Assembly: GCF_041381155.1 (NCBI RefSeq) | Contig: NC_091142.1 | Coordinates: 36,133,604 to 36,197,603, forward strand | Source: Argopecten irradians | Taxonomy: Eukaryota; Mollusca; Bivalvia; Pectinida; Pectinidae | Length of the DNA: 64,000 nucleotides | Direction of reading: 5' to 3' | Shown: positions 1 to 64,000 of the stretch, in pieces | Layout of the letters: every line of letters begins with the position of its first letter | Numbering within the stretch: position 1 is the stretch's first letter | The notes under the pieces: generated by a model | Databases searched by the model: none | Seen by the model: only the letters and a program-made list of their open reading frames with translations | What the model was told of the DNA's origin: nothing | Translations under genes and position numbers: made by a program

Positions 1-340
1 CCCCTCCTTTCACCAACAAATCATATCGAATCCAATGACACTATCAGACTACACATCCATTTGTAACTTATCATAAATCCAGAAGAAGCAGTTTCTATTA
101 CCTTTGTCCTTCATACACCACAATCAATGTTTGAATTGAAGGTCAACTGATTTTAACCTTTAGCAAAGGATAACGGGACTACCCTAATGCTAACTGTAAG
201 CTTGTTTGATTTGTTTCTTTGACATCTTTGAATTAAAAAGTGAACAATCTTCAGGAATATTTATCTCGTCATTGGTTCTCCTAATATTATAAATATGGTT
301 AAAACTTCTTAATTGTTGGATAAAATTTGGCAAAAGCTCG
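1..340. other. Non-coding, no feature recognised
   Basis: AT-rich sequence with no long open frame, splice-like exon or recognisable repeat. It precedes the segment that is duplicated at about 30.7-31.4 kb. Confidence 0.5.
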
Positions 341-1226
341 TTTTCAAAAGTAGATTAACAAAGTTGGCTTGCTAGTGCAGGGTCCTGTGTCTTTCATCTC
401 AAATCCATCGTCAAACCACTCTTTCTTAGTATTGGAAGCTAATCAAAACTAATATGGCATTATGCCATGAAGAATTTCCGTCTGTCTATAACCTGAATAA
501 GCAGTGATAAGAGGGAGGCATCATATCAATGTTATAGTGATTAAAAGTAATGTTAATGAATGAACAATAGGGACGCATGCAACAGACCTCACTAGTGATT
601 GGAATATAGTCAATTATCTAATGGTGTCGGCTAAATATTTATAGTTCTTCAGGCTCCGATTTCTCGAAACAAAAATTCAGACTTAAGTCTAAACTTAGAT
701 TTTTCTCTTTCTGTAATTCATAAGAAAAATTACATTGTACGACTTAAGTCAGATTTGTTTCTTAAGTTTGATTCGAGAAATCGGGGCCTGGCTTCTTTTA
801 AAACCCACGTCCACTCATTACCTCCGTTAGTCATTGTAATCATTTGTTTATTTCAATGTATATTTTATGATTAGTAGAACCGTGTGGTAATCTACCCCCA
901 AAAAAGCTTTAGTCAGAATTTCATACACATCATCTTTACTCTTTACTATTTTTACATTATTAATTTACCAGTCTTTGCATATGGTGTTAGTATCATTTTC
1001 TGAGATTGAGCAGATCATTATATGTTGAATATTTTACTTTTAGATTAATTACGTTACAGAAATAAATTTTTAGAAAAATATCAAGAGCAAGTTCAATGTC
1101 AGTATGTCTATATCGAAGGTTTGAGATGAAGTTACAACACAAAAATGTATTATAATAAATAACAATAAATGTCCATATCAATGTTTGCCGCGTAGTACAA
1201 TTAGTCATTTACTGCGCGGTAATTAG
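340..1226. repeat. Segmental duplicate (copy 1 of 2)
   Basis: This stretch aligns by eye, in the same orientation, with 30680-31400. Shared blocks include the GGGACGCATGC site near 570/30904, ACCTCCGT near 822/31005, and TTCTGAGATTGAG near 998/31191. Copy 1 carries an extra 140-bp inverted-repeat element at 650-790 that copy 2 lacks. Both copies run up to AATTAGGCCG, where copy 1 meets the 1227-2068 element. The function is unknown; it may be an old dispersed repeat or a true local duplication. Confidence 0.6.
650..790. mobile_element. Short inverted-repeat element (MITE-like)
   Basis: The ends are CAGGCTCCGATTTCTCGAA on the left and, inverted, CCAGGCCCCGATTTCTCGAA on the right. Inner ACTTAAGTC blocks are also inverted. 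It encodes no protein. The paralogous segment near 30965 lacks it and reads directly from the left to the right flank, which supports insertion after the duplication. The target duplication is not clear. Confidence 0.7.
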
Positions 1227-2068
1227 GCCGGTGTAACGTTGAATATTGACCCCCGTTAAAAACTGACCTTGGGTCATTTTTCAATGTTTAAAAATAACCC
1301 CGAATGCCGTTGAAAACTGAACTTTAAGCGCAATTTTCACACCCATCGTTGCAAATGGACCCCTTTGAAAAGTGACCCCACAAGAACTCGCTTATCATTA
1401 CTTAACCCAACGCCACAAACTAGATCTTGACAACGCTTTTCCAAAGACTCACCAAAGTCGACTCGATGTCGATGGAAAAAATGAATGTCAAAATTCAAGG
1501 TCATAATTTTCAAACGCCAAGATTTTTTTGTTGTTATTTTTATTTTTTATTATTTTTAACAATATAATGAAGCAAATAAGTGAAAAAATGCAAAGAGTCA
1601 TCTGTCCAAGGCCTTACTTAGTTTGGAGTTTTTTTTACGTCCTATTAACAGCCAGGGTCAAGTAAGGACTTGCCAGGTTTATTGGTGGAGGAAAGCAGGA
1701 GTTCCCGGGGAAAAACCACCGGCCAGTAGTCAGAACCTGGCAATTGCCCCACATGGGAGTCGAACTCGACCCAAAGGTGGAGGGCTTGTGGTAATATGTC
1801 GAGTCATCTTAACCACTCGGCCACCGCAGCCCCATCAATACAGCTCATGTACTACGGTCAATTTTTAACAGACCATCTATTTAGAGTTTGCCACGGTCAT
1901 TTCTCAACGGTTATTTTTCAACAGACCTGCCGTTGAGAATCGACCCTCGAAGCTGTCAATTGTCAACGGCATGTTGAATTTTCAACAGCATTTGGGGTCA
2001 GTTTTCAACGTTGAAAAATGACCCGAGGTAAATTTTCAACGGAGGTCAATTTTCAACGTAACACCGGC
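1227..2068. mobile_element. 842-bp terminal-inverted-repeat element
   Basis: The left end GCCGGTGTAACGTTGAA matches the inverted right end GCCGGTGTTACGTTGAA. The similarity continues inward for roughly 100 bp as repeated 'GTTGAAAA-TGACC' blocks in opposite orientation on the two sides. No transposase is visible, so it is non-autonomous. A tRNA-headed SINE sits inside it. It abuts the outer boundary of the left arm of the large inverted duplication, so its insertion may have set or hidden that boundary. Confidence 0.7.
1630..1833 (-). mobile_element. tRNA-headed SINE, nested
   Basis: On the - strand the element starts with a GTGGCCGAGTGGTTAA box-A-like block and a box-B-like GAGTTCGACTCCCATG block. 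These are followed by a conserved body (ACTGGCCGGTGG..., GGAACTCCTGCTTTCCTCC, CTGGCTGTTAATAGGACGT). The same body recurs at 8681, 33125, 37450 and 43900. RNA polymerase III promoter boxes are the expected drive. It lies inside the 1227-2068 element and is therefore younger. The 81-codon open frame across it is incidental. Confidence 0.8.
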
Positions 2069-2576
2069 TACTCTGCATTGCATTGCATTTGATATTTATG
2101 CACCAGGTTTATAATCTACTGGGTAAACAATTTTTGATTACTCTAGATATTTTCGTCTTCAAATAATCTGCAAGTAAATATCTGGCGTTTGCGCTTTCAT
2201 GCGCTTGAAAACGAAAGTAGGTTTCTATAGTCGTCTAATGTGTAATGCTAGCTACTGTTGCATAATCGATGGTCGATCGTACCTGATTTGGTTTACCACA
2301 CTTTTATAGAGAGACATTGCAGTAGCGTAATACATATGGTTCTCGGTGAACAGTCTTTATCCAATACATGTATTGGTAATAGGAAAGGATTTTTTATACG
2401 TTGACCTTATGTTGACGTTATACGCTGTAGTGAAACTATAGCTTAATCTTGATTTGATAGGTTCTAGCTATGGAAACATGACTCATGCGAGATATTTGTA
2501 ATCTTAAGAAACCGGACACCAATTGCTTCTTTGACTACAACTTTATTTGCTTATTGTTACATATCTGCAATTGGAA

Positions 2577-5014
2577 ATGGATGCAAGGCATAAAAGGCCT
2601 ACTCGAAAATCTTAGATATAACCCAATGTGGAATATCTCATTCGGATCTATGCGATCGACGACGAATCGATTGTGGTCACATCTTCTGCCTAAATTGTCT
2701 GAGCAATCAAGTATACAACAAATGATACCCAACATGCAAGCGACCCATGAATCCTAATATAGGGAAGGTGGAAAACTATCCTGTTGCCGAGAAAATAGTT
2801 CATCTACTGCAATCTCTACAAAAACTCGAACTTCAAATCGATGGCAACACAACGAAGAAGCTATTTATGAAGAGGTGGACAAACAGTTATCAACAGAAAA
2901 CACGTCTCTGATGTCGGGTGATGCGATATCCATTGACAAAAGTTGGTTTCCGTTTGTTTGACATGTGATGAGCTTATCTGTGTCAAATGCAACATCATGC
3001 TGCCCACGAGAAAACAGGAACTTCAGATTATACAACAAATCTGGAACAAATTCGTGATGGCCAAATAATGAATTAGTTCAGAGGGGAAAGATGAGGCCGC
3101 TGAAGATGAACATCTACAGAGTATGATAGAGAAAAAAATTAATGGAAAAAGATTCCATAAGAAATGAAATAGAGAAAATGCCGAGGAAATGCAAACATCA
3201 ATTCATCGGAAAAAGGAAGAAACCATTCATCCTATCGAAACAAACGTAGACGTGTTTGTAAAACTTTTGACAGAACGACAAGGGCAAATAAAAGGAAGGT
3301 TATCAAAATTTAGCCGTATTTGTGAAAAGATTGAAACGCTTAGCAATGATGGAACAGTGGAGTATATAAGAAAGACACAAAGGCTGGTAAAAAAAGAAAA
3401 GATTGCACTAGAGGAGGACGAAAGTACATTCCTGCCAGAATACCAAACCTGTACATTTATCAAAAACCAAACTGTCAAAACTTGAGTTAGGAGACGTAGT
3501 TGTCCCAGTCCTAGAAGAGTTAATATATAATGATAGCAGCGATGATTCCACAGAATATGATGACGCAAGTACAACATACCAATCATTTTCGGAAACGGAG
3601 CAAGATGAGAAGAAAGTAAAATCAACAGCTAAAAGTAGGGACGCTTATTATGAAGTCGTCACTCTTCCCCAACCTTCTGGATATGCATGCTCAAATGGAT
3701 TCACGGATCATGGATATACAAATGCACAGAAACACAACGACCGGGATAATCCGCCACCAATTCCCCCGCGTCACGATCTAACGCAGGCTACATCTAGTGA
3801 TGCAGACAATGAGTATCATTATGTGAAGCCTTTATACGATAACACTCTTACAAGAGAAAACAATGAGAGAACTGTTTTTCTGCAGCAATCAACAGTAGCA
3901 ACAACCGAATCAGCAGCAATATCAAAAGCGGCAAAAGCAGCAGCAAACACCATTTATAGGTCACTACAACCACCACCGTTACCACCATTTTCAGGAGCAT
4001 TTAGAAATTCAATTTCCATAGCAGCCACCAATCGCATATTCCCACATAACGTTATTCATCGTGTTTATCTTCCATTCCGACCCTTAGGGTTCACTGTTGT
4101 CCGAAATGAAGCAGCGATATACTATGCTTTTGTCACAACACAGGATCATAGTATTCAAATATTTAAACAAAATTGAGATTTTGTCAGGACAATCTCTGAT
4201 CTGACCAAGCCATTTGATATAGCAAGTCAGCAACACGGAGATTTCCCAGTGAACATTTACGTTACGGATGCAGGTATCATGTTTTATCTATTTTATTAAT
4301 ATAATACACGTTATATAAACGACGTACGGTCACACCTGACAGAAATAGATTTATTCGTTATCAACTATATTTATTTAAGATCAATTGCGAAACAGGCTAT
4401 ATAACATGTCCAAATAGTGTTAACATATAAACTATAATACTAATGCTCTCATTACAGGAAGAAGAACCGGAGACGGCTGTGTCAGAGTCTACAATGCTGA
4501 AGGAATATTCGTCAAGAGTTTAGCTGGAAAACTCCGGAAACCTCGAGGAATCTCCGTATCACGAGTTGGACTGGTATACGTATGTGATGAGGCAAACATT
4601 CTGGTGTTGTGTCCGGATACAGGCAAAAAGAAGAGGGTCATCTCTAGCATTGAGAAAGACCCTCTTTTTACACTACCATTGTACGTCATGGTGAGCGCCA
4701 CTGGAAAGATCCTGGTCTCCGATGTCGGTACCAGACAACTCAAGATCCACCATGAAACCTGGAAGTACACAGATAAGTTCCAACCTTTCGATGACGACTA
4801 GGAAGAGCTCTACACCAGTTTCTGCCAAAGGATGTGTTCAGATGATTCCTCGTCTAATTACTATGTCGTTGACCGGGAGAGGAATTCGCTGTACATGTTA
4901 GGCGGTCGGGGAAAGTATGAAAAAATGGAACTACCGGATAAACCTATAGGCCATGACGGAATCCCTACAGCGGTAACATTCGACGCTAATACAGGAGATA
5001 TAATAGTGTTTTAA
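2577..5014 (+). pseudogene. TRIM-NHL-like gene, decayed left-arm copy
   Basis: This is the left-arm copy of the RING/B-box/coiled-coil/NHL-like gene at 17378-19842. It has the same intron, 4274-4457 (GT-AG), between exon blocks 2577-4273 and 4458-5014. It is clearly broken. In-frame stops occur at TGA 2723-2725 (inside the RING), TGA 4174-4176 and TAG 4799-4801. There are frameshifts near 2590 and in the B-box region, and a 14-nt deletion near 3475. The second RING cysteine is serine (CGIS instead of CGIC) and another cysteine is lost at the stop. The splice acceptor AG just before the start is AT here. Intact stretches (coiled coil 3189-3475; NHL part 4604-5014) still read well against the right copy. 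It is most likely a pseudogene. Confidence 0.85.
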
Positions 5015-5039
5015 CATGGAATCATATTCTAAGAACTGT

Positions 5040-6780
5040 CAACACGCATCATAGGGTAGGAAGTGTATCTTACAGGCAACGACAACATACCAAGTAAAAC
5101 TACATTGGCAATGATAATTAAGCCTCTGAGCGAACTTGAGCTGGTTTTACCCCGTTTCTTTTTGAAGACCTCTGTTGCTCGCGTAGCGTACTAAAGGTTT
5201 CGTATTGCTATTGCATAATCTATTTTGCGATAATTCCGAAACCATGGGTTCTAATGTTAAAAATAGTGGTATAATTTCAAAATGTTTTCATACAGAAAAT
5301 GAAAAGAATGCGAACCACTATTTAATCGGTGTTTAGGCAAAACACTTCTTTCCAATTAAAATCACCTTGGTATATTGACAGCAGAATTATTTTATGCACT
5401 AATGTTTGTTAAATATATTCACCTTTTTTTTTTTTTTTTTTTTTAAATAAATCAAAGCTATTACATGTTATCAGGCGACCAAATTTTCTAGTTTACGCCA
5501 TTCTTCTCTAACTGAAATCTGTCAAAGATATTCTTTGGACGATGGACGTTTTTTTAGGTTTGAAAAAGATAAAATGTATCAATAATAGGCCAAAAAATAT
5601 GTCTGTTTAGGGTAACATTGGGAAAAAAATAGGGTTGGTAGGTAAGGAGGATTTTTAGTGCCTTTCACTCTAAAATAATTGCCGGAACCGGAGTCTGAGA
5701 TCGAAATCCCGACTTTCATTTTTTTTCGTAGAAAAGTGTGGAAATATTGGGGTCGGGGTAAAAAATAAGGGTCGGTCGGGTAACTCTAAACAGACATTTT
5801 TTTTTTTTTTTTTTTTTTTTTTGCTTTTACTATATTTTTATATAACATAGTCACAAGTATAATACTTTTAGTCTTTATTGAAATATAAGCATTCTGGTTT
5901 ATACATTGAGCAGGCAAATCCAACTAGTATAGGTCGTTCCCGTCAACCTGGACATACCACTTTACACATTGAGTATGTCGTCATAATTACTTATTACGTC
6001 ACAATTGATTTCAAATGTGTCTAACGATATTTATGCCATGGCCATATGACAAGGTTGCATATACCAGTAATGTGATAAATGCTTGTTTTCATTTTCAGTT
6101 TTGCATATAAAATCTACATTAAATGCCGTGTTCATTTTGTGAATATTTGTATATAAAAGTTTGTGGGTGCACCTCCATTGGAATTGTTTGATTCTAAGAA
6201 GTGTAGATATCACGACAAAATCCAATTCTATTCATGTCTATAATTTAGCTGCTTTTCATACATTATATATGTATTCGCCTTTAAGATTGGATTTAGTATT
6301 GCCGTATAAGAACAGTACATGCCGATTTTACAATAACGTAAGTTATTATCATTTATAATGATACATCGCCATATTGTTAAATATCTAGCTGGTATATGTT
6401 TAAGCAATAGAAATTGCGATACACGGATTATTTGATCCCCATATAAATCCGTAAACATTGTAAATGTTTGTGGGTATATTAATATTGTAACCACAATACG
6501 TCGTGTTATTTCACTTTTGGGCCGTTGTATAAATGTTATGGATGTTGTATAAATCATTTTTATTCCACTAGTGAAATATTACCTTTCAGTAATTTGAATT
6601 GACGAATATAATAAACGTTTTAGGGGACTACAATTTTCTCATCTTAATCGTGTGATAAAATATATATCCAAAATCCTCTAGTTTACACCAAATGTTGAAT
6701 AATTATAGGATGAATGAATACTAAGAGGACACTTATGTCACAGGGTGCAGAATTTACAATAAATTTAACACTGTCTCTGC
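5040..6780. other. Non-coding 3' flank of left TRIM-like copy
   Basis: It is matched by the right arm (15620-17370) in inverted orientation. It holds poly-T runs near 5427 and 5800 and the MITE at 5599-5797. The short open frames near 6031-6557 have decayed equivalents in the right arm and no recognisable domain, so they are not called as genes. Confidence 0.5.
5599..5797. mobile_element. MITE-like element (left-arm copy)
   Basis: The ends are ATGTCTGTTTAGGGTAAC and, inverted, ATGTCTGTTTAGAGTTAC, about 200 bp apart with no coding capacity. The same element is at the corresponding place in the right arm (16588-16772), so it was inserted before the inverted duplication. Confidence 0.7.
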
Positions 6781-6782
6781 CA

Positions 6783-6848
6783 GGGATCGAACTCGAGACC
6801 TCTAGATTAGTAGTCTGACGCTCAACCAATCGAGCTAAAGGGAAGGTC
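6783..6848 (-). mobile_element. tRNA-like SINE head (left-arm copy)
   Basis: The - strand shows a box-A-like TTTAGCTCGATTGGTTGAGC and a box-B-like CGAGTTCGATCCCTGG block, as in a tRNA. The first and last 7 nt do not pair as an acceptor stem, so it is read as a tRNA-derived element and not a functional tRNA gene. It is shared with 15552-15618 in the right arm. Confidence 0.6.
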
Positions 6849-6989
6849 TCTGTAGTCGAGCGATGTTGCGGCTATTAATGACCAGGGTTAGTTATATGAA
6901 AATTAACAATGTGTTTGCTTTCGCTTTACATGTATGATTGAGTTTGTTTCGATAATTTGATATTTTTAAAGCTATATGTGCCGTAACTG

Positions 6990-8680
6990 AGATATATTTA
7001 TTTATCGGTGTATTTTTTTATTGGAAATTTGATGGAATTGATAAATATTAGTTTTTAAATTATTCGCCCCATGTAGTCTACCTATAATAATTCTAAAGAT
7101 GTAATTATAACGCTGCGAAGAAATGGTACGGGAAATGCTTAGCCCGCCTTCTTATGAATATTGAAACAGAGAGGTACCGAAAAGTCACTTGATCTTCATT
7201 TGGAACACATCAAAATAGATACCGATCGTAAGTGCCATGCTTGTTTTTGTTTACCTTACTGCAAAGTGAAAGTATGCTTTCGATAGGATTTTCCCGTAGA
7301 AAAGTTGCAAAATGTTTCGTAATGTGACTTATCAGAATAAGCATCAGCTAAGAGCGATACAAATAGTGTCGTTTGTTGTAATCGTCACGAATAAAATTAC
7401 GACGAATGGCGGGGCACCATAGGGGTAATTCTTTACGAAATATAAAGGAACTTTAGCTGTCAAACACACCAACTATTATATAATTTAGTGAAGCTGTTAT
7501 GAATCATTTAATAAATCTCAGTATACCGAGGTATACAAATGCCGAAGTCACAATAAACTTCTATGCTCATCTGGTAGAAAACTAAATGGAGACTTATCCG
7601 ACTGTACAGTGCATGTAAATGTTACATCTGTATGCATTATAGAGTTATATGTATATATTATAATTACCGGTAATAAGTGTAAGCGAGCACACTACACACA
7701 ACTATACATTCGCAGGAAATTCGGCCCCATTGTATGTCTGGAGACTTATTTTATTATATGTATATGTGAGTAGAGGCATTACATATATACATATTTATTA
7801 TCATATGCTAACTGATGTTTTACGCAATTCCATCAAAATGATCTCCCCCTGAATGTATATATGAAAAGACAAGATATTATGTTATGCCATTTATTACATC
7901 AACAAAGCCTGTACATTGTATTTACAAAGAAATGCCCTTTCACCCCATGGCTACATAAAATTTGAGTTACAGTTCAGATCAAATATATAATATATTATAA
8001 TATTACTCTAATACAAAAAGGGATGAAAGGGCAATTACCAATATACATAATACATGTATAATGAATCTGTATTATAAATACAGTGTTGTATATGAATTAA
8101 TTACAGTGAAAAAATAGCAACACTATATACATTTACATGTACATTGTATATATAGTTATAATAAGCAAGTTCTACTTATAAAAAACATAGCAGCTTGTGC
8201 TAACCACATCCTAGATATTTATAGTTATTTATGGGGAGGGATGGGTTGGTGCAGAATGAAATAAAATCTCCGTGAAAAAAAACACCTGCAGTCGTCATTG
8301 GAATCAGAATTGGACTGAGGCTGACCAATGAAAAAAGATACGCAAACGTATCGGTCAAACTTGTGTCAAGGTTGCTGAACCGTGGGGTGACCACAACTCG
8401 GGCCTTGGCCTACCAGGCAACAAATATAAAAGCATACAGTACCGTGTTTATGCAACGAAATATACATGTTAATTTATGTATATATACATACATGTATGAG
8501 TATATCTAATTAACCATTTCGAAACAAAATATACAAATCGATTGTTTTATTGTAGTGGATTAGCTGTGGTGGTGTGCTCATGGTCAGTTAGTGAAGTTGT
8601 ATGGTGTTTGTCTAGTCCAATAATCAGTGAGATGTATAATTTGACTATAGTGTATATATATGCCACATGATGGTTTCAAT
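6990..8680. other. Interior of TTAA element, no gene recognised
   Basis: Very AT-rich sequence with many TATATA and ACATGTA runs (7600-8150 and 8400-8500). The open frames found are short and show no domain. No transposase remnant was recognised. Confidence 0.5.
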
Positions 8681-8840
8681 TCGACGCAGTGGCTGAGTGG
8701 TTAAGATATCAGCATATTACCACAAGCCTACCTACTGTAGATTTCTAGTTCAATGTGGGGCAGTTCCACATACTGACTGTTTTTTCCGGATACTCCAGCT
8801 TTCCTTCGTTCAACTATAACAACCCAAACCAAACCAAATC
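8681..8840 (+). mobile_element. tRNA-headed SINE
   Basis: The head GCAGTGGCTGAGTGGTTAAG (box A) and a degenerate box B near 8743 are followed by the same body as at 1630 (TACTGACTG, TTTTCCGGATACTCC, GCTTTCCTTCG). The tail is AACCCAAACCAAACCAAA. It is slightly degenerate. Confidence 0.75.
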
Positions 8841-8904
8841 CATATGAATGAAAGTAGAATGCAAAAGAAAAAATGGATTACCAATTTTAGGTATGTAACA
8901 GGAG

Positions 8905-8983
8905 AGCGACCAGACCGGAATTCGAACCTGGGACTCTCCGAATACTAACCGAGTGCTCTACCGACCGAGCTACCTGGTCACCG
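8905..8983 (-). mobile_element. tRNA-like SINE head, second family
   Basis: The - strand has box-A-like TAGCTCGGTCGGTAGAGC and box-B-like GGTTCGAATTCCGG. The possible acceptor ends do not pair into a convincing stem, and the element lies inside a repeat-rich insertion. It is therefore read as tRNA-derived and not as a tRNA gene, with moderate doubt. Confidence 0.5.
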
Positions 8984-9425
8984 ATGGTCAACCCAGACCA
9001 ACCCTGCTACAGGTATATATATATATATTGCTGTTCCTTGTTTTCTGCACCCATTATTTTTACATTGGCTGTCACCAGTCTTTTTGGCAATCCTTTTCAC
9101 TCCATCTGAATTATCATCGACATCAACTGTTTCATCTCTTTCGAATTCTGTCTCATTTCACTGTTTTCGTACTCAGACCAATTTCCAGGAACCTTTTCGA
9201 AGATATTAAACGTAGAGGTCTTGATACATGTATTTCATGAACTCCGGATATTACTGGTCCACTGAAATCAACTTGGAAAATTTTATGAATTACATATATT
9301 TTCAGAACAATTAATGGATGTAATCTTATTTCTCATACATTAAGATAGCATGTCATATCAGTACTTAACATAGGCTGGACTTACACAATCTCTGATTTTG
9401 GTAAAAACAAGCAAATTCGTGGAAT

Positions 9426-10110
9426 TTATATCCCAGCTTTCGTTAATCAAAGGCCAATAACTCTGCCAAAAAGGGTTCGATGAAAGTGTCAATCAAACTT
9501 GGCCAAAGCCCTGAGACATTAAACCATGTTACAAAGTTTTCGAGAAAAGCAAGTAATATTTGTGAGAGTTACTGAACGGAAAAAGACGAAAATGGCATTT
9601 TTCATTATTCAAATGGCCATAACTCCGCCAAATAGGGTCCGGCCTAATCAAAGTCCTGATCGAATTTAAGCAAGGCCCTAAAATATGTATCCAGGTTCCC
9701 AATTTTAAAGAATATTCGGTAATATTTGTGAGAGTTATTGAACAGAAACTGACAGAAATGACACTTTTCATTAATCAAAGGGCCATAACTCCGCCAAATA
9801 CGGTCCGATGAAAGTGCTGAGCAAATTCTTTCAAGCCCTTGGTACATTTGACCATGTGACCAAGTTTGAAGAAAATCAGTTAATATTAATTACAGTTATT
9901 GTACCGAAGTGGCAGAAACTGACCTTTTTTATTTAAACAAAGGGCCATAACTCCGCTAAATAAGGTCCATTGAAAGTCGCGATCGAACTTGGCCGAGCCC
10001 TTAAAGTATTTAATCTTGTCACCTAGTTTGAAGAAAATCGTTTTACATTTGTTACAGTTATTGCGCAGAAACAAAGTGTAACAGACAGACAGACAGACAG
10101 ACAAACCCAA
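9426..10110. repeat. About 165-bp tandem repeat, four degenerate units, with CAGA tail
   Basis: The phrase GGCCATAACTCCGCCAAA recurs near 9452, 9614, 9782 and 9948. Each time it is followed by GTCC-GATGAAAGT, AACTTGGCCAAGCCC and AAGTTTGAAGAAAATC-type blocks. The array ends in a GACAGACAGACAGACA tract (10083-10105) and GGAGAAAGCGGGATATAAAA. The short - strand open frames (9529-10110) are repeat-borne and similar to one another, not genes. Confidence 0.75.
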
Positions 10111-10395
10111 ATTAATATCCCTGTTTCGGAGAAAGCGGGATATAAAAAAGTATCAATATATACCTTAAGCTATGAACTAATTGGTGCTAATGAATCTTCT
10201 GATGAAATTTCCAATTTTATACCATACAAAGACACGTTAGGTGGTCTGAAGGTAGTCCCTTTGTCAGGTGTTGATATCATATTGGATGCAGGGGCCTGTC
10301 TCACTTTACTATAGCTATCATAGCTAAAAGAAAAAAAAACATACATGTACATATACATGAACAACTATATAGTATTGTAACAGGCTGAGAGTAGT

Positions 10396-10475
10396 GTGCT
10401 GCAGCAGGACTTGAACCTGTGACCCCTGACTTACTGGTCCGCCGCTCTACCGACTGAGCTAAAGGGAAATTCCCC
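10396..10475 (-). mobile_element. tRNA-like SINE head, third family
   Basis: The - strand shows CTTTAGCTCAGTCGGTAGAG (box A) and ACAGGTTCAAGTCCTGC (box B). The element ends are not complementary as an acceptor stem. It is similar in layout to the heads at 6783 and 8905. Confidence 0.55.
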
Positions 10476-11400
10476 CTAACGCGAAGGTAGAAGGCAACCG
10501 TATCACTATCCATATGTACAATAAAATCTGCTACAGTATTAAATATGTACATAGATATTGTATAAATGTAAATGAAAAGATGTAGAAACACATGTAGCAA
10601 AATATATGACATTCAGTTGAAGTGATTATTACAGGGACACGCTAAAGATTTTAAGCATTCTATGGCTATATTTTACATCTAAGAAAGTGTCATATCAATC
10701 ACATTCAAACTTTATTGACATCACCATGCTCACTGTACGGTAGATTACCCCTAATCGAGCCCCACAATCTCTATCAATACACTGGTACTCGATGTTTTAA
10801 TACACAATCTACATTGTCAGAGTCATTTCCACTCAAAAAGTAAATATATGCCCACACTTATCGATACACGAGAGCGAAAAGCGATGATCACGTTATATAT
10901 TTGCTATAGACATCTAGGATCTATGTCACTGTTAACGATAACGATACTCACATGGCGAGGAGGAAAGCTGCTAACTTCATGATGGAACTTGAGGTTCTCT
11001 CTTTCTTTCACCGAATTCCAACGCTAGATGTTTTCGCCGATAACCACTTTGCTTTCATGGCGCTGTTGTTGATATTCTAGTTTGATTTCCTTCTTCTCAG
11101 ATGGCTATAGGTATGACGGCCTTCCACGCTTTCGTTTTGAAGTGGGGGAAGCCATATTGTTTTTGTTTGTGGCCTGCTGCTTTTGTCACGCATGCGCTGA
11201 CAACATTAAGTGGGCGGAACCTATGATTTTTAGCAGTACTGCCAAAAATCGAATTATTAATTTTGTAATTTAATTACTTTTAAATCAGTAACTTATTTGC
11301 ATCGTAATTAACGAAAAGTTCATAACTTTTAATGTTTATTAATATATATAAAACTCTGCTATATTCGCGTCAGAGCTAGTTACGGCACATATAACTTTAA

Positions 11401-11875
11401 CAACATCTAACTTCATTATTGTGGAATATTATTATTCTATTCGTTTTATATTACCATAAGATATTATAATCAAATAAATGAAAGGTTTGGTTTAATAAAA
11501 TTAATGTTTTACGGAGCATTACAAATGACAAAGGAGGGGTATATCATGCATTGATTATGACCTACTTTATCTCCGTCATTCAATCCATGTGACCTTGGAA
11601 TGTAGCCATTTTAAACATGTCAAGTCAATATCCAAATGAAGTACTTAACAAAAATCGCAAACTATCCAATCCTTATGAAATAAAAGTTGTTACCAAAAGC
11701 ATTAAATTGTTAAAAGCTAAAATAGAACAAATGCTTAACGAGATCATTTAACTGAAATTCACAACCCATGTTTACAGGCAAAACCTGCCCAGAAAAGATG
11801 AGGTGTTCTGAATAATTATTTACGATTATCTGTTGATATTCTGCAATATTTTACATTACATGATCATAAAATATA
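11401..11875. repeat. Left arm of large inverted duplication (inner part)
   Basis: The arm resumes after the TTAA element and matches, inverted, about 14930-15420. Shared phrases include GTAGGTCATA/TATGACCTAC, GTTTAAAATGGCTACATTCC and ATCAACAGATAATC. Homology fades at about 11875 on this side and 14905 on the other, leaving a spacer of about 3 kb. Confidence 0.8.
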
Positions 11876-12059
11876 AGCCGTCGGTTTGTTTTTGTAATCA
11901 TATACTTACACACATTTTCTAATTAAAGCGTTTTAAAGTGAACAAAGCTAATGCGTTTGTTATCGATCAAAGTTAATAAGAAGGTATTAGTAAGAAGGCA
12001 GTCAGAAGGTAGTGAGAAGATCTACTATTGAGATTATAACAAATATGTTCATCACCGCC

Positions 12060-12330
12060 CTCACTGATAGTAAATACGTCCGTATTTGTTTATGGCGGCC
12101 ATGCTACTATCCACCAAACAAAGGGTGACACTACGGCAGCACGACAATGCGTTACGCGACAGTGAGTTTCTGCCGTATGGCGCATTGTCGCATGGCTCGT
12201 TGTCGCTCTGTCGCTCTTCATTTGGCGCATTGTCATTCTTTGCTTGGTACATTGTGTCAATGTCGTTCTTCGCATGACGAAATGTCGCTCTTCGCATCGC
12301 GCATTGTCGCACTGTCGAATGGCGGGGTCG
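12060..12330. repeat. GC-richer dispersed repeat with CATTGTCGC motif
   Basis: GC-richer than its surroundings, with repeated GCATTGTCGC / GCGACAATGC words on both strands. A relative is at 27600-27765, sharing AATACGTCCGTATT, TATGGCGGCC and GCGACAATGCGT. The 60-95-codon open frames here come from the repeated words on both strands and have no domain. Confidence 0.55.
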
Positions 12331-14904
12331 TCAATGCAACATGTCCGAAATTAGCCACCATGAATTTATGGATGTTATTAGGCTTTATCCAATTTCACTA
12401 CGTTTATAGCCAGGCAACGGATTCACTAATGTGAAAATTCAAACTGTATCAGTCTTTCATTCACACACGGGAGGTTTAATAGTAAATAATATCTTAGACG
12501 ATATGATTTAGTGTCATCATACCTTTACGTGTCAGCTATGTAATCGTATGATATGTCGTAGTTATGAAAGGATATATTACTGTTAAACATATGAATTTGG
12601 AAGCTAAACCATAAGTAATGACATCGTTCATATTCTTTGTAAGGATCATGGTAAGCGTGATGGTGGATGGTTCAAAGAAAAATTATAATCTGCGTGCGCA
12701 TCATAAACATAAATGTATCAATTAAAGTGATCTGATAAGTATGGACATTATTGAACAGGTAGCAGGATGCAGATCTTTCAGGTTTCAATCTCGTTGAAGT
12801 CTCGTGACGACGTAGATTAAAGACATGTTAAGATTTTCAAATAAAATATCAATATCTGAAGCTAGTTGTTATTAAGAAATTTTGCCCAAATTGGACCATA
12901 TTTTACTTTTACATGAAGTTTCAGAAATTACCTATTTGATATTGAAGTTAGATGAGTTACAGAAATTGGCCGTATATGATAAAAAGGAACGTAAAACTAT
13001 CTGTAGAAAGTACGTGTTGCATTGGACGTGGCGTTTTTTTCAATTAAATAACTACAAGCCAGAGATTAAAATTGTTTCTTAGCGTATACACCTACATAAA
13101 ATTAAATGAATTAAGTATATCCATACATTTTTATTAGGGATGGGAGTTTGGGTGGGCAACTGGTTAGCACCAAAGGTCTACTTTCTTCATCAAATACCAA
13201 CATCTGTATACCTATTGCTGCTATGAATATTTGTATAATGGCCTTTTTTTAGCTTTGTGGGAAGCTACCAAATTTCATCAAATTCCGAGTTGAGTTATTT
13301 TAAATGTCATGCATCGACACCATAGATCAAATGATAGACAAACTGTTACGGACATTTCATGCAGCAAGATTTGTTATAATGTTTTCTTTCTGCAAATGAA
13401 TGAATCTTAAAACCCATTTTTGTAATGAAAAAATATTTTGATGATATATTTGGAAATCTCTTTGTGTGCATTCCTCAGAAACACTTCACTTCCAGTCTCA
13501 TATTCTACAGAGGAAGCGCGATTCTATTGGGTACTATGCTACCATATTTGTGGCAAAGATATTATAAGATGTATGTATATAATAATTAACATGTTCCACT
13601 AAGTTTTACATTTAATTTTAATAACATTGTCCTATAAATTTTGTGTTTTCTTACAAATATTGCAAGGGAGGTAACTCGTCTGATCTTGGTCCATGTGTTT
13701 TGTCGGTATCGTGATTAAAAGTTTAGTATAGATACTTATGTAAAATCAAATAAAGCTACCTGCCAGCCCCTGCTTGTCAGTGTATACATTCATATCAGAG
13801 TCAAGCTAACGTAATGAGTACTTAGTGTGACTTTTATTGTACTGGGCATGTACCCTTTCTTTCTCTCATCAGAATTATAGAAAAGATAAAATGTGGAAAT
13901 CACCGACAAAAATTACAACGGCGTAAACTACTTTATGATGATAGCCTATCAGATTATGTGGTTGTATCAATAATATTTTCTTCCTTCCAAAATAAAGCAT
14001 CAGATATAAAATATATACATAAAGATAGAACGCTGGCGAAATAGGACAGACAAGAACACCACCAGCCATTAGTCCTAGTAATACAGAAGACATATATGAA
14101 GATTTGTAACAATTTTCTTGGAGATGTACAGTATATCACGGGGAAATGGCCATGATGGATGTTTTTGTGACAAATCAGGATAACAAACAAAGAGGATTAT
14201 TCACTAGTCAAAAGTTTGATGACTATAAGAGTCTGGTAGCCTTTCGGAACTACTATTGTTATGAGGTTACATACGAGAGGCTAATCTACTTGTAATCAAA
14301 TATGTCTGTTAACAACTACCTGTATATGTAAATATAAAACAACGGATGACATGCAATTAACAAATACAAGTTCTAGAAGTGTTTGCAACCACTAAAATAT
14401 AGGTGAAGAGACAAAGGGTGGATTAGAGAACATTATCTTTCTACGTCTTATAGCGTTTATCAATATTTTAAACCAGTATTTTTTATCATATATCATATTT
14501 CTTAGAGAGACCCTATAAAGCGGCACTGATCTTTTTTATTTTTCAAAATAAAAATTGATGGCATTGAAATCGAAAGGGAAATAAGTTTGAAATATTAAAT
14601 TTAATTATCATCATAAACATAAAAATGTGTCAGTACTTGTAACCTTACGTTCAAGGTGATATAAAAGTGAAATGTTTGAAAACTTTTCAAATGTTTTGCA
14701 TGGATCAACATTTCAAGTAAGACATCGGATCTGCCATCCTTAATAATGCAGGCAGGAGTTACCACCTATAAGTTACAAATAGCTGATTAAGTTGTCATTC
14801 TGCATCGTTGGATACTGTCTAACATTTCATTTTTAACCAATGTAAACAACATGTATGGATGTATCTCCATGCATTTCAGCACACATAAATCAAAACACAA
14901 CTAA
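12331..14904. other. Spacer between inverted arms, no gene recognised
   Basis: AT-rich, with scattered short open frames (for example 12882-13082 and 13875-14190) lacking any domain, consistent splice sites or codon pattern. No repeat family was recognised apart from simple AT runs. Confidence 0.5.
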
Positions 14905-15551
14905 TACAACTGATGATTTTATTGATCAAGATAATTTATGATATTGTAATGTATAATGTTGCGGAACATCAACAGATAATCTTGAATAATTATTCAGAAC
15001 ACTTCATTTTTTCTGGGCTCCTGGTCAAAGGCTAAAGAGTGTTTTCAATATTGATTAATTTGATATTAAAATTGAAATGATATTTTTTTGCAGGTTTTGC
15101 CTGCAAATCATGGGTTGTGAATTTCAGTTAAATGTAGCATTTAACACTTTAATACTTTTGGTAACAACTTTTATTTCATAAGGATTGGATAGTTTGCGAA
15201 TTTTGTTAAGTACTTAATTTGGATATTGACTTGACATGTTTAAAATGGCTACATTCCAGGGTCACATGGCTTGGGTGACGGGGATAAAGTAGGTCATATT
15301 CAATGAATGATATACTCCTCCTTTGTCATATGTACTGCTCCATAAAACATTAGTTTAACGTCTTATGATAATACAAAAACGAACAGAATGATAACATTTC
15401 ATAATAATAAAGTTAGATATTGTTAAGTAATATTAAATTACCGAAACACACTCAATCCTACATGTAAAGCGAAAGCAAAAACATTGTTAATTTTCTTACA
15501 ACTGTAACATTGGTCAATAATAGCCGCAATATATCGCTCGACTAGAGAGAA

Positions 15552-15618
15552 CTTCCCTTCAGCTCGATTGGTTGAGCGTCAGACTAGTAATCCAGAGGTC
15601 TCGAGTTCGATTCCTGGC
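15552..15618 (+). mobile_element. tRNA-like SINE head (right-arm copy)
   Basis: Counterpart of 6783-6848, with TCAGCTCGATTGGTTGAGCG and CGAGTTCGATTCCTGG. Because both arms share it, it predates the inverted duplication. Confidence 0.6.
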
Positions 15619-16587
15619 AGCGGCAGTATTAAATTTATTGTAATTCCTGCACCCTGTTGCATAACTGTCCTCTTAATATTTATTTAGAAATTTAAAATTT
15701 TGAATCATTCATACTATAATTATTCAACATTTGGTAAACCAGTGGATTTTGGTTATATATTTTTTCACACGATTGAGATGAGAAAAATGTAGTCCCCTAA
15801 AACGTTTATTATATTCGTCAATTCAAATTACTGAAAGGTAATATTTCACTAGTGGAATAAAAATGATTTATAAAACATTCATAACATTTATACAATGGCC
15901 CAAAAGTGAAATAACACGACGTATTGTGGTTAAGATATTAATATACATACAAACAGTTACAATGTTTACGGATTTATCTGGGGATCAAATAATCCGTGTA
16001 TCGCAATTTGTATGACTTAAACATATACCACTAAATACCGATATTGTAAAATCGGCATTGACTATTCTTATACGCCAATACTAAACCCACTCTTAAAGGC
16101 GCATACATATATAATGTATGAAAGGCTGCGAAATGGGAGACATAAATAGATTTGGATTTTGTCGTGATATCTACATTCTTAGAATCAAACAATTCCAATG
16201 GAGGTGCACTCACAAACTTTTATATACAAATATTCAGAAAATGAATATGGCATTTAATGTAGATTTTTTATGCAAAACTGAAAATGAAAACAAGCATTTA
16301 TCACATAACTGGTATATGCAACCTTGTCATATGGCCATGGCATAAATATCGTTAGACACATTTGAAATCACACAATTGCGACGTAATAGGTAATTATGAC
16401 GTCATACTCAATGTGTGAAGTGGTATATCCAGGTTGAACGACCTATACAAGTTGGATTTGCCTGCTCAATGTATAAACAGAGAATGTTTATATTTCAATA
16501 AATACTAGCTATGTAAAAGTAAAATATTATACTTGTGACTATGTTATATAAAATAAAGTTAGGCCACAAAACCAAAAAAAAAATGAT

Positions 16588-16772
16588 ATGTCTGTTTAAG
16601 GTTACTCGACCGACCCTAATTTTTTCCCCAATTTTCTACGAAAACAAAATTAGAAGTCAGGATTTCGATCTCAGACTCCTTTTCCGGCCATTATTTTACA
16701 GTGAAAGACACTAACAACAATCCTCCCGACCTACCGATTCTGTTTTTTGTCAATGTAACCCTAAACAGACAT
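16588..16772. mobile_element. MITE-like element (right-arm copy)
   Basis: The ends are ATGTCTGTTTAAGGTTACTC and, inverted, ATGTCTGTTTAGGGTTACAT. It is at the position matching the left-arm copy at 5599-5797. Confidence 0.7.
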
Positions 16773-17377
16773 ATCATTTTTTCGCCTAATGTTGATACAT
16801 TTTATAACCACTCCCATACTTTTCGTTTTCCTGTTTCCAAACCGAAACAAAAACGTCCATCACCAAAAGTATATCTTTAACAGATTTCAGTTAGAGAAGA
16901 CGTGTTGTAAACTAGAAAATTTGGTCACACTATAAAATGTAGTAGTTTTAACTTTTTTTCTGAAAACAAGGTTGTAAGGTGGATATATTTAGCAGACATT
17001 AGTGATAAAAATAATTATGGTGTTAATATGCCAAAGTGATTTTAATCCGAAAGAAGTGTTTTGTCTAAACACCTATAAAATAGTAGTTCGCATTCTTTTC
17101 ATTTGCATACTTTGAAGTTATACCGCCATCTTTTACATCAGAAACCTTGGTTTCGGAATTATCGCAAAATAAATTATGAAATAGCAAAAGGAAATCTTTA
17201 TTTCGCTACGTGAGCAATAGAGGTCTTCAAAATGAAACGGAGTAAAACCAGCTCAAATTCGCTCAGAGGCTTAATTATCATTGGCAATATTGATTTACTT
17301 GGTATGTTGCCGTTGCCTGTAAGATACACTTCCTTCTCTTTGATGCGTGTTGACAGTTCTTAGAATATGATTCAATG

Positions 17378-19842
17378 TTAAAACACTATTATATCTCCTG
17401 TATTATCGTCGAATGTTACCGCTGTAGGAATTCCGTCATGGCCTATAGGTTTATCCGGTAGTTCCATTTTTTCATACTTTCCCCCAGCGCCTAACATGTA
17501 CAGCGAATTCCTCTCTTGGTCAACGACGTAGTAATTAGACGAGGAATCCTCCGAGCACATCCCTGGGCAAAAATTGGCGTAGAGCTCTTCGTCCTTATTA
17601 GAAGGTTGGAATATGTCTGTATACTTCCGGGTTTCGTCGTGGATCTTGAGTTGTCTAGTACCGACATCGGAGACCAGGATCTTTCCAGTGGTGCTCACCA
17701 TGACGTACAATGGTACTGTAAAAAGAGGATCTTTCCCAATGCTAGAGATGACCCTCTTCTTTTTGCCTGTATCTGGACACAACACCAGAATATTTGCCTC
17801 ATCACATACGTATACCAGTCCAACTCGTGATACGGCGATTCCTCGAGGTTTCCGGAGTTTTCCAGCTAAACTCTTGACGAATATTCCTTCAGAATTGTAG
17901 ACTCTGACACAGCCATCTCCGGTTCTTCTTCCTGTAATGAGACCATTAGTATTATAGTTTATATGTTAATATTATAGGGACATGTTATACGAGTAGCCTG
18001 TTTCGCAATCTATCTTAAATAAATATAGTTGATAATTGATAAATATATTTCTGTCAGGTGTGACCGTATGTCGTTTATATAACGTGTATTATATTAATAA
18101 AATAGATAAAACATAATACCTGCATCCGTCACGTAAATGTTCACTGGGGAATCTCCGTGTTGCTGACTTGCTATATCAAATGGCTTGGTCAGATCAGAGA
18201 TTGTCCTGACAAAATCTCCATTTTGTTTGAATATTTGAACACTATGATCCTGTGTTGTGACAAAAGCATAGTATATCGCTGCTTTATTTCGGACAACAGT
18301 GAACCCTAAGGGTCGGAATTGAAGATAAACACGATGAATAACTTTATGTGGGAATATGCGATTGTTGGATGCTATGGAAATGGAATTTCTAAATGCTCCT
18401 GAAAATGGTGGTAACGGTGGTGGTTGTAGTGACCTATATATGGTGTTTGCTGCTGCATTTGCCGCTTTTGATATTGCTGCTGATTTGGTTGTTGCTACTG
18501 TTGGTTGCTGCAGAAAAATAGTTCTCTCATTGTTTTCTCTTTTGAGAGTGTTATCGTATAAAGGCTTCACATAATGATACTCATTGTCTGCATCACTAGA
18601 TGTAGCCTGCGTTAGTTCGTGACGCGGAGGGATTGGTGGCGGATTATCCCGGTCGTTGTGTATCTGCACATTTGTATATCCATGATTCGTGGATTCATTT
18701 GAGCATGCATATCCAGAAGGTTGGGGAAGAGTGACGACTTCATAATAAGCGTCCCTTCTTTAAGCGTTTGATTTTACTTTTTTCTCATCTTGCTCCGTTT
18801 CCGAAAATGATTGGTATGTTGTACTTGTGTCATCATATTCTGTGGAATCATCGCTGCTATCATTATATATTAACTCTTCTAGGACTGGGACAACTACGTC
18901 TCCTAACTCAAGTTTTGACAGATCTTCAACGACTGTTTGGTTTTTGATAAATGTAAAGGTTTGGTATTCTGGTAGGGATATACTTTCGTCTTCCTCTAGT
19001 GCAATCTTTGCTTTTTTCACCAGCCTTTGTGTCTTTCTTAAATACTCCACTGTTCCATCATTGCTAAGCGTTTCAATTTTTTCACAAATAAGGCTAAATT
19101 CTGATACCCTTTCTTTTATGTGCTCTTGTCTTTCTGTCAAAAGTTTTACAAACACGTCTGCGTTTGTTTCGATAGGATGAATAATTTCTTCCTTTTTCCG
19201 ATGAATTGATCCTTGCATTTCCTCTGCAATTTCCTCTATTTCATTTCTTATGGAATCTGTTTCCATTATTTTTTTCTCTATCATACTCTGTAGATGTTCA
19301 TCTTCAGCGGCCTCATCTTTTCCCCTCTGAACTAATTCATGTTTTTGGCCATCAAGAATTTGTTCCACATATGTTGTATAATCTTAAATTCCTCTTTTCT
19401 CGTGGGCAGCATGGATGTTGCATTTGACACAGATAAGCTCATCACATGTCAAACAAACGGAAACCAACTTTTGTCTATGGATATCGCATACATCACCCAG
19501 AGACGCGTTTTCTGTTGATGATTGGTTGTCCACCTCTTCATAAATATTTCCACTTTCTTTCTTTGTTGTGTTGTCATCGATTTGAAGTGCGAGTCTCTGT
19601 AGAGATTGCAGTAGATGAACTATATCATCGGCAACAGGATAGTTTTCGACCTTCCCTAAATTAGGATTCATGGGTCGCTTGCATGTTGGGCAGAATTTGT
19701 TGTATACTTCATTGCTCAGACAATTTAGGCAGAAGATGTGGCCACATTCGATTCGTCGTGGATCGCACAGGTCCAAATGACATATTCCACATTCGGTTAT
19801 ATCTAAGATTTTCGAGTAGGCTTTTTTATTCCTTGCACCCAT
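17378..19842 (-). pseudogene. TRIM-NHL-like gene, right-arm copy with two stops
   Basis: Exons 19842-18120 and 17931-17378 are separated by a 188-bp GT-AG intron and together span 759 codons including the stop. The ATG at 19840-19842 was chosen because an acceptor AG lies 15 nt upstream (19857-19858), implying an upstream 5'UTR exon. Residues 18-54 form a C3HC4 RING (C18, C21, C33, H35, C38, C41, C51, C54), typical of ubiquitin E3 ligases. A B-box-like zinc site spans about 119-149. A charged coiled coil follows (about 155-270), then an acidic/proline linker with IPPRH, then a beta-propeller-like NHL region (about 450-758; SDVG, VCDE and VVDQ strands). Two in-frame TAA codons break it: 19384-19386 (codon 153) and 18760-18762 (codon 361). 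The left copy reads through both places (serine and lysine). Either the gene is dead, or the stops are errors. Innate-immunity roles are known for the family and only inferred here. Confidence 0.85.
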
Positions 19843-20915
19843 TTCCAATTGCAGATCTGTAACAATAAGCAATAAAGTTTTACCCAAAGAAGCAATTTGT
19901 GTCTGGTTTCTCAGGATTACAAATATCTGGCATGATTCATGTTTCCATAGCTAGAACCTATCAAATCAAGATTAAGCTATAGTTACACTACAGCGTATAA
20001 CGTCAACATAAGGTCGACGTGTAAAAAAATCCTTTCCTATTACCAATACATGTACAGGATAACCAATGTTAACAGAGAACAGTGTGTTAGAAAATACCAC
20101 ATGCAACTTCAGCGCAACGCAATAATAATGACGCACTTATTTCTTCCAAAACAAACGTTGTATCCGTTAATTGAGTCCTGTCAGTTATATCCTACTATAG
20201 ATAAAGGACATTGATACTGGACGGTGCTTGTATATACATACGTGATTTTAAAACTTTAAGTGGTAATTTTATATACTTCTTCAACTTAAAAATAAATAAC
20301 GAAAGTATTACTGTAATGAGTTTGCAAAACTACACTCAAATTCAGTTCAGCAATAGTGTATAAAGATATATTATTCAATCAGAGTAGAATATTTCCTCCT
20401 ATCCTCCTGACTAATTTGACTACTAGGAAACCGATTGCAACTAAAACATCCAAGTGCAGTATGAACGTGCAAACACGCACGTCATCAAAGTGAATCATGT
20501 TACCTGGATTGTATTGATTTATTTCAGGTGAAATAGGTATATCTGTTATAGTGTACGTTGTATTCTATAATATGCATTACACTACCTTCTGTCGTAGCGG
20601 AAAAGATATCACCTTCTGACTGACTTTTACGCTACTGCAATGTCTCTCTATAAAAATGTGGTAAACCAAATCAGGTAGACCGACCATCGATTATGCAACA
20701 GTAGCTAGCATTACAAATTAGACGACTATAGAAACCTACTTTCGTTTTCAAGCACATGAAAAAGCAAACGCCAGATGTTTACTTGTAGTTTATTTGAAGA
20801 TGAAAATATCTAGAGAAATAAAAAAAGTTTACCCAAGAGATTATAAACCTGGTACCTAAATAACAAATGCAATGCAAAAACGTAGACGATGCAAGTTTTA
20901 ACATGCAGAGTAACC

Positions 20916-22337
20916 GGGTAGGTTTCCAACAGTTTACAGTAAATGCATGTACTTCTAATTTGGATTTAAAAAGAAATTTCGTGATCACCTAAAAATCTAT
21001 TAATACATTTCTAATTTTTTTCAGTTTTGTGTTTTTGTTTGTTTTTATTATAATTTATACTTATTCATATTTTCATATCTTTTGCTTTACAGCAAATAAA
21101 TAATTGTAAATACGAGTAATGTACATATTTTGTCACAATAAATCTTCACAACGTCATCCGCATCTGAAATTGGCGTTATCCGAGCCTGCCCGGAACTACC
21201 ATCAATGGTAATGATAATTTATCACATGTATGGGCTTATGGCAAATTTTGATGACAAAAAAATCAACTTATTTTCCCCTATTTCATCACATGATGATTGC
21301 TCATAATGTAAATAAGAATTTGCTTAAAAATGTGTTAATCAGTTTCCAGAAATAATGCTAAAATATCTGTACATTTTATTATTACTAACCAAATAATATC
21401 TGCATTGAAGTAATGGTTGTGCCAGCCATGTTGGACAATCAATGCTTTAAGACCAAATTCTAAGAAAACCGTGTTTACATGTCTCTTCTCAATGTTCATT
21501 TGATTAACATTTTAAGAAAAATCCCACTTCAATGAAATTAAATGCAGTTTGTTTTCTATATTGATATTTCAACTTTACCGAGAAAACATGAATTTTGTGG
21601 ACGCAGTGACGTCATGAGGTTGTATTACATGGGTAGCCACGTAATATAATCCCATGCGACACGCGTGTATCGAATGAGTACTACATCCGGATATATGAGA
21701 GATATGATAATAAAATGAAGCTAAATTTCAACACACTTTGTTAAGAATTTATTGGAGATACATAAGAGACCTGTGCCCAACACTCACTGAAAGTAAAATA
21801 GTCAAGTCTACCAAAAATTGGCGTTGTTATGAGTCCAGATATATATCATGTATCACACAAAAATCTAAATTTCATTAAAAACCAAAACGTAAATTACATA
21901 CCTCAAGACTATAAAAACATCAATGATCTCTTCAAAACCGCTATGCCAGCCAATGATACAGGTATACAACCCGTGTACATGTATATCGGTACCTAGTGAT
22001 TTTATCACGTGATGTTTGACATATGACACTAAGCAGCTCTCAAATAAGATAAGACGAACGTAAATGTTAAATGTAAATTTGAAACATCGTTTAATTCAGT
22101 GGTATTCATATTTAAATGAAAATTATGTATTAGAAAAATGAGGCCTAATTCTTCATACAATATAAAAGATGGATTTTATGTTCCAGATTTTAACGGGATT
22201 TTCTAAAAAGTGATTAATTAGAATGAAGAACCATTTAAATAACGGTGTTTTACGCCTTGTATTTTCAAAAGTCAATACAAAATTGTTAGCATACCACATT
22301 CCCCAATATTGCCCTTTGCAGTAAGCAGTTGTGTATT
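20916..22337. other. Non-coding, no feature recognised
   Basis: AT-rich DNA between the inverted duplication and the DIRS-like element. No convincing exon, repeat family or RNA gene was seen. The short frames (for example 22153-22353 on -) carry no domain. Confidence 0.45.
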
Positions 22338-22959
22338 GTGATAGGGACACCACTTTATTATGTAATGTATGTGGGTGAATGTCTCAATCTATTTTATTTG
22401 AGAAATAAAGGACATACCCGTAATGCCATAGGGTATAACATACCATTACAATTCAGTCCCACAATCAATGTAATATTGTTAAGATAACATAAGAATATCC
22501 ACTGTATTGTCTTGAAAACAATCAGATGATGAGATAATGACGATTCTGGATACACTATCGTCTCTAGTGATAGGTTGGTTTTTTTGGGTACAAAATAGCG
22601 GGTTTTAGGATAAATTACTATGTTACTATATTTTTGTCAGCATGTCAATATCCCGCGAAACATATTTCACAATAAACATAAATGACCATTTTGTATGTAT
22701 TCGATGTAACATTTAAACGAGTAGAATGTGTTGCTTTTATATCCCCATTATGCTTCTTAGAATAATGTGCGAGAGAAATTAAGGCTTTTTTAATATAGGT
22801 ATTCTACCAGGAGAGTAATGGTGTATCACAGATGGGCATTATCACCACTGATGTCCATTTTTGGATCTTTCTGTTGTCTATCACAAAATTACAACCACTT
22901 TTTGTGGTAAATCCTGTATTATCGTTTTGTTGAATCGCGTCATGAGTGTAGGATAATGT

Positions 22960-23751
22960 CAGTTGTTTTTGAAGAAATTCCCTGACTTTGGATGGCTTCC
23001 CCGAGGTTCTGAAAGCAGTCAGTCTCTTCCTGTGGAAATACTAGAATATACTTTTGAACTGGTAAGAGTCGAGGTTTTACTTAAACTAGCTGATGTAATC
23101 GAGGAAACCAACACTGAGTTATCCATAGTGGTACGATCAGTATTACCTCTGCTTGTTTCTTCTCCACATTTCTCAGCAGCACATATCCTAGCAAACAGAA
23201 CGAAGGAATATATATGAATATTCATTCCAAATGAACAAGAAAGTATCAATGGCTATATCTCCTGGGTCTTGCCTCCGGGACAAATATCGTTCAAGTTGGT
23301 GATTTAACCGCGATGCAAAAAGGTCTACAGTTGGCTTTGTTTAACATCCATTCTATGTCTATATTAAAATGCCTTGACTTATGGTCAGCTAAGGTGTTGT
23401 CAACACCTGGCAAGTGAGTGACAGTCAGCAAGTTGTTGTTATGTTCTGTCCACAACCATATCTGTCTCGTCATGTCATTACATGTCACAATGGTACCCCC
23501 TTGCTTGTTCAAATATGTAACAGCAGTCATATTGTCCACAAACAACTTGATATGTGCATGATGAATGTCACGACAGAAAGTTTGTAAGACCAATATAACA
23601 GGTTCAACTCTAGTATATTAATATGTAGGTCTGTCTAAGAATCTGACCACATACCGACTGTAGATTCTGTAATGTCAACTACTGTAGCCCCCCATCCATA
23701 TCCTGAGGCATCCGATGTCAATGTCAATTTAGGGGGATTTAATGGGAAATC
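22960..23751 (-). pseudogene. DIRS-like RNase H and downstream part, broken
   Basis: On the other side of the foldback the - strand reads TSDASGYGWGATVV (RNase H first aspartate, about 23725-23680). Then at 23593-23291 come KLFVDNMTAVTYLNKQGGT and HLPGVDNTLAD, conserved RNase H and connection motifs. Past it, VDLFASRLNHQLERYLS and IYSFVLFARI (about 23330-23180) fit the post-RNase H segment of DIRS polyproteins. Frames change between these pieces. Confidence 0.75.
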
Positions 23752-25188
23752 GCTGAAGTTGGTTCCGAGTTCCGAGTTCCGAGTTCCGTTTCAACTAAAC
23801 GGAACTCGGAACCAGTTCCGAGTTCCGTTTAAGAATTTTGTTTTTTAAAATGAAATTAAAAAAAAGTCAGTTTATGTAATTTGAACATATTACAAATGTT
23901 CTCTCTTGTGCTTTGTCATATTTTTTTCTTCATTTTTTTTTTGCAATTCCAAAGAACATCTATTTCCGTTTATGAAAAAAAACTTCCGTTTAACAGAACT
24001 CGGAAAATTTCTAATCATTTTAGATAAAATCATTATATATGCCTTAGACACAATGAGAAATGTTGCCTGTTGGCTTTTTTAATGGATTAATATTGGTAAA
24101 TCCACTTTAATTTAGTTTTCGGTCAACTCCCATTTCCCAGTTCCGTTTAAGTAACACGGAACTCGGAACCAGTTTCGAGTTCCGTTTAAGAAAATTCTCT
24201 ATCATTTTAGATAAAAGTTATCAGTGTGCTTCGCACATATTAGAAATGTTGCCTGCTGACTTCCACTTTAATTTAGTTTTCGATCAACCCCCAGTTCCGA
24301 GTTCCGTTTAAGGAAATTTTCTATCATTTTAGATAAAATCATTCTATATGCCTAAGACATATGAGAAATGTTACCTGTTGTCTTTTTTCATGGGTTACTA
24401 GTGATTAATCTATTTTAATTTATTTTTCGATCAACTCCTATTTCCGAGTTCCGTTTAAGTTAAACGGAACTGGGAAATGGGAGTTGACCGAAAACTAAAT
24501 TAAAGTAGATCTACCAATATTAATCCATTAAAAAAGCCAACAGGCAACATTTCTAATATGTGCAAAGCACAACTTTTATCTAAAATGATAGAGAATTTCA
24601 AAAAACGGAACTCGGAACTGGTTCCGAGTTCTCTTTTACTTAAACGGAACTCGGAAATAGGAGTTGATCGAAAACTAAATTAAAGTGGATTTACCAATAT
24701 TAATCCATTAAAAAAGCCAACAGGCAACATTTCTAATATGTGCAAAGCACATTGAAAACTTTTATATAAAATAATAGAGAATTTTCTTAAACGGAACTCG
24801 GAACTGGTTCCGAGTTCCGTTTTACTGAAACGGAACTCGGAAATGGGAGTTGACCGAAAACTAAATTAAAGTGGATTTACCAATATTAATCCATTAAAAA
24901 AGCCAACAGGCAACATTTCTCATATGTCTTAGGCATATAGAATGATTTTATCTAAAATGATAGAAAATTTCCTTAAACGGAACTCGGAACTGGTTCCTAG
25001 CTCCGTTTTACATAAACGGAAATAGATGTTCTTTGGAATTGCAAAAAAAAAAAATGAAAAAACAATATGACAAAACACAAGAAAGAACATTTTTAATATG
25101 TTCAAATTACATAAACTGTTTTGTTTTAAATTTCATTTTAAAAAACAAAATTATTAAACGGAACTCGGAACTCGGAACCAACTTCAGC
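23752..25188. mobile_element. 1.44-kb foldback element
   Basis: It starts GCTGAAGTTGGTTCCGAG and ends with the same sequence inverted. The two halves are near mirror images around about 24455. Inside are repeated AACTCGGAAC/GTTCCGAGTT words and ~200-bp subunits in both orientations (AATTTAGTTTTCGGTCAACTCC; AGCCAACAGGCAACATTTCT). No coding capacity was seen. It splits the RNase H region of the DIRS-like element. A target duplication is not clear. Confidence 0.85.
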
Positions 25189-26168
25189 CTCCCGATTTAA
25201 TGTCACTGCCTTGCTAGTTGACTCAATATTCTCTATCCACCACATTATGTCCTCGTTGGAAATATGTGCAATGTCCATGTAAACATTATAATTTCCTTTA
25301 GATTGGTTAAGATGAACGTTTTTGGAAATTTCATAATGCTTGTAATGTAAGGCAGCATATTTCACTCCTTGCTCACAAGCCACCAGGGTGCCTATCAATT
25401 CAAAAAATTGTCTAATAGTACAAGTTTCTCTATGTAGAAATGACTCGCACAGCTTCTTAACTTTAGTTGCTTTGTCAGTCGCTGGTTTGACAGTCCTGTC
25501 CACCGAGTTCAAAACAACTCCTAGATATGTTATACTCTGAGAAGGTTCCAGAAAGGACTTGTCAGGGTGAACTGTAAACCCTAAGGAATCCATAAGAGTG
25601 ATGGTGTCAGTCACATTGTTCATAACCTATGAATCGTCAAATATAACTAGTGTTGATATGTTCCCATTTTCTTAATGTCGCAAAACTACATTTCATGATT
25701 TTTGTGAAGACACGTGGCGCACAAGCTAACCCATTCGCGAGACATGTAAATTGGTAAAGTTGTTTGTTTCAATAAAATCTCATTAATTTCCTGTCATGTT
25801 CATATACCGGAATGAAATAATAGGCGTCTTTTAAGTCAACTGAGACAAAGAAACAATTTTTCCTCATCAGCAGTATAGCCGACTTTCAAGTATCCATTTT
25901 AAAGTGATGATGTTCAACAAACTCATTCAGGAAGCTTAAGTTTAAAATAATACAAATTGTTTCATCTTTTTTTCATGCAAGGAAAAATGTTAGAAATGCA
26001 TTCTCTTCTTGTGTGATAGGTTAGTTCTATAATGTTCTTATTAATAAGTTTAGGAATCTCTTTAACCAGCAGTTCTCTTTCTTTAGAAAAAAAAATCAGA
26101 GGTCGTGGAACTCTGTTCTGTTCTGGATAATGTTCAAATTCAATGAAATACCCATTAATACAATTCAA
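25138..26168 (-). pseudogene. DIRS-like reverse transcriptase, broken
   Basis: Pieces in order on the - strand: 26168-25962 (NGYFIEF and LVKEIPKLINKNII, RT N-terminus); about 25960-25640, with SVDLKDAYYFIPVYEHDRK (catalytic aspartate motif), ANGLACAPRVFTKI and VIFDDS (a changed YxDD box); then 25623-25190, with DSLGFTVHPDKS, ITYLGVVLNS and the thumb/connection leading to WWIENI. Stops and frameshifts lie between the pieces. The frame after codon 150 runs into the foldback insertion at 25188, so the last 17 codons of that frame (25188-25138) are insertion sequence. Confidence 0.8.
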
Positions 26169-26196
26169 CAGCCAGTCATCTGTGATCTTTTCCCAA

Positions 26197-26859
26197 TTAT
26201 AAAATGCTGGCTGTTTTACCCCAAAGGAAATTGTCCGGCGTGTTTTGGAGTTGAGACATCAACAGGGATTTGGAGCTTACCTTTAGCTTGGAGAAATTTA
26301 ATCTTTTTGGTTTTGTCGATCCCTCCTCTGGAAAAAAGCCCCCGAGTTTGACTAGCGTGTTTTGGATAGGGGGAGCTTCTAAAGTGCCCTCTGTTGGAGT
26401 GAGAGAAACCTCTACTTCCAAAGGAGTTCTGGTGGTAACTGTGTTTGCTTCTCCTAAAGTCACCTTGGTGACCATGGTTACCTGGAGCCTTGCCCCTGAT
26501 AAACTGAGTCGATGTTCTAGAAAGACCCACTTTGTTAGACAGAGTTTTACGGTCGTGAAATTATCTGTCCGGATTTGTCTCAGTTGTGTGAACATCCATG
26601 CCTGCATTTTGATTGCATCTGTGAGCTTAGCTACGTTTTCCTTCACAGAACGTCCTGCCTTACCTCCCTTGAACGCGGCTACCAAGCTGTCTGTAACTTC
26701 CAGAACCGGAATAGTCGCTTTAGCCACCATAGATTGAATTTTCTGTAATATCGTTATCTTTGCGAATGGTTTGGCTTCTGTCCAAACCTCGATGTTGACT
26801 TTAGGCATAGTTAGGTGAGGGCCTGTTTCAAGGTATATTATACTTGGCTTTAGTGTCAT
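26197..26859 (-). pseudogene. DIRS-like gag ORF, frameshifted
   Basis: A 220-codon frame from ATG 26859 begins MTLKPS and has a helical first half (about residues 30-100). Near 26530 the sensible frame changes: the overlapping - strand frame at 26530-26216 is rich in G, R, S, H and F (NSFGSRGFSHSNRGHF), like the basic, disordered tails of DIRS gag proteins. A single frameshift would join them. The role would be nucleocapsid-like RNA binding (inferred). Confidence 0.55.
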
Positions 26860-26881
26860 TTAGGCGGTGTGTCCCTATCAC

Positions 26882-27599
26882 TGTATGAAAAGCACCGTTA
26901 CACGAACTGGCAAGTTTATCATTGATAGTAAGCCCACACAAGCCTCCTCACTACTCGGACCCGGATGTTGGTAGCTCCGCCCACTATCCGAATCTCGATC
27001 ACATACGGGGGAGTCACCCCTCCTACCAGAACAGCAACACTCCGGCAAATTTGCCGTTCCATTGAATCAGTTCCTGTGTGTATGGCTCCAGAATCGATCT
27101 GTTTGCGAATATCTTTCACGAATACACTAGTTTATCAATGCTCTGCAGCCATGAGGATAATATCAATGAAAGTAGCAAAAACGTTCCGATCACTTCTTAA
27201 AGTCATAATATCGAAACACTATAGTTATAAAGAGCACACACATGACGAATCTAATAGTTTGTTTTAAACTTAGACTCTCAAGTCGTAAAGACAACTGGCA
27301 CCTAGGCCTGACAGTATGTAAACAATGGTACTCAGACCCTGATCGTGTCTATTATAGGCACTCAGGCCCAATCAAACATTGTTCAGAACAGAAATTCCAT
27401 AATTCCCATGTCAAAACAGGTGTGTGTAACAATATTACTCCATGATAACTTCTTCACAATCTAAACAAGTCTTAGAAAAAAAGTTCAAAAACGTTGAAAA
27501 CTTCATTGTGGTAAGGAACGTACTCTCGCTGCAGAAATTGACTATGTACTGACCATTCGCACGACTGTGTCATCTCACGTGATCACTCAGTTACCATAA
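26882..27599. other. Non-coding flank of the DIRS-like element
   Basis: Moderately GC-rich at 26940-27060, then AT-rich. The open frames on both strands (26919-27267) overlap and have no domain. No splice pattern or repeat family was recognised. Confidence 0.4.
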
Positions 27600-27765
27600 A
27601 TGGAAGTGTTGAATACGTCCGTATTAAGGGTTAACGCTGTGTATGGCGGCCGTGCGACTATGTACCAAGCGACGAGTGACAATATGGCAGCGCGACAATG
27701 CGTCAGTGAGTTTTTGACGCATTGTCGCATAGCGCATTGTCATTCTTCGCGTGGCACATATGGAC
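27600..27765. repeat. Second copy of CATTGTCGC-type repeat
   Basis: Shares AATACGTCCGTATT, TATGGCGGCC, GCGCGACAATGCGTCAG and GCGCATTGTCATTCTTCGC with 12060-12330, in the same orientation. It directly precedes a fragment of the inverted-duplication sequence. Confidence 0.55.
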
Positions 27766-28395
27766 TTGGTGACGGGGATGAAGTAGGTCATATTCAATTA
27801 ATGTTTTAGCCCTCCTTTGTAATATGTTAAGCTCCATAATACACTAATTTTATTAAACCAAAACTATCATATATTTTAAAATTAACTTCTAATGATAATA
27901 AAAAACGAATAGAGTGAATGTATTTCCAATTATAAAGTGATATTGAATTATCGCAACAAACTCAATTATACATGTAAAACAGAAACAAAAACAATATACA
28001 ATAAAAAAAATATTAATATATGAAACAAAACATCTTCACGTGTGCATCATAATCTTGATACATTTAATATCCACAGCCATACTTCTGAATGTCCTGTTTT
28101 CCAAGACGAATAAAAACGTCCGTCACCCAAAGAATAAGAAAATTTGTCACGTGATGAAACCTGGAAGCTTTAATTTTTTCCTGAATACAAGGTTGTAAAG
28201 CGAATGTATTTAACAAACACACATAAGTGAATGAAATATGCTGTTAATATGCCAAGGTGATTTTAATCGAAAAGGGTTTTGTCTAAACACCGATAAAACA
28301 GGTCGCATTTCATTTTCTGTATTAAATTATTTTTGAAGTTATACCGCCATTCTTACTGTAACATCAGAGCCCTTGGCTTTGGAATTATCGCACCA
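27766..28395. repeat. Third partial copy of the inverted-duplication sequence
   Basis: 27766-27995 matches 15268-15490 (GTGACGGGGAT, AAGTAGGTCATATTCAAT, CTCCTTTGT). 28040-28390 matches 16785-17165 (ATGCCAA-GTGATTTTAAT, TTTTGTCTAAACACC, TTGAAGTTATACCGCCAT). The stretch between, including the tRNA-like head and MITE, is missing. The orientation is that of the right arm. The TRIM-like gene itself is absent. Confidence 0.75.
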
Positions 28396-28554
28396 GTTTC
28401 GGGCATAACATATCGATTTTAACTTAAAATTAACTTCTAACTGGTTCTGGTTTAGCGTCAATGAATAGAGTGAATGTATTTCCACATTATAAAGTGAACA
28501 TGAATTAGAAAAGTACACTGATTCAAACACAAATTATTTACATGTGACAATATA

Positions 28555-29045
28555 ACAGTTGACAAAGACAATTCCTCAATAAGAGACTTCCTCAGGTAAA
28601 TATTAATATATAAACATAAGACATCCTTCCTTGCATTTATAATATACAATGGCAATGATCCAATGTTATTTAATGTAGTTCTACATAAAAACTCCCGTTA
28701 TTATAAAAAATCAAATAGACCTCATTTAATTTCCTTGAAATGAAAAGTTGTTAAATAATATATAAGTTAACACAATTATGTTTATGTAAAATCATGTGCT
28801 CTGTTAAAGAAACGTTAGACCAGGGTATATAGTTCTGATCTAAAACAACCGATATAAAACATTCTATATCACATTCAATGTGATTAATGATTATGACTTG
28901 AGCAGTTATTTTTCTTTACAAACAACAGTCTTCTGGACGTCCATGGACATATGGATCTGTCTTTAATAATCAAAATGTTTGTTTTGTCCTCTGGTAGTGA
29001 TCATCACCTGATTGCATATGATAACTCTTTTTTAGAGACATCATA
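28555..29045. repeat. Direct duplication, unit 1
   Basis: Matches 29465-29905 in the same orientation. Shared phrases are GAGACTTCCTCAGGTAA, TGTGCTCTGTTAAAGAAACG, ACAACAGTCTTCTGGACGTC and ATGGATCTGTCTTTAATAAT. The two differ mostly by small deletions in unit 2. No coding capacity. Confidence 0.75.
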
Positions 29046-29464
29046 ATCATCAAAACCATTATAAAATAAACAAGTTAAAGCTAATATAATAACACATAAA
29101 TAAAAACAATAATACAGAAAACATGATATATTTAACACATAATAAGTAATACCAATTTTAATTAATACTGTATTTAGACAATTGAGTCCCGTGTCGTATG
29201 AGTTTGCTCGTGTTTCTCTTAGACACACATAAATAATAATTAATGCGAGGTATACGTCAAATATGCACTTCCGGTTTGAACGGAGGCAGTTATCGTTCAG
29301 TCTTTGTTAATTCACTTTGAAAAATATATTTTCTCACCTTGTGCCACGTATGTAAACTGATTCATGTTAATATTGCATACACAATTTGAAGATAATTACT
29401 GGTTCTGGTTTATTGATGACAATTTACACATATTGGTAAATGTAGAGAAAAACCAGATTCACCT

Positions 29465-29905
29465 GATGTATTTTGTTGACAGAGACTTCCTCAGGTAATT
29501 AATATATCATATAATGACTCCTTCCTTGCATTTATAAATATTGGCAATGAAAATGTTAGTTAATGTAGTTCTACATTCACATTTATTAAAAATAAATAGA
29601 TCATTTAATTTCCAATGAAAAGTTGTTAAATAATATATATAAGTTAATAATTATGTTTATGTAAAATCATGTGCTCTGTTAAAGAAACGTAGACCAGGGT
29701 ATATAGTTCTGATATATGCATATATATTCTATATCCATTCAATGCATTCTGATCATGACTTGAGCAGTATTTTTCTTTACAAACAACAGTCTTCTGGACG
29801 TCATGACATATGGATCTGTCTTTAATAATCAAAATTGTTGTTTTGTCCTCTGGTGTGATTCATTCCTATTGCCCATATGATAATTTTCCTTTAGAGACAT
29901 TCCAT
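29465..29905. repeat. Direct duplication, unit 2
   Basis: Counterpart of 28555-29045, about 50 bp shorter through scattered small deletions (for example around 29500-29600). Confidence 0.75.
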
Positions 29906-30679
29906 CTTTAAGTTATAAAATAAACAATAACAGAAAAACATGATATATTTCACATATTTCACATCATGTAGATATAGGCTTAGATGCTATAAAAATCATG
30001 CTATGATATAAACATGACCCACTTAGTGGATGACATGAAAGTGAAAGCAAGGTTCCAAATATAGTAACATTTCTCTAATTCTCTGTCCAATAATTTAAGA
30101 CCACAAGTATTATTCGCTTCGATTTCATTTTATTCAAGTTTTATTTCAGAATTGTATATTGAGATCAGGATTTTTTTTACATTTTCTACTTAATTTAGAA
30201 AAACTGACATAACTGCCTCCAGTGTACAATGTGAGTTAGTTATCACCAGGTCCATTTACAGCATTGAAGTCGCCCGGATGTACACAGAACACTAGCCAAT
30301 TTAGCAGACGCTCTTGAACTTGTCATAGATTATGTATATTTTTGAATTTTGTTTTACGATTTTGATCTCTTAAGGTAAGTGTGTTTGACTGACCTTATCC
30401 TATCACGTAAGACGACCCGAAATACAGCAAGGAAAACATATTGAAAGAATTGAACATCAAAATACAAACAGACAAAGCTTTTCCTGAATGATGGTAGGGT
30501 CAGAAAAGTTCCAAAAGAACAACGTTTTACTTTGAAAAAAACTATAGCAACCTGACTCTACCATTTATCAAAATAATGTTAAAGTAAGGAAAACTGGTGA
30601 TAACTACGGCCTGGCGATAATACCCACCATTGCTCTAATATAATATACTATGGCTATAGCATCCTAACTGGGAAGAGTA
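29906..30679. other. Non-coding, no feature recognised
   Basis: AT-rich sequence without a recognised exon, repeat or RNA gene. Confidence 0.4.
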
Positions 30680-31400
30680 GATTCCTAAAATTGGCCTACT
30701 ATTGCAGGCAGGGCTCTGTGGCTTTCACCTCAAACGTCAAACTATACCCGTACCTTATTAGCATTGAAAGCTTGCCAAAGAGTGATATGACTTGACGCTA
30801 TTGAGCTTTTCCATCAGTCTCTAACTTGAATATACAACAGTTATCACAGAGAGGTAAATCAATGTTATAGCATTTTTGAGGAATGTTTTATGGATGAACA
30901 CCAGGGACGCATGCCAACAGAGGCCAGGCTTCACTGGTGATTTGAATATAGTCTATTATATAAGTGATCCTCAGGTTTCTTCTAAACCCCACGTCCGCTC
31001 ATTACCTCCGTCAGTTATGTTTGTTATATGTTTATTTCAATATGTATCTATTTATTAGTATAAGAGTGTGGTAACCAACCACAAAAAAAGCTGTAGTCTG
31101 AATTTATTACATTCGCGTTAACACGCGAATATCTTCCTCATTTTTTTTATATTAGTTATCATTACATGTTGCCGATATTACAATCTTGTGTTCTGAGATT
31201 GAGTAGATACATTGTATGTTAAGTGTTTTACTTTCATATCAATTAAGTTTCAGAAATAAGAATTAAAAATATTATCACTAGCAACTATAATATCTGAATA
31301 TCTATTTTTGAATTTCAAAAATGCTTTATTATTTTCAACGCGAAGTTCATTGCAAGTGCGCGATAGTTAACAACAACGAGGTAATTAGGCCGACACCGGG
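30680..31400. repeat. Segmental duplicate (copy 2 of 2)
   Basis: Counterpart of 340-1226 and lacking the 140-bp MITE. It ends at GGTAATTAGGCCGACACCGG. In copy 1 the homologous point joins the 842-bp TIR element. Confidence 0.6.
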
Positions 31401-32833
31401 AAACAAAGGACGGCCCGCGTTATGGGAATGCATGTTGAATTTATGTATTGAGTGTTGTCCATGAATATAGTGTAGTACGATACTAACTATTGGCACTCTA
31501 CAAAATTATCAAATTCGTTTTATATCTACATTGTCAGAATTTGAAGTCTGGGTTAGGTGTGTACCTTTAAAAGGACATTTTATTCCAGATGACCGACTTC
31601 AATGACATTATTGTGAAGTTATCTATACAATGACTAAAGAAGCATAAATCGTATGTGATTTATAGGATTAAAATGTTAAAACGTTAGTTTTACCTTGTAA
31701 ACTGTAAAAGTTTATCTATACATTGTTAGGCCGCCTTACAATACATATCGGGGGCTTACATGAGAAAGCTTTCAAATTAAACAGTAGACATAATGTTGCC
31801 AAATGGTCCATAAATTATTTTGTTTTAGGTTGTAAAATGTTCTTTATTCTAATTTTTTGCAGCCCAATCGTAAAGCAAACAATGCATTGCAATTAAATAC
31901 AATAACATTTTATGTAACATTGATTCACAATACCCATGGCACCGCAATGTATTAGGTAATCACTGTTAGCTTTACAGACGAAAATGTGTCATCACTTAAT
32001 ATGTTTCTTAAATGCTATTGATATAAATATAAATATCTACTTTCAACTAGAAAACAAAAACTTACAGACCTTAAGGTACAGTGTATTCGCTTATCATCGA
32101 AAACAATACATATTGTATGGACAGACTAGCTTTCAAATAGTGTACTATGTAAGTTGGCAATACTGTCAGGTAATTCTATATTACTAAGGTATACAGTATG
32201 GGATCCCCGGACACACTCAATAACAATAATTACACTCATAATAAAGGAGGTAATACATTGATACATAGTGTAGATATGTAGGTGTCAGACCTTTAGGACC
32301 AGCACCATATAATTTATCATATTGTAATCACCAGGAACAGACTTCTACCGTTCCAGGTGTGGAATGATTTGAATGAATTATTAGAGAAGTTGACTTACTT
32401 TGCTGTTTTTCCTTACGCCTTGTTAGTTTTAAAAACAAAGACCATTGTCTCTGTGTTAAAATTTTTGTGGATACTATGATTATGTATTTGAAAAAGGAAT
32501 AAACTACACGAAAGGTAAGTGGCGGTGTACCTTATTTAAACTGTATTTTATTCAAATGCTATGTTTTATTTGTGTTCAATGTAATGTGTGAACTTAAACG
32601 TGGTCTCATCTGAATGGAAAATCTATCTGTTACATTTATCAGTGGTATAAGTAAAGCATATGGTAACCCTAAAACAAACTCGATACTACACGGTTTACTA
32701 TCACGGTTGTACTATCAACCCTTTGTCTATGTCATAACTTAATTGAAGGTCATGTGTGTGACAACAGACAAGACAGGTAGATGTATATCAAATAACATTA
32801 TTCTGTGGTTGACAGTATGACTTATTTTTAAAA
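31401..32833. other. Non-coding, no feature recognised
   Basis: AT-rich. The open frame at 31984-32187 has no domain. No repeat family was recognised. Confidence 0.4.
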
Positions 32834-33169
32834 AGTCTCTGTAGGCCTGTGATTGGTCAGTTTTTTTCTGCTAAAATGCTTTCAGTTTTACTTCGGCATA
32901 GTCCACTGGTGATTATTACGACAGTAATAGTAAATGGAATATCGAGGGGTGGGGTTTTATTAGTTTAACGTCCTATTAACAGCCAGGTTCATGTAAGGAA
33001 ATGTCTCTGTAGGCCTGTGATTGGTCAGTTTTTTTCTGCTAAAATGCTTTCAGTTTTACTTCGGCATAGTCCACTGGTGATTATTACGACAGTAATAGTA
33101 AATGGAATATCGAGGGGTGGGGTTTTATTAGTTTAACGTCCTATTAACAGCCAGGTTCATGTAAGGAAA
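32834..33169. repeat. Perfect 168-bp tandem duplication
   Basis: 32834-33001 and 33002-33169 appear identical by eye, running from GTCTCTGTAGGCCTGTGATT to TTCATGTAAGGAAAT. The duplicated unit includes the 3' end of the SINE at 33125. Identity implies a very recent event or an assembly artefact. Confidence 0.85.
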
Positions 33170-33305
33170 TGACAGTCTTTTTTATGGGACAATCGGAGTA
33201 CCCGGAGGAAAACGACCTGACAACTACCCTACATGGGATTCGAACACGCGACCCAGATGTTGAGGGTTTGTGGTATAATAGCGAGACATCGGTTACCGCG
33301 GCCCC
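33125..33305 (-). mobile_element. tRNA-headed SINE
   Basis: The - strand shows the head ending in GGGGCCGCGGTAACC, a box-B-like GCGTGTTCGAATCCCATG and the shared body through CTGGCTGTTAATAGGACGT. Its distal end is repeated in the upstream 168-bp tandem copy. Confidence 0.75.
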
Positions 33306-33451
33306 CTGAATATCGAAGATGTTACTAGTTAATCGAATTTTATTTTTCTCTTTTTGCTTTGATGGAATCGCCTAGAAATACCTATCACCCACCTCAGTCC
33401 CTGATCCACTTTGAGGTTAATACAATTTCCAGTTCCACAGTAACATACATA

Positions 33452-34193
33452 CGGAAGAGGATTAGGGCCACGTGATTAAAGTACTAAATTCGATCTTCCA
33501 TGTTACATGTAGTAACTCGAAATTTCGGCTTACATACTCGAAGGTTCGACTTTCTAACTCAAAATTTCGAGATCCTAATTCGAAATTACGATATCTTTAT
33601 TCGAAATTTCGACTTATTGACTCGAAATTCCAGCTTACAAACAGAAAATTTCGGATTACTTACTCGAAATTTCGACTAACTTACTCAAAATGTTTAGACA
33701 CTTACTCGAAATTTCGACTTACGAACGCAAAATTTCGACTTACTAGCTCAAAATTTCGAGTTACTTACACAAATTTTCGACTTCTCAACTCGAAATTTCG
33801 ACTTAATCATTCGAAATTTCGACTTTCTAACTCGCAATGGCGACGCACTGACTGAATACATTTACTTCAGTGTGCACTAATACAATCATATTTTAACTAA
33901 GGACTAAGTAACAAGGAGATCTTGCTTTGCCTAGCTAATCAGCATGGAATTATAAGTATATTTGTATCTCGAAGTTAGTATCTCGAAATTTTGAGTTAGT
34001 AAGTCGACATTTCTAGTTAGGAAGTTAGTATGCCGAAATTTCCAGTTAGGGAGTTAGTAAGCCAAAATTTCGAGTTAAAATCTCGAAATTTCGAGTTAGG
34101 AAGTCGAAATTGCAAGTTAGTAAGTCGAAATTTCGAGTTACTAACATGAAAAAACGAATTATTTTTTATACACGTGACCCTAATCCTCTTCTG
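33452..34193. mobile_element. TA-flanked foldback element made of ~21-bp units
   Basis: TA lies directly outside both ends (33450-33451 and 34194-34195). The ends are 23-bp inverted repeats beginning CGGAAGAGGATTAGGG and, inverted, CAGAAGAGGATTAGGG, both reaching CACGTG. The left part (33500-33850) is an array of about 21-bp units on the theme ACTCGAAATTTCGACTTA. The right part (33965-34150) carries the same theme inverted. The unit is itself nearly palindromic (CGAAATTTCG). TA duplication fits a Tc1/mariner-type element (inference). The 127-codon frame (FRLTYSK-like repeats) arises from the 21-bp period and is not a gene. It ends 97 bp before the first exon of the microexon gene. Confidence 0.8.
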
Positions 34194-34290
34194 TACTTTC
34201 ATGTAATTCCTTGTTGTATGCAAAATATAATTGAAGAAAGCTAGAATTTACACTATAATGTATATATTTGATTTTTGTTTTTAATTTAAG

Positions 34291-37200
34291 GTGCAGCTGC
34301 AGAAAAAAAGGATTCCAACAATGGCCGACGCAGCAAGGTAAAATACATACAATTATTTCATTTATCACTCAACAACACACATATCGTTTACTTGCAAATT
34401 GAATGAATATTTATGATCAGAAAGCAAGGTTCAAATTCGCTTTAAATCCATTTCAAACACTGTTTTATATAAAAAAGGTCATATGCTAATTTAACTACCA
34501 CAACGTGTGTATGTAATTAAAATTTGTAAAATGACTCGAATTCCTCGATGATATAGAGATGTAGGGTTTTGTTAGGCAATCTCTATATAGTGATACAACA
34601 TCTTATTGAAATAACGGGACAAAGTATTTTCGTAAGGAAAATAAATGCTATATTGATACCGGGAACGTAATACAATGGGAAGTAAATATTCACTCGAGCC
34701 CCTCGGCGTTATAGTATGCAAAACAAACTTTCAAGTTAGAAAGGGCATCGCAGACCGGACCTCTGATACATAAAGGATTTGAATACATCCATTGTTCAAA
34801 ATATGTACATTAATGTTAATTGTATACTAGTGTGACGTCAATCTTTCCTAAATAATGAATTGAAAGACAATTATTATTGTTTTATTGCTAAATTCAACAC
34901 GTTCCGTTATTATTCGGATTACAAGTAGTCTTTGGTTGAACAAAAACTATGGACTATTTCTCTCAATCGCCAGCCTCGGGAAGCTGTTCCTCCTCTTGAT
35001 CTGAACATCTCGGGGAGATAATTCTGAAGTTTGGCTGAAAAGCAAGAAACAACTAAATCTTATTAAAATCAGACTTGTAATTTTTCTCCCTTTACGCTGC
35101 AATATAAGATTTAACAGCTCCCTGTTCGGGGCCACCTGTACAAATGTACATATACAATACTGTTTTATCTGCTGATATCTTTACATTTAACGTTTGATGT
35201 GTAATGTCTCTGGAACACCTAGCAATCTTTCTATCGGTTTATAGAGCTTTACCAATCAATGATTACGAACCAAACATATTACCTCATTTATAGTCTGATT
35301 TATTCATAGGCCCACTACATATCCGAAATTGATTATTTTGGACAGTCCGACAAGTTAAATAGAATCACAATGACACATAGGTTCGGTGTTTTACGCGTTA
35401 CGTACCTACGATTTATTACTGGTGATAAATTTTTCGTTAATGTTACACTTATCATCAGCTACTGAAAAATTTAATAAAACTAAATTAAATGTTAATTTTC
35501 AAAACGCGGGTCGTCCTATGTTTACACCGTCGTTCTCAATACCGCTCATTCGTTGACTATCCCTGCGCCAGACGGCAGCAGATCGAAATTAATCCTCACT
35601 CTCAACATAGATTACGCCAGAAATCTGGCAAATGTTTGCTGCTCTAACCTTATCTTAGGCCATAGGATACACGAGTATATTTCCTTGTGTTAGTATTGCT
35701 TTCAAGAAACTTTTGTGTGTTTTGTTTCGGAAAGGTAGCGGGCTTTTAAGAATTAAACTCTCACTTTGGTGGTTCTATCGCAAAAGTTGAGTAAGGAACC
35801 AATATTTTGGAAACTTGCCCTATATAGTTCGACAACGAGAAGATATAGATCCACAAAGCCGTGCAGTTAGTGGGGAGATATCGTTATTCACAATTGAAAT
35901 TTTCTTAACCTTAATGTAATTAAGAATTTTGAATATTTATGAGTATCGTTGGTAATGAATGCATCAATAACTGTATTCGCATATGTCGGTAAATGTTTAC
36001 CTTAACCAAGTCTGATAGTATAATGTATTTCTTTATTTGTGGTAGAAACATGTCACAACTCCAGTAATTGGTGGATATAGAATTAATTTCATACGAGTGT
36101 GTTATTTCTATTAATTACAAAAGACAACATTTTTCACATCTAATTGATTTGATTGTTTATTTTTTTTATTCCAGGGTCGACAGAGAAAGCAAAGCTGATG
36201 CAGCGAGAATGTAAATAGTTTCCTCTTCCTTTTAACATGATTCGTATAATATAGATAGAGAGAATACATAGATAGTATATTACAAATCAATGTTTCTTTT
36301 GCTCGAGGCTTTGCGTGTCAAGCACCTAAATGAAACTTATTTTTTTTATGACAACTTATTTTTTTTATGACAACACGACATTTATGGTCCTTCAAAAATT
36401 GATACATATATATATATCCGAGTGTTTTTCTCTCGAAAGTATACCTGACAAGGGTCATAATTCTGGATATTTCCTTCCATGAGCCATACATAACTTTTCA
36501 ATTTTCTAATGTGTGTAGAAATTGAATACGAGAGGGCATATAAGAAATATATTGTATCTATTACACTGCAAGATAACATTTAAAGTGATTATTTTGTCGG
36601 TCAATGAGTAAACACTGACTGGAGTACACAATAATACCAATCATTTATATTTCAGAATTAATCAGCTGAAAGACTGGAGTTCCAGGTAAGCCTTTATAAC
36701 ATTATGGACATCTCACACAAAGCCCATTGTTTTCTATTGTAGTAGATACAATGTACTACTAGCATAAAACCCTTTGTTTTGTGTAATTATAGTTATACCG
36801 CGGGTATGCTCAATGTCTAATGTGAATAATATGAAAATAGATATAGTCGAGAGAAATTTATATTGAGCTAAAATGATGCATTAATTTTGATGTGAAAGAC
36901 CATTATTATTTTTGAAGAGCAAATATATCCAATATTTTGTACAGCAGTATGATTATATAATATGATACAGGAATGATGTGTGTTGGCCTTCTCTACATGC
37001 CTGCTCTATTTTACTACTTCACTGAAGCGTATAATGCTTTACTAACGAATGCACCCATCCGAACACCTAATCGAGTAACATTCCATCGATAAACCAGTAA
37101 TCGTATTGGTTATGTTACCGATTCTGTAGTAGGTGATGACGATTTTTAATGCCTACCTGTCACTAAACATGTGTTTTTATTTCAGAATTTCGAAGATTTC

Positions 37201-40200
37201 ATCTAACAGTAAAATAAGGTATGAACTGCTTTAAACTCAAGCTGCATTCAAACCCATAGTTATTGAAGAACATTACCAAATTTAACTTTTAAAGTTGACA
37301 GTGTAAGTAAAATGTTTCGTGTTGAAATGATAAATTATCTTTAAAAGGTTTAAGATTTCTCTGTGAGTTCGGTCCGCCTTTTGTGTTAAAACCACCTTGT
37401 TACAAGGGTTAGAATCAGTGGGTATAAAACCACGCGCCACCTGTCAAATAATTGACAGCCAGGGGCCATTTAAGAAGTGTCGGGTTTGTTGGTGTTGGAA
37501 ACCGCGGTACCCGGAGAAAAAACACTGACCAGCAATCGGTACCTGATGACTTCTTCATATAGGATTCGATCTTGCAACCCAGAGGTGGAGGCCTGGTGGT
37601 AATATGTCTAAACCACTTAACCAGTCGGCAACCTGTCAAATGCTGACTTCGTACGCCTGTACATCAACATGCGCAACACACAATAACACGCACCTGATCG
37701 AGTGTCTTCGATGTGTAGATTGGCATTATTTATATAAGTATGTCTAAGAGGAAACCGGAGTGCCCGTAGAAAACTCATATGATCAGGCATGTGACCCCTA
37801 ACATTTTCACGTCCGTGCTGGGGATCGAAACCCTGGCCGGTTAGGAGAAACGCGAGTGGCTTAACCACCCGACCACCCCGACTATCTCTTTTGGGAAACG
37901 GTGGCTGATTACACAAGGGTAATCGGCATATCATTTAAAAATTATTCAATAAAAGGTATTCCAGCTTTGCATATTACATAGTTACCTTCCTTGGTATCCA
38001 TTGTGACGTCATTATTTTGTGAGCGCAACTCACGTAGTCTCTTTCTTAAAAGTAAGACGTTACCACATGACGTCACAATCAATATCTACCTGCAACGATA
38101 GATAACTCTATAATATGCAAATACGGAATATTAATTTGCATATTCAGCTTTTATATATATTAGATTAAACAAATCTCGAGGGCAAACAGAAAAAAATGTC
38201 ATTATTATATAATTATTTGAAATGATAGTGTGAAATATCAACACTATATCATTAAATATTAATTTGTGTGTGTTAAACATAACTGGTTGTAGCGCTGATC
38301 GTTATCATTGTTATATGTATATTCTACCCCCATTTTTATAGCTCTGGGTATATTTTTTAGATACATCTGATTGTATAATTTAAATACAAATTTTTATTGT
38401 AATTTCATGAATATTATAGTTTTTTTGTAATGCTTTATCGTCATTTGTTAAGTTAATAAATGGCAGATTTCAATTTCATTCGTAGCTGGTGTTTGTGTCG
38501 CACGCAACGCAATGGCGACACTTAGGTATTACTGTCGGCGTCAGCATCGGTGTCGTCGGCGTCGTCAGCGTCGTCGGCGTCGTCGGCGTCGACGTCCGGG
38601 AAAAGGTTTCCGTGCGTTAACTTAAACCAAATTTTATATATTGTTTTATATCAATGAGATTTCGGATGAGTTCGGTAATGGTAAAAATCCGTCAATATTT
38701 GTAAGAGTTACGGAACTTTGAATTCGTCAAAACAGATAAATACGTGGTTTCCGCTCGATAACTTTAATATTTTTAGTCCAAATTCAACCAAATTTGGTGT
38801 ATTGCTTTGTTTTATATCTAGAAATGGGTTTACTAGGGAATTATTGGAATAAGAACAAATTAACAATTTACAATTTACAAATGTCTCCAGTACTTTTATA
38901 TGGATGTAATGTGACGTTATTCTTTTTATCTAGGGATGAGTTTCCTGAAGAGTAAGTAATTATTTGTAGTTGGCGTGTGTTTGCATTTCAATGTGTGGTA
39001 TTGTTATAAAACTGCGATTTAAACTAGCTGACAGAAAATGTATAAGAATGAAAGATATATGAGGATGATCTTGAACTAATTGTTATGTTATGAAGATATG
39101 AAAAAAATTCTCTGGGTGTACTCTAAATCGACCGAAGGACAATCTATTCAAATTGATCCTGTAATTCCACTTTATTTGCTGAATTTAATCCGATGCCGTA
39201 ACAACCAATCAAATGCAACGTTATTAATGGCAACACTGTGTACGTCATTGGCAGATAACATAATTTTGAAGACAATGGAAATGTTTGGTACGAGGTGTTC
39301 TATAAATTATGTTACACTTTCAAAGTTCAATACTTTGTTTGATAGTTAAAGCACCCGGATTTCATTTGCAAAACGTCTGCAATCATAACTTTCAAATCTT
39401 TATTAAAATAGTTAGGTAATTTTAGCGATGAATTTACTAAAGACATGTTTTTGTAAAAATATTCTCAAAAACTTTATCTTTGATGTTTGAACAATTTTCG
39501 AACACTAGCACCACACATTTACTCTTATTTTCTCATTGATGAATTGGACAACGTTTACTTAATGTAGCTGATTATTTTCTGTACTTTTAGTAATAATCAT
39601 ATGGAAAGGATTTAATTTCTTGAGGTCTGGGGCATTTCAAACTGTCTGTAAATATCCTTCTTACATGTTAAAATGATGACGTACACAACGCATTCAACAG
39701 AATCAAATCATTCATTATAAATCATTTGTACAACAAAGCTTTTGTTTGCATGCCCTCATATTCCAAAATATCTTTTGTTGACTCTATAACATTTTAAGGT
39801 ATTACATCCCTGGGACACTCTGTACAAGCAAGATTAGGTTATTTCCAGATACGCTCGTTATTAATTGACTCGCCTTTGTATAAAGATTGCGGGCAAATAC
39901 TGCCTCAATTGATTTACGTGCTCGATGTCCAAAACTAATTATTAATTTTGTTTCATATGAGGAATCTATTGCGAATGAACTTGTATAGCTCTTGAATTAT
40001 AGTTTAAACGTTATTTGTTAATTAATGTGTATTTTCACTTCTAAAACAGAATTGAAAAGACCTTGCCGCAAACGTAGGTTTGATTTTTGATTTCGTCGTA
40101 ATTGGTTGCTTAAATCAAACCACGGTGCTCAGTGAATTGTTCTTAGTTTTTTTCAATTTAATCAGTTGCTTATTTATGGATATCAAACATTGGTAGTTAT

Positions 40201-43200
40201 TGCATAACGCCTTTGATGTTTTTTATATATTTACTTTAACACTTGTACTAATATAATTACACAAGTAGTTTTTGATAAATTTACTAAAACACTTGTACTA
40301 ATATAATTACACAAGTAGTTTTTGATATATTTACTTAAACACTTGTACTAACATAAGTACAGAAGTAGTATTTGATATATTTAATAAAACATTTGTACTA
40401 ATATAAGTACACAGATAGTTTTTGCTCAGTGCTTTACTTATTGCGTCATATTGACGTCAATTTTATCTATCATTATCAAAACGTCCCTAGGTTTTCATTT
40501 AACAAAACCTCAAAGATTGAATGCTTTTAAATTATGATATAATGTTATCTCGTTACGTATCCATTAATATATATATTGTGTGGTTTAAATTTAAATTTTG
40601 TTCCTTGTACCAAATAGCCTTATAAGTATAACACAATAGGGCACCATTTGCTTTCTAATCAGTATGAACGATAAACAGCTGCATTGTTTTGTTTTTCTTT
40701 GTTTTTTGTGTTATTTCTCTGTTGATTAACTTATACTTTTAATATATGTTTCGTGTACAAGGGTGTTGAGTTTTTCATTGTCTATTTAATTAAGATAATA
40801 TTTTGTTTTATAATGAAAATGACTATAATACCCTAAAATATCAGTTACTGTGGCTTATATTCTGTTTCTATAACCTGTCTTTCAAATGCAAGCAAAACAT
40901 AGTACAGATTTAAAAACTAGTGCTTACAATCACTTAAATTTAGCACTTATTCAGTACTTTTTGACACAAGCAAAAAAGCCAAACATGACCGTTTTGAAAA
41001 GTTCAAATACTATAAAAATAATAATGTTGGCTATCAAGGAAGAATAGCAATCCGCATTGTTATGACATGAGTACTGCTCTGAATACCAAGACATGTTCTC
41101 GTACATAAAACTATCACTGGTTTATAAAGAAACTTTAGGTAGGAAAATAATGCAATGTATGGTGACAATTACAATAATTGAAAAAAACCGTCATCCATCA
41201 TTTTTTTCAGATTGAAGGACCAGCAAGCATGTCTTCAGAAGTATGTATTGCATTTGTATATCAGAATTCTTACAGTCTTTGGATCAGTGTATTTATTATT
41301 GGAATTGTCATTAATTTTATCTGTACCTAATACGTATAGACATATCCATGACAATGGCGTATTATAGTAAGTTTACTGTAAATGTTCATTGCCATGTCTA
41401 CCTCATTCCGAACTTTACTTGAAGTAAAAGTGTTTTGTAAACTATTTTTAAAAGTTTGTTGATTCCACAATAAAAAACTATAAGCTATATGTTTCCATAG
41501 CTCTTAGATAGATATGAAAACAATGGCGTATTATAGTAACAGTTTACTATAAAGATTCTTTGTTTAAATGGGTGTTTTCTCTATAACCTCATACAAATGG
41601 TCAGTCGTAACGTAATTTTATATTCTTTTCCAAATTACTCAGCGTATTTATACATATATGTGTGATAAAATCGTTTAACTTGATTTTATGAAACGTATTT
41701 TTAATTGGTGTCACGATTTTTTTTTAACAGAATGCTGGATGATGGGTATGTTTTTTTTATCCATTTATGAATTTTTTAAACTTATACTCCATTTACGTGT
41801 GTACGAAATTAACCTCATTTATTTTTATTGGGCTAATATCGATCAATGTACATGCTCTTTAATTAACGCGAATGACATTTTTCACGTTTTGAAAATTTAA
41901 ACAATCTACCTGATATGATAATATTTCCTTACAGGTCATTCTCCGAGGACGTCGACCATTCGTCAGTATACTATATTATCTTTGTCCAGATTAATGTTAA
42001 AAGATTTGTATGGAACCAAATTAAATTTAAGAGTGAATTTGTGCTATATGACTATGTGACATATTGCTTCCTTAGTTATTTTTGAAGATTTGTTTTTTTA
42101 CATAACAATAAAAATTAAAATGGTTCAATGAAAAATATGCTATAGATGATTCCTAAGGTAGAATGTGTGTTAAATCTTAATGTTAAGGTCAAGACTTCTT
42201 GGTGTTTCTATAATCAAACCTACTTTTTGGTTTAATCTGTTTGCTAATAATGAAGACTAAGACAAAATGTGTCATGATAAGTTATGATAATTCGACTTTC
42301 AGTTACCAGCTCGCTTGCAATTTGATCAATGAGTGAGTATTTCAATGTTTTTATCTTTCACGACTGTTTGCTTAATTGATATGTGATGTAATCATTTAAC
42401 AAATTTATTTCGTTTATTTGTCAATGGATTATTCGTTAAACCTTATATTTTATTACCTGTATCACATAAAAATAGAGTTTGGTTAAGTCTATTTAAGGCC
42501 GTGAATATACAGTCAAACCTACCTAAGCGACCAATTATGTAAAATGGACACTTTTATATATGGGTCATAAGATCAGATGGTCAATTACAAAAAAATGCGT
42601 TCTTTCTAAAATATATATATATAAATTTTATTACCAAATATACCGTTCAAGCACGAGAATGCCCTTTAATTTCTTTCATTTTCATTTCACAGAATTGAGA
42701 ACAATTTACGTGATCAGTAAGTATACAGACAACGTATGAACATCATTATGTAGATATACAAATCCTTATTGTTGATGGCTGGCTAGAGAAACCAACGTCT
42801 CACTTTAAGTAATAAGATATAAGACATGTTCCCTTTATAATGTGTTAAGAAATACTGTTTAATATCAACGCTTTTCTTAGTATCAAAGCTACCATTGTAC
42901 ATACAAATAAAAATGTAACAATTTAATCACATAACAATTTAAGTGATAATAATAGATTAAAATCTTAGAATACAGTTTTCTTTGAAAATGTAACAATTTA
43001 ATCACATAACAATTTAAGTGATAATAATAGATTAAAATCCTTAGAAAACAGTTTTCTTTGATCAATAGTTTTTATAAACAGCCAATGCATGTAAAATATC
43101 TTAAGAATGAAAAAGATACAACACAGTTTCTTTTTATTTTAGAAATGTTATTGCGATTCCGAAAATTAAGGAAGGACTTAAAAGGTAAGAATAATCATGT

Positions 43201-45153
43201 AGTGCTACTTTTAGCATGTTGATATACTACATACAAAAACTAGTCATACTTAAATGCATGGGTAGTCATTTAATATGAATATTATGTAGACAGAGATATA
43301 TAAACCTAGTAGGCACGCATTTACCAGAATAAATTAGTAGTTATAAACTATTTTAACATATTAAGTTATAAGGTTCGTATATAATATATTATAAAAGGAT
43401 ACTTGCTATCATCATACTAGATAAATAGAAACGAATTATAACACATCGAATTGGTAAATACTAATACAGTTAGTAGACACGAACTATAACATATTTATAA
43501 TCAAATCAATCAATTATTTGATACTAATAATAGCCATAAGTCATCTTTTTTTACAGAATTAAGGACCATTTACTTGCGTTCAACGTCAAAAAGTCAAGGT
43601 CAGTGTCTAGTTTTTTATCACGAAGTGCTTGCGCTATTATTGCCAGAAGATATTGTTCATGTTATGAAAACAGATCCATATCAGTAAATGAATCGAAGTT
43701 AAAACTTTAATTTTTGTCTTTCAGGCAAGCTTTACGCATGTGAGTATGAATATCGGGAAAGGGAACAGTGGCCAACAACTAACAAATATATCAGCAATTT
43801 GATTTTGATAATGATATTTTGTGTGTATAACTAACTTATTACGAGGAAAGTGTATCACCATGACTCTCTTACCTTAAAGGGTTTTCGGTAGGTATGTAAC
43901 TTGTGACGAATCGAATCCGATGTGATCTGGTTGGCAGTTACTGACCGCTGGTCGGTAATTCTTCCCTAGGTACTCCGGTATTCCTCCACCATCAAACCTG
44001 TCACGTCCATACATTACTCTGACTGTCAATACTAAACAAACCAAATTATAACTGGTTACGTATTGACACCCTAATAAATATCTTTAGAAACTAAAAAAAA
44101 CAAATAACGCTTTTGACAGGATATTACAACTCTTCGCTCTGTACGTTTATGCATCAAGAGAGGTTTATTTTCTGCTTGTGGTGGTGTTATCTATTTTTAG
44201 AAGCAATAAAAGTGTGTGTTATCAACGCCTATGTGTGAGAAGATCTAGATTTTGAAAACCTTATACTTGTGGTTTTGTGAAATATAAAGATATCCTGGAG
44301 TATTTCAATACGTTTACTTTTTATTAAACTTATATTTATTCATATTTTCCGAAGTCCGGGCACCGAATATCAAAACTAGTTTCATTTGTTTTAGAAATGC
44401 TCGGCCGCCAATAAAACATAAACGATACTCAGCATTTGAACTATGATTGGATTTCACTTATGTATCTTTTTAACCGAAGAAAAATACTAACTCGTCTGCT
44501 TCTGTTTTGAAAAATACCATAGGTCAGCGGTGGAGCATCTTTAATGACATAAAAATAACATGTTTGTTATTAGCGAAGATGTTTGGAGGGATTTTGACAA
44601 ATACTTGCAATAATTTACATCTCACTAAAATAAAGTTGGAGTTGTCGCCCTTTAGCTATTAAGTATTGTATAGTATATACAAATTCGAAATTGAACAGAC
44701 CAGGTTTTCTGAAAGACATACTTCTGTATGTCGAGAGTTTTCCCTTTAAAAATAATATGATTGGAAAACATTTTTCTACGTATGTTGTAACAATGAAGGA
44801 TATAATCATTTCTACCTATTATATTAAAGTATGAACCATTATTCTTTTCAGCATTAAATGCCCAAAAGATTGGTGTTCGTGGTAAGTATTCATTTTCTTT
44901 TTAACACAAAAACAAGCTTGCTTGTATAAATTAACATCATATAACGCTGAAATACACAGTATTATTTCCTGCCACGATCCCATATTTGATTATTATAATC
45001 AAAGTACGAGACCCTGGAAGGAAATAATACATTCATTGGAAATTTAAAATCAAAAGTTATAAAATGTATTTTCAACGCGAATGGTTTTTATTCGATTTTA
45101 TTGGTTTTTTTTTCTGTTTTTAGCTTCAATACCTGGAAATCAAGCCAGAACAA
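34291..45153 (+). CDS. Microexon gene, exons 1-15
   Basis: Exons read, across junctions: MADAA(R); VDRESKADAAR(I); INQLKDWSS(R); ISKISSNSKI(R); DEFPE(E); LKDQQACLQ(K); MLDD(G); SFSEDVDH(S); YQLACNLIN(E); IENNLRD(Q); NVIAIPKIKEGLK(R); IKDHLLAFNVKKS(R); QALR(I); IKCPKDWCS(C); FNTWKSSQN(K). Brackets mark the residue made at a splice junction. Acceptors are mostly TTTTCAG or TTTACAG, and donors are mostly GTAAGT or GTATGT. Introns are 126 bp to 2.3 kb, so exons are under 5% of the span. Weakest calls: donors GTAAAA (34338) and GTCAGT (41962). Junction residues are often R or another charged residue. Confidence 0.7.
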
Positions 45154-48100
45154 GTAAGTAGAATGAATTAGTGAATTCTTGTTTGTTATTGGCACATTCA
45201 ACTAAAGTCTAATTACAAGTACAAATTAACCTCTTTTGAACATTATGCGTTTAATACAATGTCTTCAATATCTGTAAATGAAATAAAACCCCTGGCATGT
45301 GTAAGTCTATTAACTAGGTCGTTTTTACGAGAAATTAAGCAATTCGAAAATGACATGTATTAAATTCCAAATGTATGAGTCTGGTATAAACAGTACCTGA
45401 GTATAGCAATCTGATGTCTTCAAAGTCATTTTATTTCAGGACAGAAATTAAAACATGAATATTCAGATCGGTTGTGGATATGCGCAATAGGGGACTAAAT
45501 GCATGAATTAGGATGATTTGTAAACTTCATGTCTGCAATATTGGACGTTTTATCATAGTAATTTTGTAAACTAAATCACGTGCTATCTTATGATATATGA
45601 TATATATTATTATTATAAGTCAGTTTTTTTCATTAAATTAAAAAGAAAAATGATAGATTTTCTTTAAACATTTTTTCACTTTTTCATGATCAATCCATTC
45701 ACTTTTTATTACTACTGATTTTTGTAACAGGTCTGAAAAAGAACTAGATAATATATTACAAAGGTAAGTAAAATTATCTAGTAATTCATAATCACAAACT
45801 TAGATCTGTAACAGAACTAGAGAATATATTACAGATGTAAGTTAAATTATCTAATAAATCATAATCACAAACTTAGATCTGAAACAGAACTAGAGAATAT
45901 ATTACAAAGGTAAGTGAAATTATCTAGTAATTCATAATCACAAACTTAGATCTGAAACAGAACTAGAGAATATATTACAAAGGTAAGTGAAAATTATCTA
46001 GTAAATCATAATCACAAACTTAGATCTGAAACAGAACTAGAGAATATATTACAGATGTAAGTAAAATTATCTAATAAATCATAATCACAAACTTAGATCT
46101 GAAACAGAACTAGAGAATATATTACAAAGGTAAGTGAAATTATCTAGTAAATCATAATCACAAACTTAGATCTGAAACAGAACTAGAGAATATATTACAG
46201 AGGTAAGTGAAATTATCTAGTAATTCATAATCACAAACTTAGATCTGAAACAGAACTAGAGAATATATTACAGAGGTAAGTAGAATTATCTAATTAATCA
46301 TAATCACGAACTTAATCATGATCATGATTAGTATAGTGTTATTAATCACATGTTGATTTTTTATATGGCCACACTAGTGTTATTGAATTGTCAATAGGTC
46401 AATATTTAAGTTAGGTGTACTAATCCCAATAATTTGAAGTGTAATAACTTTATTAACTCGTCTTATAAAAACACTGAATGACTGATTTATGGTTTTGTAC
46501 ATGTAATTAACCTTATTTATAGTAAACAGGGATACTCCATAATGAACGTCCATTTATTTTCACCCTCCAGGAATAAGCTGAGTAGTACAAAGTAATGTTT
46601 TCTATTGTATGAACTTATATCTATACGATTTTTATTTCTATTTCAGTTTAGAGAATCCATCAGCCAGGTAAGCATTCAGTGGTAAAGTTCTTTTGCCAAG
46701 GTGGGTAAAACAGTGTTTATATAAAAGTTGAGCAGTACACGATAATTTTGACTTAATTGAAAATACTACTTATAATATAATTTCATAAGAATAACCTTTT
46801 AAAGGGACATGAACCTTAAATAAGTTGTTCTGTATGCTGAGATATGATTTTCAGATGTTTATTGAATACTTTATTACAATGATTGGTTATTTAAAATGAC
46901 AGGAAAAGGTGGGGAATACCTACCCCAAAAATGATAGAAATAGACCGTCATATTCTATTTTTGGAACACAAAACTAAAGCTGACCGAAAGCGAGGTTGTA
47001 ATGAACAACAAACTTGCTGATGACATGACAATGAATATTAGTTTTTCCACGTTTTTTGATTATTTTCTAATTTGTGATGGTTGACAAATGAAGTTTAAGC
47101 AATATTTGTTAATATTTGTTATAAAACAATTTGTATTTAGAGTAAGAATGATAAGTCAAAAGTCAAACGCGACTTTTCATTCTACGGGGCACCGCGAAGG
47201 GAGGTTAATAACTTCTTGCACACATATACATCACGCAAGTATAAAGTGGGAAGTTGCTCCCGTCTCTTGCATTTCAGCGATCCATCTATATTTACCTACT
47301 TTCCCAATCTCGCATGTTACTGACACTTGACGTACTCTGTTTTCTATCACAATTTTTGTTAGTGTAATTCGCTTCACCCACGATTTTGACCCAGTATTTT
47401 GGTTACATTCATTTGATTTGTGCAGTGCATTGTGGGAGTTCATTAAAGTGCAACACTTTAGTACAATTACTGATATATATTACTTAGTAAGGTATCTGAC
47501 ACGTCTTAAATATGTATTTTACTCAAATTTACATGGTTTATTTAGGTTCATGTCCCTTTCAGAACTATAGTTTTCCACTCATTCTTCACTATTTCGGAAA
47601 GTTTTTTTATGATGTAGTCCAAAATATTTGTCCCTGACATTGTTTTTCATGATATAAATGGATATGATATTGAAAATATGTATAACGAGTCTTTGTAACA
47701 AGCGACTAAAAGAAACATAGATAATACTGATTACCGACGTGTACGGTAATCAAAGTTATTGAAGCCATTATGGAAGTTTAGTATGTGTCATACGTAAGGT
47801 CACAGGAGTTACCCCCCTTTGACAGTAGTTTAATAATTTAGAGTTATCTCGCTTTGCATAGGAAAGCATTGTATAGAACGTAATCCCAGCATGCTAAGTT
47901 AACATCCGGTCATCGACAGATTAGCAAATAAGAGGCACATGCTTGCAGAGAATTTAAATTGTACTGATCGGATTTATTAAGTATGCCAAGAGGTCTTGGA
48001 ATTAGGAAGCGGCGAGATCCCGGGGTGGCTTTGTCTCCGCCCCCAGAGAAAAGAAAAGGGGGAAGGCGAGCAGTTCCCCTCCCAAAAAGGACGGAGACCG

Positions 48101-51100
48101 CCGCTGGCGAGACCCGGAGGGAGACTCCACGTGGTCAGCTGCCAGAGGTACCAGTAGTAGAGCTAGAGGAGGTACAAGTGGAGGATGGGATTACAGGTAT
48201 GGGCATAGAGCCCGAACCGCAGATGTTATTAAATGTACATGATAATGGTTACAATAATAGCACTACCCCCGAGATCGAAATTATCCCCCTGGAGTCCCGA
48301 CTCCATCGGTGACCATGTGCCCCGGGCTATAAAACAAAAAATCTGGGGTCACGAGTATATAAATTTGGCCCTTCTTTTAAAGGGCTACTCAGAATTGAAT
48401 GACTTTTGCACTAGTGCGCCGATGGTTGTCGGATCCAGTGGGATGATAGAGACCCGCCCCCTACTTGTAAAGAAAAAATACCAAATGTGGAGAAATGGAC
48501 AGATGCTTTCCACATTTATATGTCCATTTATTTGGAAAGATTCCCCGCTAAGGTACAGGAACTTTTGCAGTATGTAAAAACAATACGTGGGGCAGCTTGT
48601 CAGGGTGTGCCGGGGGGTTGGCGAGTGTATGATGAGCAATTTAGGGCTCGTCTTAGTCAATCTCCTGGTTTAGCATGGAACCAAATTAATTCAAACCTTT
48701 GGCTCCGGGTAATGACCCCTCAAGCCGGTGGAATGGGGAAGAACAATGTGGTCAAGGGAGGTAACAAGGAGTGGGGTGGGAAACATTCCAAGCCATCACC
48801 TTGCTTTGGCTTCAATAGGGGTAAATGTACGTATAGTAACTGCAGGTACACTCATGTTTGCAGTATTTGTGCTGCTGACCATAGTGCATTGCAGTGCACT
48901 AAGTCTTTTCAGCCCTCAGCTGCAAGTTCCAGTCAAGGAAAAAAAAACCCATGGCAGTGTCCAGTCTGGGAAAAACCCCAATAAATAGTGAAAAATTAAA
49001 ACAGGAATTGCTTGATTACCCAAACCATCAAATCACACAGGAGCTTGTTGATGGTTTTTCAGAGGGATTTCCTTTGCATTATCAGGGTATTAGGGAGGAT
49101 ACTGATTGTTTAAATTTAGGTTCAGTCAGACAGAATGTCAATATGGCCCTTAAAAAAGTTCAAAAAGAGGTGGATCTTGGAAGGGTTGCCGGTCCATTTA
49201 AGGAAAGACCTTTACCTAATTTTGAGACTTTCTCCTTTGGGTCTGATTCCAAAGAGTACACCGGGGGAGTTTCGTTTAATCCACCACTTGTCACATCCTA
49301 AAGATAATTCAGTTAATTCTGGTATCGATTCGGATTTGTGTTCTGTTCAGTATACCAAATTTGATGAGGCGATTGAATTGGTCCAAAATTTAGGTCAAGG
49401 GGCTTTATTAGCAAAATCCGATATCAAATCAGCTTTTAAGTTACTGCCAATATCTCTACAAGACTTTGATTTATTGGGATTTAAGCTTCAGGGTTATTAT
49501 TATTTTGATAAATGCTTACCGATGGGATGTTCATTATCATGCAGCTTATTTGAGAAATTTTCAAGTGCTTTAGAATGGATAGTTCAAAATAAATCAGGAA
49601 AACGATCTGTATTACATTATGTTGATGATTTCCTTTTTGGAGGTAAAGCTGGTTCCACCCAATGTAAGGATTTATTGGAATGTTTCTTAGCTTCTTGTGA
49701 AAAACCTGGGAGTCCCTATTGCTGAGGAAAAGACGTTAGGCACCCTTGCACTGTGTTATGTTTCCTAGGTTTAGAAATTGATACTGTAAATCTTACAATT
49801 AAAATCCCTGCAGCTAAAGTAGTTGAGATTTGTGAGAAGCTAGAAAATGTGTTCTCAAAGCAGAAAGTAACTTTAAGGGAAATGCAGTCGTTGATTGGGG
49901 CATTACATTTTGCTTGTAGGGCTGTAAGACCTGGGCGGACTTTTTGTCGACGTCTAATTAATTCAATTAAGGGTTTAACTCAGCCCCATCATCGCATTCG
50001 GGTTACTGGGGAAGTCAAGCAAGATATTGAGGCATGGTTATATTTCTTTAAGGGTTTTAATGGAGTTTCAGTGTTTCAAAAACAAGGAATGGGAGAGTTC
50101 TCAGGATTTGTGTTTGTACACTGACAGCGCCGGGGGCCCAGGAATGGGGTTTGGGGCCTTTTTTTATGGTAAGTGGTGTTTTGGAGTATGGCCAGTCAAA
50201 TGGCATGATCAGGGCTTAACCAGAAGTATTACACTGCTTGAATTTTTCCCAATTTTAGTGGCCATAGTTGTTTGGGGGGAATTACTAACTAATAAAAAGA
50301 TATTGTTTAGGTCAGACAATACAGGAGTTGTAAGCATCATTAATTCTCTAACATCTAAGTCAGATCTGGTTATGAAACTAGTCCGGTCATTTGTTTTTGA
50401 GATGTTTAAAATTTAACATATTGTGTAAATGTTCACATATCCCTGGTGCTGATAACACTGTTGCTGATTCAATTTCACGTTTGCAGTGGGACAGATTCTT
50501 CCAGTTAGCTCCAGGCGCAGAACGGGAGCCACATGTGGTGCCAAACCATCTATGGGAAATCTTCAATTAGAGATTGAGACTTTAATTCAGGGTAGTATTG
50601 TCCAATAATACAAAGCAGGCATACAGTACAGGCCTGTCATCTTTTAAAAAATTCCGAGAGTTATACAGGCTATCTGAGATGTGGCCTGTGCCTATCAATC
50701 ATTTGCTACAATATGTGGCTTATTTATCTATCAGTGGAGCATCCCCTAGCACTACACAAACTTACTTGTCAGGTATAAGTTACCCACCCCCCCCCCCTGA
50801 CCAAACCCAACAAAATTAAGGGGTGGGGGGATCCTGCAAAACAATTTTTAGTACAGAAAGTTATGGAAGGTTATAGGCGTACAAAGGCATCTCCTGATGT
50901 GCGAGCTCCAATTACCTTAGATATCTTAAGGAAGATTGTAGGTGCATTACCGTTTGTTTGCACTTCAACATATGAAACAAGTTTATTTCGTGTGGCCTTC
51001 CTGTTAGCCTTTTTTGGTTTTATGAGGGTTGGTGAACTTACTAGTACTGCTAATTCAGATCATGCAGTGGGACTATCAGATGTGTCTTTAAATGATCAGG

Positions 51101-54100
51101 AGGTGACATTAAAACTAACCCACTCAAAAACAGATCAGACAGGTAAGGGTCATATTTTGGTTATCAGTGCTTGTCCAGATTTATCATTGTGCCCGGTTAA
51201 GGCAACATCAGCATTCCTTAGGATACGTCCTAAATCTCTAACTCGTGAATTTCTTTGCCATGCTAGTGGAAGGTCATTGTCGCGTTACCAATTTTCAGCA
51301 GTTTTGAAGAAAACATTGCAGTTCGCTAATGTCCCAGCTGCCAATTTTAAAACTCACAGTTTTCGCATAGGGGCGGCGTCTGCGGCTTCGTTGCAGGGAA
51401 CTCCGGATGAACAGATAAAAGTGCTGGGCCGCTGGAAGTCGGCATGTTTTCAGAGATACATACGTATTAGTGCTCCAACATTGTTATGCCGTTAGCTGTT
51501 TATTACTGCTTGTTTAAGGACATACTTTAATTTACCAGTAGCGTTGTTCGTTTTTGTGTATATGCTGTAATTAATTAGAGTAGGACAGATGCTAATATTG
51601 TAAGTTCGTTACAGATGTGTGGATCATTGGGTCTTCATTAGTTTATTGGGCAGAGAAGAGGGCAATACAGAGACTGAACAACAACCTTCGTCTTGAGAAT
51701 ATTAAAGTAGACATTACATGGACAGGTATTCGGGGTATGCATTGGCGGGATTTAATCCCTAAGGTCCGTCAGATGTTGTCAGTGAGTCAGGCAGGTCCCC
51801 CTTCTATGATGATATTACATTTGGGCTCCAATGATTTAGTTGACCGCCCATGTGCTGAGTTACAAGAGGCAATTGCAAATGATATCCAATTGCTCCACCA
51901 GCTATGCCCGAAGACTGTCCTGGTCTGGGTCAGATGTTTTGTGTAGGTTGTTTTGGTTTGGGGCTGGGAATTTGAGAGCAGTTGAGAGAAAGCGGGCACG
52001 GATAAATAGGAAAGGTAGAAAAGTAGTGAGAGCCTTTGGGGGAAAAATCATACACCATACAGAAATATCTTTTGATTGTCCAGGCCTGTTTCGTAAGGAT
52101 GGTACTCATTTGTCTGATATTGGTAATGATATATTTATAACTGATTTTCAATCAGCACTTGAGACATTCGTGAAAACAAATGCTATAGCTTTTTAGCTGC
52201 TAAAATTAAAGGGCGTAGGGCATTGGTTGTTGCCAGATTGGGGCAGTAAGCTTTGCTTTCTGTTTGGCGGAATTCTGGCAAGTTGGCGGCAGCATGTGTC
52301 AATAAGCAAATTCCCCTTTCATTTTTAAGTGGTACGGGTATCCAGGGTAGGTCTCTGCTTGGTTTCCCAAGGGACATAACTCAGGAGGAAAAGTGATAAG
52401 GGGAGGTAACTCTGCAGGAGATGGATGATAGATCCAAGTTTGGGTGTTGGCTATGGGAGCCATCACAGTGTTTCATAGGCAACTGCTTGGAGCACACCAG
52501 CATGGTGTGCTTACACAAGAGTTGTGTTCGCCTGGTTTCCCAGGGAACAGCCCTATAGTGTTGCTGTTTGTTGCTCATTATGCTGGTGGGCATTCAGCTT
52601 GGTGCTGTTTGTCGGGTAACCATGCAGGTGAGCATTCAGCAGTTTGCTGTTTGCTGGACACTATGCTAGTGGGCATTCGGCTGGAGATATCAGTCTCTTG
52701 TAGAGTTTCAGGTATATATAAATATATATGCTTGTTGGCACATGCTGCTGCTGTCTGGTTCAAAAAATCTGTGGCCGTATCCCAGCAATAAGTTTGTGTT
52801 GTTTGTATGGAATAAGGGTCTTGAAATAATACTGATTACCGACGTGTACGGTAATCAAAGTTATTGAAGCCATTATGGAAGTTTAGTATGTGTCATACGT
52901 AAGGTCACAGGAGTTACCCCCCTTTGACAGTAGTTAATAATTTAGAGTTATCTCGCTTTGCATAGGAAAGCATTGTATAGAACGTAATCCCAGCATGCTA
53001 AGTTAACATCCGGTCATCGACAGATTAGCAAATAAGAGGCACATGCTTGCAGAGAATTTTAATTCCCACCCTCCCAATCCCTATTTTTCTAGTTGACATT
53101 CATTGTTTTATTACAGTATTGGTAAAATAACTTGTATGCTGTGCTTAAGCAATATTCTGCTGTTAGTTCTTTTTGTTCCAGTTTTCTCCAAGTCATTATC
53201 TGGATATTTGGAAACATATACCTGACAAGGACGTTGTACAGTGTGATTCATAGCGTGCCTTATTTCAGAAATCATTCTGGAGTTGTGTTCGGTTTTGTTG
53301 GCTAGTGGACTGTAAGTATTATTGTCTCGTATTAATGGACGATTCATGTGTGAGCTTTTCCTGGTGAGGACATGTTATGCCAGTGTGCTCAACAACAAAA
53401 AATTGGTGAAGAGTTAAAATTAAACTGCGCTTACTTTAAAGATTAAAAAGTGTGCAATTCATCAATTAACAACATTGATAGCAAAGTTCATTTGGATTAA
53501 CAGGACTTTAACAGAAGTGAGTGATACTACATCATCTACATAGGGAAAGAATATCAAGTGGACTATGATAATTCCATGTTTTGTTTGTTTCTTTGTCACA
53601 GGTTTGCTGTTTTGAATAAATTAGCGGAATTCTGGCAAGTTGGCGGCAGCATGTGTCAATAAGCAAATCCCCCTTTTCATTTTTAAGTGGTACGGGTATC
53701 CAGGGTAGGTCTGCTTGGTTTCCCAAGGGACATAACTCAGGAGGAAAAGTGATAAGGGGAGGTAACTCTGCAGGAGATGGATGATAGATCCAAGTTTGGG
53801 TGTTGGCTATGGGAGCCATCACAGTGTTTCATAGGCAACTGCTTGGAGCACACCAGCATGGTGTGCTTACACAAGAGTTGTGTTCGCCTGGTTTCCCAGG
53901 GAACAGCCCTATAGTGTTGCTGTTTGTTGCTCATTATGCTGGTGGGCATTCAGCTTGGTGCTGTTTGTCGGGTAACCATGCAGGTGAGCATTCAGCAGTT
54001 TGCTGTTTGCTGGACACTATGCTAGTGGGCATTCGGCTGGAGATATCAGTCTCTTGTAGAGTTTCAGGTATATTATAAATATATATGCTTGTTGGCACAT

Positions 54101-57100
54101 GCTGCTGCTGTCTGGTTCAAAAAATCTGTGGCCGTATCCAAGCAATGAGTTTGTGTTGTTTGTATGGAATAAGGGTCTTGAAATAAAAGCATTTCTAAGA
54201 TGAAGTAACAATTCATACATAAAATACTGCCTTTTAGGTTCTGCTCAAGGTAGACTTTCTGGCCGTTAAAATGAACCATATTATTTTCTGACTGTACCTA
54301 TGTTTCTAAATTTGACAGCAGTAGAATAATGATGGAATTTTTATGGGGCTTCCAAGTGGACAGCGACATGCCAAACCGAGTGTTGAGATGTCCCTTTCCA
54401 CTTAACAGACTCATGTTTGATTATTCTTCTTTAAAATTTCAAATGGAATGAACATAAATTTAAGATACTTGTTACATGTACCACATAATTACAACAAACT
54501 ACCTTTCCGAAAAGGCTTTTATTTTTAAAATGAAAATGTAAAACAAAATTGATAATTTTTTGGAATTGCAAAAGTTATAAACTTACCATTAATGCTACAC
54601 GTATCATCACCTTCTGAACAAATGGATAAAATGTTAATTTTCATAACGCGGGTCGTTTTATGTTTCCCGTCGTCTTACCAGTACCGCATTGTAGTTGACT
54701 ATCACTACGGCAGACGGCAAAACAGCGAAATGACTATCCACTGTTATCATATATTACGGAGGAAATCTTGCATATGTTTGGTGGTGTAACCTCATCTTTG
54801 GCCATCGGTAACACTTTCTGATGTTGCAAATATTTTTTATAGAAGGAATCTTTATGTTTTGTTCCAGAAAGGTAACAAAATAGCGTACTACTATTCTATA
54901 TATAGCTCCGAGTGTATAAAGGGTATTTCTCTAGTTATTGCATTCATTCATCCCGTTTTCATATTACTTATCGCTCACTTATTTTTTCAGTAAAATGAGG
55001 GTTTCGGAAAGGTATGTATATTACATTTTACAAAATATTTCAATATTTACACTATCAAAACGGCAATAGGTAACAATGTAAACTAAATGATACTGTGCTG
55101 TTTACATCACGAAATATGTCACGATCATATTGATAAGAATCATTATGAAAACGATGTGTTGCTCTCTTAATAATCTCTCAATGATATAATTTTGTATGTT
55201 TTTGTATTTCAGTACGTACAAGATCACAGACATGTAAGTTAGTTTTCTTTAATCATAATACCATAGAAAATTTGTTTAAAATTTATCATTGATTATAGGT
55301 CACTAGTTTCATATTTTATAGGAAATAAAAATCGATGACTTTGTTTCTTTTTACATAAAGTTAAAACGATAAAATCAAAATCACTAGCTTTATTTTAGAT
55401 CTTTGCGTATATCTGGAAAATAATAAACCTGCAGTATGCTTCTTGTCAATAGTAGATATGTATGATTTCCGCAAAAAGTGGTAAATAACGGTTAAAGTGA
55501 CCCCACACAATACTGATAGTGAAAATATATGCCCCTAGGGCAAAATTTCCAATTGATGTGATAATGGGTTTTTTCAGGTCGGAGGAAATAAAAGACCTTC
55601 TTAATTGGTAAGTGTAACTCAACTCGTGATTTGTTTTTGTCCATATCTGCATACGTACTAGAAGGTAAATTAGAGTAAGATCAGTGTGTCGAGGGGTAAC
55701 ATTGGCATATTTTTTACAATATATTTATATATATGCCAAATTATTTTGAAAGTGTCGTAAGTGATTTGTCATGTTACTGTAGGCTAGACATCGCAATACA
55801 CTCACTGCCCGAATGGAAATTTAACAATATCATATCAAAACGTTTAACCCATATTCAATTTGGTAAGATGTTCTTTTACTAATACATGACAAAACTGACA
55901 AAAACAGTCTAAATTGAACCGTGTTTTCCCCGTACCGTTAATCATTATCGAATTTCGACCAAGTAGTAAATTCTTAATTATAATGTGACTCATTCAAGCC
56001 AACTCCTTCGTACTAAAATATGTTTAGTAATTTGTAATTCAAAGTCAGGTCTCATTCTGCTTGATCCGAGACAAATGGTTTATTTAATATGCTATATTTT
56101 ATTGTAAATCTTGTAAGCGTTGTTGTTATGAAAAAGGACGAATTATAAGAAATAACTCCAAAGATATATTGGTCACCCAGATGGATTTCCCATAAACACA
56201 ATGGAAGCTCAGGTCAGAATGGAGTAATGGTGAAACTGAACACCACTAATCGGCATGCCTCATATCTGATATTTGCCGTGTAAAAGTGGGCATCTATAGT
56301 AGCATTACAACCATTAAAATTCGATGTAATTTACCCTACTGGTAATATCTAATTTAATAGTATGTGTGGACAGTATTTAGTGCAATTTTTACATTTGTTT
56401 ACTTCTGATTCATGGTATTCAATTGCAGGCCTGAACAAAAGAGGTATGTAAGACATGTTGCATTTTTTCGTAAAACCAGAATTATTTTCGAATAAACACC
56501 ATATACAAAAACTGTAATAAGATAATTACTTTTCAGTAAATTATTTATGTTCAAAAGTCTAAGAAATTCCATATTATACACTTTTGTTATAAAACTTTAT
56601 TATCTACTACCTATAAATATGTTTATATAACAAGTGCCTCTTTGCATTGTTGATAGACGGCCAGAAACAATGTCAAGGTCAAGCGGATGCATGTAAGTAT
56701 CATTAAGCATTAACCTTTTAAGGAGTATGTGGTCCCTCATCCTCGATACTCCAGGGGATCCGATCACTTACGACCACTACACCCCTGGACTATATTATTG
56801 TAAAACTGAAATCACAGACCTGCAAAACTTTCCTTTGAAGACTACAGAGAGAGCGACGCCCAACATTAAAGGCACACAGTCAGTCATAGTGTGCCGTTAT
56901 ACGGCTCCTTTTATGTGCACCAAAGAACTAAATTACCAGAGGTGTAGAGATCGCAAGTGATCGGAACCCCTGGAGTATCGAGGATGATCGTCTCTATACA
57001 TGCCAGTATTTTTGCATATAATTTACGTTGATGTCTTGGTCTGGTTTGGTAAAGTGTACTTGTTTCTGTACTTGTTTCCATTTCTTATTCTTGATTGTTG

Positions 57101-60100
57101 ACTATTTTTGGCTTGATTTTAATTGGATATATGGTTTTCCAAACTAAAGAAACAATACTACTTTTTCGAATAAAATTAACGTCGAAAGGACATTCCTCGT
57201 TACATGTGACTATAAGATATAACCTAGACTTAATGATAAATCTTTATCTATTATGATATAACATTTACTCAACACAGCTCATTCCTAAATGAATCGCCAA
57301 TATATAGATATGAAGATGAACATTGCATTCTGTATTACTTACTAATCCGTTCTATAGTATGTTAGCACAATTGTACCCAACTAATGACACATCCGCAACG
57401 AAGTTATGGAATTATACTGTACTCAGGTTGTCTGTCTATCCGTCTGTAGAAACAATGATCGACCGACTACTCCTCCTTAATTGCCGGAAGTATTTCAAAC
57501 AAACATGTTTACGATAGTCCTTATACTATGTAGATGTGCATAATTTGTATCGAATCACGGTATATATACACATTTATCTTTTTTACAGTTATGCCCCTTT
57601 TGACATTACGGTCAACCAACTACTCCTTCTAAATTACTGGAGGGATTTCAACGACATTTGGTGGTTATTTAAGGATGACCTTTGATAGACATGATTGCAT
57701 AACCCATATACCGCATGGATTTGTATAATTTTTATCTGAACAATTAACCTCCACTTTTTATAGCGTTATGCCCTTTATTACAAGGGTGCTGGGGCGATGT
57801 TATGAGTTGTCCTCCTGGACGACAGTAGTAATTAGTTTTTACTTTCTATTTCAGTGAGAACGAAGTCAAGGAGTTGAAGAACAGGTACGCGGAATGACAG
57901 AATGAATAGAGAACCAATATTGTTCTGGATTATTACCCTTTAAACCAAAGGCATTTTTTTCAAATTATATATGTGTGCTTAGAAGAAATCATTTATGGGA
58001 TACTCATTCTTTAAGTAATATTGAGCTTTGCGGAATAGATTCAATGTAATCCTCGATATTAATTATTAAGGAATGTTTAGCTTTGTCCTCCCTGGGTTAA
58101 ACAATTCATTTAAAATGCCATGATAGTGTAGTCTTCATTATAAAATATTGTAAACGAATAATGATGCAATAAAATAACTAGCTTGCACTATACGACGTTA
58201 AATACACTTCTGTTTTTAAAGGATGAATGCATGCTTGTTATTTTTTGTTTTTCATTTTTGGTATAAATCACCTCTTTTTGTACATATTTTGTGTATGTGT
58301 CTGTAACAGATTTGAAGACGCCCTTGCTATCATGTGAGTATATTTGTTTTGGAAATGACGGAATCGATTAAAAAATTATATTAATTTTCTAACATTGTTG
58401 TAATACATATACAGTCGTCATCAACTAAATTACTTAATTACAGCCATTTAAATCTTCATTATATATTGGAAATGTAATGTCTTTCATTCATTTGAAATTA
58501 TATTAAGATGGATCCCAACTCCAAATCATTTAGCCTGGTTGCTTATTGCTTAAAGACAATAAGCTATTGAAGAGTGTTAAAAGTTCCTTAATTAAAATGT
58601 TTTGGTGTCTTTACTCGTGACATTTTGTTTTCTTTATCTATTACAGAAAATCTACTCCAATTGTTGATCGTCTGGAAGGGTAAGATTGTCGCTCTGACAT
58701 ATTATTCTGAGTATAGCATTATAGCTATTGCTCATAATTATCGGCTGAGTTATAAAGATTCAGTTTGCTATCCTATCTTTTATTTATTCTGATGTAATGT
58801 CGAAAATAAGATGTGATCAGTGTTTTTAGGTAATGAGAATCGGGTTGGAATGCAATAGTGCAAGCATATATATTTTAGATTAATGAAGATCTGGGTTGAG
58901 TAACAATAAACTACTTTAAACTAAAGAACGTAGCTGAGTATTCGACTGAGTTATAAAAACTCTGATTATTTAGAAAACAACGTTTATGTCAATATGACGT
59001 TATGATGTTATATCGAAATAACATTTGATTAAATTTGATTCAATTCAAAATCTTATTGTTCTCAAAAGTCATTTTTAAAAATTAATATTGGTTGTAAGAA
59101 ATCAATTTTGGGTACTTAGAAGCGGCTTAGATTGCAGTGTATAAAGTTATGGATTAGATTAACGAAGTTCTGGTTTTAGTGACAAAAAGTTGCTTTCAAC
59201 TAAAGAGAAATGCTGTCATGTAGCCTTAAATAAATGGCAATTTGAATATCATACGATTATTCACTAAAAATGACTTTATAAGTGATTTGCTTGTTTAAAA
59301 GGATGAGGGAAGCTATGGACGGAATCCTGAAATACATCAGGTAAGTATTTCTAAATTAGTTAAAGCAGTCAATGCTACCCAGATTCATGTTGAAATGGTT
59401 TTTGTTTTTCTCTCAAAGGGATTGCTGATGACCTCTGTATATCGATCCCCGATAAATCAACTCAAAATAAACATTATACAGTGTTATTGACGTGAAAATT
59501 GTCTTAGAACTAATCCGCTATACCCTAAATGTGTCTGGGATGATTAATAAAAAACAAAAACACGAGAGCGCAAGAGGTTGAACATCATGTAAGGCTATGT
59601 AAGGCTCTCGATTTGAAAGGTTAGTTTTGTAATCCACTTTAATTTCTAGTTTGGTATGAAATATTTAAATGCACTATACTATTTCTTATTTAATGGAACT
59701 GAACTATGAACCTCATATACAAAATCCAACAAACATACACAATTTCCATTCACAGGTTCAATAAACATAATCTTTATCAGATATGACGAGCAAACGGTTT
59801 TGTGTTTGAAAAGTGGACAAACCTAGAAGTTCTCTTTCACAATACGAAATAAGTTGTGCTGATGCTTATTGTCAAAATGTAATCATATTTGAAAAACATT
59901 TATTCATTTTTTGTTTTGTGTTATATCAGAGGTCTCCGTTTCAACACCAACATTTTTGTGAAAACTAAACCATGGAACTCCGAAAAAAGAGGCATAGAGT
60001 TTCCTTCAGAAGAGATTCAAAGTGACAAAATGACCGTTGAATCAAGTGTGTTTGATATCGTCATTACTCGTCCATCATCTTCCGATGACAACTGTGATAG

Positions 60101-62461
60101 AGGTGTTCAGCCCTCTATATCCCTGGAAAGTCAGATGGAGGAAGGTTATTACATACTGACAAACTCCACTGGTAAAATAGAGATATCCTGTAAACCTACT
60201 GTTCCACAGCGACTTGCAACCTATAGATTCCACGTCAGACATAAAGGGAGAGAAGGCTGGGCTCGGTATACCTGTAGGATTAATGTTATATTTACACTTG
60301 CTAGGCTTGGTCACTATACTCTAATACTAGCCGATTTTGTTTACCAAACTGCATGGTAACATTGAACTTCAAATTGATGCAACGTAAAAGGACTACTTTT
60401 TTTTAAACAAACACATGGCTTTGTTTACTTTTTAATTTTGATGCAACATTACGTGTATATATGTTTTTTTTTTCATAGAATTTTGGGAAAAATGTAAACA
60501 ATAAATACATGTTTTATATTTATATATGATTCAAACAATTTTTAAATTAACAATTGTATAAAGAAACGGAAAAATATCCCGACCGGGGCGACGTGCTTTC
60601 ATTTTTGTTAAAAATGATGGGTGTCCAATGTAAACATTACCTCTGTGTCTGTGTTCGTCATACAATCGAGTCTTTTGGGTGGACGGGGCGTGAGACCTTC
60701 TGATAGAGGTCAGTTATAAACATATCCTCTTGTCTTTGTTCTTTGAGAATTTAATCATGTGTATTATAAAACATGCACCGCTAGTAATCCACGTGTTGAC
60801 AGTTACCCGTTACCACAAATACATTGTATCCATCGAACACAAGTGAAGTTGTTCCATCTATAGCCTAGATGACGATGGATATAAGCGTAGATTATATAAT
60901 CACATGGCTCCGAAAGATGTAATATCGTCAAGTCAGACGACAATCTCAAACAAATTTAGCTACTTGAACACTGGTGTTTTGACAACTTCGGAAAAATCCA
61001 CTGTGTAAGCGTGCGTCAGCCTCGCCTCGCTGCACAATAACAGTCACCGAGTTCACACATGTGGCCGAGAACAAAATACTTTATGTTATTACGCTATATA
61101 TGAACTTTTTTGCAAAATTTAATACCTACTTAAAGTTCTGATCTGATTAAATAAAATTATCTCTGAAATTTACTTTGTTTGTCATGTTTATTTTACACTA
61201 AAATATTGAACTTTTTTGTCGTCGCGGATGAATAATTCTACCTTACGTGCAGCGTCATCATTCGATGTTCAATTGAGTAAGCTCCTCCCACTTTTGACCG
61301 ACTTTTTATTGAATAATTACGTCACTTTCAAATGACGATTTTATTGCATAAAATATAAATAAAAAGTCGTGTGAGTGTAAATATAGGGATTGGATTTCGT
61401 TTTTATGTTAACCATGCTTTTATGGAGCAATTCCTCTAAGAATATATTCAATATGGGGCGCTAACGCGCCCCATAGAATATATTCTTAGAGGAATTGCTC
61501 CATACAAGTATGGTTAACATAAAAACGAAATCCAATCCCTATATAGTTCTAAGGGTTGGGGAATATTGTCCTGATCACAAATATTATAAGATACTAACTT
61601 CATTATAAGGTGACACTTGACTGTCACCCTCATTTCTGGGTAGTATTTATTTTATTAAACCAAAAGTCTAGAAACAATTTTCAATTATTTGCAATCAATT
61701 TAAACATTTTACTCATTTTAGCAAAAGTCGAAAACTCGCTGTCAGCATTAAAATAGTATATCCGCTTCTCTACTGTGGTACTTACTATGTTCTGATTGAT
61801 ATTAATGAAAACAAAATTTGAATGAATGATTTTATGAAAATGGGAGGGAAAAAGACAAAGGAGACGAATGGTTTGTATTGTGTATTTGCATATAACGGAG
61901 TTATCAGCCCCTGCGAGATACAAATTGTAACGTCATATTTTTATGAGCATCATGTCATATTTTGTGCGGAAAACGAAGTCACCGTTGTTCACAAATGAAT
62001 GATGTCATAATCTATACCTAATACAAGGGAAAGAAGTCTGTAACATTCCAAGGTGGAATACAACGTTTACGTCTGTGTACAGATTAACTTTAGATAATTT
62101 GTCAAAAATAAGTGTATCATTCAAGTTAACCTCTTTCTAGTAATATGATTGCACGTCTACTTGATGATATTAATGGCAGTGCAATTTTTGGGATCAAATA
62201 CATGATGTTAACGTGTCAATTTTTACCGAAGATTTTTAATAATAATATCCTCATATATTATCATAGGATGGAGAGAAGGCCGTGAGCATTGACACAGACC
62301 CGTTCGATATCGATGCTGTCTTTGTAACGTCTCAACTGGATACCCATACCATTGACGTTACGACGGAAAAATGTACGATACATCTGGATCCAGAAAACAA
62401 GGACATGAAAATCGTATTCCAACCTAACTGTGTACGGAGTACAATGAAAGTCACTATACAG
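34291..62461 (+). CDS. Microexon-rich gene, novel, probably incomplete at 3' end
   Basis: Visible acceptor/donor pairs give a 34-exon chain from ATG 34321 (CCAACAATGG, 5'UTR from 34291) to 59340, then larger exons at 59930 and 62267. Exons: 34321-34337, 36175-36210, 36656-36685, 37186-37218, 38934-38951, 41211-41240, 41731-41745, 41935-41961, 42303-42332, 42693-42716, 43143-43184, 43557-43598, 43725-43739, 44852-44881, 45124-45153, 45731-45763, seven array exons, 46571-46591, 46647-46667, 54991-55011, 55213-55233, 55578-55607, 56429-56443, 56657-56692, 57855-57884, 58310-58333, 58647-58679, 59302-59340. Every internal one is 15-42 nt, a multiple of three, begins with codon base 3 and ends after base 2. 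Joined, they stay open for about 325 codons. The product starts MADAARVDRESKADAAR and is rich in K, E, L, I, N and S, like a helical or coiled-coil protein. I see no signal peptide or membrane segment and recognise no family. Any exon could be skipped without changing frame. Confidence 0.7.
35430..35745. repeat. Intronic repeat, copy 1
   Basis: Matches 54580-54885 in the same orientation: AATGTTAATTTTCA-AACGCGGGTCGT, TTGACTATC, AGACGGCA and TTTTGTTTC/CCAGAAAGGTA. Both copies lie in introns of the microexon gene. It may be a dispersed repeat or a trace of internal gene duplication. No open frame. Confidence 0.55.
37450..37631 (-). mobile_element. tRNA-headed SINE in intron
   Basis: The - strand shows CGACTGGTTAAGTGGTTTAG at the head, a box-B-like TTGCAAGATCGAATCCTATA, then the shared body (GGTACCGATTGCTGGTC, CTCCGGGTACCGCGGTTTCC). 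It lies between exons 4 and 5 of the microexon gene, in antisense. Confidence 0.7.
37748..37882 (-). mobile_element. Second tRNA-headed SINE in intron
   Basis: The - strand begins GTCGGGGTGGTCGGGTGGTT (box A) and has GGGTTTCGATCCCCAGCACG (box B). It is followed by CACGTGAAAATGTTAGGGGT and TTCTACGGGCACTCCGGTTTCC. It is related to but distinct from the element at 37450. Confidence 0.65.
38470..38880. repeat. GTCGGC-rich dispersed repeat
   Basis: A trinucleotide-based GTCGTCGGCGTCGTCAGCG tract (38535-38592) sits between GTGTCGCACGCAACGC and a 3' part with TTTCCGTGCGTTAACT and ATATTTGTAAGAGTTACGG. This layout suggests a dispersed repeat with a simple-sequence core. It is intronic and non-coding. 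Confidence 0.5.
40221..40424. repeat. 50-bp tandem repeat, about four units
   Basis: ACTTGTACTAATATAATTAC recurs with a 50-bp period at 40241, 40291, 40341 and 40391 (the last two diverged). It is intronic, between exons 5 and 6 of the microexon gene. Confidence 0.85.
42908..43062. repeat. About 75-bp tandem duplication
   Basis: Two near-identical units begin AAAATGTAACAATTTAATCA at 42910 and 42985 and run to ACAGTTTTCTTTG. It is intronic, just before the exon at 43143. It contains no exon-like segment. Confidence 0.8.
43900..44046 (+). mobile_element. SINE, 5'-truncated
   Basis: It starts at the box-B-like GAATCGAATCCGATGTG, followed by the shared SINE body (CAGTTACTGACCGCTGGTCGG, CCTAGGTACTCCGG, TTCCTCCACCA). 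The tail is ACTAAACAAACCAAAT. The tRNA head is missing or unrecognisable. Intronic. Confidence 0.65.
45731..46275 (+). repeat. Tandem microexon array: 8 exons of 33 nt, 40-41-nt introns
   Basis: Founder exon 45731-45763 is followed by seven units with a 73-74-bp period. The copies are 45804-45836, 45877-45909, 45950-45982, 46024-46056, 46097-46129, 46170-46202 and 46243-46275. Each copy has acceptor AAACTTAG, a 33-nt exon and donor GTAAG. Each exon reads SETELENILQ plus a junction residue (R, or I after copies 1 and 4); the founder reads SEKELDNILQ. Without splicing, the donor places TAA in frame at once after the junction codon (AGG TAA). Introns of 40 nt are near or below the usual animal minimum (general knowledge), so splicing of every unit is uncertain. 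The 11-residue period with L5, I8 and L9 resembles a hendecad coiled coil (inference). Confidence 0.8.
46571..59340 (+). CDS. Microexon gene, exons 24-34
   Basis: Exons read: NKLSST(N); LENPSA(S); KMRVSE(S); TYKITD(M); SEEIKDLLN(W); PEQK(R); RPETMSRSSGC(I); ENEVKELKN(R); FEDALAI(I); KSTPIVDRLE(G); MREAMDGILKYI(R). All are 15-39 nt, a multiple of three, in the same phase, with no stop at any junction. The intron between 46667 and 54991 holds a whole Ngaro retrotransposon and a 760-bp TIR element. The weakest acceptor is TTTAAAAG before 59302. An additional open candidate at 55783-55862 does not fit the pattern and is listed separately. Confidence 0.65.
46801..47560. mobile_element. 760-bp TIR element in intron
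   Basis: The left end AAAGGGACATGAACCTTAAA matches the inverted right end AAAGGGACATGAACCTAAAT. No transposase was recognised; the 80-codon frame inside has no domain. It lies between exon 25 and the Ngaro element. Confidence 0.65.
47721..47956 (+). repeat. Ngaro split repeat A1
   Basis: Starts ATAATACTGATTACCGACGT and ends GCAGAGAATTT. Nearly identical to A2 (52826-53061); I see only an extra T in AGTTTAAT and a T-run difference at the end. It would contain the 5' start of the RNA. Confidence 0.8.
47983..48984 (+). pseudogene. Ngaro gag-like ORF, two frameshifts
   Basis: It starts at ATG 47983 (MPRGLGIRKRRDPG), a basic N-terminus rich in R, K and P. The frame shifts in a C run near 48285 and in an A run near 48475, both homopolymers. 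The middle part is alpha-helical (WTDAFHIYMSIYLERFPAK, RFPAKVQELLQYVKTI, WRVYDEQFRARL). The C-terminus carries cysteine/histidine clusters: PCFGFNRGKCTYSNCRYTH, then CSICAADHSALQC (CX2CX4HX4C zinc knuckle). This is typical of nucleic-acid-binding gag proteins. It overlaps the start of pol (48951) in another frame. Confidence 0.75.
48951..50570 (+). pseudogene. Ngaro pol: reverse transcriptase and RNase H, frameshifted
   Basis: The frame from 48951 (MAVSSLGKTPINSEK) continues after a shift near 49220 into LSPLGLIPKSTPGEFRLIHH and LLAKSDIKSAFKLLPI (first catalytic aspartate), CLPMGCSLSCSLFEKF and HYVDD (catalytic YVDD, about 49618-49629). Two more one-base shifts near 49705 and 49745 lead into VLCFLGLEIDT and SLIGALHFACR. 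A further shift near 50100 leads to LYTDSAGGPGMGFGAF (RNase H aspartate), LLEFFPI (glutamate) and FRSDNTGV. After a stop or shift near 50415 follow HIPGADNTVADSISRLQWDR. It would copy the element RNA to DNA. Confidence 0.85.
50580..51495 (+). pseudogene. Ngaro tyrosine recombinase, one frameshift
   Basis: The N-terminal core-binding part is at 50598-50780 (TKQAYSTGLSSFKKFRELY, INHLLQYVAYLS, TTQTYLSGISY). A run of about 11 C near 50787 shifts the frame. The sensible frame resumes near 50815 (KIKGWGDPAKQF) and includes the open stretch 50863-51495. Counting from 50863, the catalytic set is complete: R55 (GFMRVGEL), K89 (HSKTDQ), H165-x-x-R168 (THSFRIGAA), W191 (GRWKS) and nucleophile Y199 (RYI). 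The family cuts and rejoins DNA through a 3'-phosphotyrosine to integrate the circular cDNA. Confidence 0.9.
51600..52196 (+). pseudogene. Ngaro SGNH-hydrolase-like ORF, one frameshift
   Basis: The frame from 51617 reads VWIIGSSLVYWAEKRAI (block I serine), then MMILHLGSNDLVD (block III, GSND). Near 51935 a one-base shift in a GTCTGGG context moves to the frame reading SDVLCRLFWFGAG, ending in FRKDGTHLSDIGNDIF (block V, D-x-x-H) and a stop at 52196. Together these are the SGNH/GDSL esterase signature. Some Ngaro/DIRS-like elements carry extra hydrolase domains (from memory, not checked). No in-frame ATG precedes block I. An AG acceptor-like site (TTACAG, 51608-51613) sits just upstream, so the frame may be reached by splicing. 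Confidence 0.75.
52267..52830 (+). repeat. Ngaro split repeat B1
   Basis: Starts GCGGAATTCTGGCAAGTTGG and ends AATAAGGGTCTTGAAATAAT. Matches B2 (53624-54186), differing by indels in C runs, a CT dinucleotide and a TA run, plus a few substitutions. The 60-115-codon frames in both copies are identical shadows with no domain. Confidence 0.8.
52826..53061 (+). repeat. Ngaro split repeat A2
   Basis: Counterpart of A1, directly joined to B1 as expected for a Ngaro element. It is followed by a 562-bp segment that is not in A1 or B1. Confidence 0.8.
53062..53623. other. Extra segment between A2 and B2 of Ngaro
   Basis: In the usual layout A2 runs straight into B2. Here 562 bp of AT-rich, non-coding sequence lies between them. 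It begins CCCACCCTCCCAATCCC-like sequence and shows no repeat ends. It may belong to the element or be a later insertion. Confidence 0.5.
53624..54186 (+). repeat. Ngaro split repeat B2
   Basis: Counterpart of B1. Identity stops at TTGAAATAA (54186), taken as the element's 3' end. Confidence 0.8.
54580..54885. repeat. Intronic repeat, copy 2
   Basis: Counterpart of 35430-35745, with clear divergence. Each copy lies upstream of microexons, but the distances differ. Confidence 0.55.
55783..55862 (+). other. Candidate extra exon of the microexon gene
   Basis: Between CTGTAG and GTAAGA, 80 nt are open in the frame that exon 28 would require (LDIAIHSLPEWKFNN and on). The length is not a multiple of three, so it would break the chain into the exon at 56429. 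Read on past the donor it ends in TAA after a few codons, so it could be an alternative last exon. It may also be chance. Confidence 0.3.
56738..56986. mobile_element. MITE-like element in intron
   Basis: The ends are CATCCTCGATACTCCAGGGG and the same sequence inverted, continuing to GATCACT, about 35 bp in all and imperfect. It is about 250 bp long with no domain in the 77-codon frame. It lies 45 bp after the exon at 56657-56692. Confidence 0.75.
57385..57840. repeat. Two-unit dispersed repeat in intron
   Basis: Two diverged direct units, at about 57450-57600 and 57610-57790. They share CAACTACTCCT-CTAAATTA, GGA-G-ATTTCAA and TTATGCCC. No coding value; the 64-codon frame over it is incidental. 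Confidence 0.5.
59930..60359 (+). CDS. Large exon 35 of the microexon gene
   Basis: The acceptor TTATATCAG (AG 59928-59929) is in the same phase as the microexons (AG|A giving R). An open frame of about 143 codons then runs to TAA at 60357-60359. It reads GLRFNTNIFVKTKPWNSEKR at first and later KIEISCKPTVPQRLATYRF and REGWARYTC: strand-like, with few cysteines. It may be a terminal exon. Alternatively it is spliced from an internal donor (for example GTTATA at 60285, which would give the phase needed by the exon at 62267). No family was recognised. Confidence 0.6.
60360..61384. other. Non-coding, no feature recognised
   Basis: Intron or 3' flank of the microexon gene. AT-rich, without a clear exon. 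AATAAA-like words occur (for example 60501), but none can be tied to transcript ending. Confidence 0.4.
61385..61543. mobile_element. Near-perfect 159-bp palindrome (foldback MITE-like)
   Basis: The arms run from TATAGGGATTGGATTTCG to the centre GGGGCGCTAACGCGCCCC (61455-61472) and back, with only a few mismatches. No coding capacity. Confidence 0.85.
61544..62266. other. Non-coding, no feature recognised
   Basis: AT-rich DNA between the palindrome and the exon at 62267. The - strand frame at 61681-61923 has no domain. Confidence 0.4.
62267..62461 (+). CDS. Likely exon 36 of the microexon gene or a neighbouring gene
   Basis: Between ATCATAG and GTTGGT lies a 195-nt stretch (65 codons), open only in the frame starting at its first base: DGEKAVSIDTDPFDIDAVF, then DVTTEKCTIHLDPENKDMKI, ending MKVTIQ. 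Codon use and strand-like alternation look protein-coding. The phase (0-0) differs from the microexons, so it needs a phase-0 donor in exon 35 or an unseen exon between. Next exons may lie beyond the window. Confidence 0.5.
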
Positions 62462-62739
62462 GTTGGTTCATTAAGAGGTTCTTCAGTGATAAATAAGTCA
62501 TCGACATTAATTTTATAACCAGCACGGCAAGTTTAATTCCTACACACGTAGTTTAAAACCGGCACATTGAGGTCGTCAAACTTACACACCAGTTTGTGTC
62601 TAGAACAGTGCGCTGATGACCTACACTATAATTTTGAAAGCTAAATAGTAATCCCAGAGGTTAAACACTAAGCGGAATACTTGAACATAACTGATAGATG
62701 TGATCATAACTAATAATACTAAACCTTGGTTTCTAATTA

Positions 62740-63890
62740 CCTTAGTGCATAGTCCGTCCTGTAGTGATCACTGTCCAATAGACTACGGAGCTCAAGTTTC
62801 AAAATCTCTGAAGGAAGCATGCTTTTTAAAAAAACTCTTTTATACTTTAATAAACACAGACTATATGGGTCTTACAACTTTTCTTAAGTCTATCGATTTG
62901 GAATGATGTTTGGAACAAGTTTAGAACCATTCGAAACCAAGTAATTTCCTTCTATCCATGAGACGGCAATAGAAAAGCTATAATTAACCAATACCCCTGC
63001 CTTTGGAACAAGTAAACCTCCAGTAATTTTCTTCTATCCGAGAGGCAAAAGAAAAGAACCTTAGTAAACTCCAATCATCCTTTTATAAGTCAATTCCCCT
63101 CCCTGGTAGAATGGATGGCGTAATCGCGCGAAATCAGTTATGAATGTTTGATAATCATAAAAATGAAACTGATGCCCCATTGGCAAAAATTGGTGGAGTA
63201 AAAATTACAATTCCTATTGATAAATCTAGAATTCTTTTTAACGATTATTTTTACTTCTATATCTGTCCTCAATAAGAATGCAGAAGTATTTACGCCCCAA
63301 CTGTCCCCAACCTCAACATCACTTCTCTAATATTAATTATCACGACTGAACAAGATATTAAAAGACCAGTTACATGCTCCTGCAACGTGTTAATAAACCA
63401 GGCTTCACTACAGCCCATTACTATTCCCGACCAAATTTTATTAAAACTGTATCTAAATCGCTAATTAAACCACAACAACAACATATTTAGAACAAGTCTA
63501 ATTTTCTACCGGTACTCTTCCAAATGAATGGAAACATTCCAAAGTCAGCTCCAAATTATAAATAGGCAAAGGTCTACGATATTATCCATCAAATTTTACG
63601 ACCATTCTCTTGTAACCCTCTATTTTTTAGTAAAATACTAGAAAAGATAGTTTTCAAATACATGTTAAATTTTCGTTTCAGATAATAATAATCAATTCCA
63701 AAAAATCAATCTGGTTTTATAAACCTAGAAATACAACATACTTATCAAATATATTTGAATATGATATGATAACATTTGTTAAACCTATGGATAAGGGGTA
63801 AAGAAATTAAGGAAATGGTGTTTTTGCTGTTATATTATAGTAAAGCATTCTGACCGCGTTTTGGCATGAATGGTTCTTAATATATAAATT
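62740..63890 (+). pseudogene. LINE (non-LTR) retrotransposon fragment
   Basis: Pieces in shifting frames: HSPSCSDHCPIDY near 62755-62795 (end of an AP-type endonuclease, SDHxPI); then RT motifs IKTVSKSLIKP (about 63440-63475), LFQMNGNIPKS near 63520 (LP-EWK region), SKILEKIVFKYM near 63630-63670 with frame changes, and YYSKAFD...FWH near 63830-63865 (the F-DxxxFD catalytic block, D changed by a stop). Many stops show a dead copy. It resembles the CR1/Jockey/L2 group by motif style; the clade is not certain. Confidence 0.7.
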
Positions 63891-64000
63891 AAAAAAAAAA
63901 TGGTAATAGCGGAAAACATGGATTAAGATAGGTTTTCATCTGTACTTATTGTAATAGGAGCAGATGAGGTGGATCGTTGATAGGATTCAGATGTCTTCTT

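Follow-up and report, generated by a model that had tools for sequence, protein, structure and literature searches.

A chain of symmetrical microexons in Argopecten irradians that may code for the N-terminal part of a ZU5-like/death-domain family member

The window examined here, a 64,000-nt stretch of the Argopecten irradians genome (contig NC_091142.1), contains a real coding gene built of symmetrical microexons (Table 1). The supported chain comprises 27 exons, 746 nt and 248 codons, and its reading frame has zero stops. All 26 internal exons, with lengths of 15–42 nt and a mean of 28 nt, are multiples of three, and every one begins at codon position 3, with phase-2 introns on both sides. 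Splice sites are mostly good across the chain, and its shortest intron, the tandem array aside, is 126 nt. Twenty internal exons are supported by splice signals together with a paralog, and six by splice signals alone. The initial annotation had the gene start at 34291; coding most likely begins at the ATG at 34321, and the acceptor preceding this start exon (34290) is not retained at the corresponding position of the paralog.

Table 1. Exons and intronic elements of the microexon locus, in window positions.
Feature	Positions	Strand	Remarks
Start exon	34321..34337	+	ATGGCCGACGCAGCAAG, then gtaaaa; MADAA + 2 nt; ATG and donor kept in paralog B (C9:37614779)
Microexon, 36 nt	36175..36210	+	Phase-2 introns flanking; conserved in paralog B, AG/GT kept
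Microexon, 30 nt	36656..36685	+	INQLKDWSS; identical in paralog B; region matched in probable third copy
Microexon, 33 nt	37186..37218	+	Splice signals and paralog B
Microexon, 18 nt	38934..38951	+	Splice signals and paralog B
Microexon, 24 nt	40050..40073	+	Splice signals and paralog B
Microexon, 30 nt	41211..41240	+	Splice signals and paralog B
Microexon, 15 nt	41731..41745	+	Splice signals and paralog B
Microexon, 27 nt	41935..41961	+	Conserved in paralog B; donor weak (gtcagt, score 0.1; gttagt in paralog B)
Microexon, 30 nt	42303..42332	+	Paralog B
Microexon, 24 nt	42693..42716	+	Splice signals and paralog B
Microexon, 42 nt	43143..43184	+	Splice signals and paralog B
Microexon, 42 nt	43557..43598	+	Splice signals and paralog B
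Microexon, 15 nt	43725..43739	+	Splice signals and paralog B
Microexon, 30 nt	44852..44881	+	IKCPKDWCS; resembles 36656 exon; paralog B
Microexon, 30 nt	45124..45153	+	Splice signals and paralog B
Microexon, 33 nt	45731..45763	+	SEKELDNILQ; first tandem-array copy; acceptor 7.7 (good); paralog B
Seven more 33-nt copies of 45731 exon	45804..46275	+	73-bp tandem array; exon use doubtful
Microexon, 21 nt	46647..46667	+	Identical in paralog B
Microexon, 21 nt	54991..55011	+	Splice signals and paralog B
Microexon, 21 nt	55213..55233	+	Splice signals and paralog B
Microexon, 30 nt	55578..55607	+	Last exon seen in paralog B
Microexon, 15 nt	56429..56443	+	Splice scores only; no paralog found
Microexon, 36 nt	56657..56692	+	Splice scores only
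Microexon, 30 nt	57855..57884	+	Splice scores only
Microexon, 24 nt	58310..58333	+	Splice scores only
Microexon, 33 nt	58647..58679	+	Splice scores only
Last microexon, 39 nt	59302..59340	+	Splice scores only; donor score 13.2
Long exon, ~117 aa	59930..60279	+	Entry phase same as microexons; 7 further matches on C9
Phase-0 exon	62267..62461	+	Start of ZU5-like domain; 92% identical to g36079 copy
Intronic 89-bp element	36992..37080	+	93-94% identical at two other genome places, both on C9
Retroelement within intron	47730..54180	+	Not part of the gene; limits read by eye

The top-scoring same-phase chain of 12–48-nt exons has a score of 125.3 with 24 exons, or 114.9 with 22 exons when the retroelement is left out. 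The maximum among 108 null chains (25.4-kb windows of a 264-kb region, in three phases and on both strands) was 13.0, and that among 60 first-order Markov resamples was 14.7. At a summed splice score of at least 15, all 20 non-overlapping candidates in the microexon region have lengths divisible by three and share one open phase, compared with 9 of 28 candidates that are multiples of three on the rest of the + strand of the 264-kb region; at a score of at least 14, the counts are 22 of 23 and 24 of 60. The first three members of the automatic chain (20909–29494), four inside the retroelement (47.7–54.2 kb) and a 12-nt candidate at position 43880 lacked support and were removed, and exons 40050, 41935 and 42303, which fell below the chain cut-offs or were passed over, were added because they are kept in paralog B. 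Isolated candidates of this type are found elsewhere too, and it might be supposed that the chain is a set of AG...GT pairs that arose by chance in AT-rich introns or intergenic regions. This is next to inconceivable and was rejected, given a chain score of 115–125 against nulls of at most 14.7 and the conservation of the exons in paralog B; the in-phase symmetrical microexons reported in the initial annotation are thus far above chance.

The decisive evidence for the microexon gene is this colinear paralog B, which lies 1.4 Mb away on the same chromosome (C9:37.60–37.61 Mb). Each of the 21 exons compared (start exon 34321 through 55578–55607) recurs there in the same order and phase, and the splice sites are retained at all 20 internal acceptors and all 21 donors. 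The two loci are 87% identical in exons and 63% in introns, with 3649 gap columns in the latter. Exon substitutions are distributed 18/18/38 over the three codon positions (P=0.001), and dN/dS is ~0.45 when the predicted frame is used, with values above 1 for both alternative frames. The microexons make up 5% of the bases aligned to paralog B; 11 of the 16 conserved blocks overlap them, two fall within the tandem array and three are intronic. Zero stops in the aligned part has a probability of P=0.034 under random placement, and an amino-acid permutation test gave only P=0.039. No paralog of the last six microexons (56429 to 59340) was found; in paralog B, LINE-like sequence follows the counterpart of 55578–55607. 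A probable third copy, with two matches seen, is located near C9:37.6386 Mb. In the 264-kb region, no other match to the microexons comes near the paralog B level, save for likenesses among the gene's own exons. One further exon candidate, 46571–46591, was rejected because its acceptor is not kept in paralog B.

The 34 exons and ~325 codons originally counted can be reproduced by adding the seven further tandem copies of the 45731 exon to the 27 supported exons (325.7 codons). Those seven copies would be separated by introns of 40–41 nt and have acceptor scores of 1.7, which makes their use as exons doubtful and leaves that part of the count uncertain. The array has eight copies in the window gene and three in paralog B, one of the three read by eye.

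The gene was also taken to end at 59340 and to consist of microexons only, which does not fit the strong donor of the last microexon, from which an acceptor at 59930 can be reached in phase. The two sites are 589 nt apart and both phase 2, an agreement expected in 1 in 3 cases by chance. From phase and adjacency, the chain most likely continues into the 59930 exon, which is part of a local ZU5-like/death-domain family (about eight genes) on C9 with the order long exon, ZU5-like domain, further exons and death domain. Additional exons of the window gene are located past the end of the window. They include an exon at 77.2 kb in window numbering with a death domain match (PF00531, E 1.3e-5, 25.7 bits against a cut-off of 22.6), an exon that the message is inferred to include. 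Among two spliced relatives, PF00531 is below the cut-off in one (E 0.014) and not listed for the other; ZU5 matches are below the cut-off in both (E 0.34 and 0.11), and a search with an approximate g36079 splice gave no ZU5 match. A profile search of solved structures gave no match at E up to 1, and UPA gave none in either spliced relative at E up to 5, with filters that drop most weak matches.

UNC5 and PIDD1 are ZU5-UPA-death-domain proteins, and the local family resembles them in its domain order and in the PF00531 match of the window gene, which exceeds the cut-off. It differs in that ZU5 is found only below the Pfam cut-off and UPA not at all in the two spliced relatives, and the window gene differs further in its microexon-coded N-terminus. 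The ZU5 autoproteolysis motif is HFS; this position reads CFS, RFS, HFC or HLC in the family, and autoproteolysis of the ZU5-like part is not claimed. The family members are probably intracellular cell-death or immune adaptors. Expansions of TRADD-N/death-fold proteins have been described among marine invertebrates, bivalves included (PMC8195603).

Four relatives (g36129, g36226, g36257 and g36288) have conserved 20-nt start exons encoding MG[N/S]KPS, in the same phase as the microexons, that can splice directly to the long exon; g36129 has an additional 48-nt candidate exon in between. Ahead of the long exon in the window, no such start exon was seen; within 2.5 kb, every ATG-started candidate whose donor scores at least 6.5 ends at the donor of one of two microexons. 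Upstream of five of the seven other family members, the best chain scores were 5.0, 10.0, 19.6, 15.8 and 5.1 (g36278 and g36247 were omitted for want of an anchor), and no microexons were found upstream of g36079, the closest C-terminal relative. Together with the paralog, these observations bear on whether the microexons are a gene of their own, with a separate 3' exon, next to a ZU5-like/death-domain gene that has its own start. Paralog B has microexons and no C-terminal family exons detected among the best candidates scored, the C-terminal exons of g36079 and of four more tested members come without a microexon chain, and two in-frame ATGs in exon 59302–59340 could start a downstream gene. 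Two neighboring genes nevertheless appear rather unlikely, in view of the very strong donor of the last microexon with its in-phase acceptor, and of the lack of an MG[N/S]KPS start exon here when the family's start exons share the phase of the microexons.

The long exon is constrained relative to four of five relatives (dN/dS 0.22–0.49), and dN/dS relative to g36079 is 0.98. Its own donor is weak (gttata), where six of six relatives have gta; left unspliced, the frame crosses a dispersed repeat to a TAA at 60357. Exon 4, outside the window near 70.39 kb in window numbering, is frameshifted relative to the relatives. The weak donor, the dN/dS near 1 and the frameshift suggest that the C-terminal half of the window copy may be decaying. 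Extended to the whole gene, and with the retroelement in one intron added, they would make this copy a pseudogene in decay, derived from a formerly functional gene, which is improbable given the stop-free 27-exon frame, the low probability of such a result in the part aligned to paralog B, and the intact splice sites.

The microexons and start exon most likely encode a charged N-terminal part of ~248 residues. As initially annotated, this part is without a signal peptide: hydropathy finds neither signal peptide nor membrane helix, with a top N-terminal 9-residue mean of 0.19 and a top 19-residue mean of 0.35. The helical character also ascribed to it is not borne out, with a mean helix propensity of only 1.06. 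A Pfam search of the microexon peptide (189/248 aa) gave E 0.019 and 0.06, below the cut-off, and the best match of the 248-aa peptide to solved structures had E 0.28.

The preferred reading, with a probability of roughly 0.57, is that the window holds the 5' half of a family gene, in which the start exon and about 26 phase-2 microexons would serve as frame-neutral N-terminal cassettes. The chain would run on into the 59930 exon, placing the gene in the ZU5-like/death-domain family, and an N-terminal arm varying in length and sequence would be followed by a constant C-terminal signalling part. Since the relatives' start exons can splice straight to the long exon, the microexons appear to fill intron 1, and the anatomy suggests that they accumulated inside it. 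A phase-2 intron can take up new exons in frame only if they have 2-2 symmetry, and this would account for the single phase shared by the chain.

Frame-neutral skipping of most microexons is possible on paper, where 370 of 378 forward joins are free of stop codons. Exon 44852–44881 ends in TG, so that some joins would make TGA, and the loss of 56429–56443 alone would do so as well; the proposal that any exon can be dropped without frame loss therefore holds for nearly all joins and is not quite true as worded. This one skip would also fit a gene, fused to the family, whose microexons are all constitutive and record growth of the N-terminus rather than making variants. The mostly good splice sites, the tandem array and exon duplication (pair 36656/44852 has a similarity score of 25, whereas 30 shuffles reached at most 24) are in keeping with such growth, to which we give slightly less than an even chance. 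Set against it are the strict symmetry, which allows in-frame skipping of nearly any exon, and the weak sites or strongly conserved flanks of some exons, which are no proof of skipping.

To our knowledge, only flatworms and aphids have been found to carry genes composed mainly of one-phase microexons, and the products there are secreted or salivary. Schistosome MEGs have many exons (10–20), mostly multiples of three and 3–81 or 6–81 bp long, separated by introns that range from roughly 100 bp to just under 5000 bp; their frame-neutral exons are thought to yield variants, and their proteins are secreted and have an N-terminal signal peptide in common (PMC10526429). The window gene is like them in the short multiple-of-three exons of its N-terminal part, and unlike them in having ~27 exons, no signal peptide by hydropathy and a chain that leads into the ZU5-like/death-domain family. 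The likeness to MEGs first pointed out for this locus is thus structural only. Aphid bicycle genes, which are salivary effector candidates, average about 17 exons, including many one-phase microexons, with nearly all internal exons beginning at codon position 2, and a megacycle gene exceeds 100 exons (PMC9168663). A long one-phase microexon gene is therefore not without precedent. The window gene shares the many very small one-phase internal exons, which here begin at codon position 3, and differs from these salivary candidates in the lack of a signal peptide by hydropathy. Among the open-access literature matches listed, none reports such a gene in a bivalve or other mollusc; a sea-anemone toxin paper mentions microexons (PMC10210398).

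In the window gene, the one-phase microexon architecture appears to be attached to an intracellular death-domain family, whose nearby members lack it. Because copies with and without the chain lie on one chromosome, the origin of microexon chains is directly testable, and growth inside one phase-2 intron is a candidate route. If exons are skipped, splicing would here generate diversity in a protein of innate immunity or cell death. The ~250 microexon codons may well escape standard annotation. A bolder and quite tentative proposal is that more than 25 symmetrical microexons colonised the phase-2 first intron of an otherwise ordinary death-domain family gene to form a splice-variable N-terminal sensor or assembly arm, set in front of an unvarying cell-death signalling part. 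The resulting innate-immune protein would be an exon mosaic that apparently came about independently of the flatworm MEGs and the bicycle genes of aphids and is still changing via the tandem array, with its eight copies here and three in paralog B.

The intronic retroelement has a reverse transcriptase and a weak tyrosine-recombinase match and is DIRS-like. No hidden exon was seen, on reading by eye, inside the conserved block at 36992–37080. The introns adjoining exon 41211–41240 are unusually conserved, at 0.74 upstream and 0.86 downstream.

A splice-site scan of the window (C9:36133604-36197603, C9 being contig NC_091142.1 of a genome of 846 Mb in 1508 contigs), in which acceptor and donor scores from generic consensus matrices were summed, recovered the short AG...GT segments reported in the initial annotation. 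At a score of at least 15, with the retroelement excluded, 20 of 20 non-overlapping candidates of 12-48 nt in the gene are multiples of three, open and in one phase, whereas the 28 candidates elsewhere on the plus strand of the surrounding 264-kb region divide 9, 9 and 10 among the three length classes; at a score of at least 14, the counts are 22/23 in the gene and 24/60 elsewhere. The top same-phase chain scores 125.3 (114.9 without the retroelement), against null maxima of 13.0 (108 chains in the remainder of the region) and 14.7 (60 first-order Markov resamples). The gene structure is real and unusual.

A DNA search with 40000-41000 as query located a second, colinear copy of the chain, paralog B, on the minus strand at C9:37.61 Mb. 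All 21 exons tested (34321-34337 to 55578-55607) recur there in order under ungapped matching, which forces equal exon lengths, with 495/569 bases identical, AG ahead of 20/20 internal exons and GT behind 21/21. MAFFT aligned 18 of the 21 gap-free and misplaced three; the two splice sites fit throughout. Intron identity is 63%, and the underlying alignments, which include the stretches misplaced by MAFFT, have 3649 gap columns; each of the 21 exons (similarity 0.72-1.00) exceeds both its own flanks (0.24-0.86), the random-pair baseline having a mean of 0.31 and a maximum of 0.64. There are 16 conserved blocks (at least 90% over 40 columns): 11 overlap exons, two lie in a tandem exon array and three are intronic. 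Substitutions at codon positions 1, 2 and 3 number 18, 18 and 38 (P 0.001). The predicted frame gives a dN of 0.117 and a dS of 0.26; in both other frames dN is above dS. In permutations, amino-acid changes fall below expectation (P 0.039), and for the absence of any stop P is 0.034. The microexons are coding and constrained, under purifying selection that is moderate rather than strong. Both introns flanking the 41211 exon (41078-41369) are unusually similar to paralog B (0.74, 0.86); highly similar exon-flanking introns can mark regulated exons.

With paralog B as guide, the chain comprises 27 exons totalling 746 nt, or about 248 codons, of which the 26 internal exons are 15-42 nt long (mean 28 nt). 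Introns measure 126-1837 nt, apart from a single 8323-nt intron containing the retroelement, and all are phase 2, each exon ending on codon base two and the next opening with the third. The 34 exons and 325 codons originally proposed are reproducible with the seven further copies in the tandem array, but these copies are doubtful: they retain the length and AG...GT ends, yet have introns of 40-41 nt and an acceptor score of 1.7 versus 7.7 in the first copy, and counting them as exons appears unwarranted at present.

DNA of 41080-46700 matches paralog B plus dispersed repeats (best 39 of 3090 candidates), and 54895-55630 matches paralog B alone; the stretch 56380-59360, which contains the last six microexons, gave a repeat match but no further copy among the best 40 of 2305 candidates. 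An intronic 89-bp element (36992-37080) occurs at three places, namely the window, paralog B (C9:37613257-37613345) and C9:37638622-37638710, with 93-94% identity at the latter two. Because the last of these adjoins, in the same order, DNA matching the region of the 36656 exon, a third gene copy is likely there.

The last microexon has the highest donor score of the chain (13.2), and an acceptor of identical phase follows at 59930. The long exon that it opens has eight matches, itself included, in C9:36.08-36.29 Mb among the best 150 of 912 candidates; the 131 other listed matches concern its far part, mostly the last ~30 residues, a dispersed repeat. Its frame also continues into a dispersed repeat (>100 places) and terminates at TAA, a read-through that could provide an alternative protein end. 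The 62267 exon likewise has eight matches, itself included, among the best candidates scored. Downstream, near 66.5, 70.0 and 77.2 kb (window coordinates), lie additional exons common to the window gene and these relatives. The 77.2-kb exon of the window gene encodes a death domain above the Pfam cut-off. Among two spliced relatives, the Death match stays under the cut-off or is missing from the list, the ZU5 matches also fall short of it (E 0.34 and 0.11), and the list has no UPA; 'ZU5-like' is therefore a lead rather than a result.

Taken alone, several observations would fit two separate genes. Among the best candidates scored, paralog B has microexons with no detected C-terminal family part, and LINE-like (non-LTR-retrotransposon-like) sequence, recognised by eye, follows its last visible microexon; the closest C-terminal relative, g36079, is without microexons; and a downstream gene could start at either of two in-frame ATGs inside the 59302 exon, or at a single ATG just 5' of the 58310 exon. 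The C-terminal half of the window copy may also be decaying or misassembled, since its long-exon donor is gttata (gta in 6/6 relatives shown), exon 4 is frame-shifted relative to family members, and comparison with g36079 gives a dN/dS of 0.98 for the long exon and 0.82 for the exon after it, although four other relatives give 0.22-0.49 and 0.37-0.46.

In the joined gene, an N-terminal microexon arm would precede the long exon and death domain, exon skipping would vary that arm, and the product might have a cytosolic role in cell death or immunity; a variant-making function is a proposal from sequence. The claim that any exon can be dropped without frame loss holds nearly throughout, 370/378 forward joins being stop-free, but eight create TGA, among them the skipping of 56429-56443 alone; in paralog B, 9/210 make a stop. 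By hydropathy the microexon-coded part has no membrane helix and, as first noted, no signal peptide, while its mean helix propensity (1.06) is insufficient for the helical product once suggested.

Schistosome micro-exon genes (MEGs), as described in PMC10526429, share short multiple-of-three exons with the window gene, but their signal peptide has no counterpart here. The aphid bicycle genes (PMC9168663) likewise have many one-phase microexons, though these are said to begin at codon position 2, as opposed to position 3 here; as a 'megacycle' gene has >100, microexon number is by itself no record. Expansions of TRADD-N and death-fold proteins have been described for bivalves and other marine invertebrates (PMC8195603). 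No such microexon gene was found for molluscs, bivalves, oysters, mussels or annelids in the partially covered open-access literature, and the gene is best filed as of the microexon kind, on a different protein family.

Four relatives (g36129, g36226, g36257 and g36288) carry a 20-nt start exon, ATGGGC(AAC/AGT)AAGCCAAGCAG, 1.1-1.7 kb upstream of the long exon and ending in the microexon phase, so the ordinary family form looks like MG[N/S]KPSR and then the long exon. Neither g36079 nor the window gene yielded such a start exon; in g36129, a candidate exon of 48 nt lies between the start exon and the long exon. The microexons would occupy the position of the family's single phase-2 intron, where an entering exon must be 2-2 symmetric for the frame to survive, and their one-phase uniformity may thus need no further cause. 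Growth through exon duplication is suggested by the 33-nt array (eight copies in the window, three in paralog B) and by the resemblance between exons 36656 and 44852, weak evidence at a score of 25 against a maximum of 24 over 30 shuffles.

Features of the window and their coordinates
Feature	Position	Strand	Remarks
TRIM-type gene, partial second copy	3412-4801	plus	similar to, and opposite in orientation to, 17378-19950
TRIM-type gene	17378-19950	minus	RING, B-box, NHL
Repeats just 5' of gene	32831-33171; 33515-34144		168-bp tandem duplication (99% alike); long 21-bp-unit arrays
Microexon chain	34321 (ATG)-59340	plus	27 exons
Tandem exon array	45731 (first copy, 33 nt)		73-bp repeat unit; seven further copies
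Retroelement, inside intron	47730-54180		reverse-transcriptase frame; repeated flanks; tyrosine-recombinase-like frame below Pfam cut-off; DIRS-like
Last microexon	59302-59340	plus	
Long exon	59930-60279	plus	
Long-exon read-through	60280-60359	plus	ends at TAA
Next family exon	62267-62461	plus
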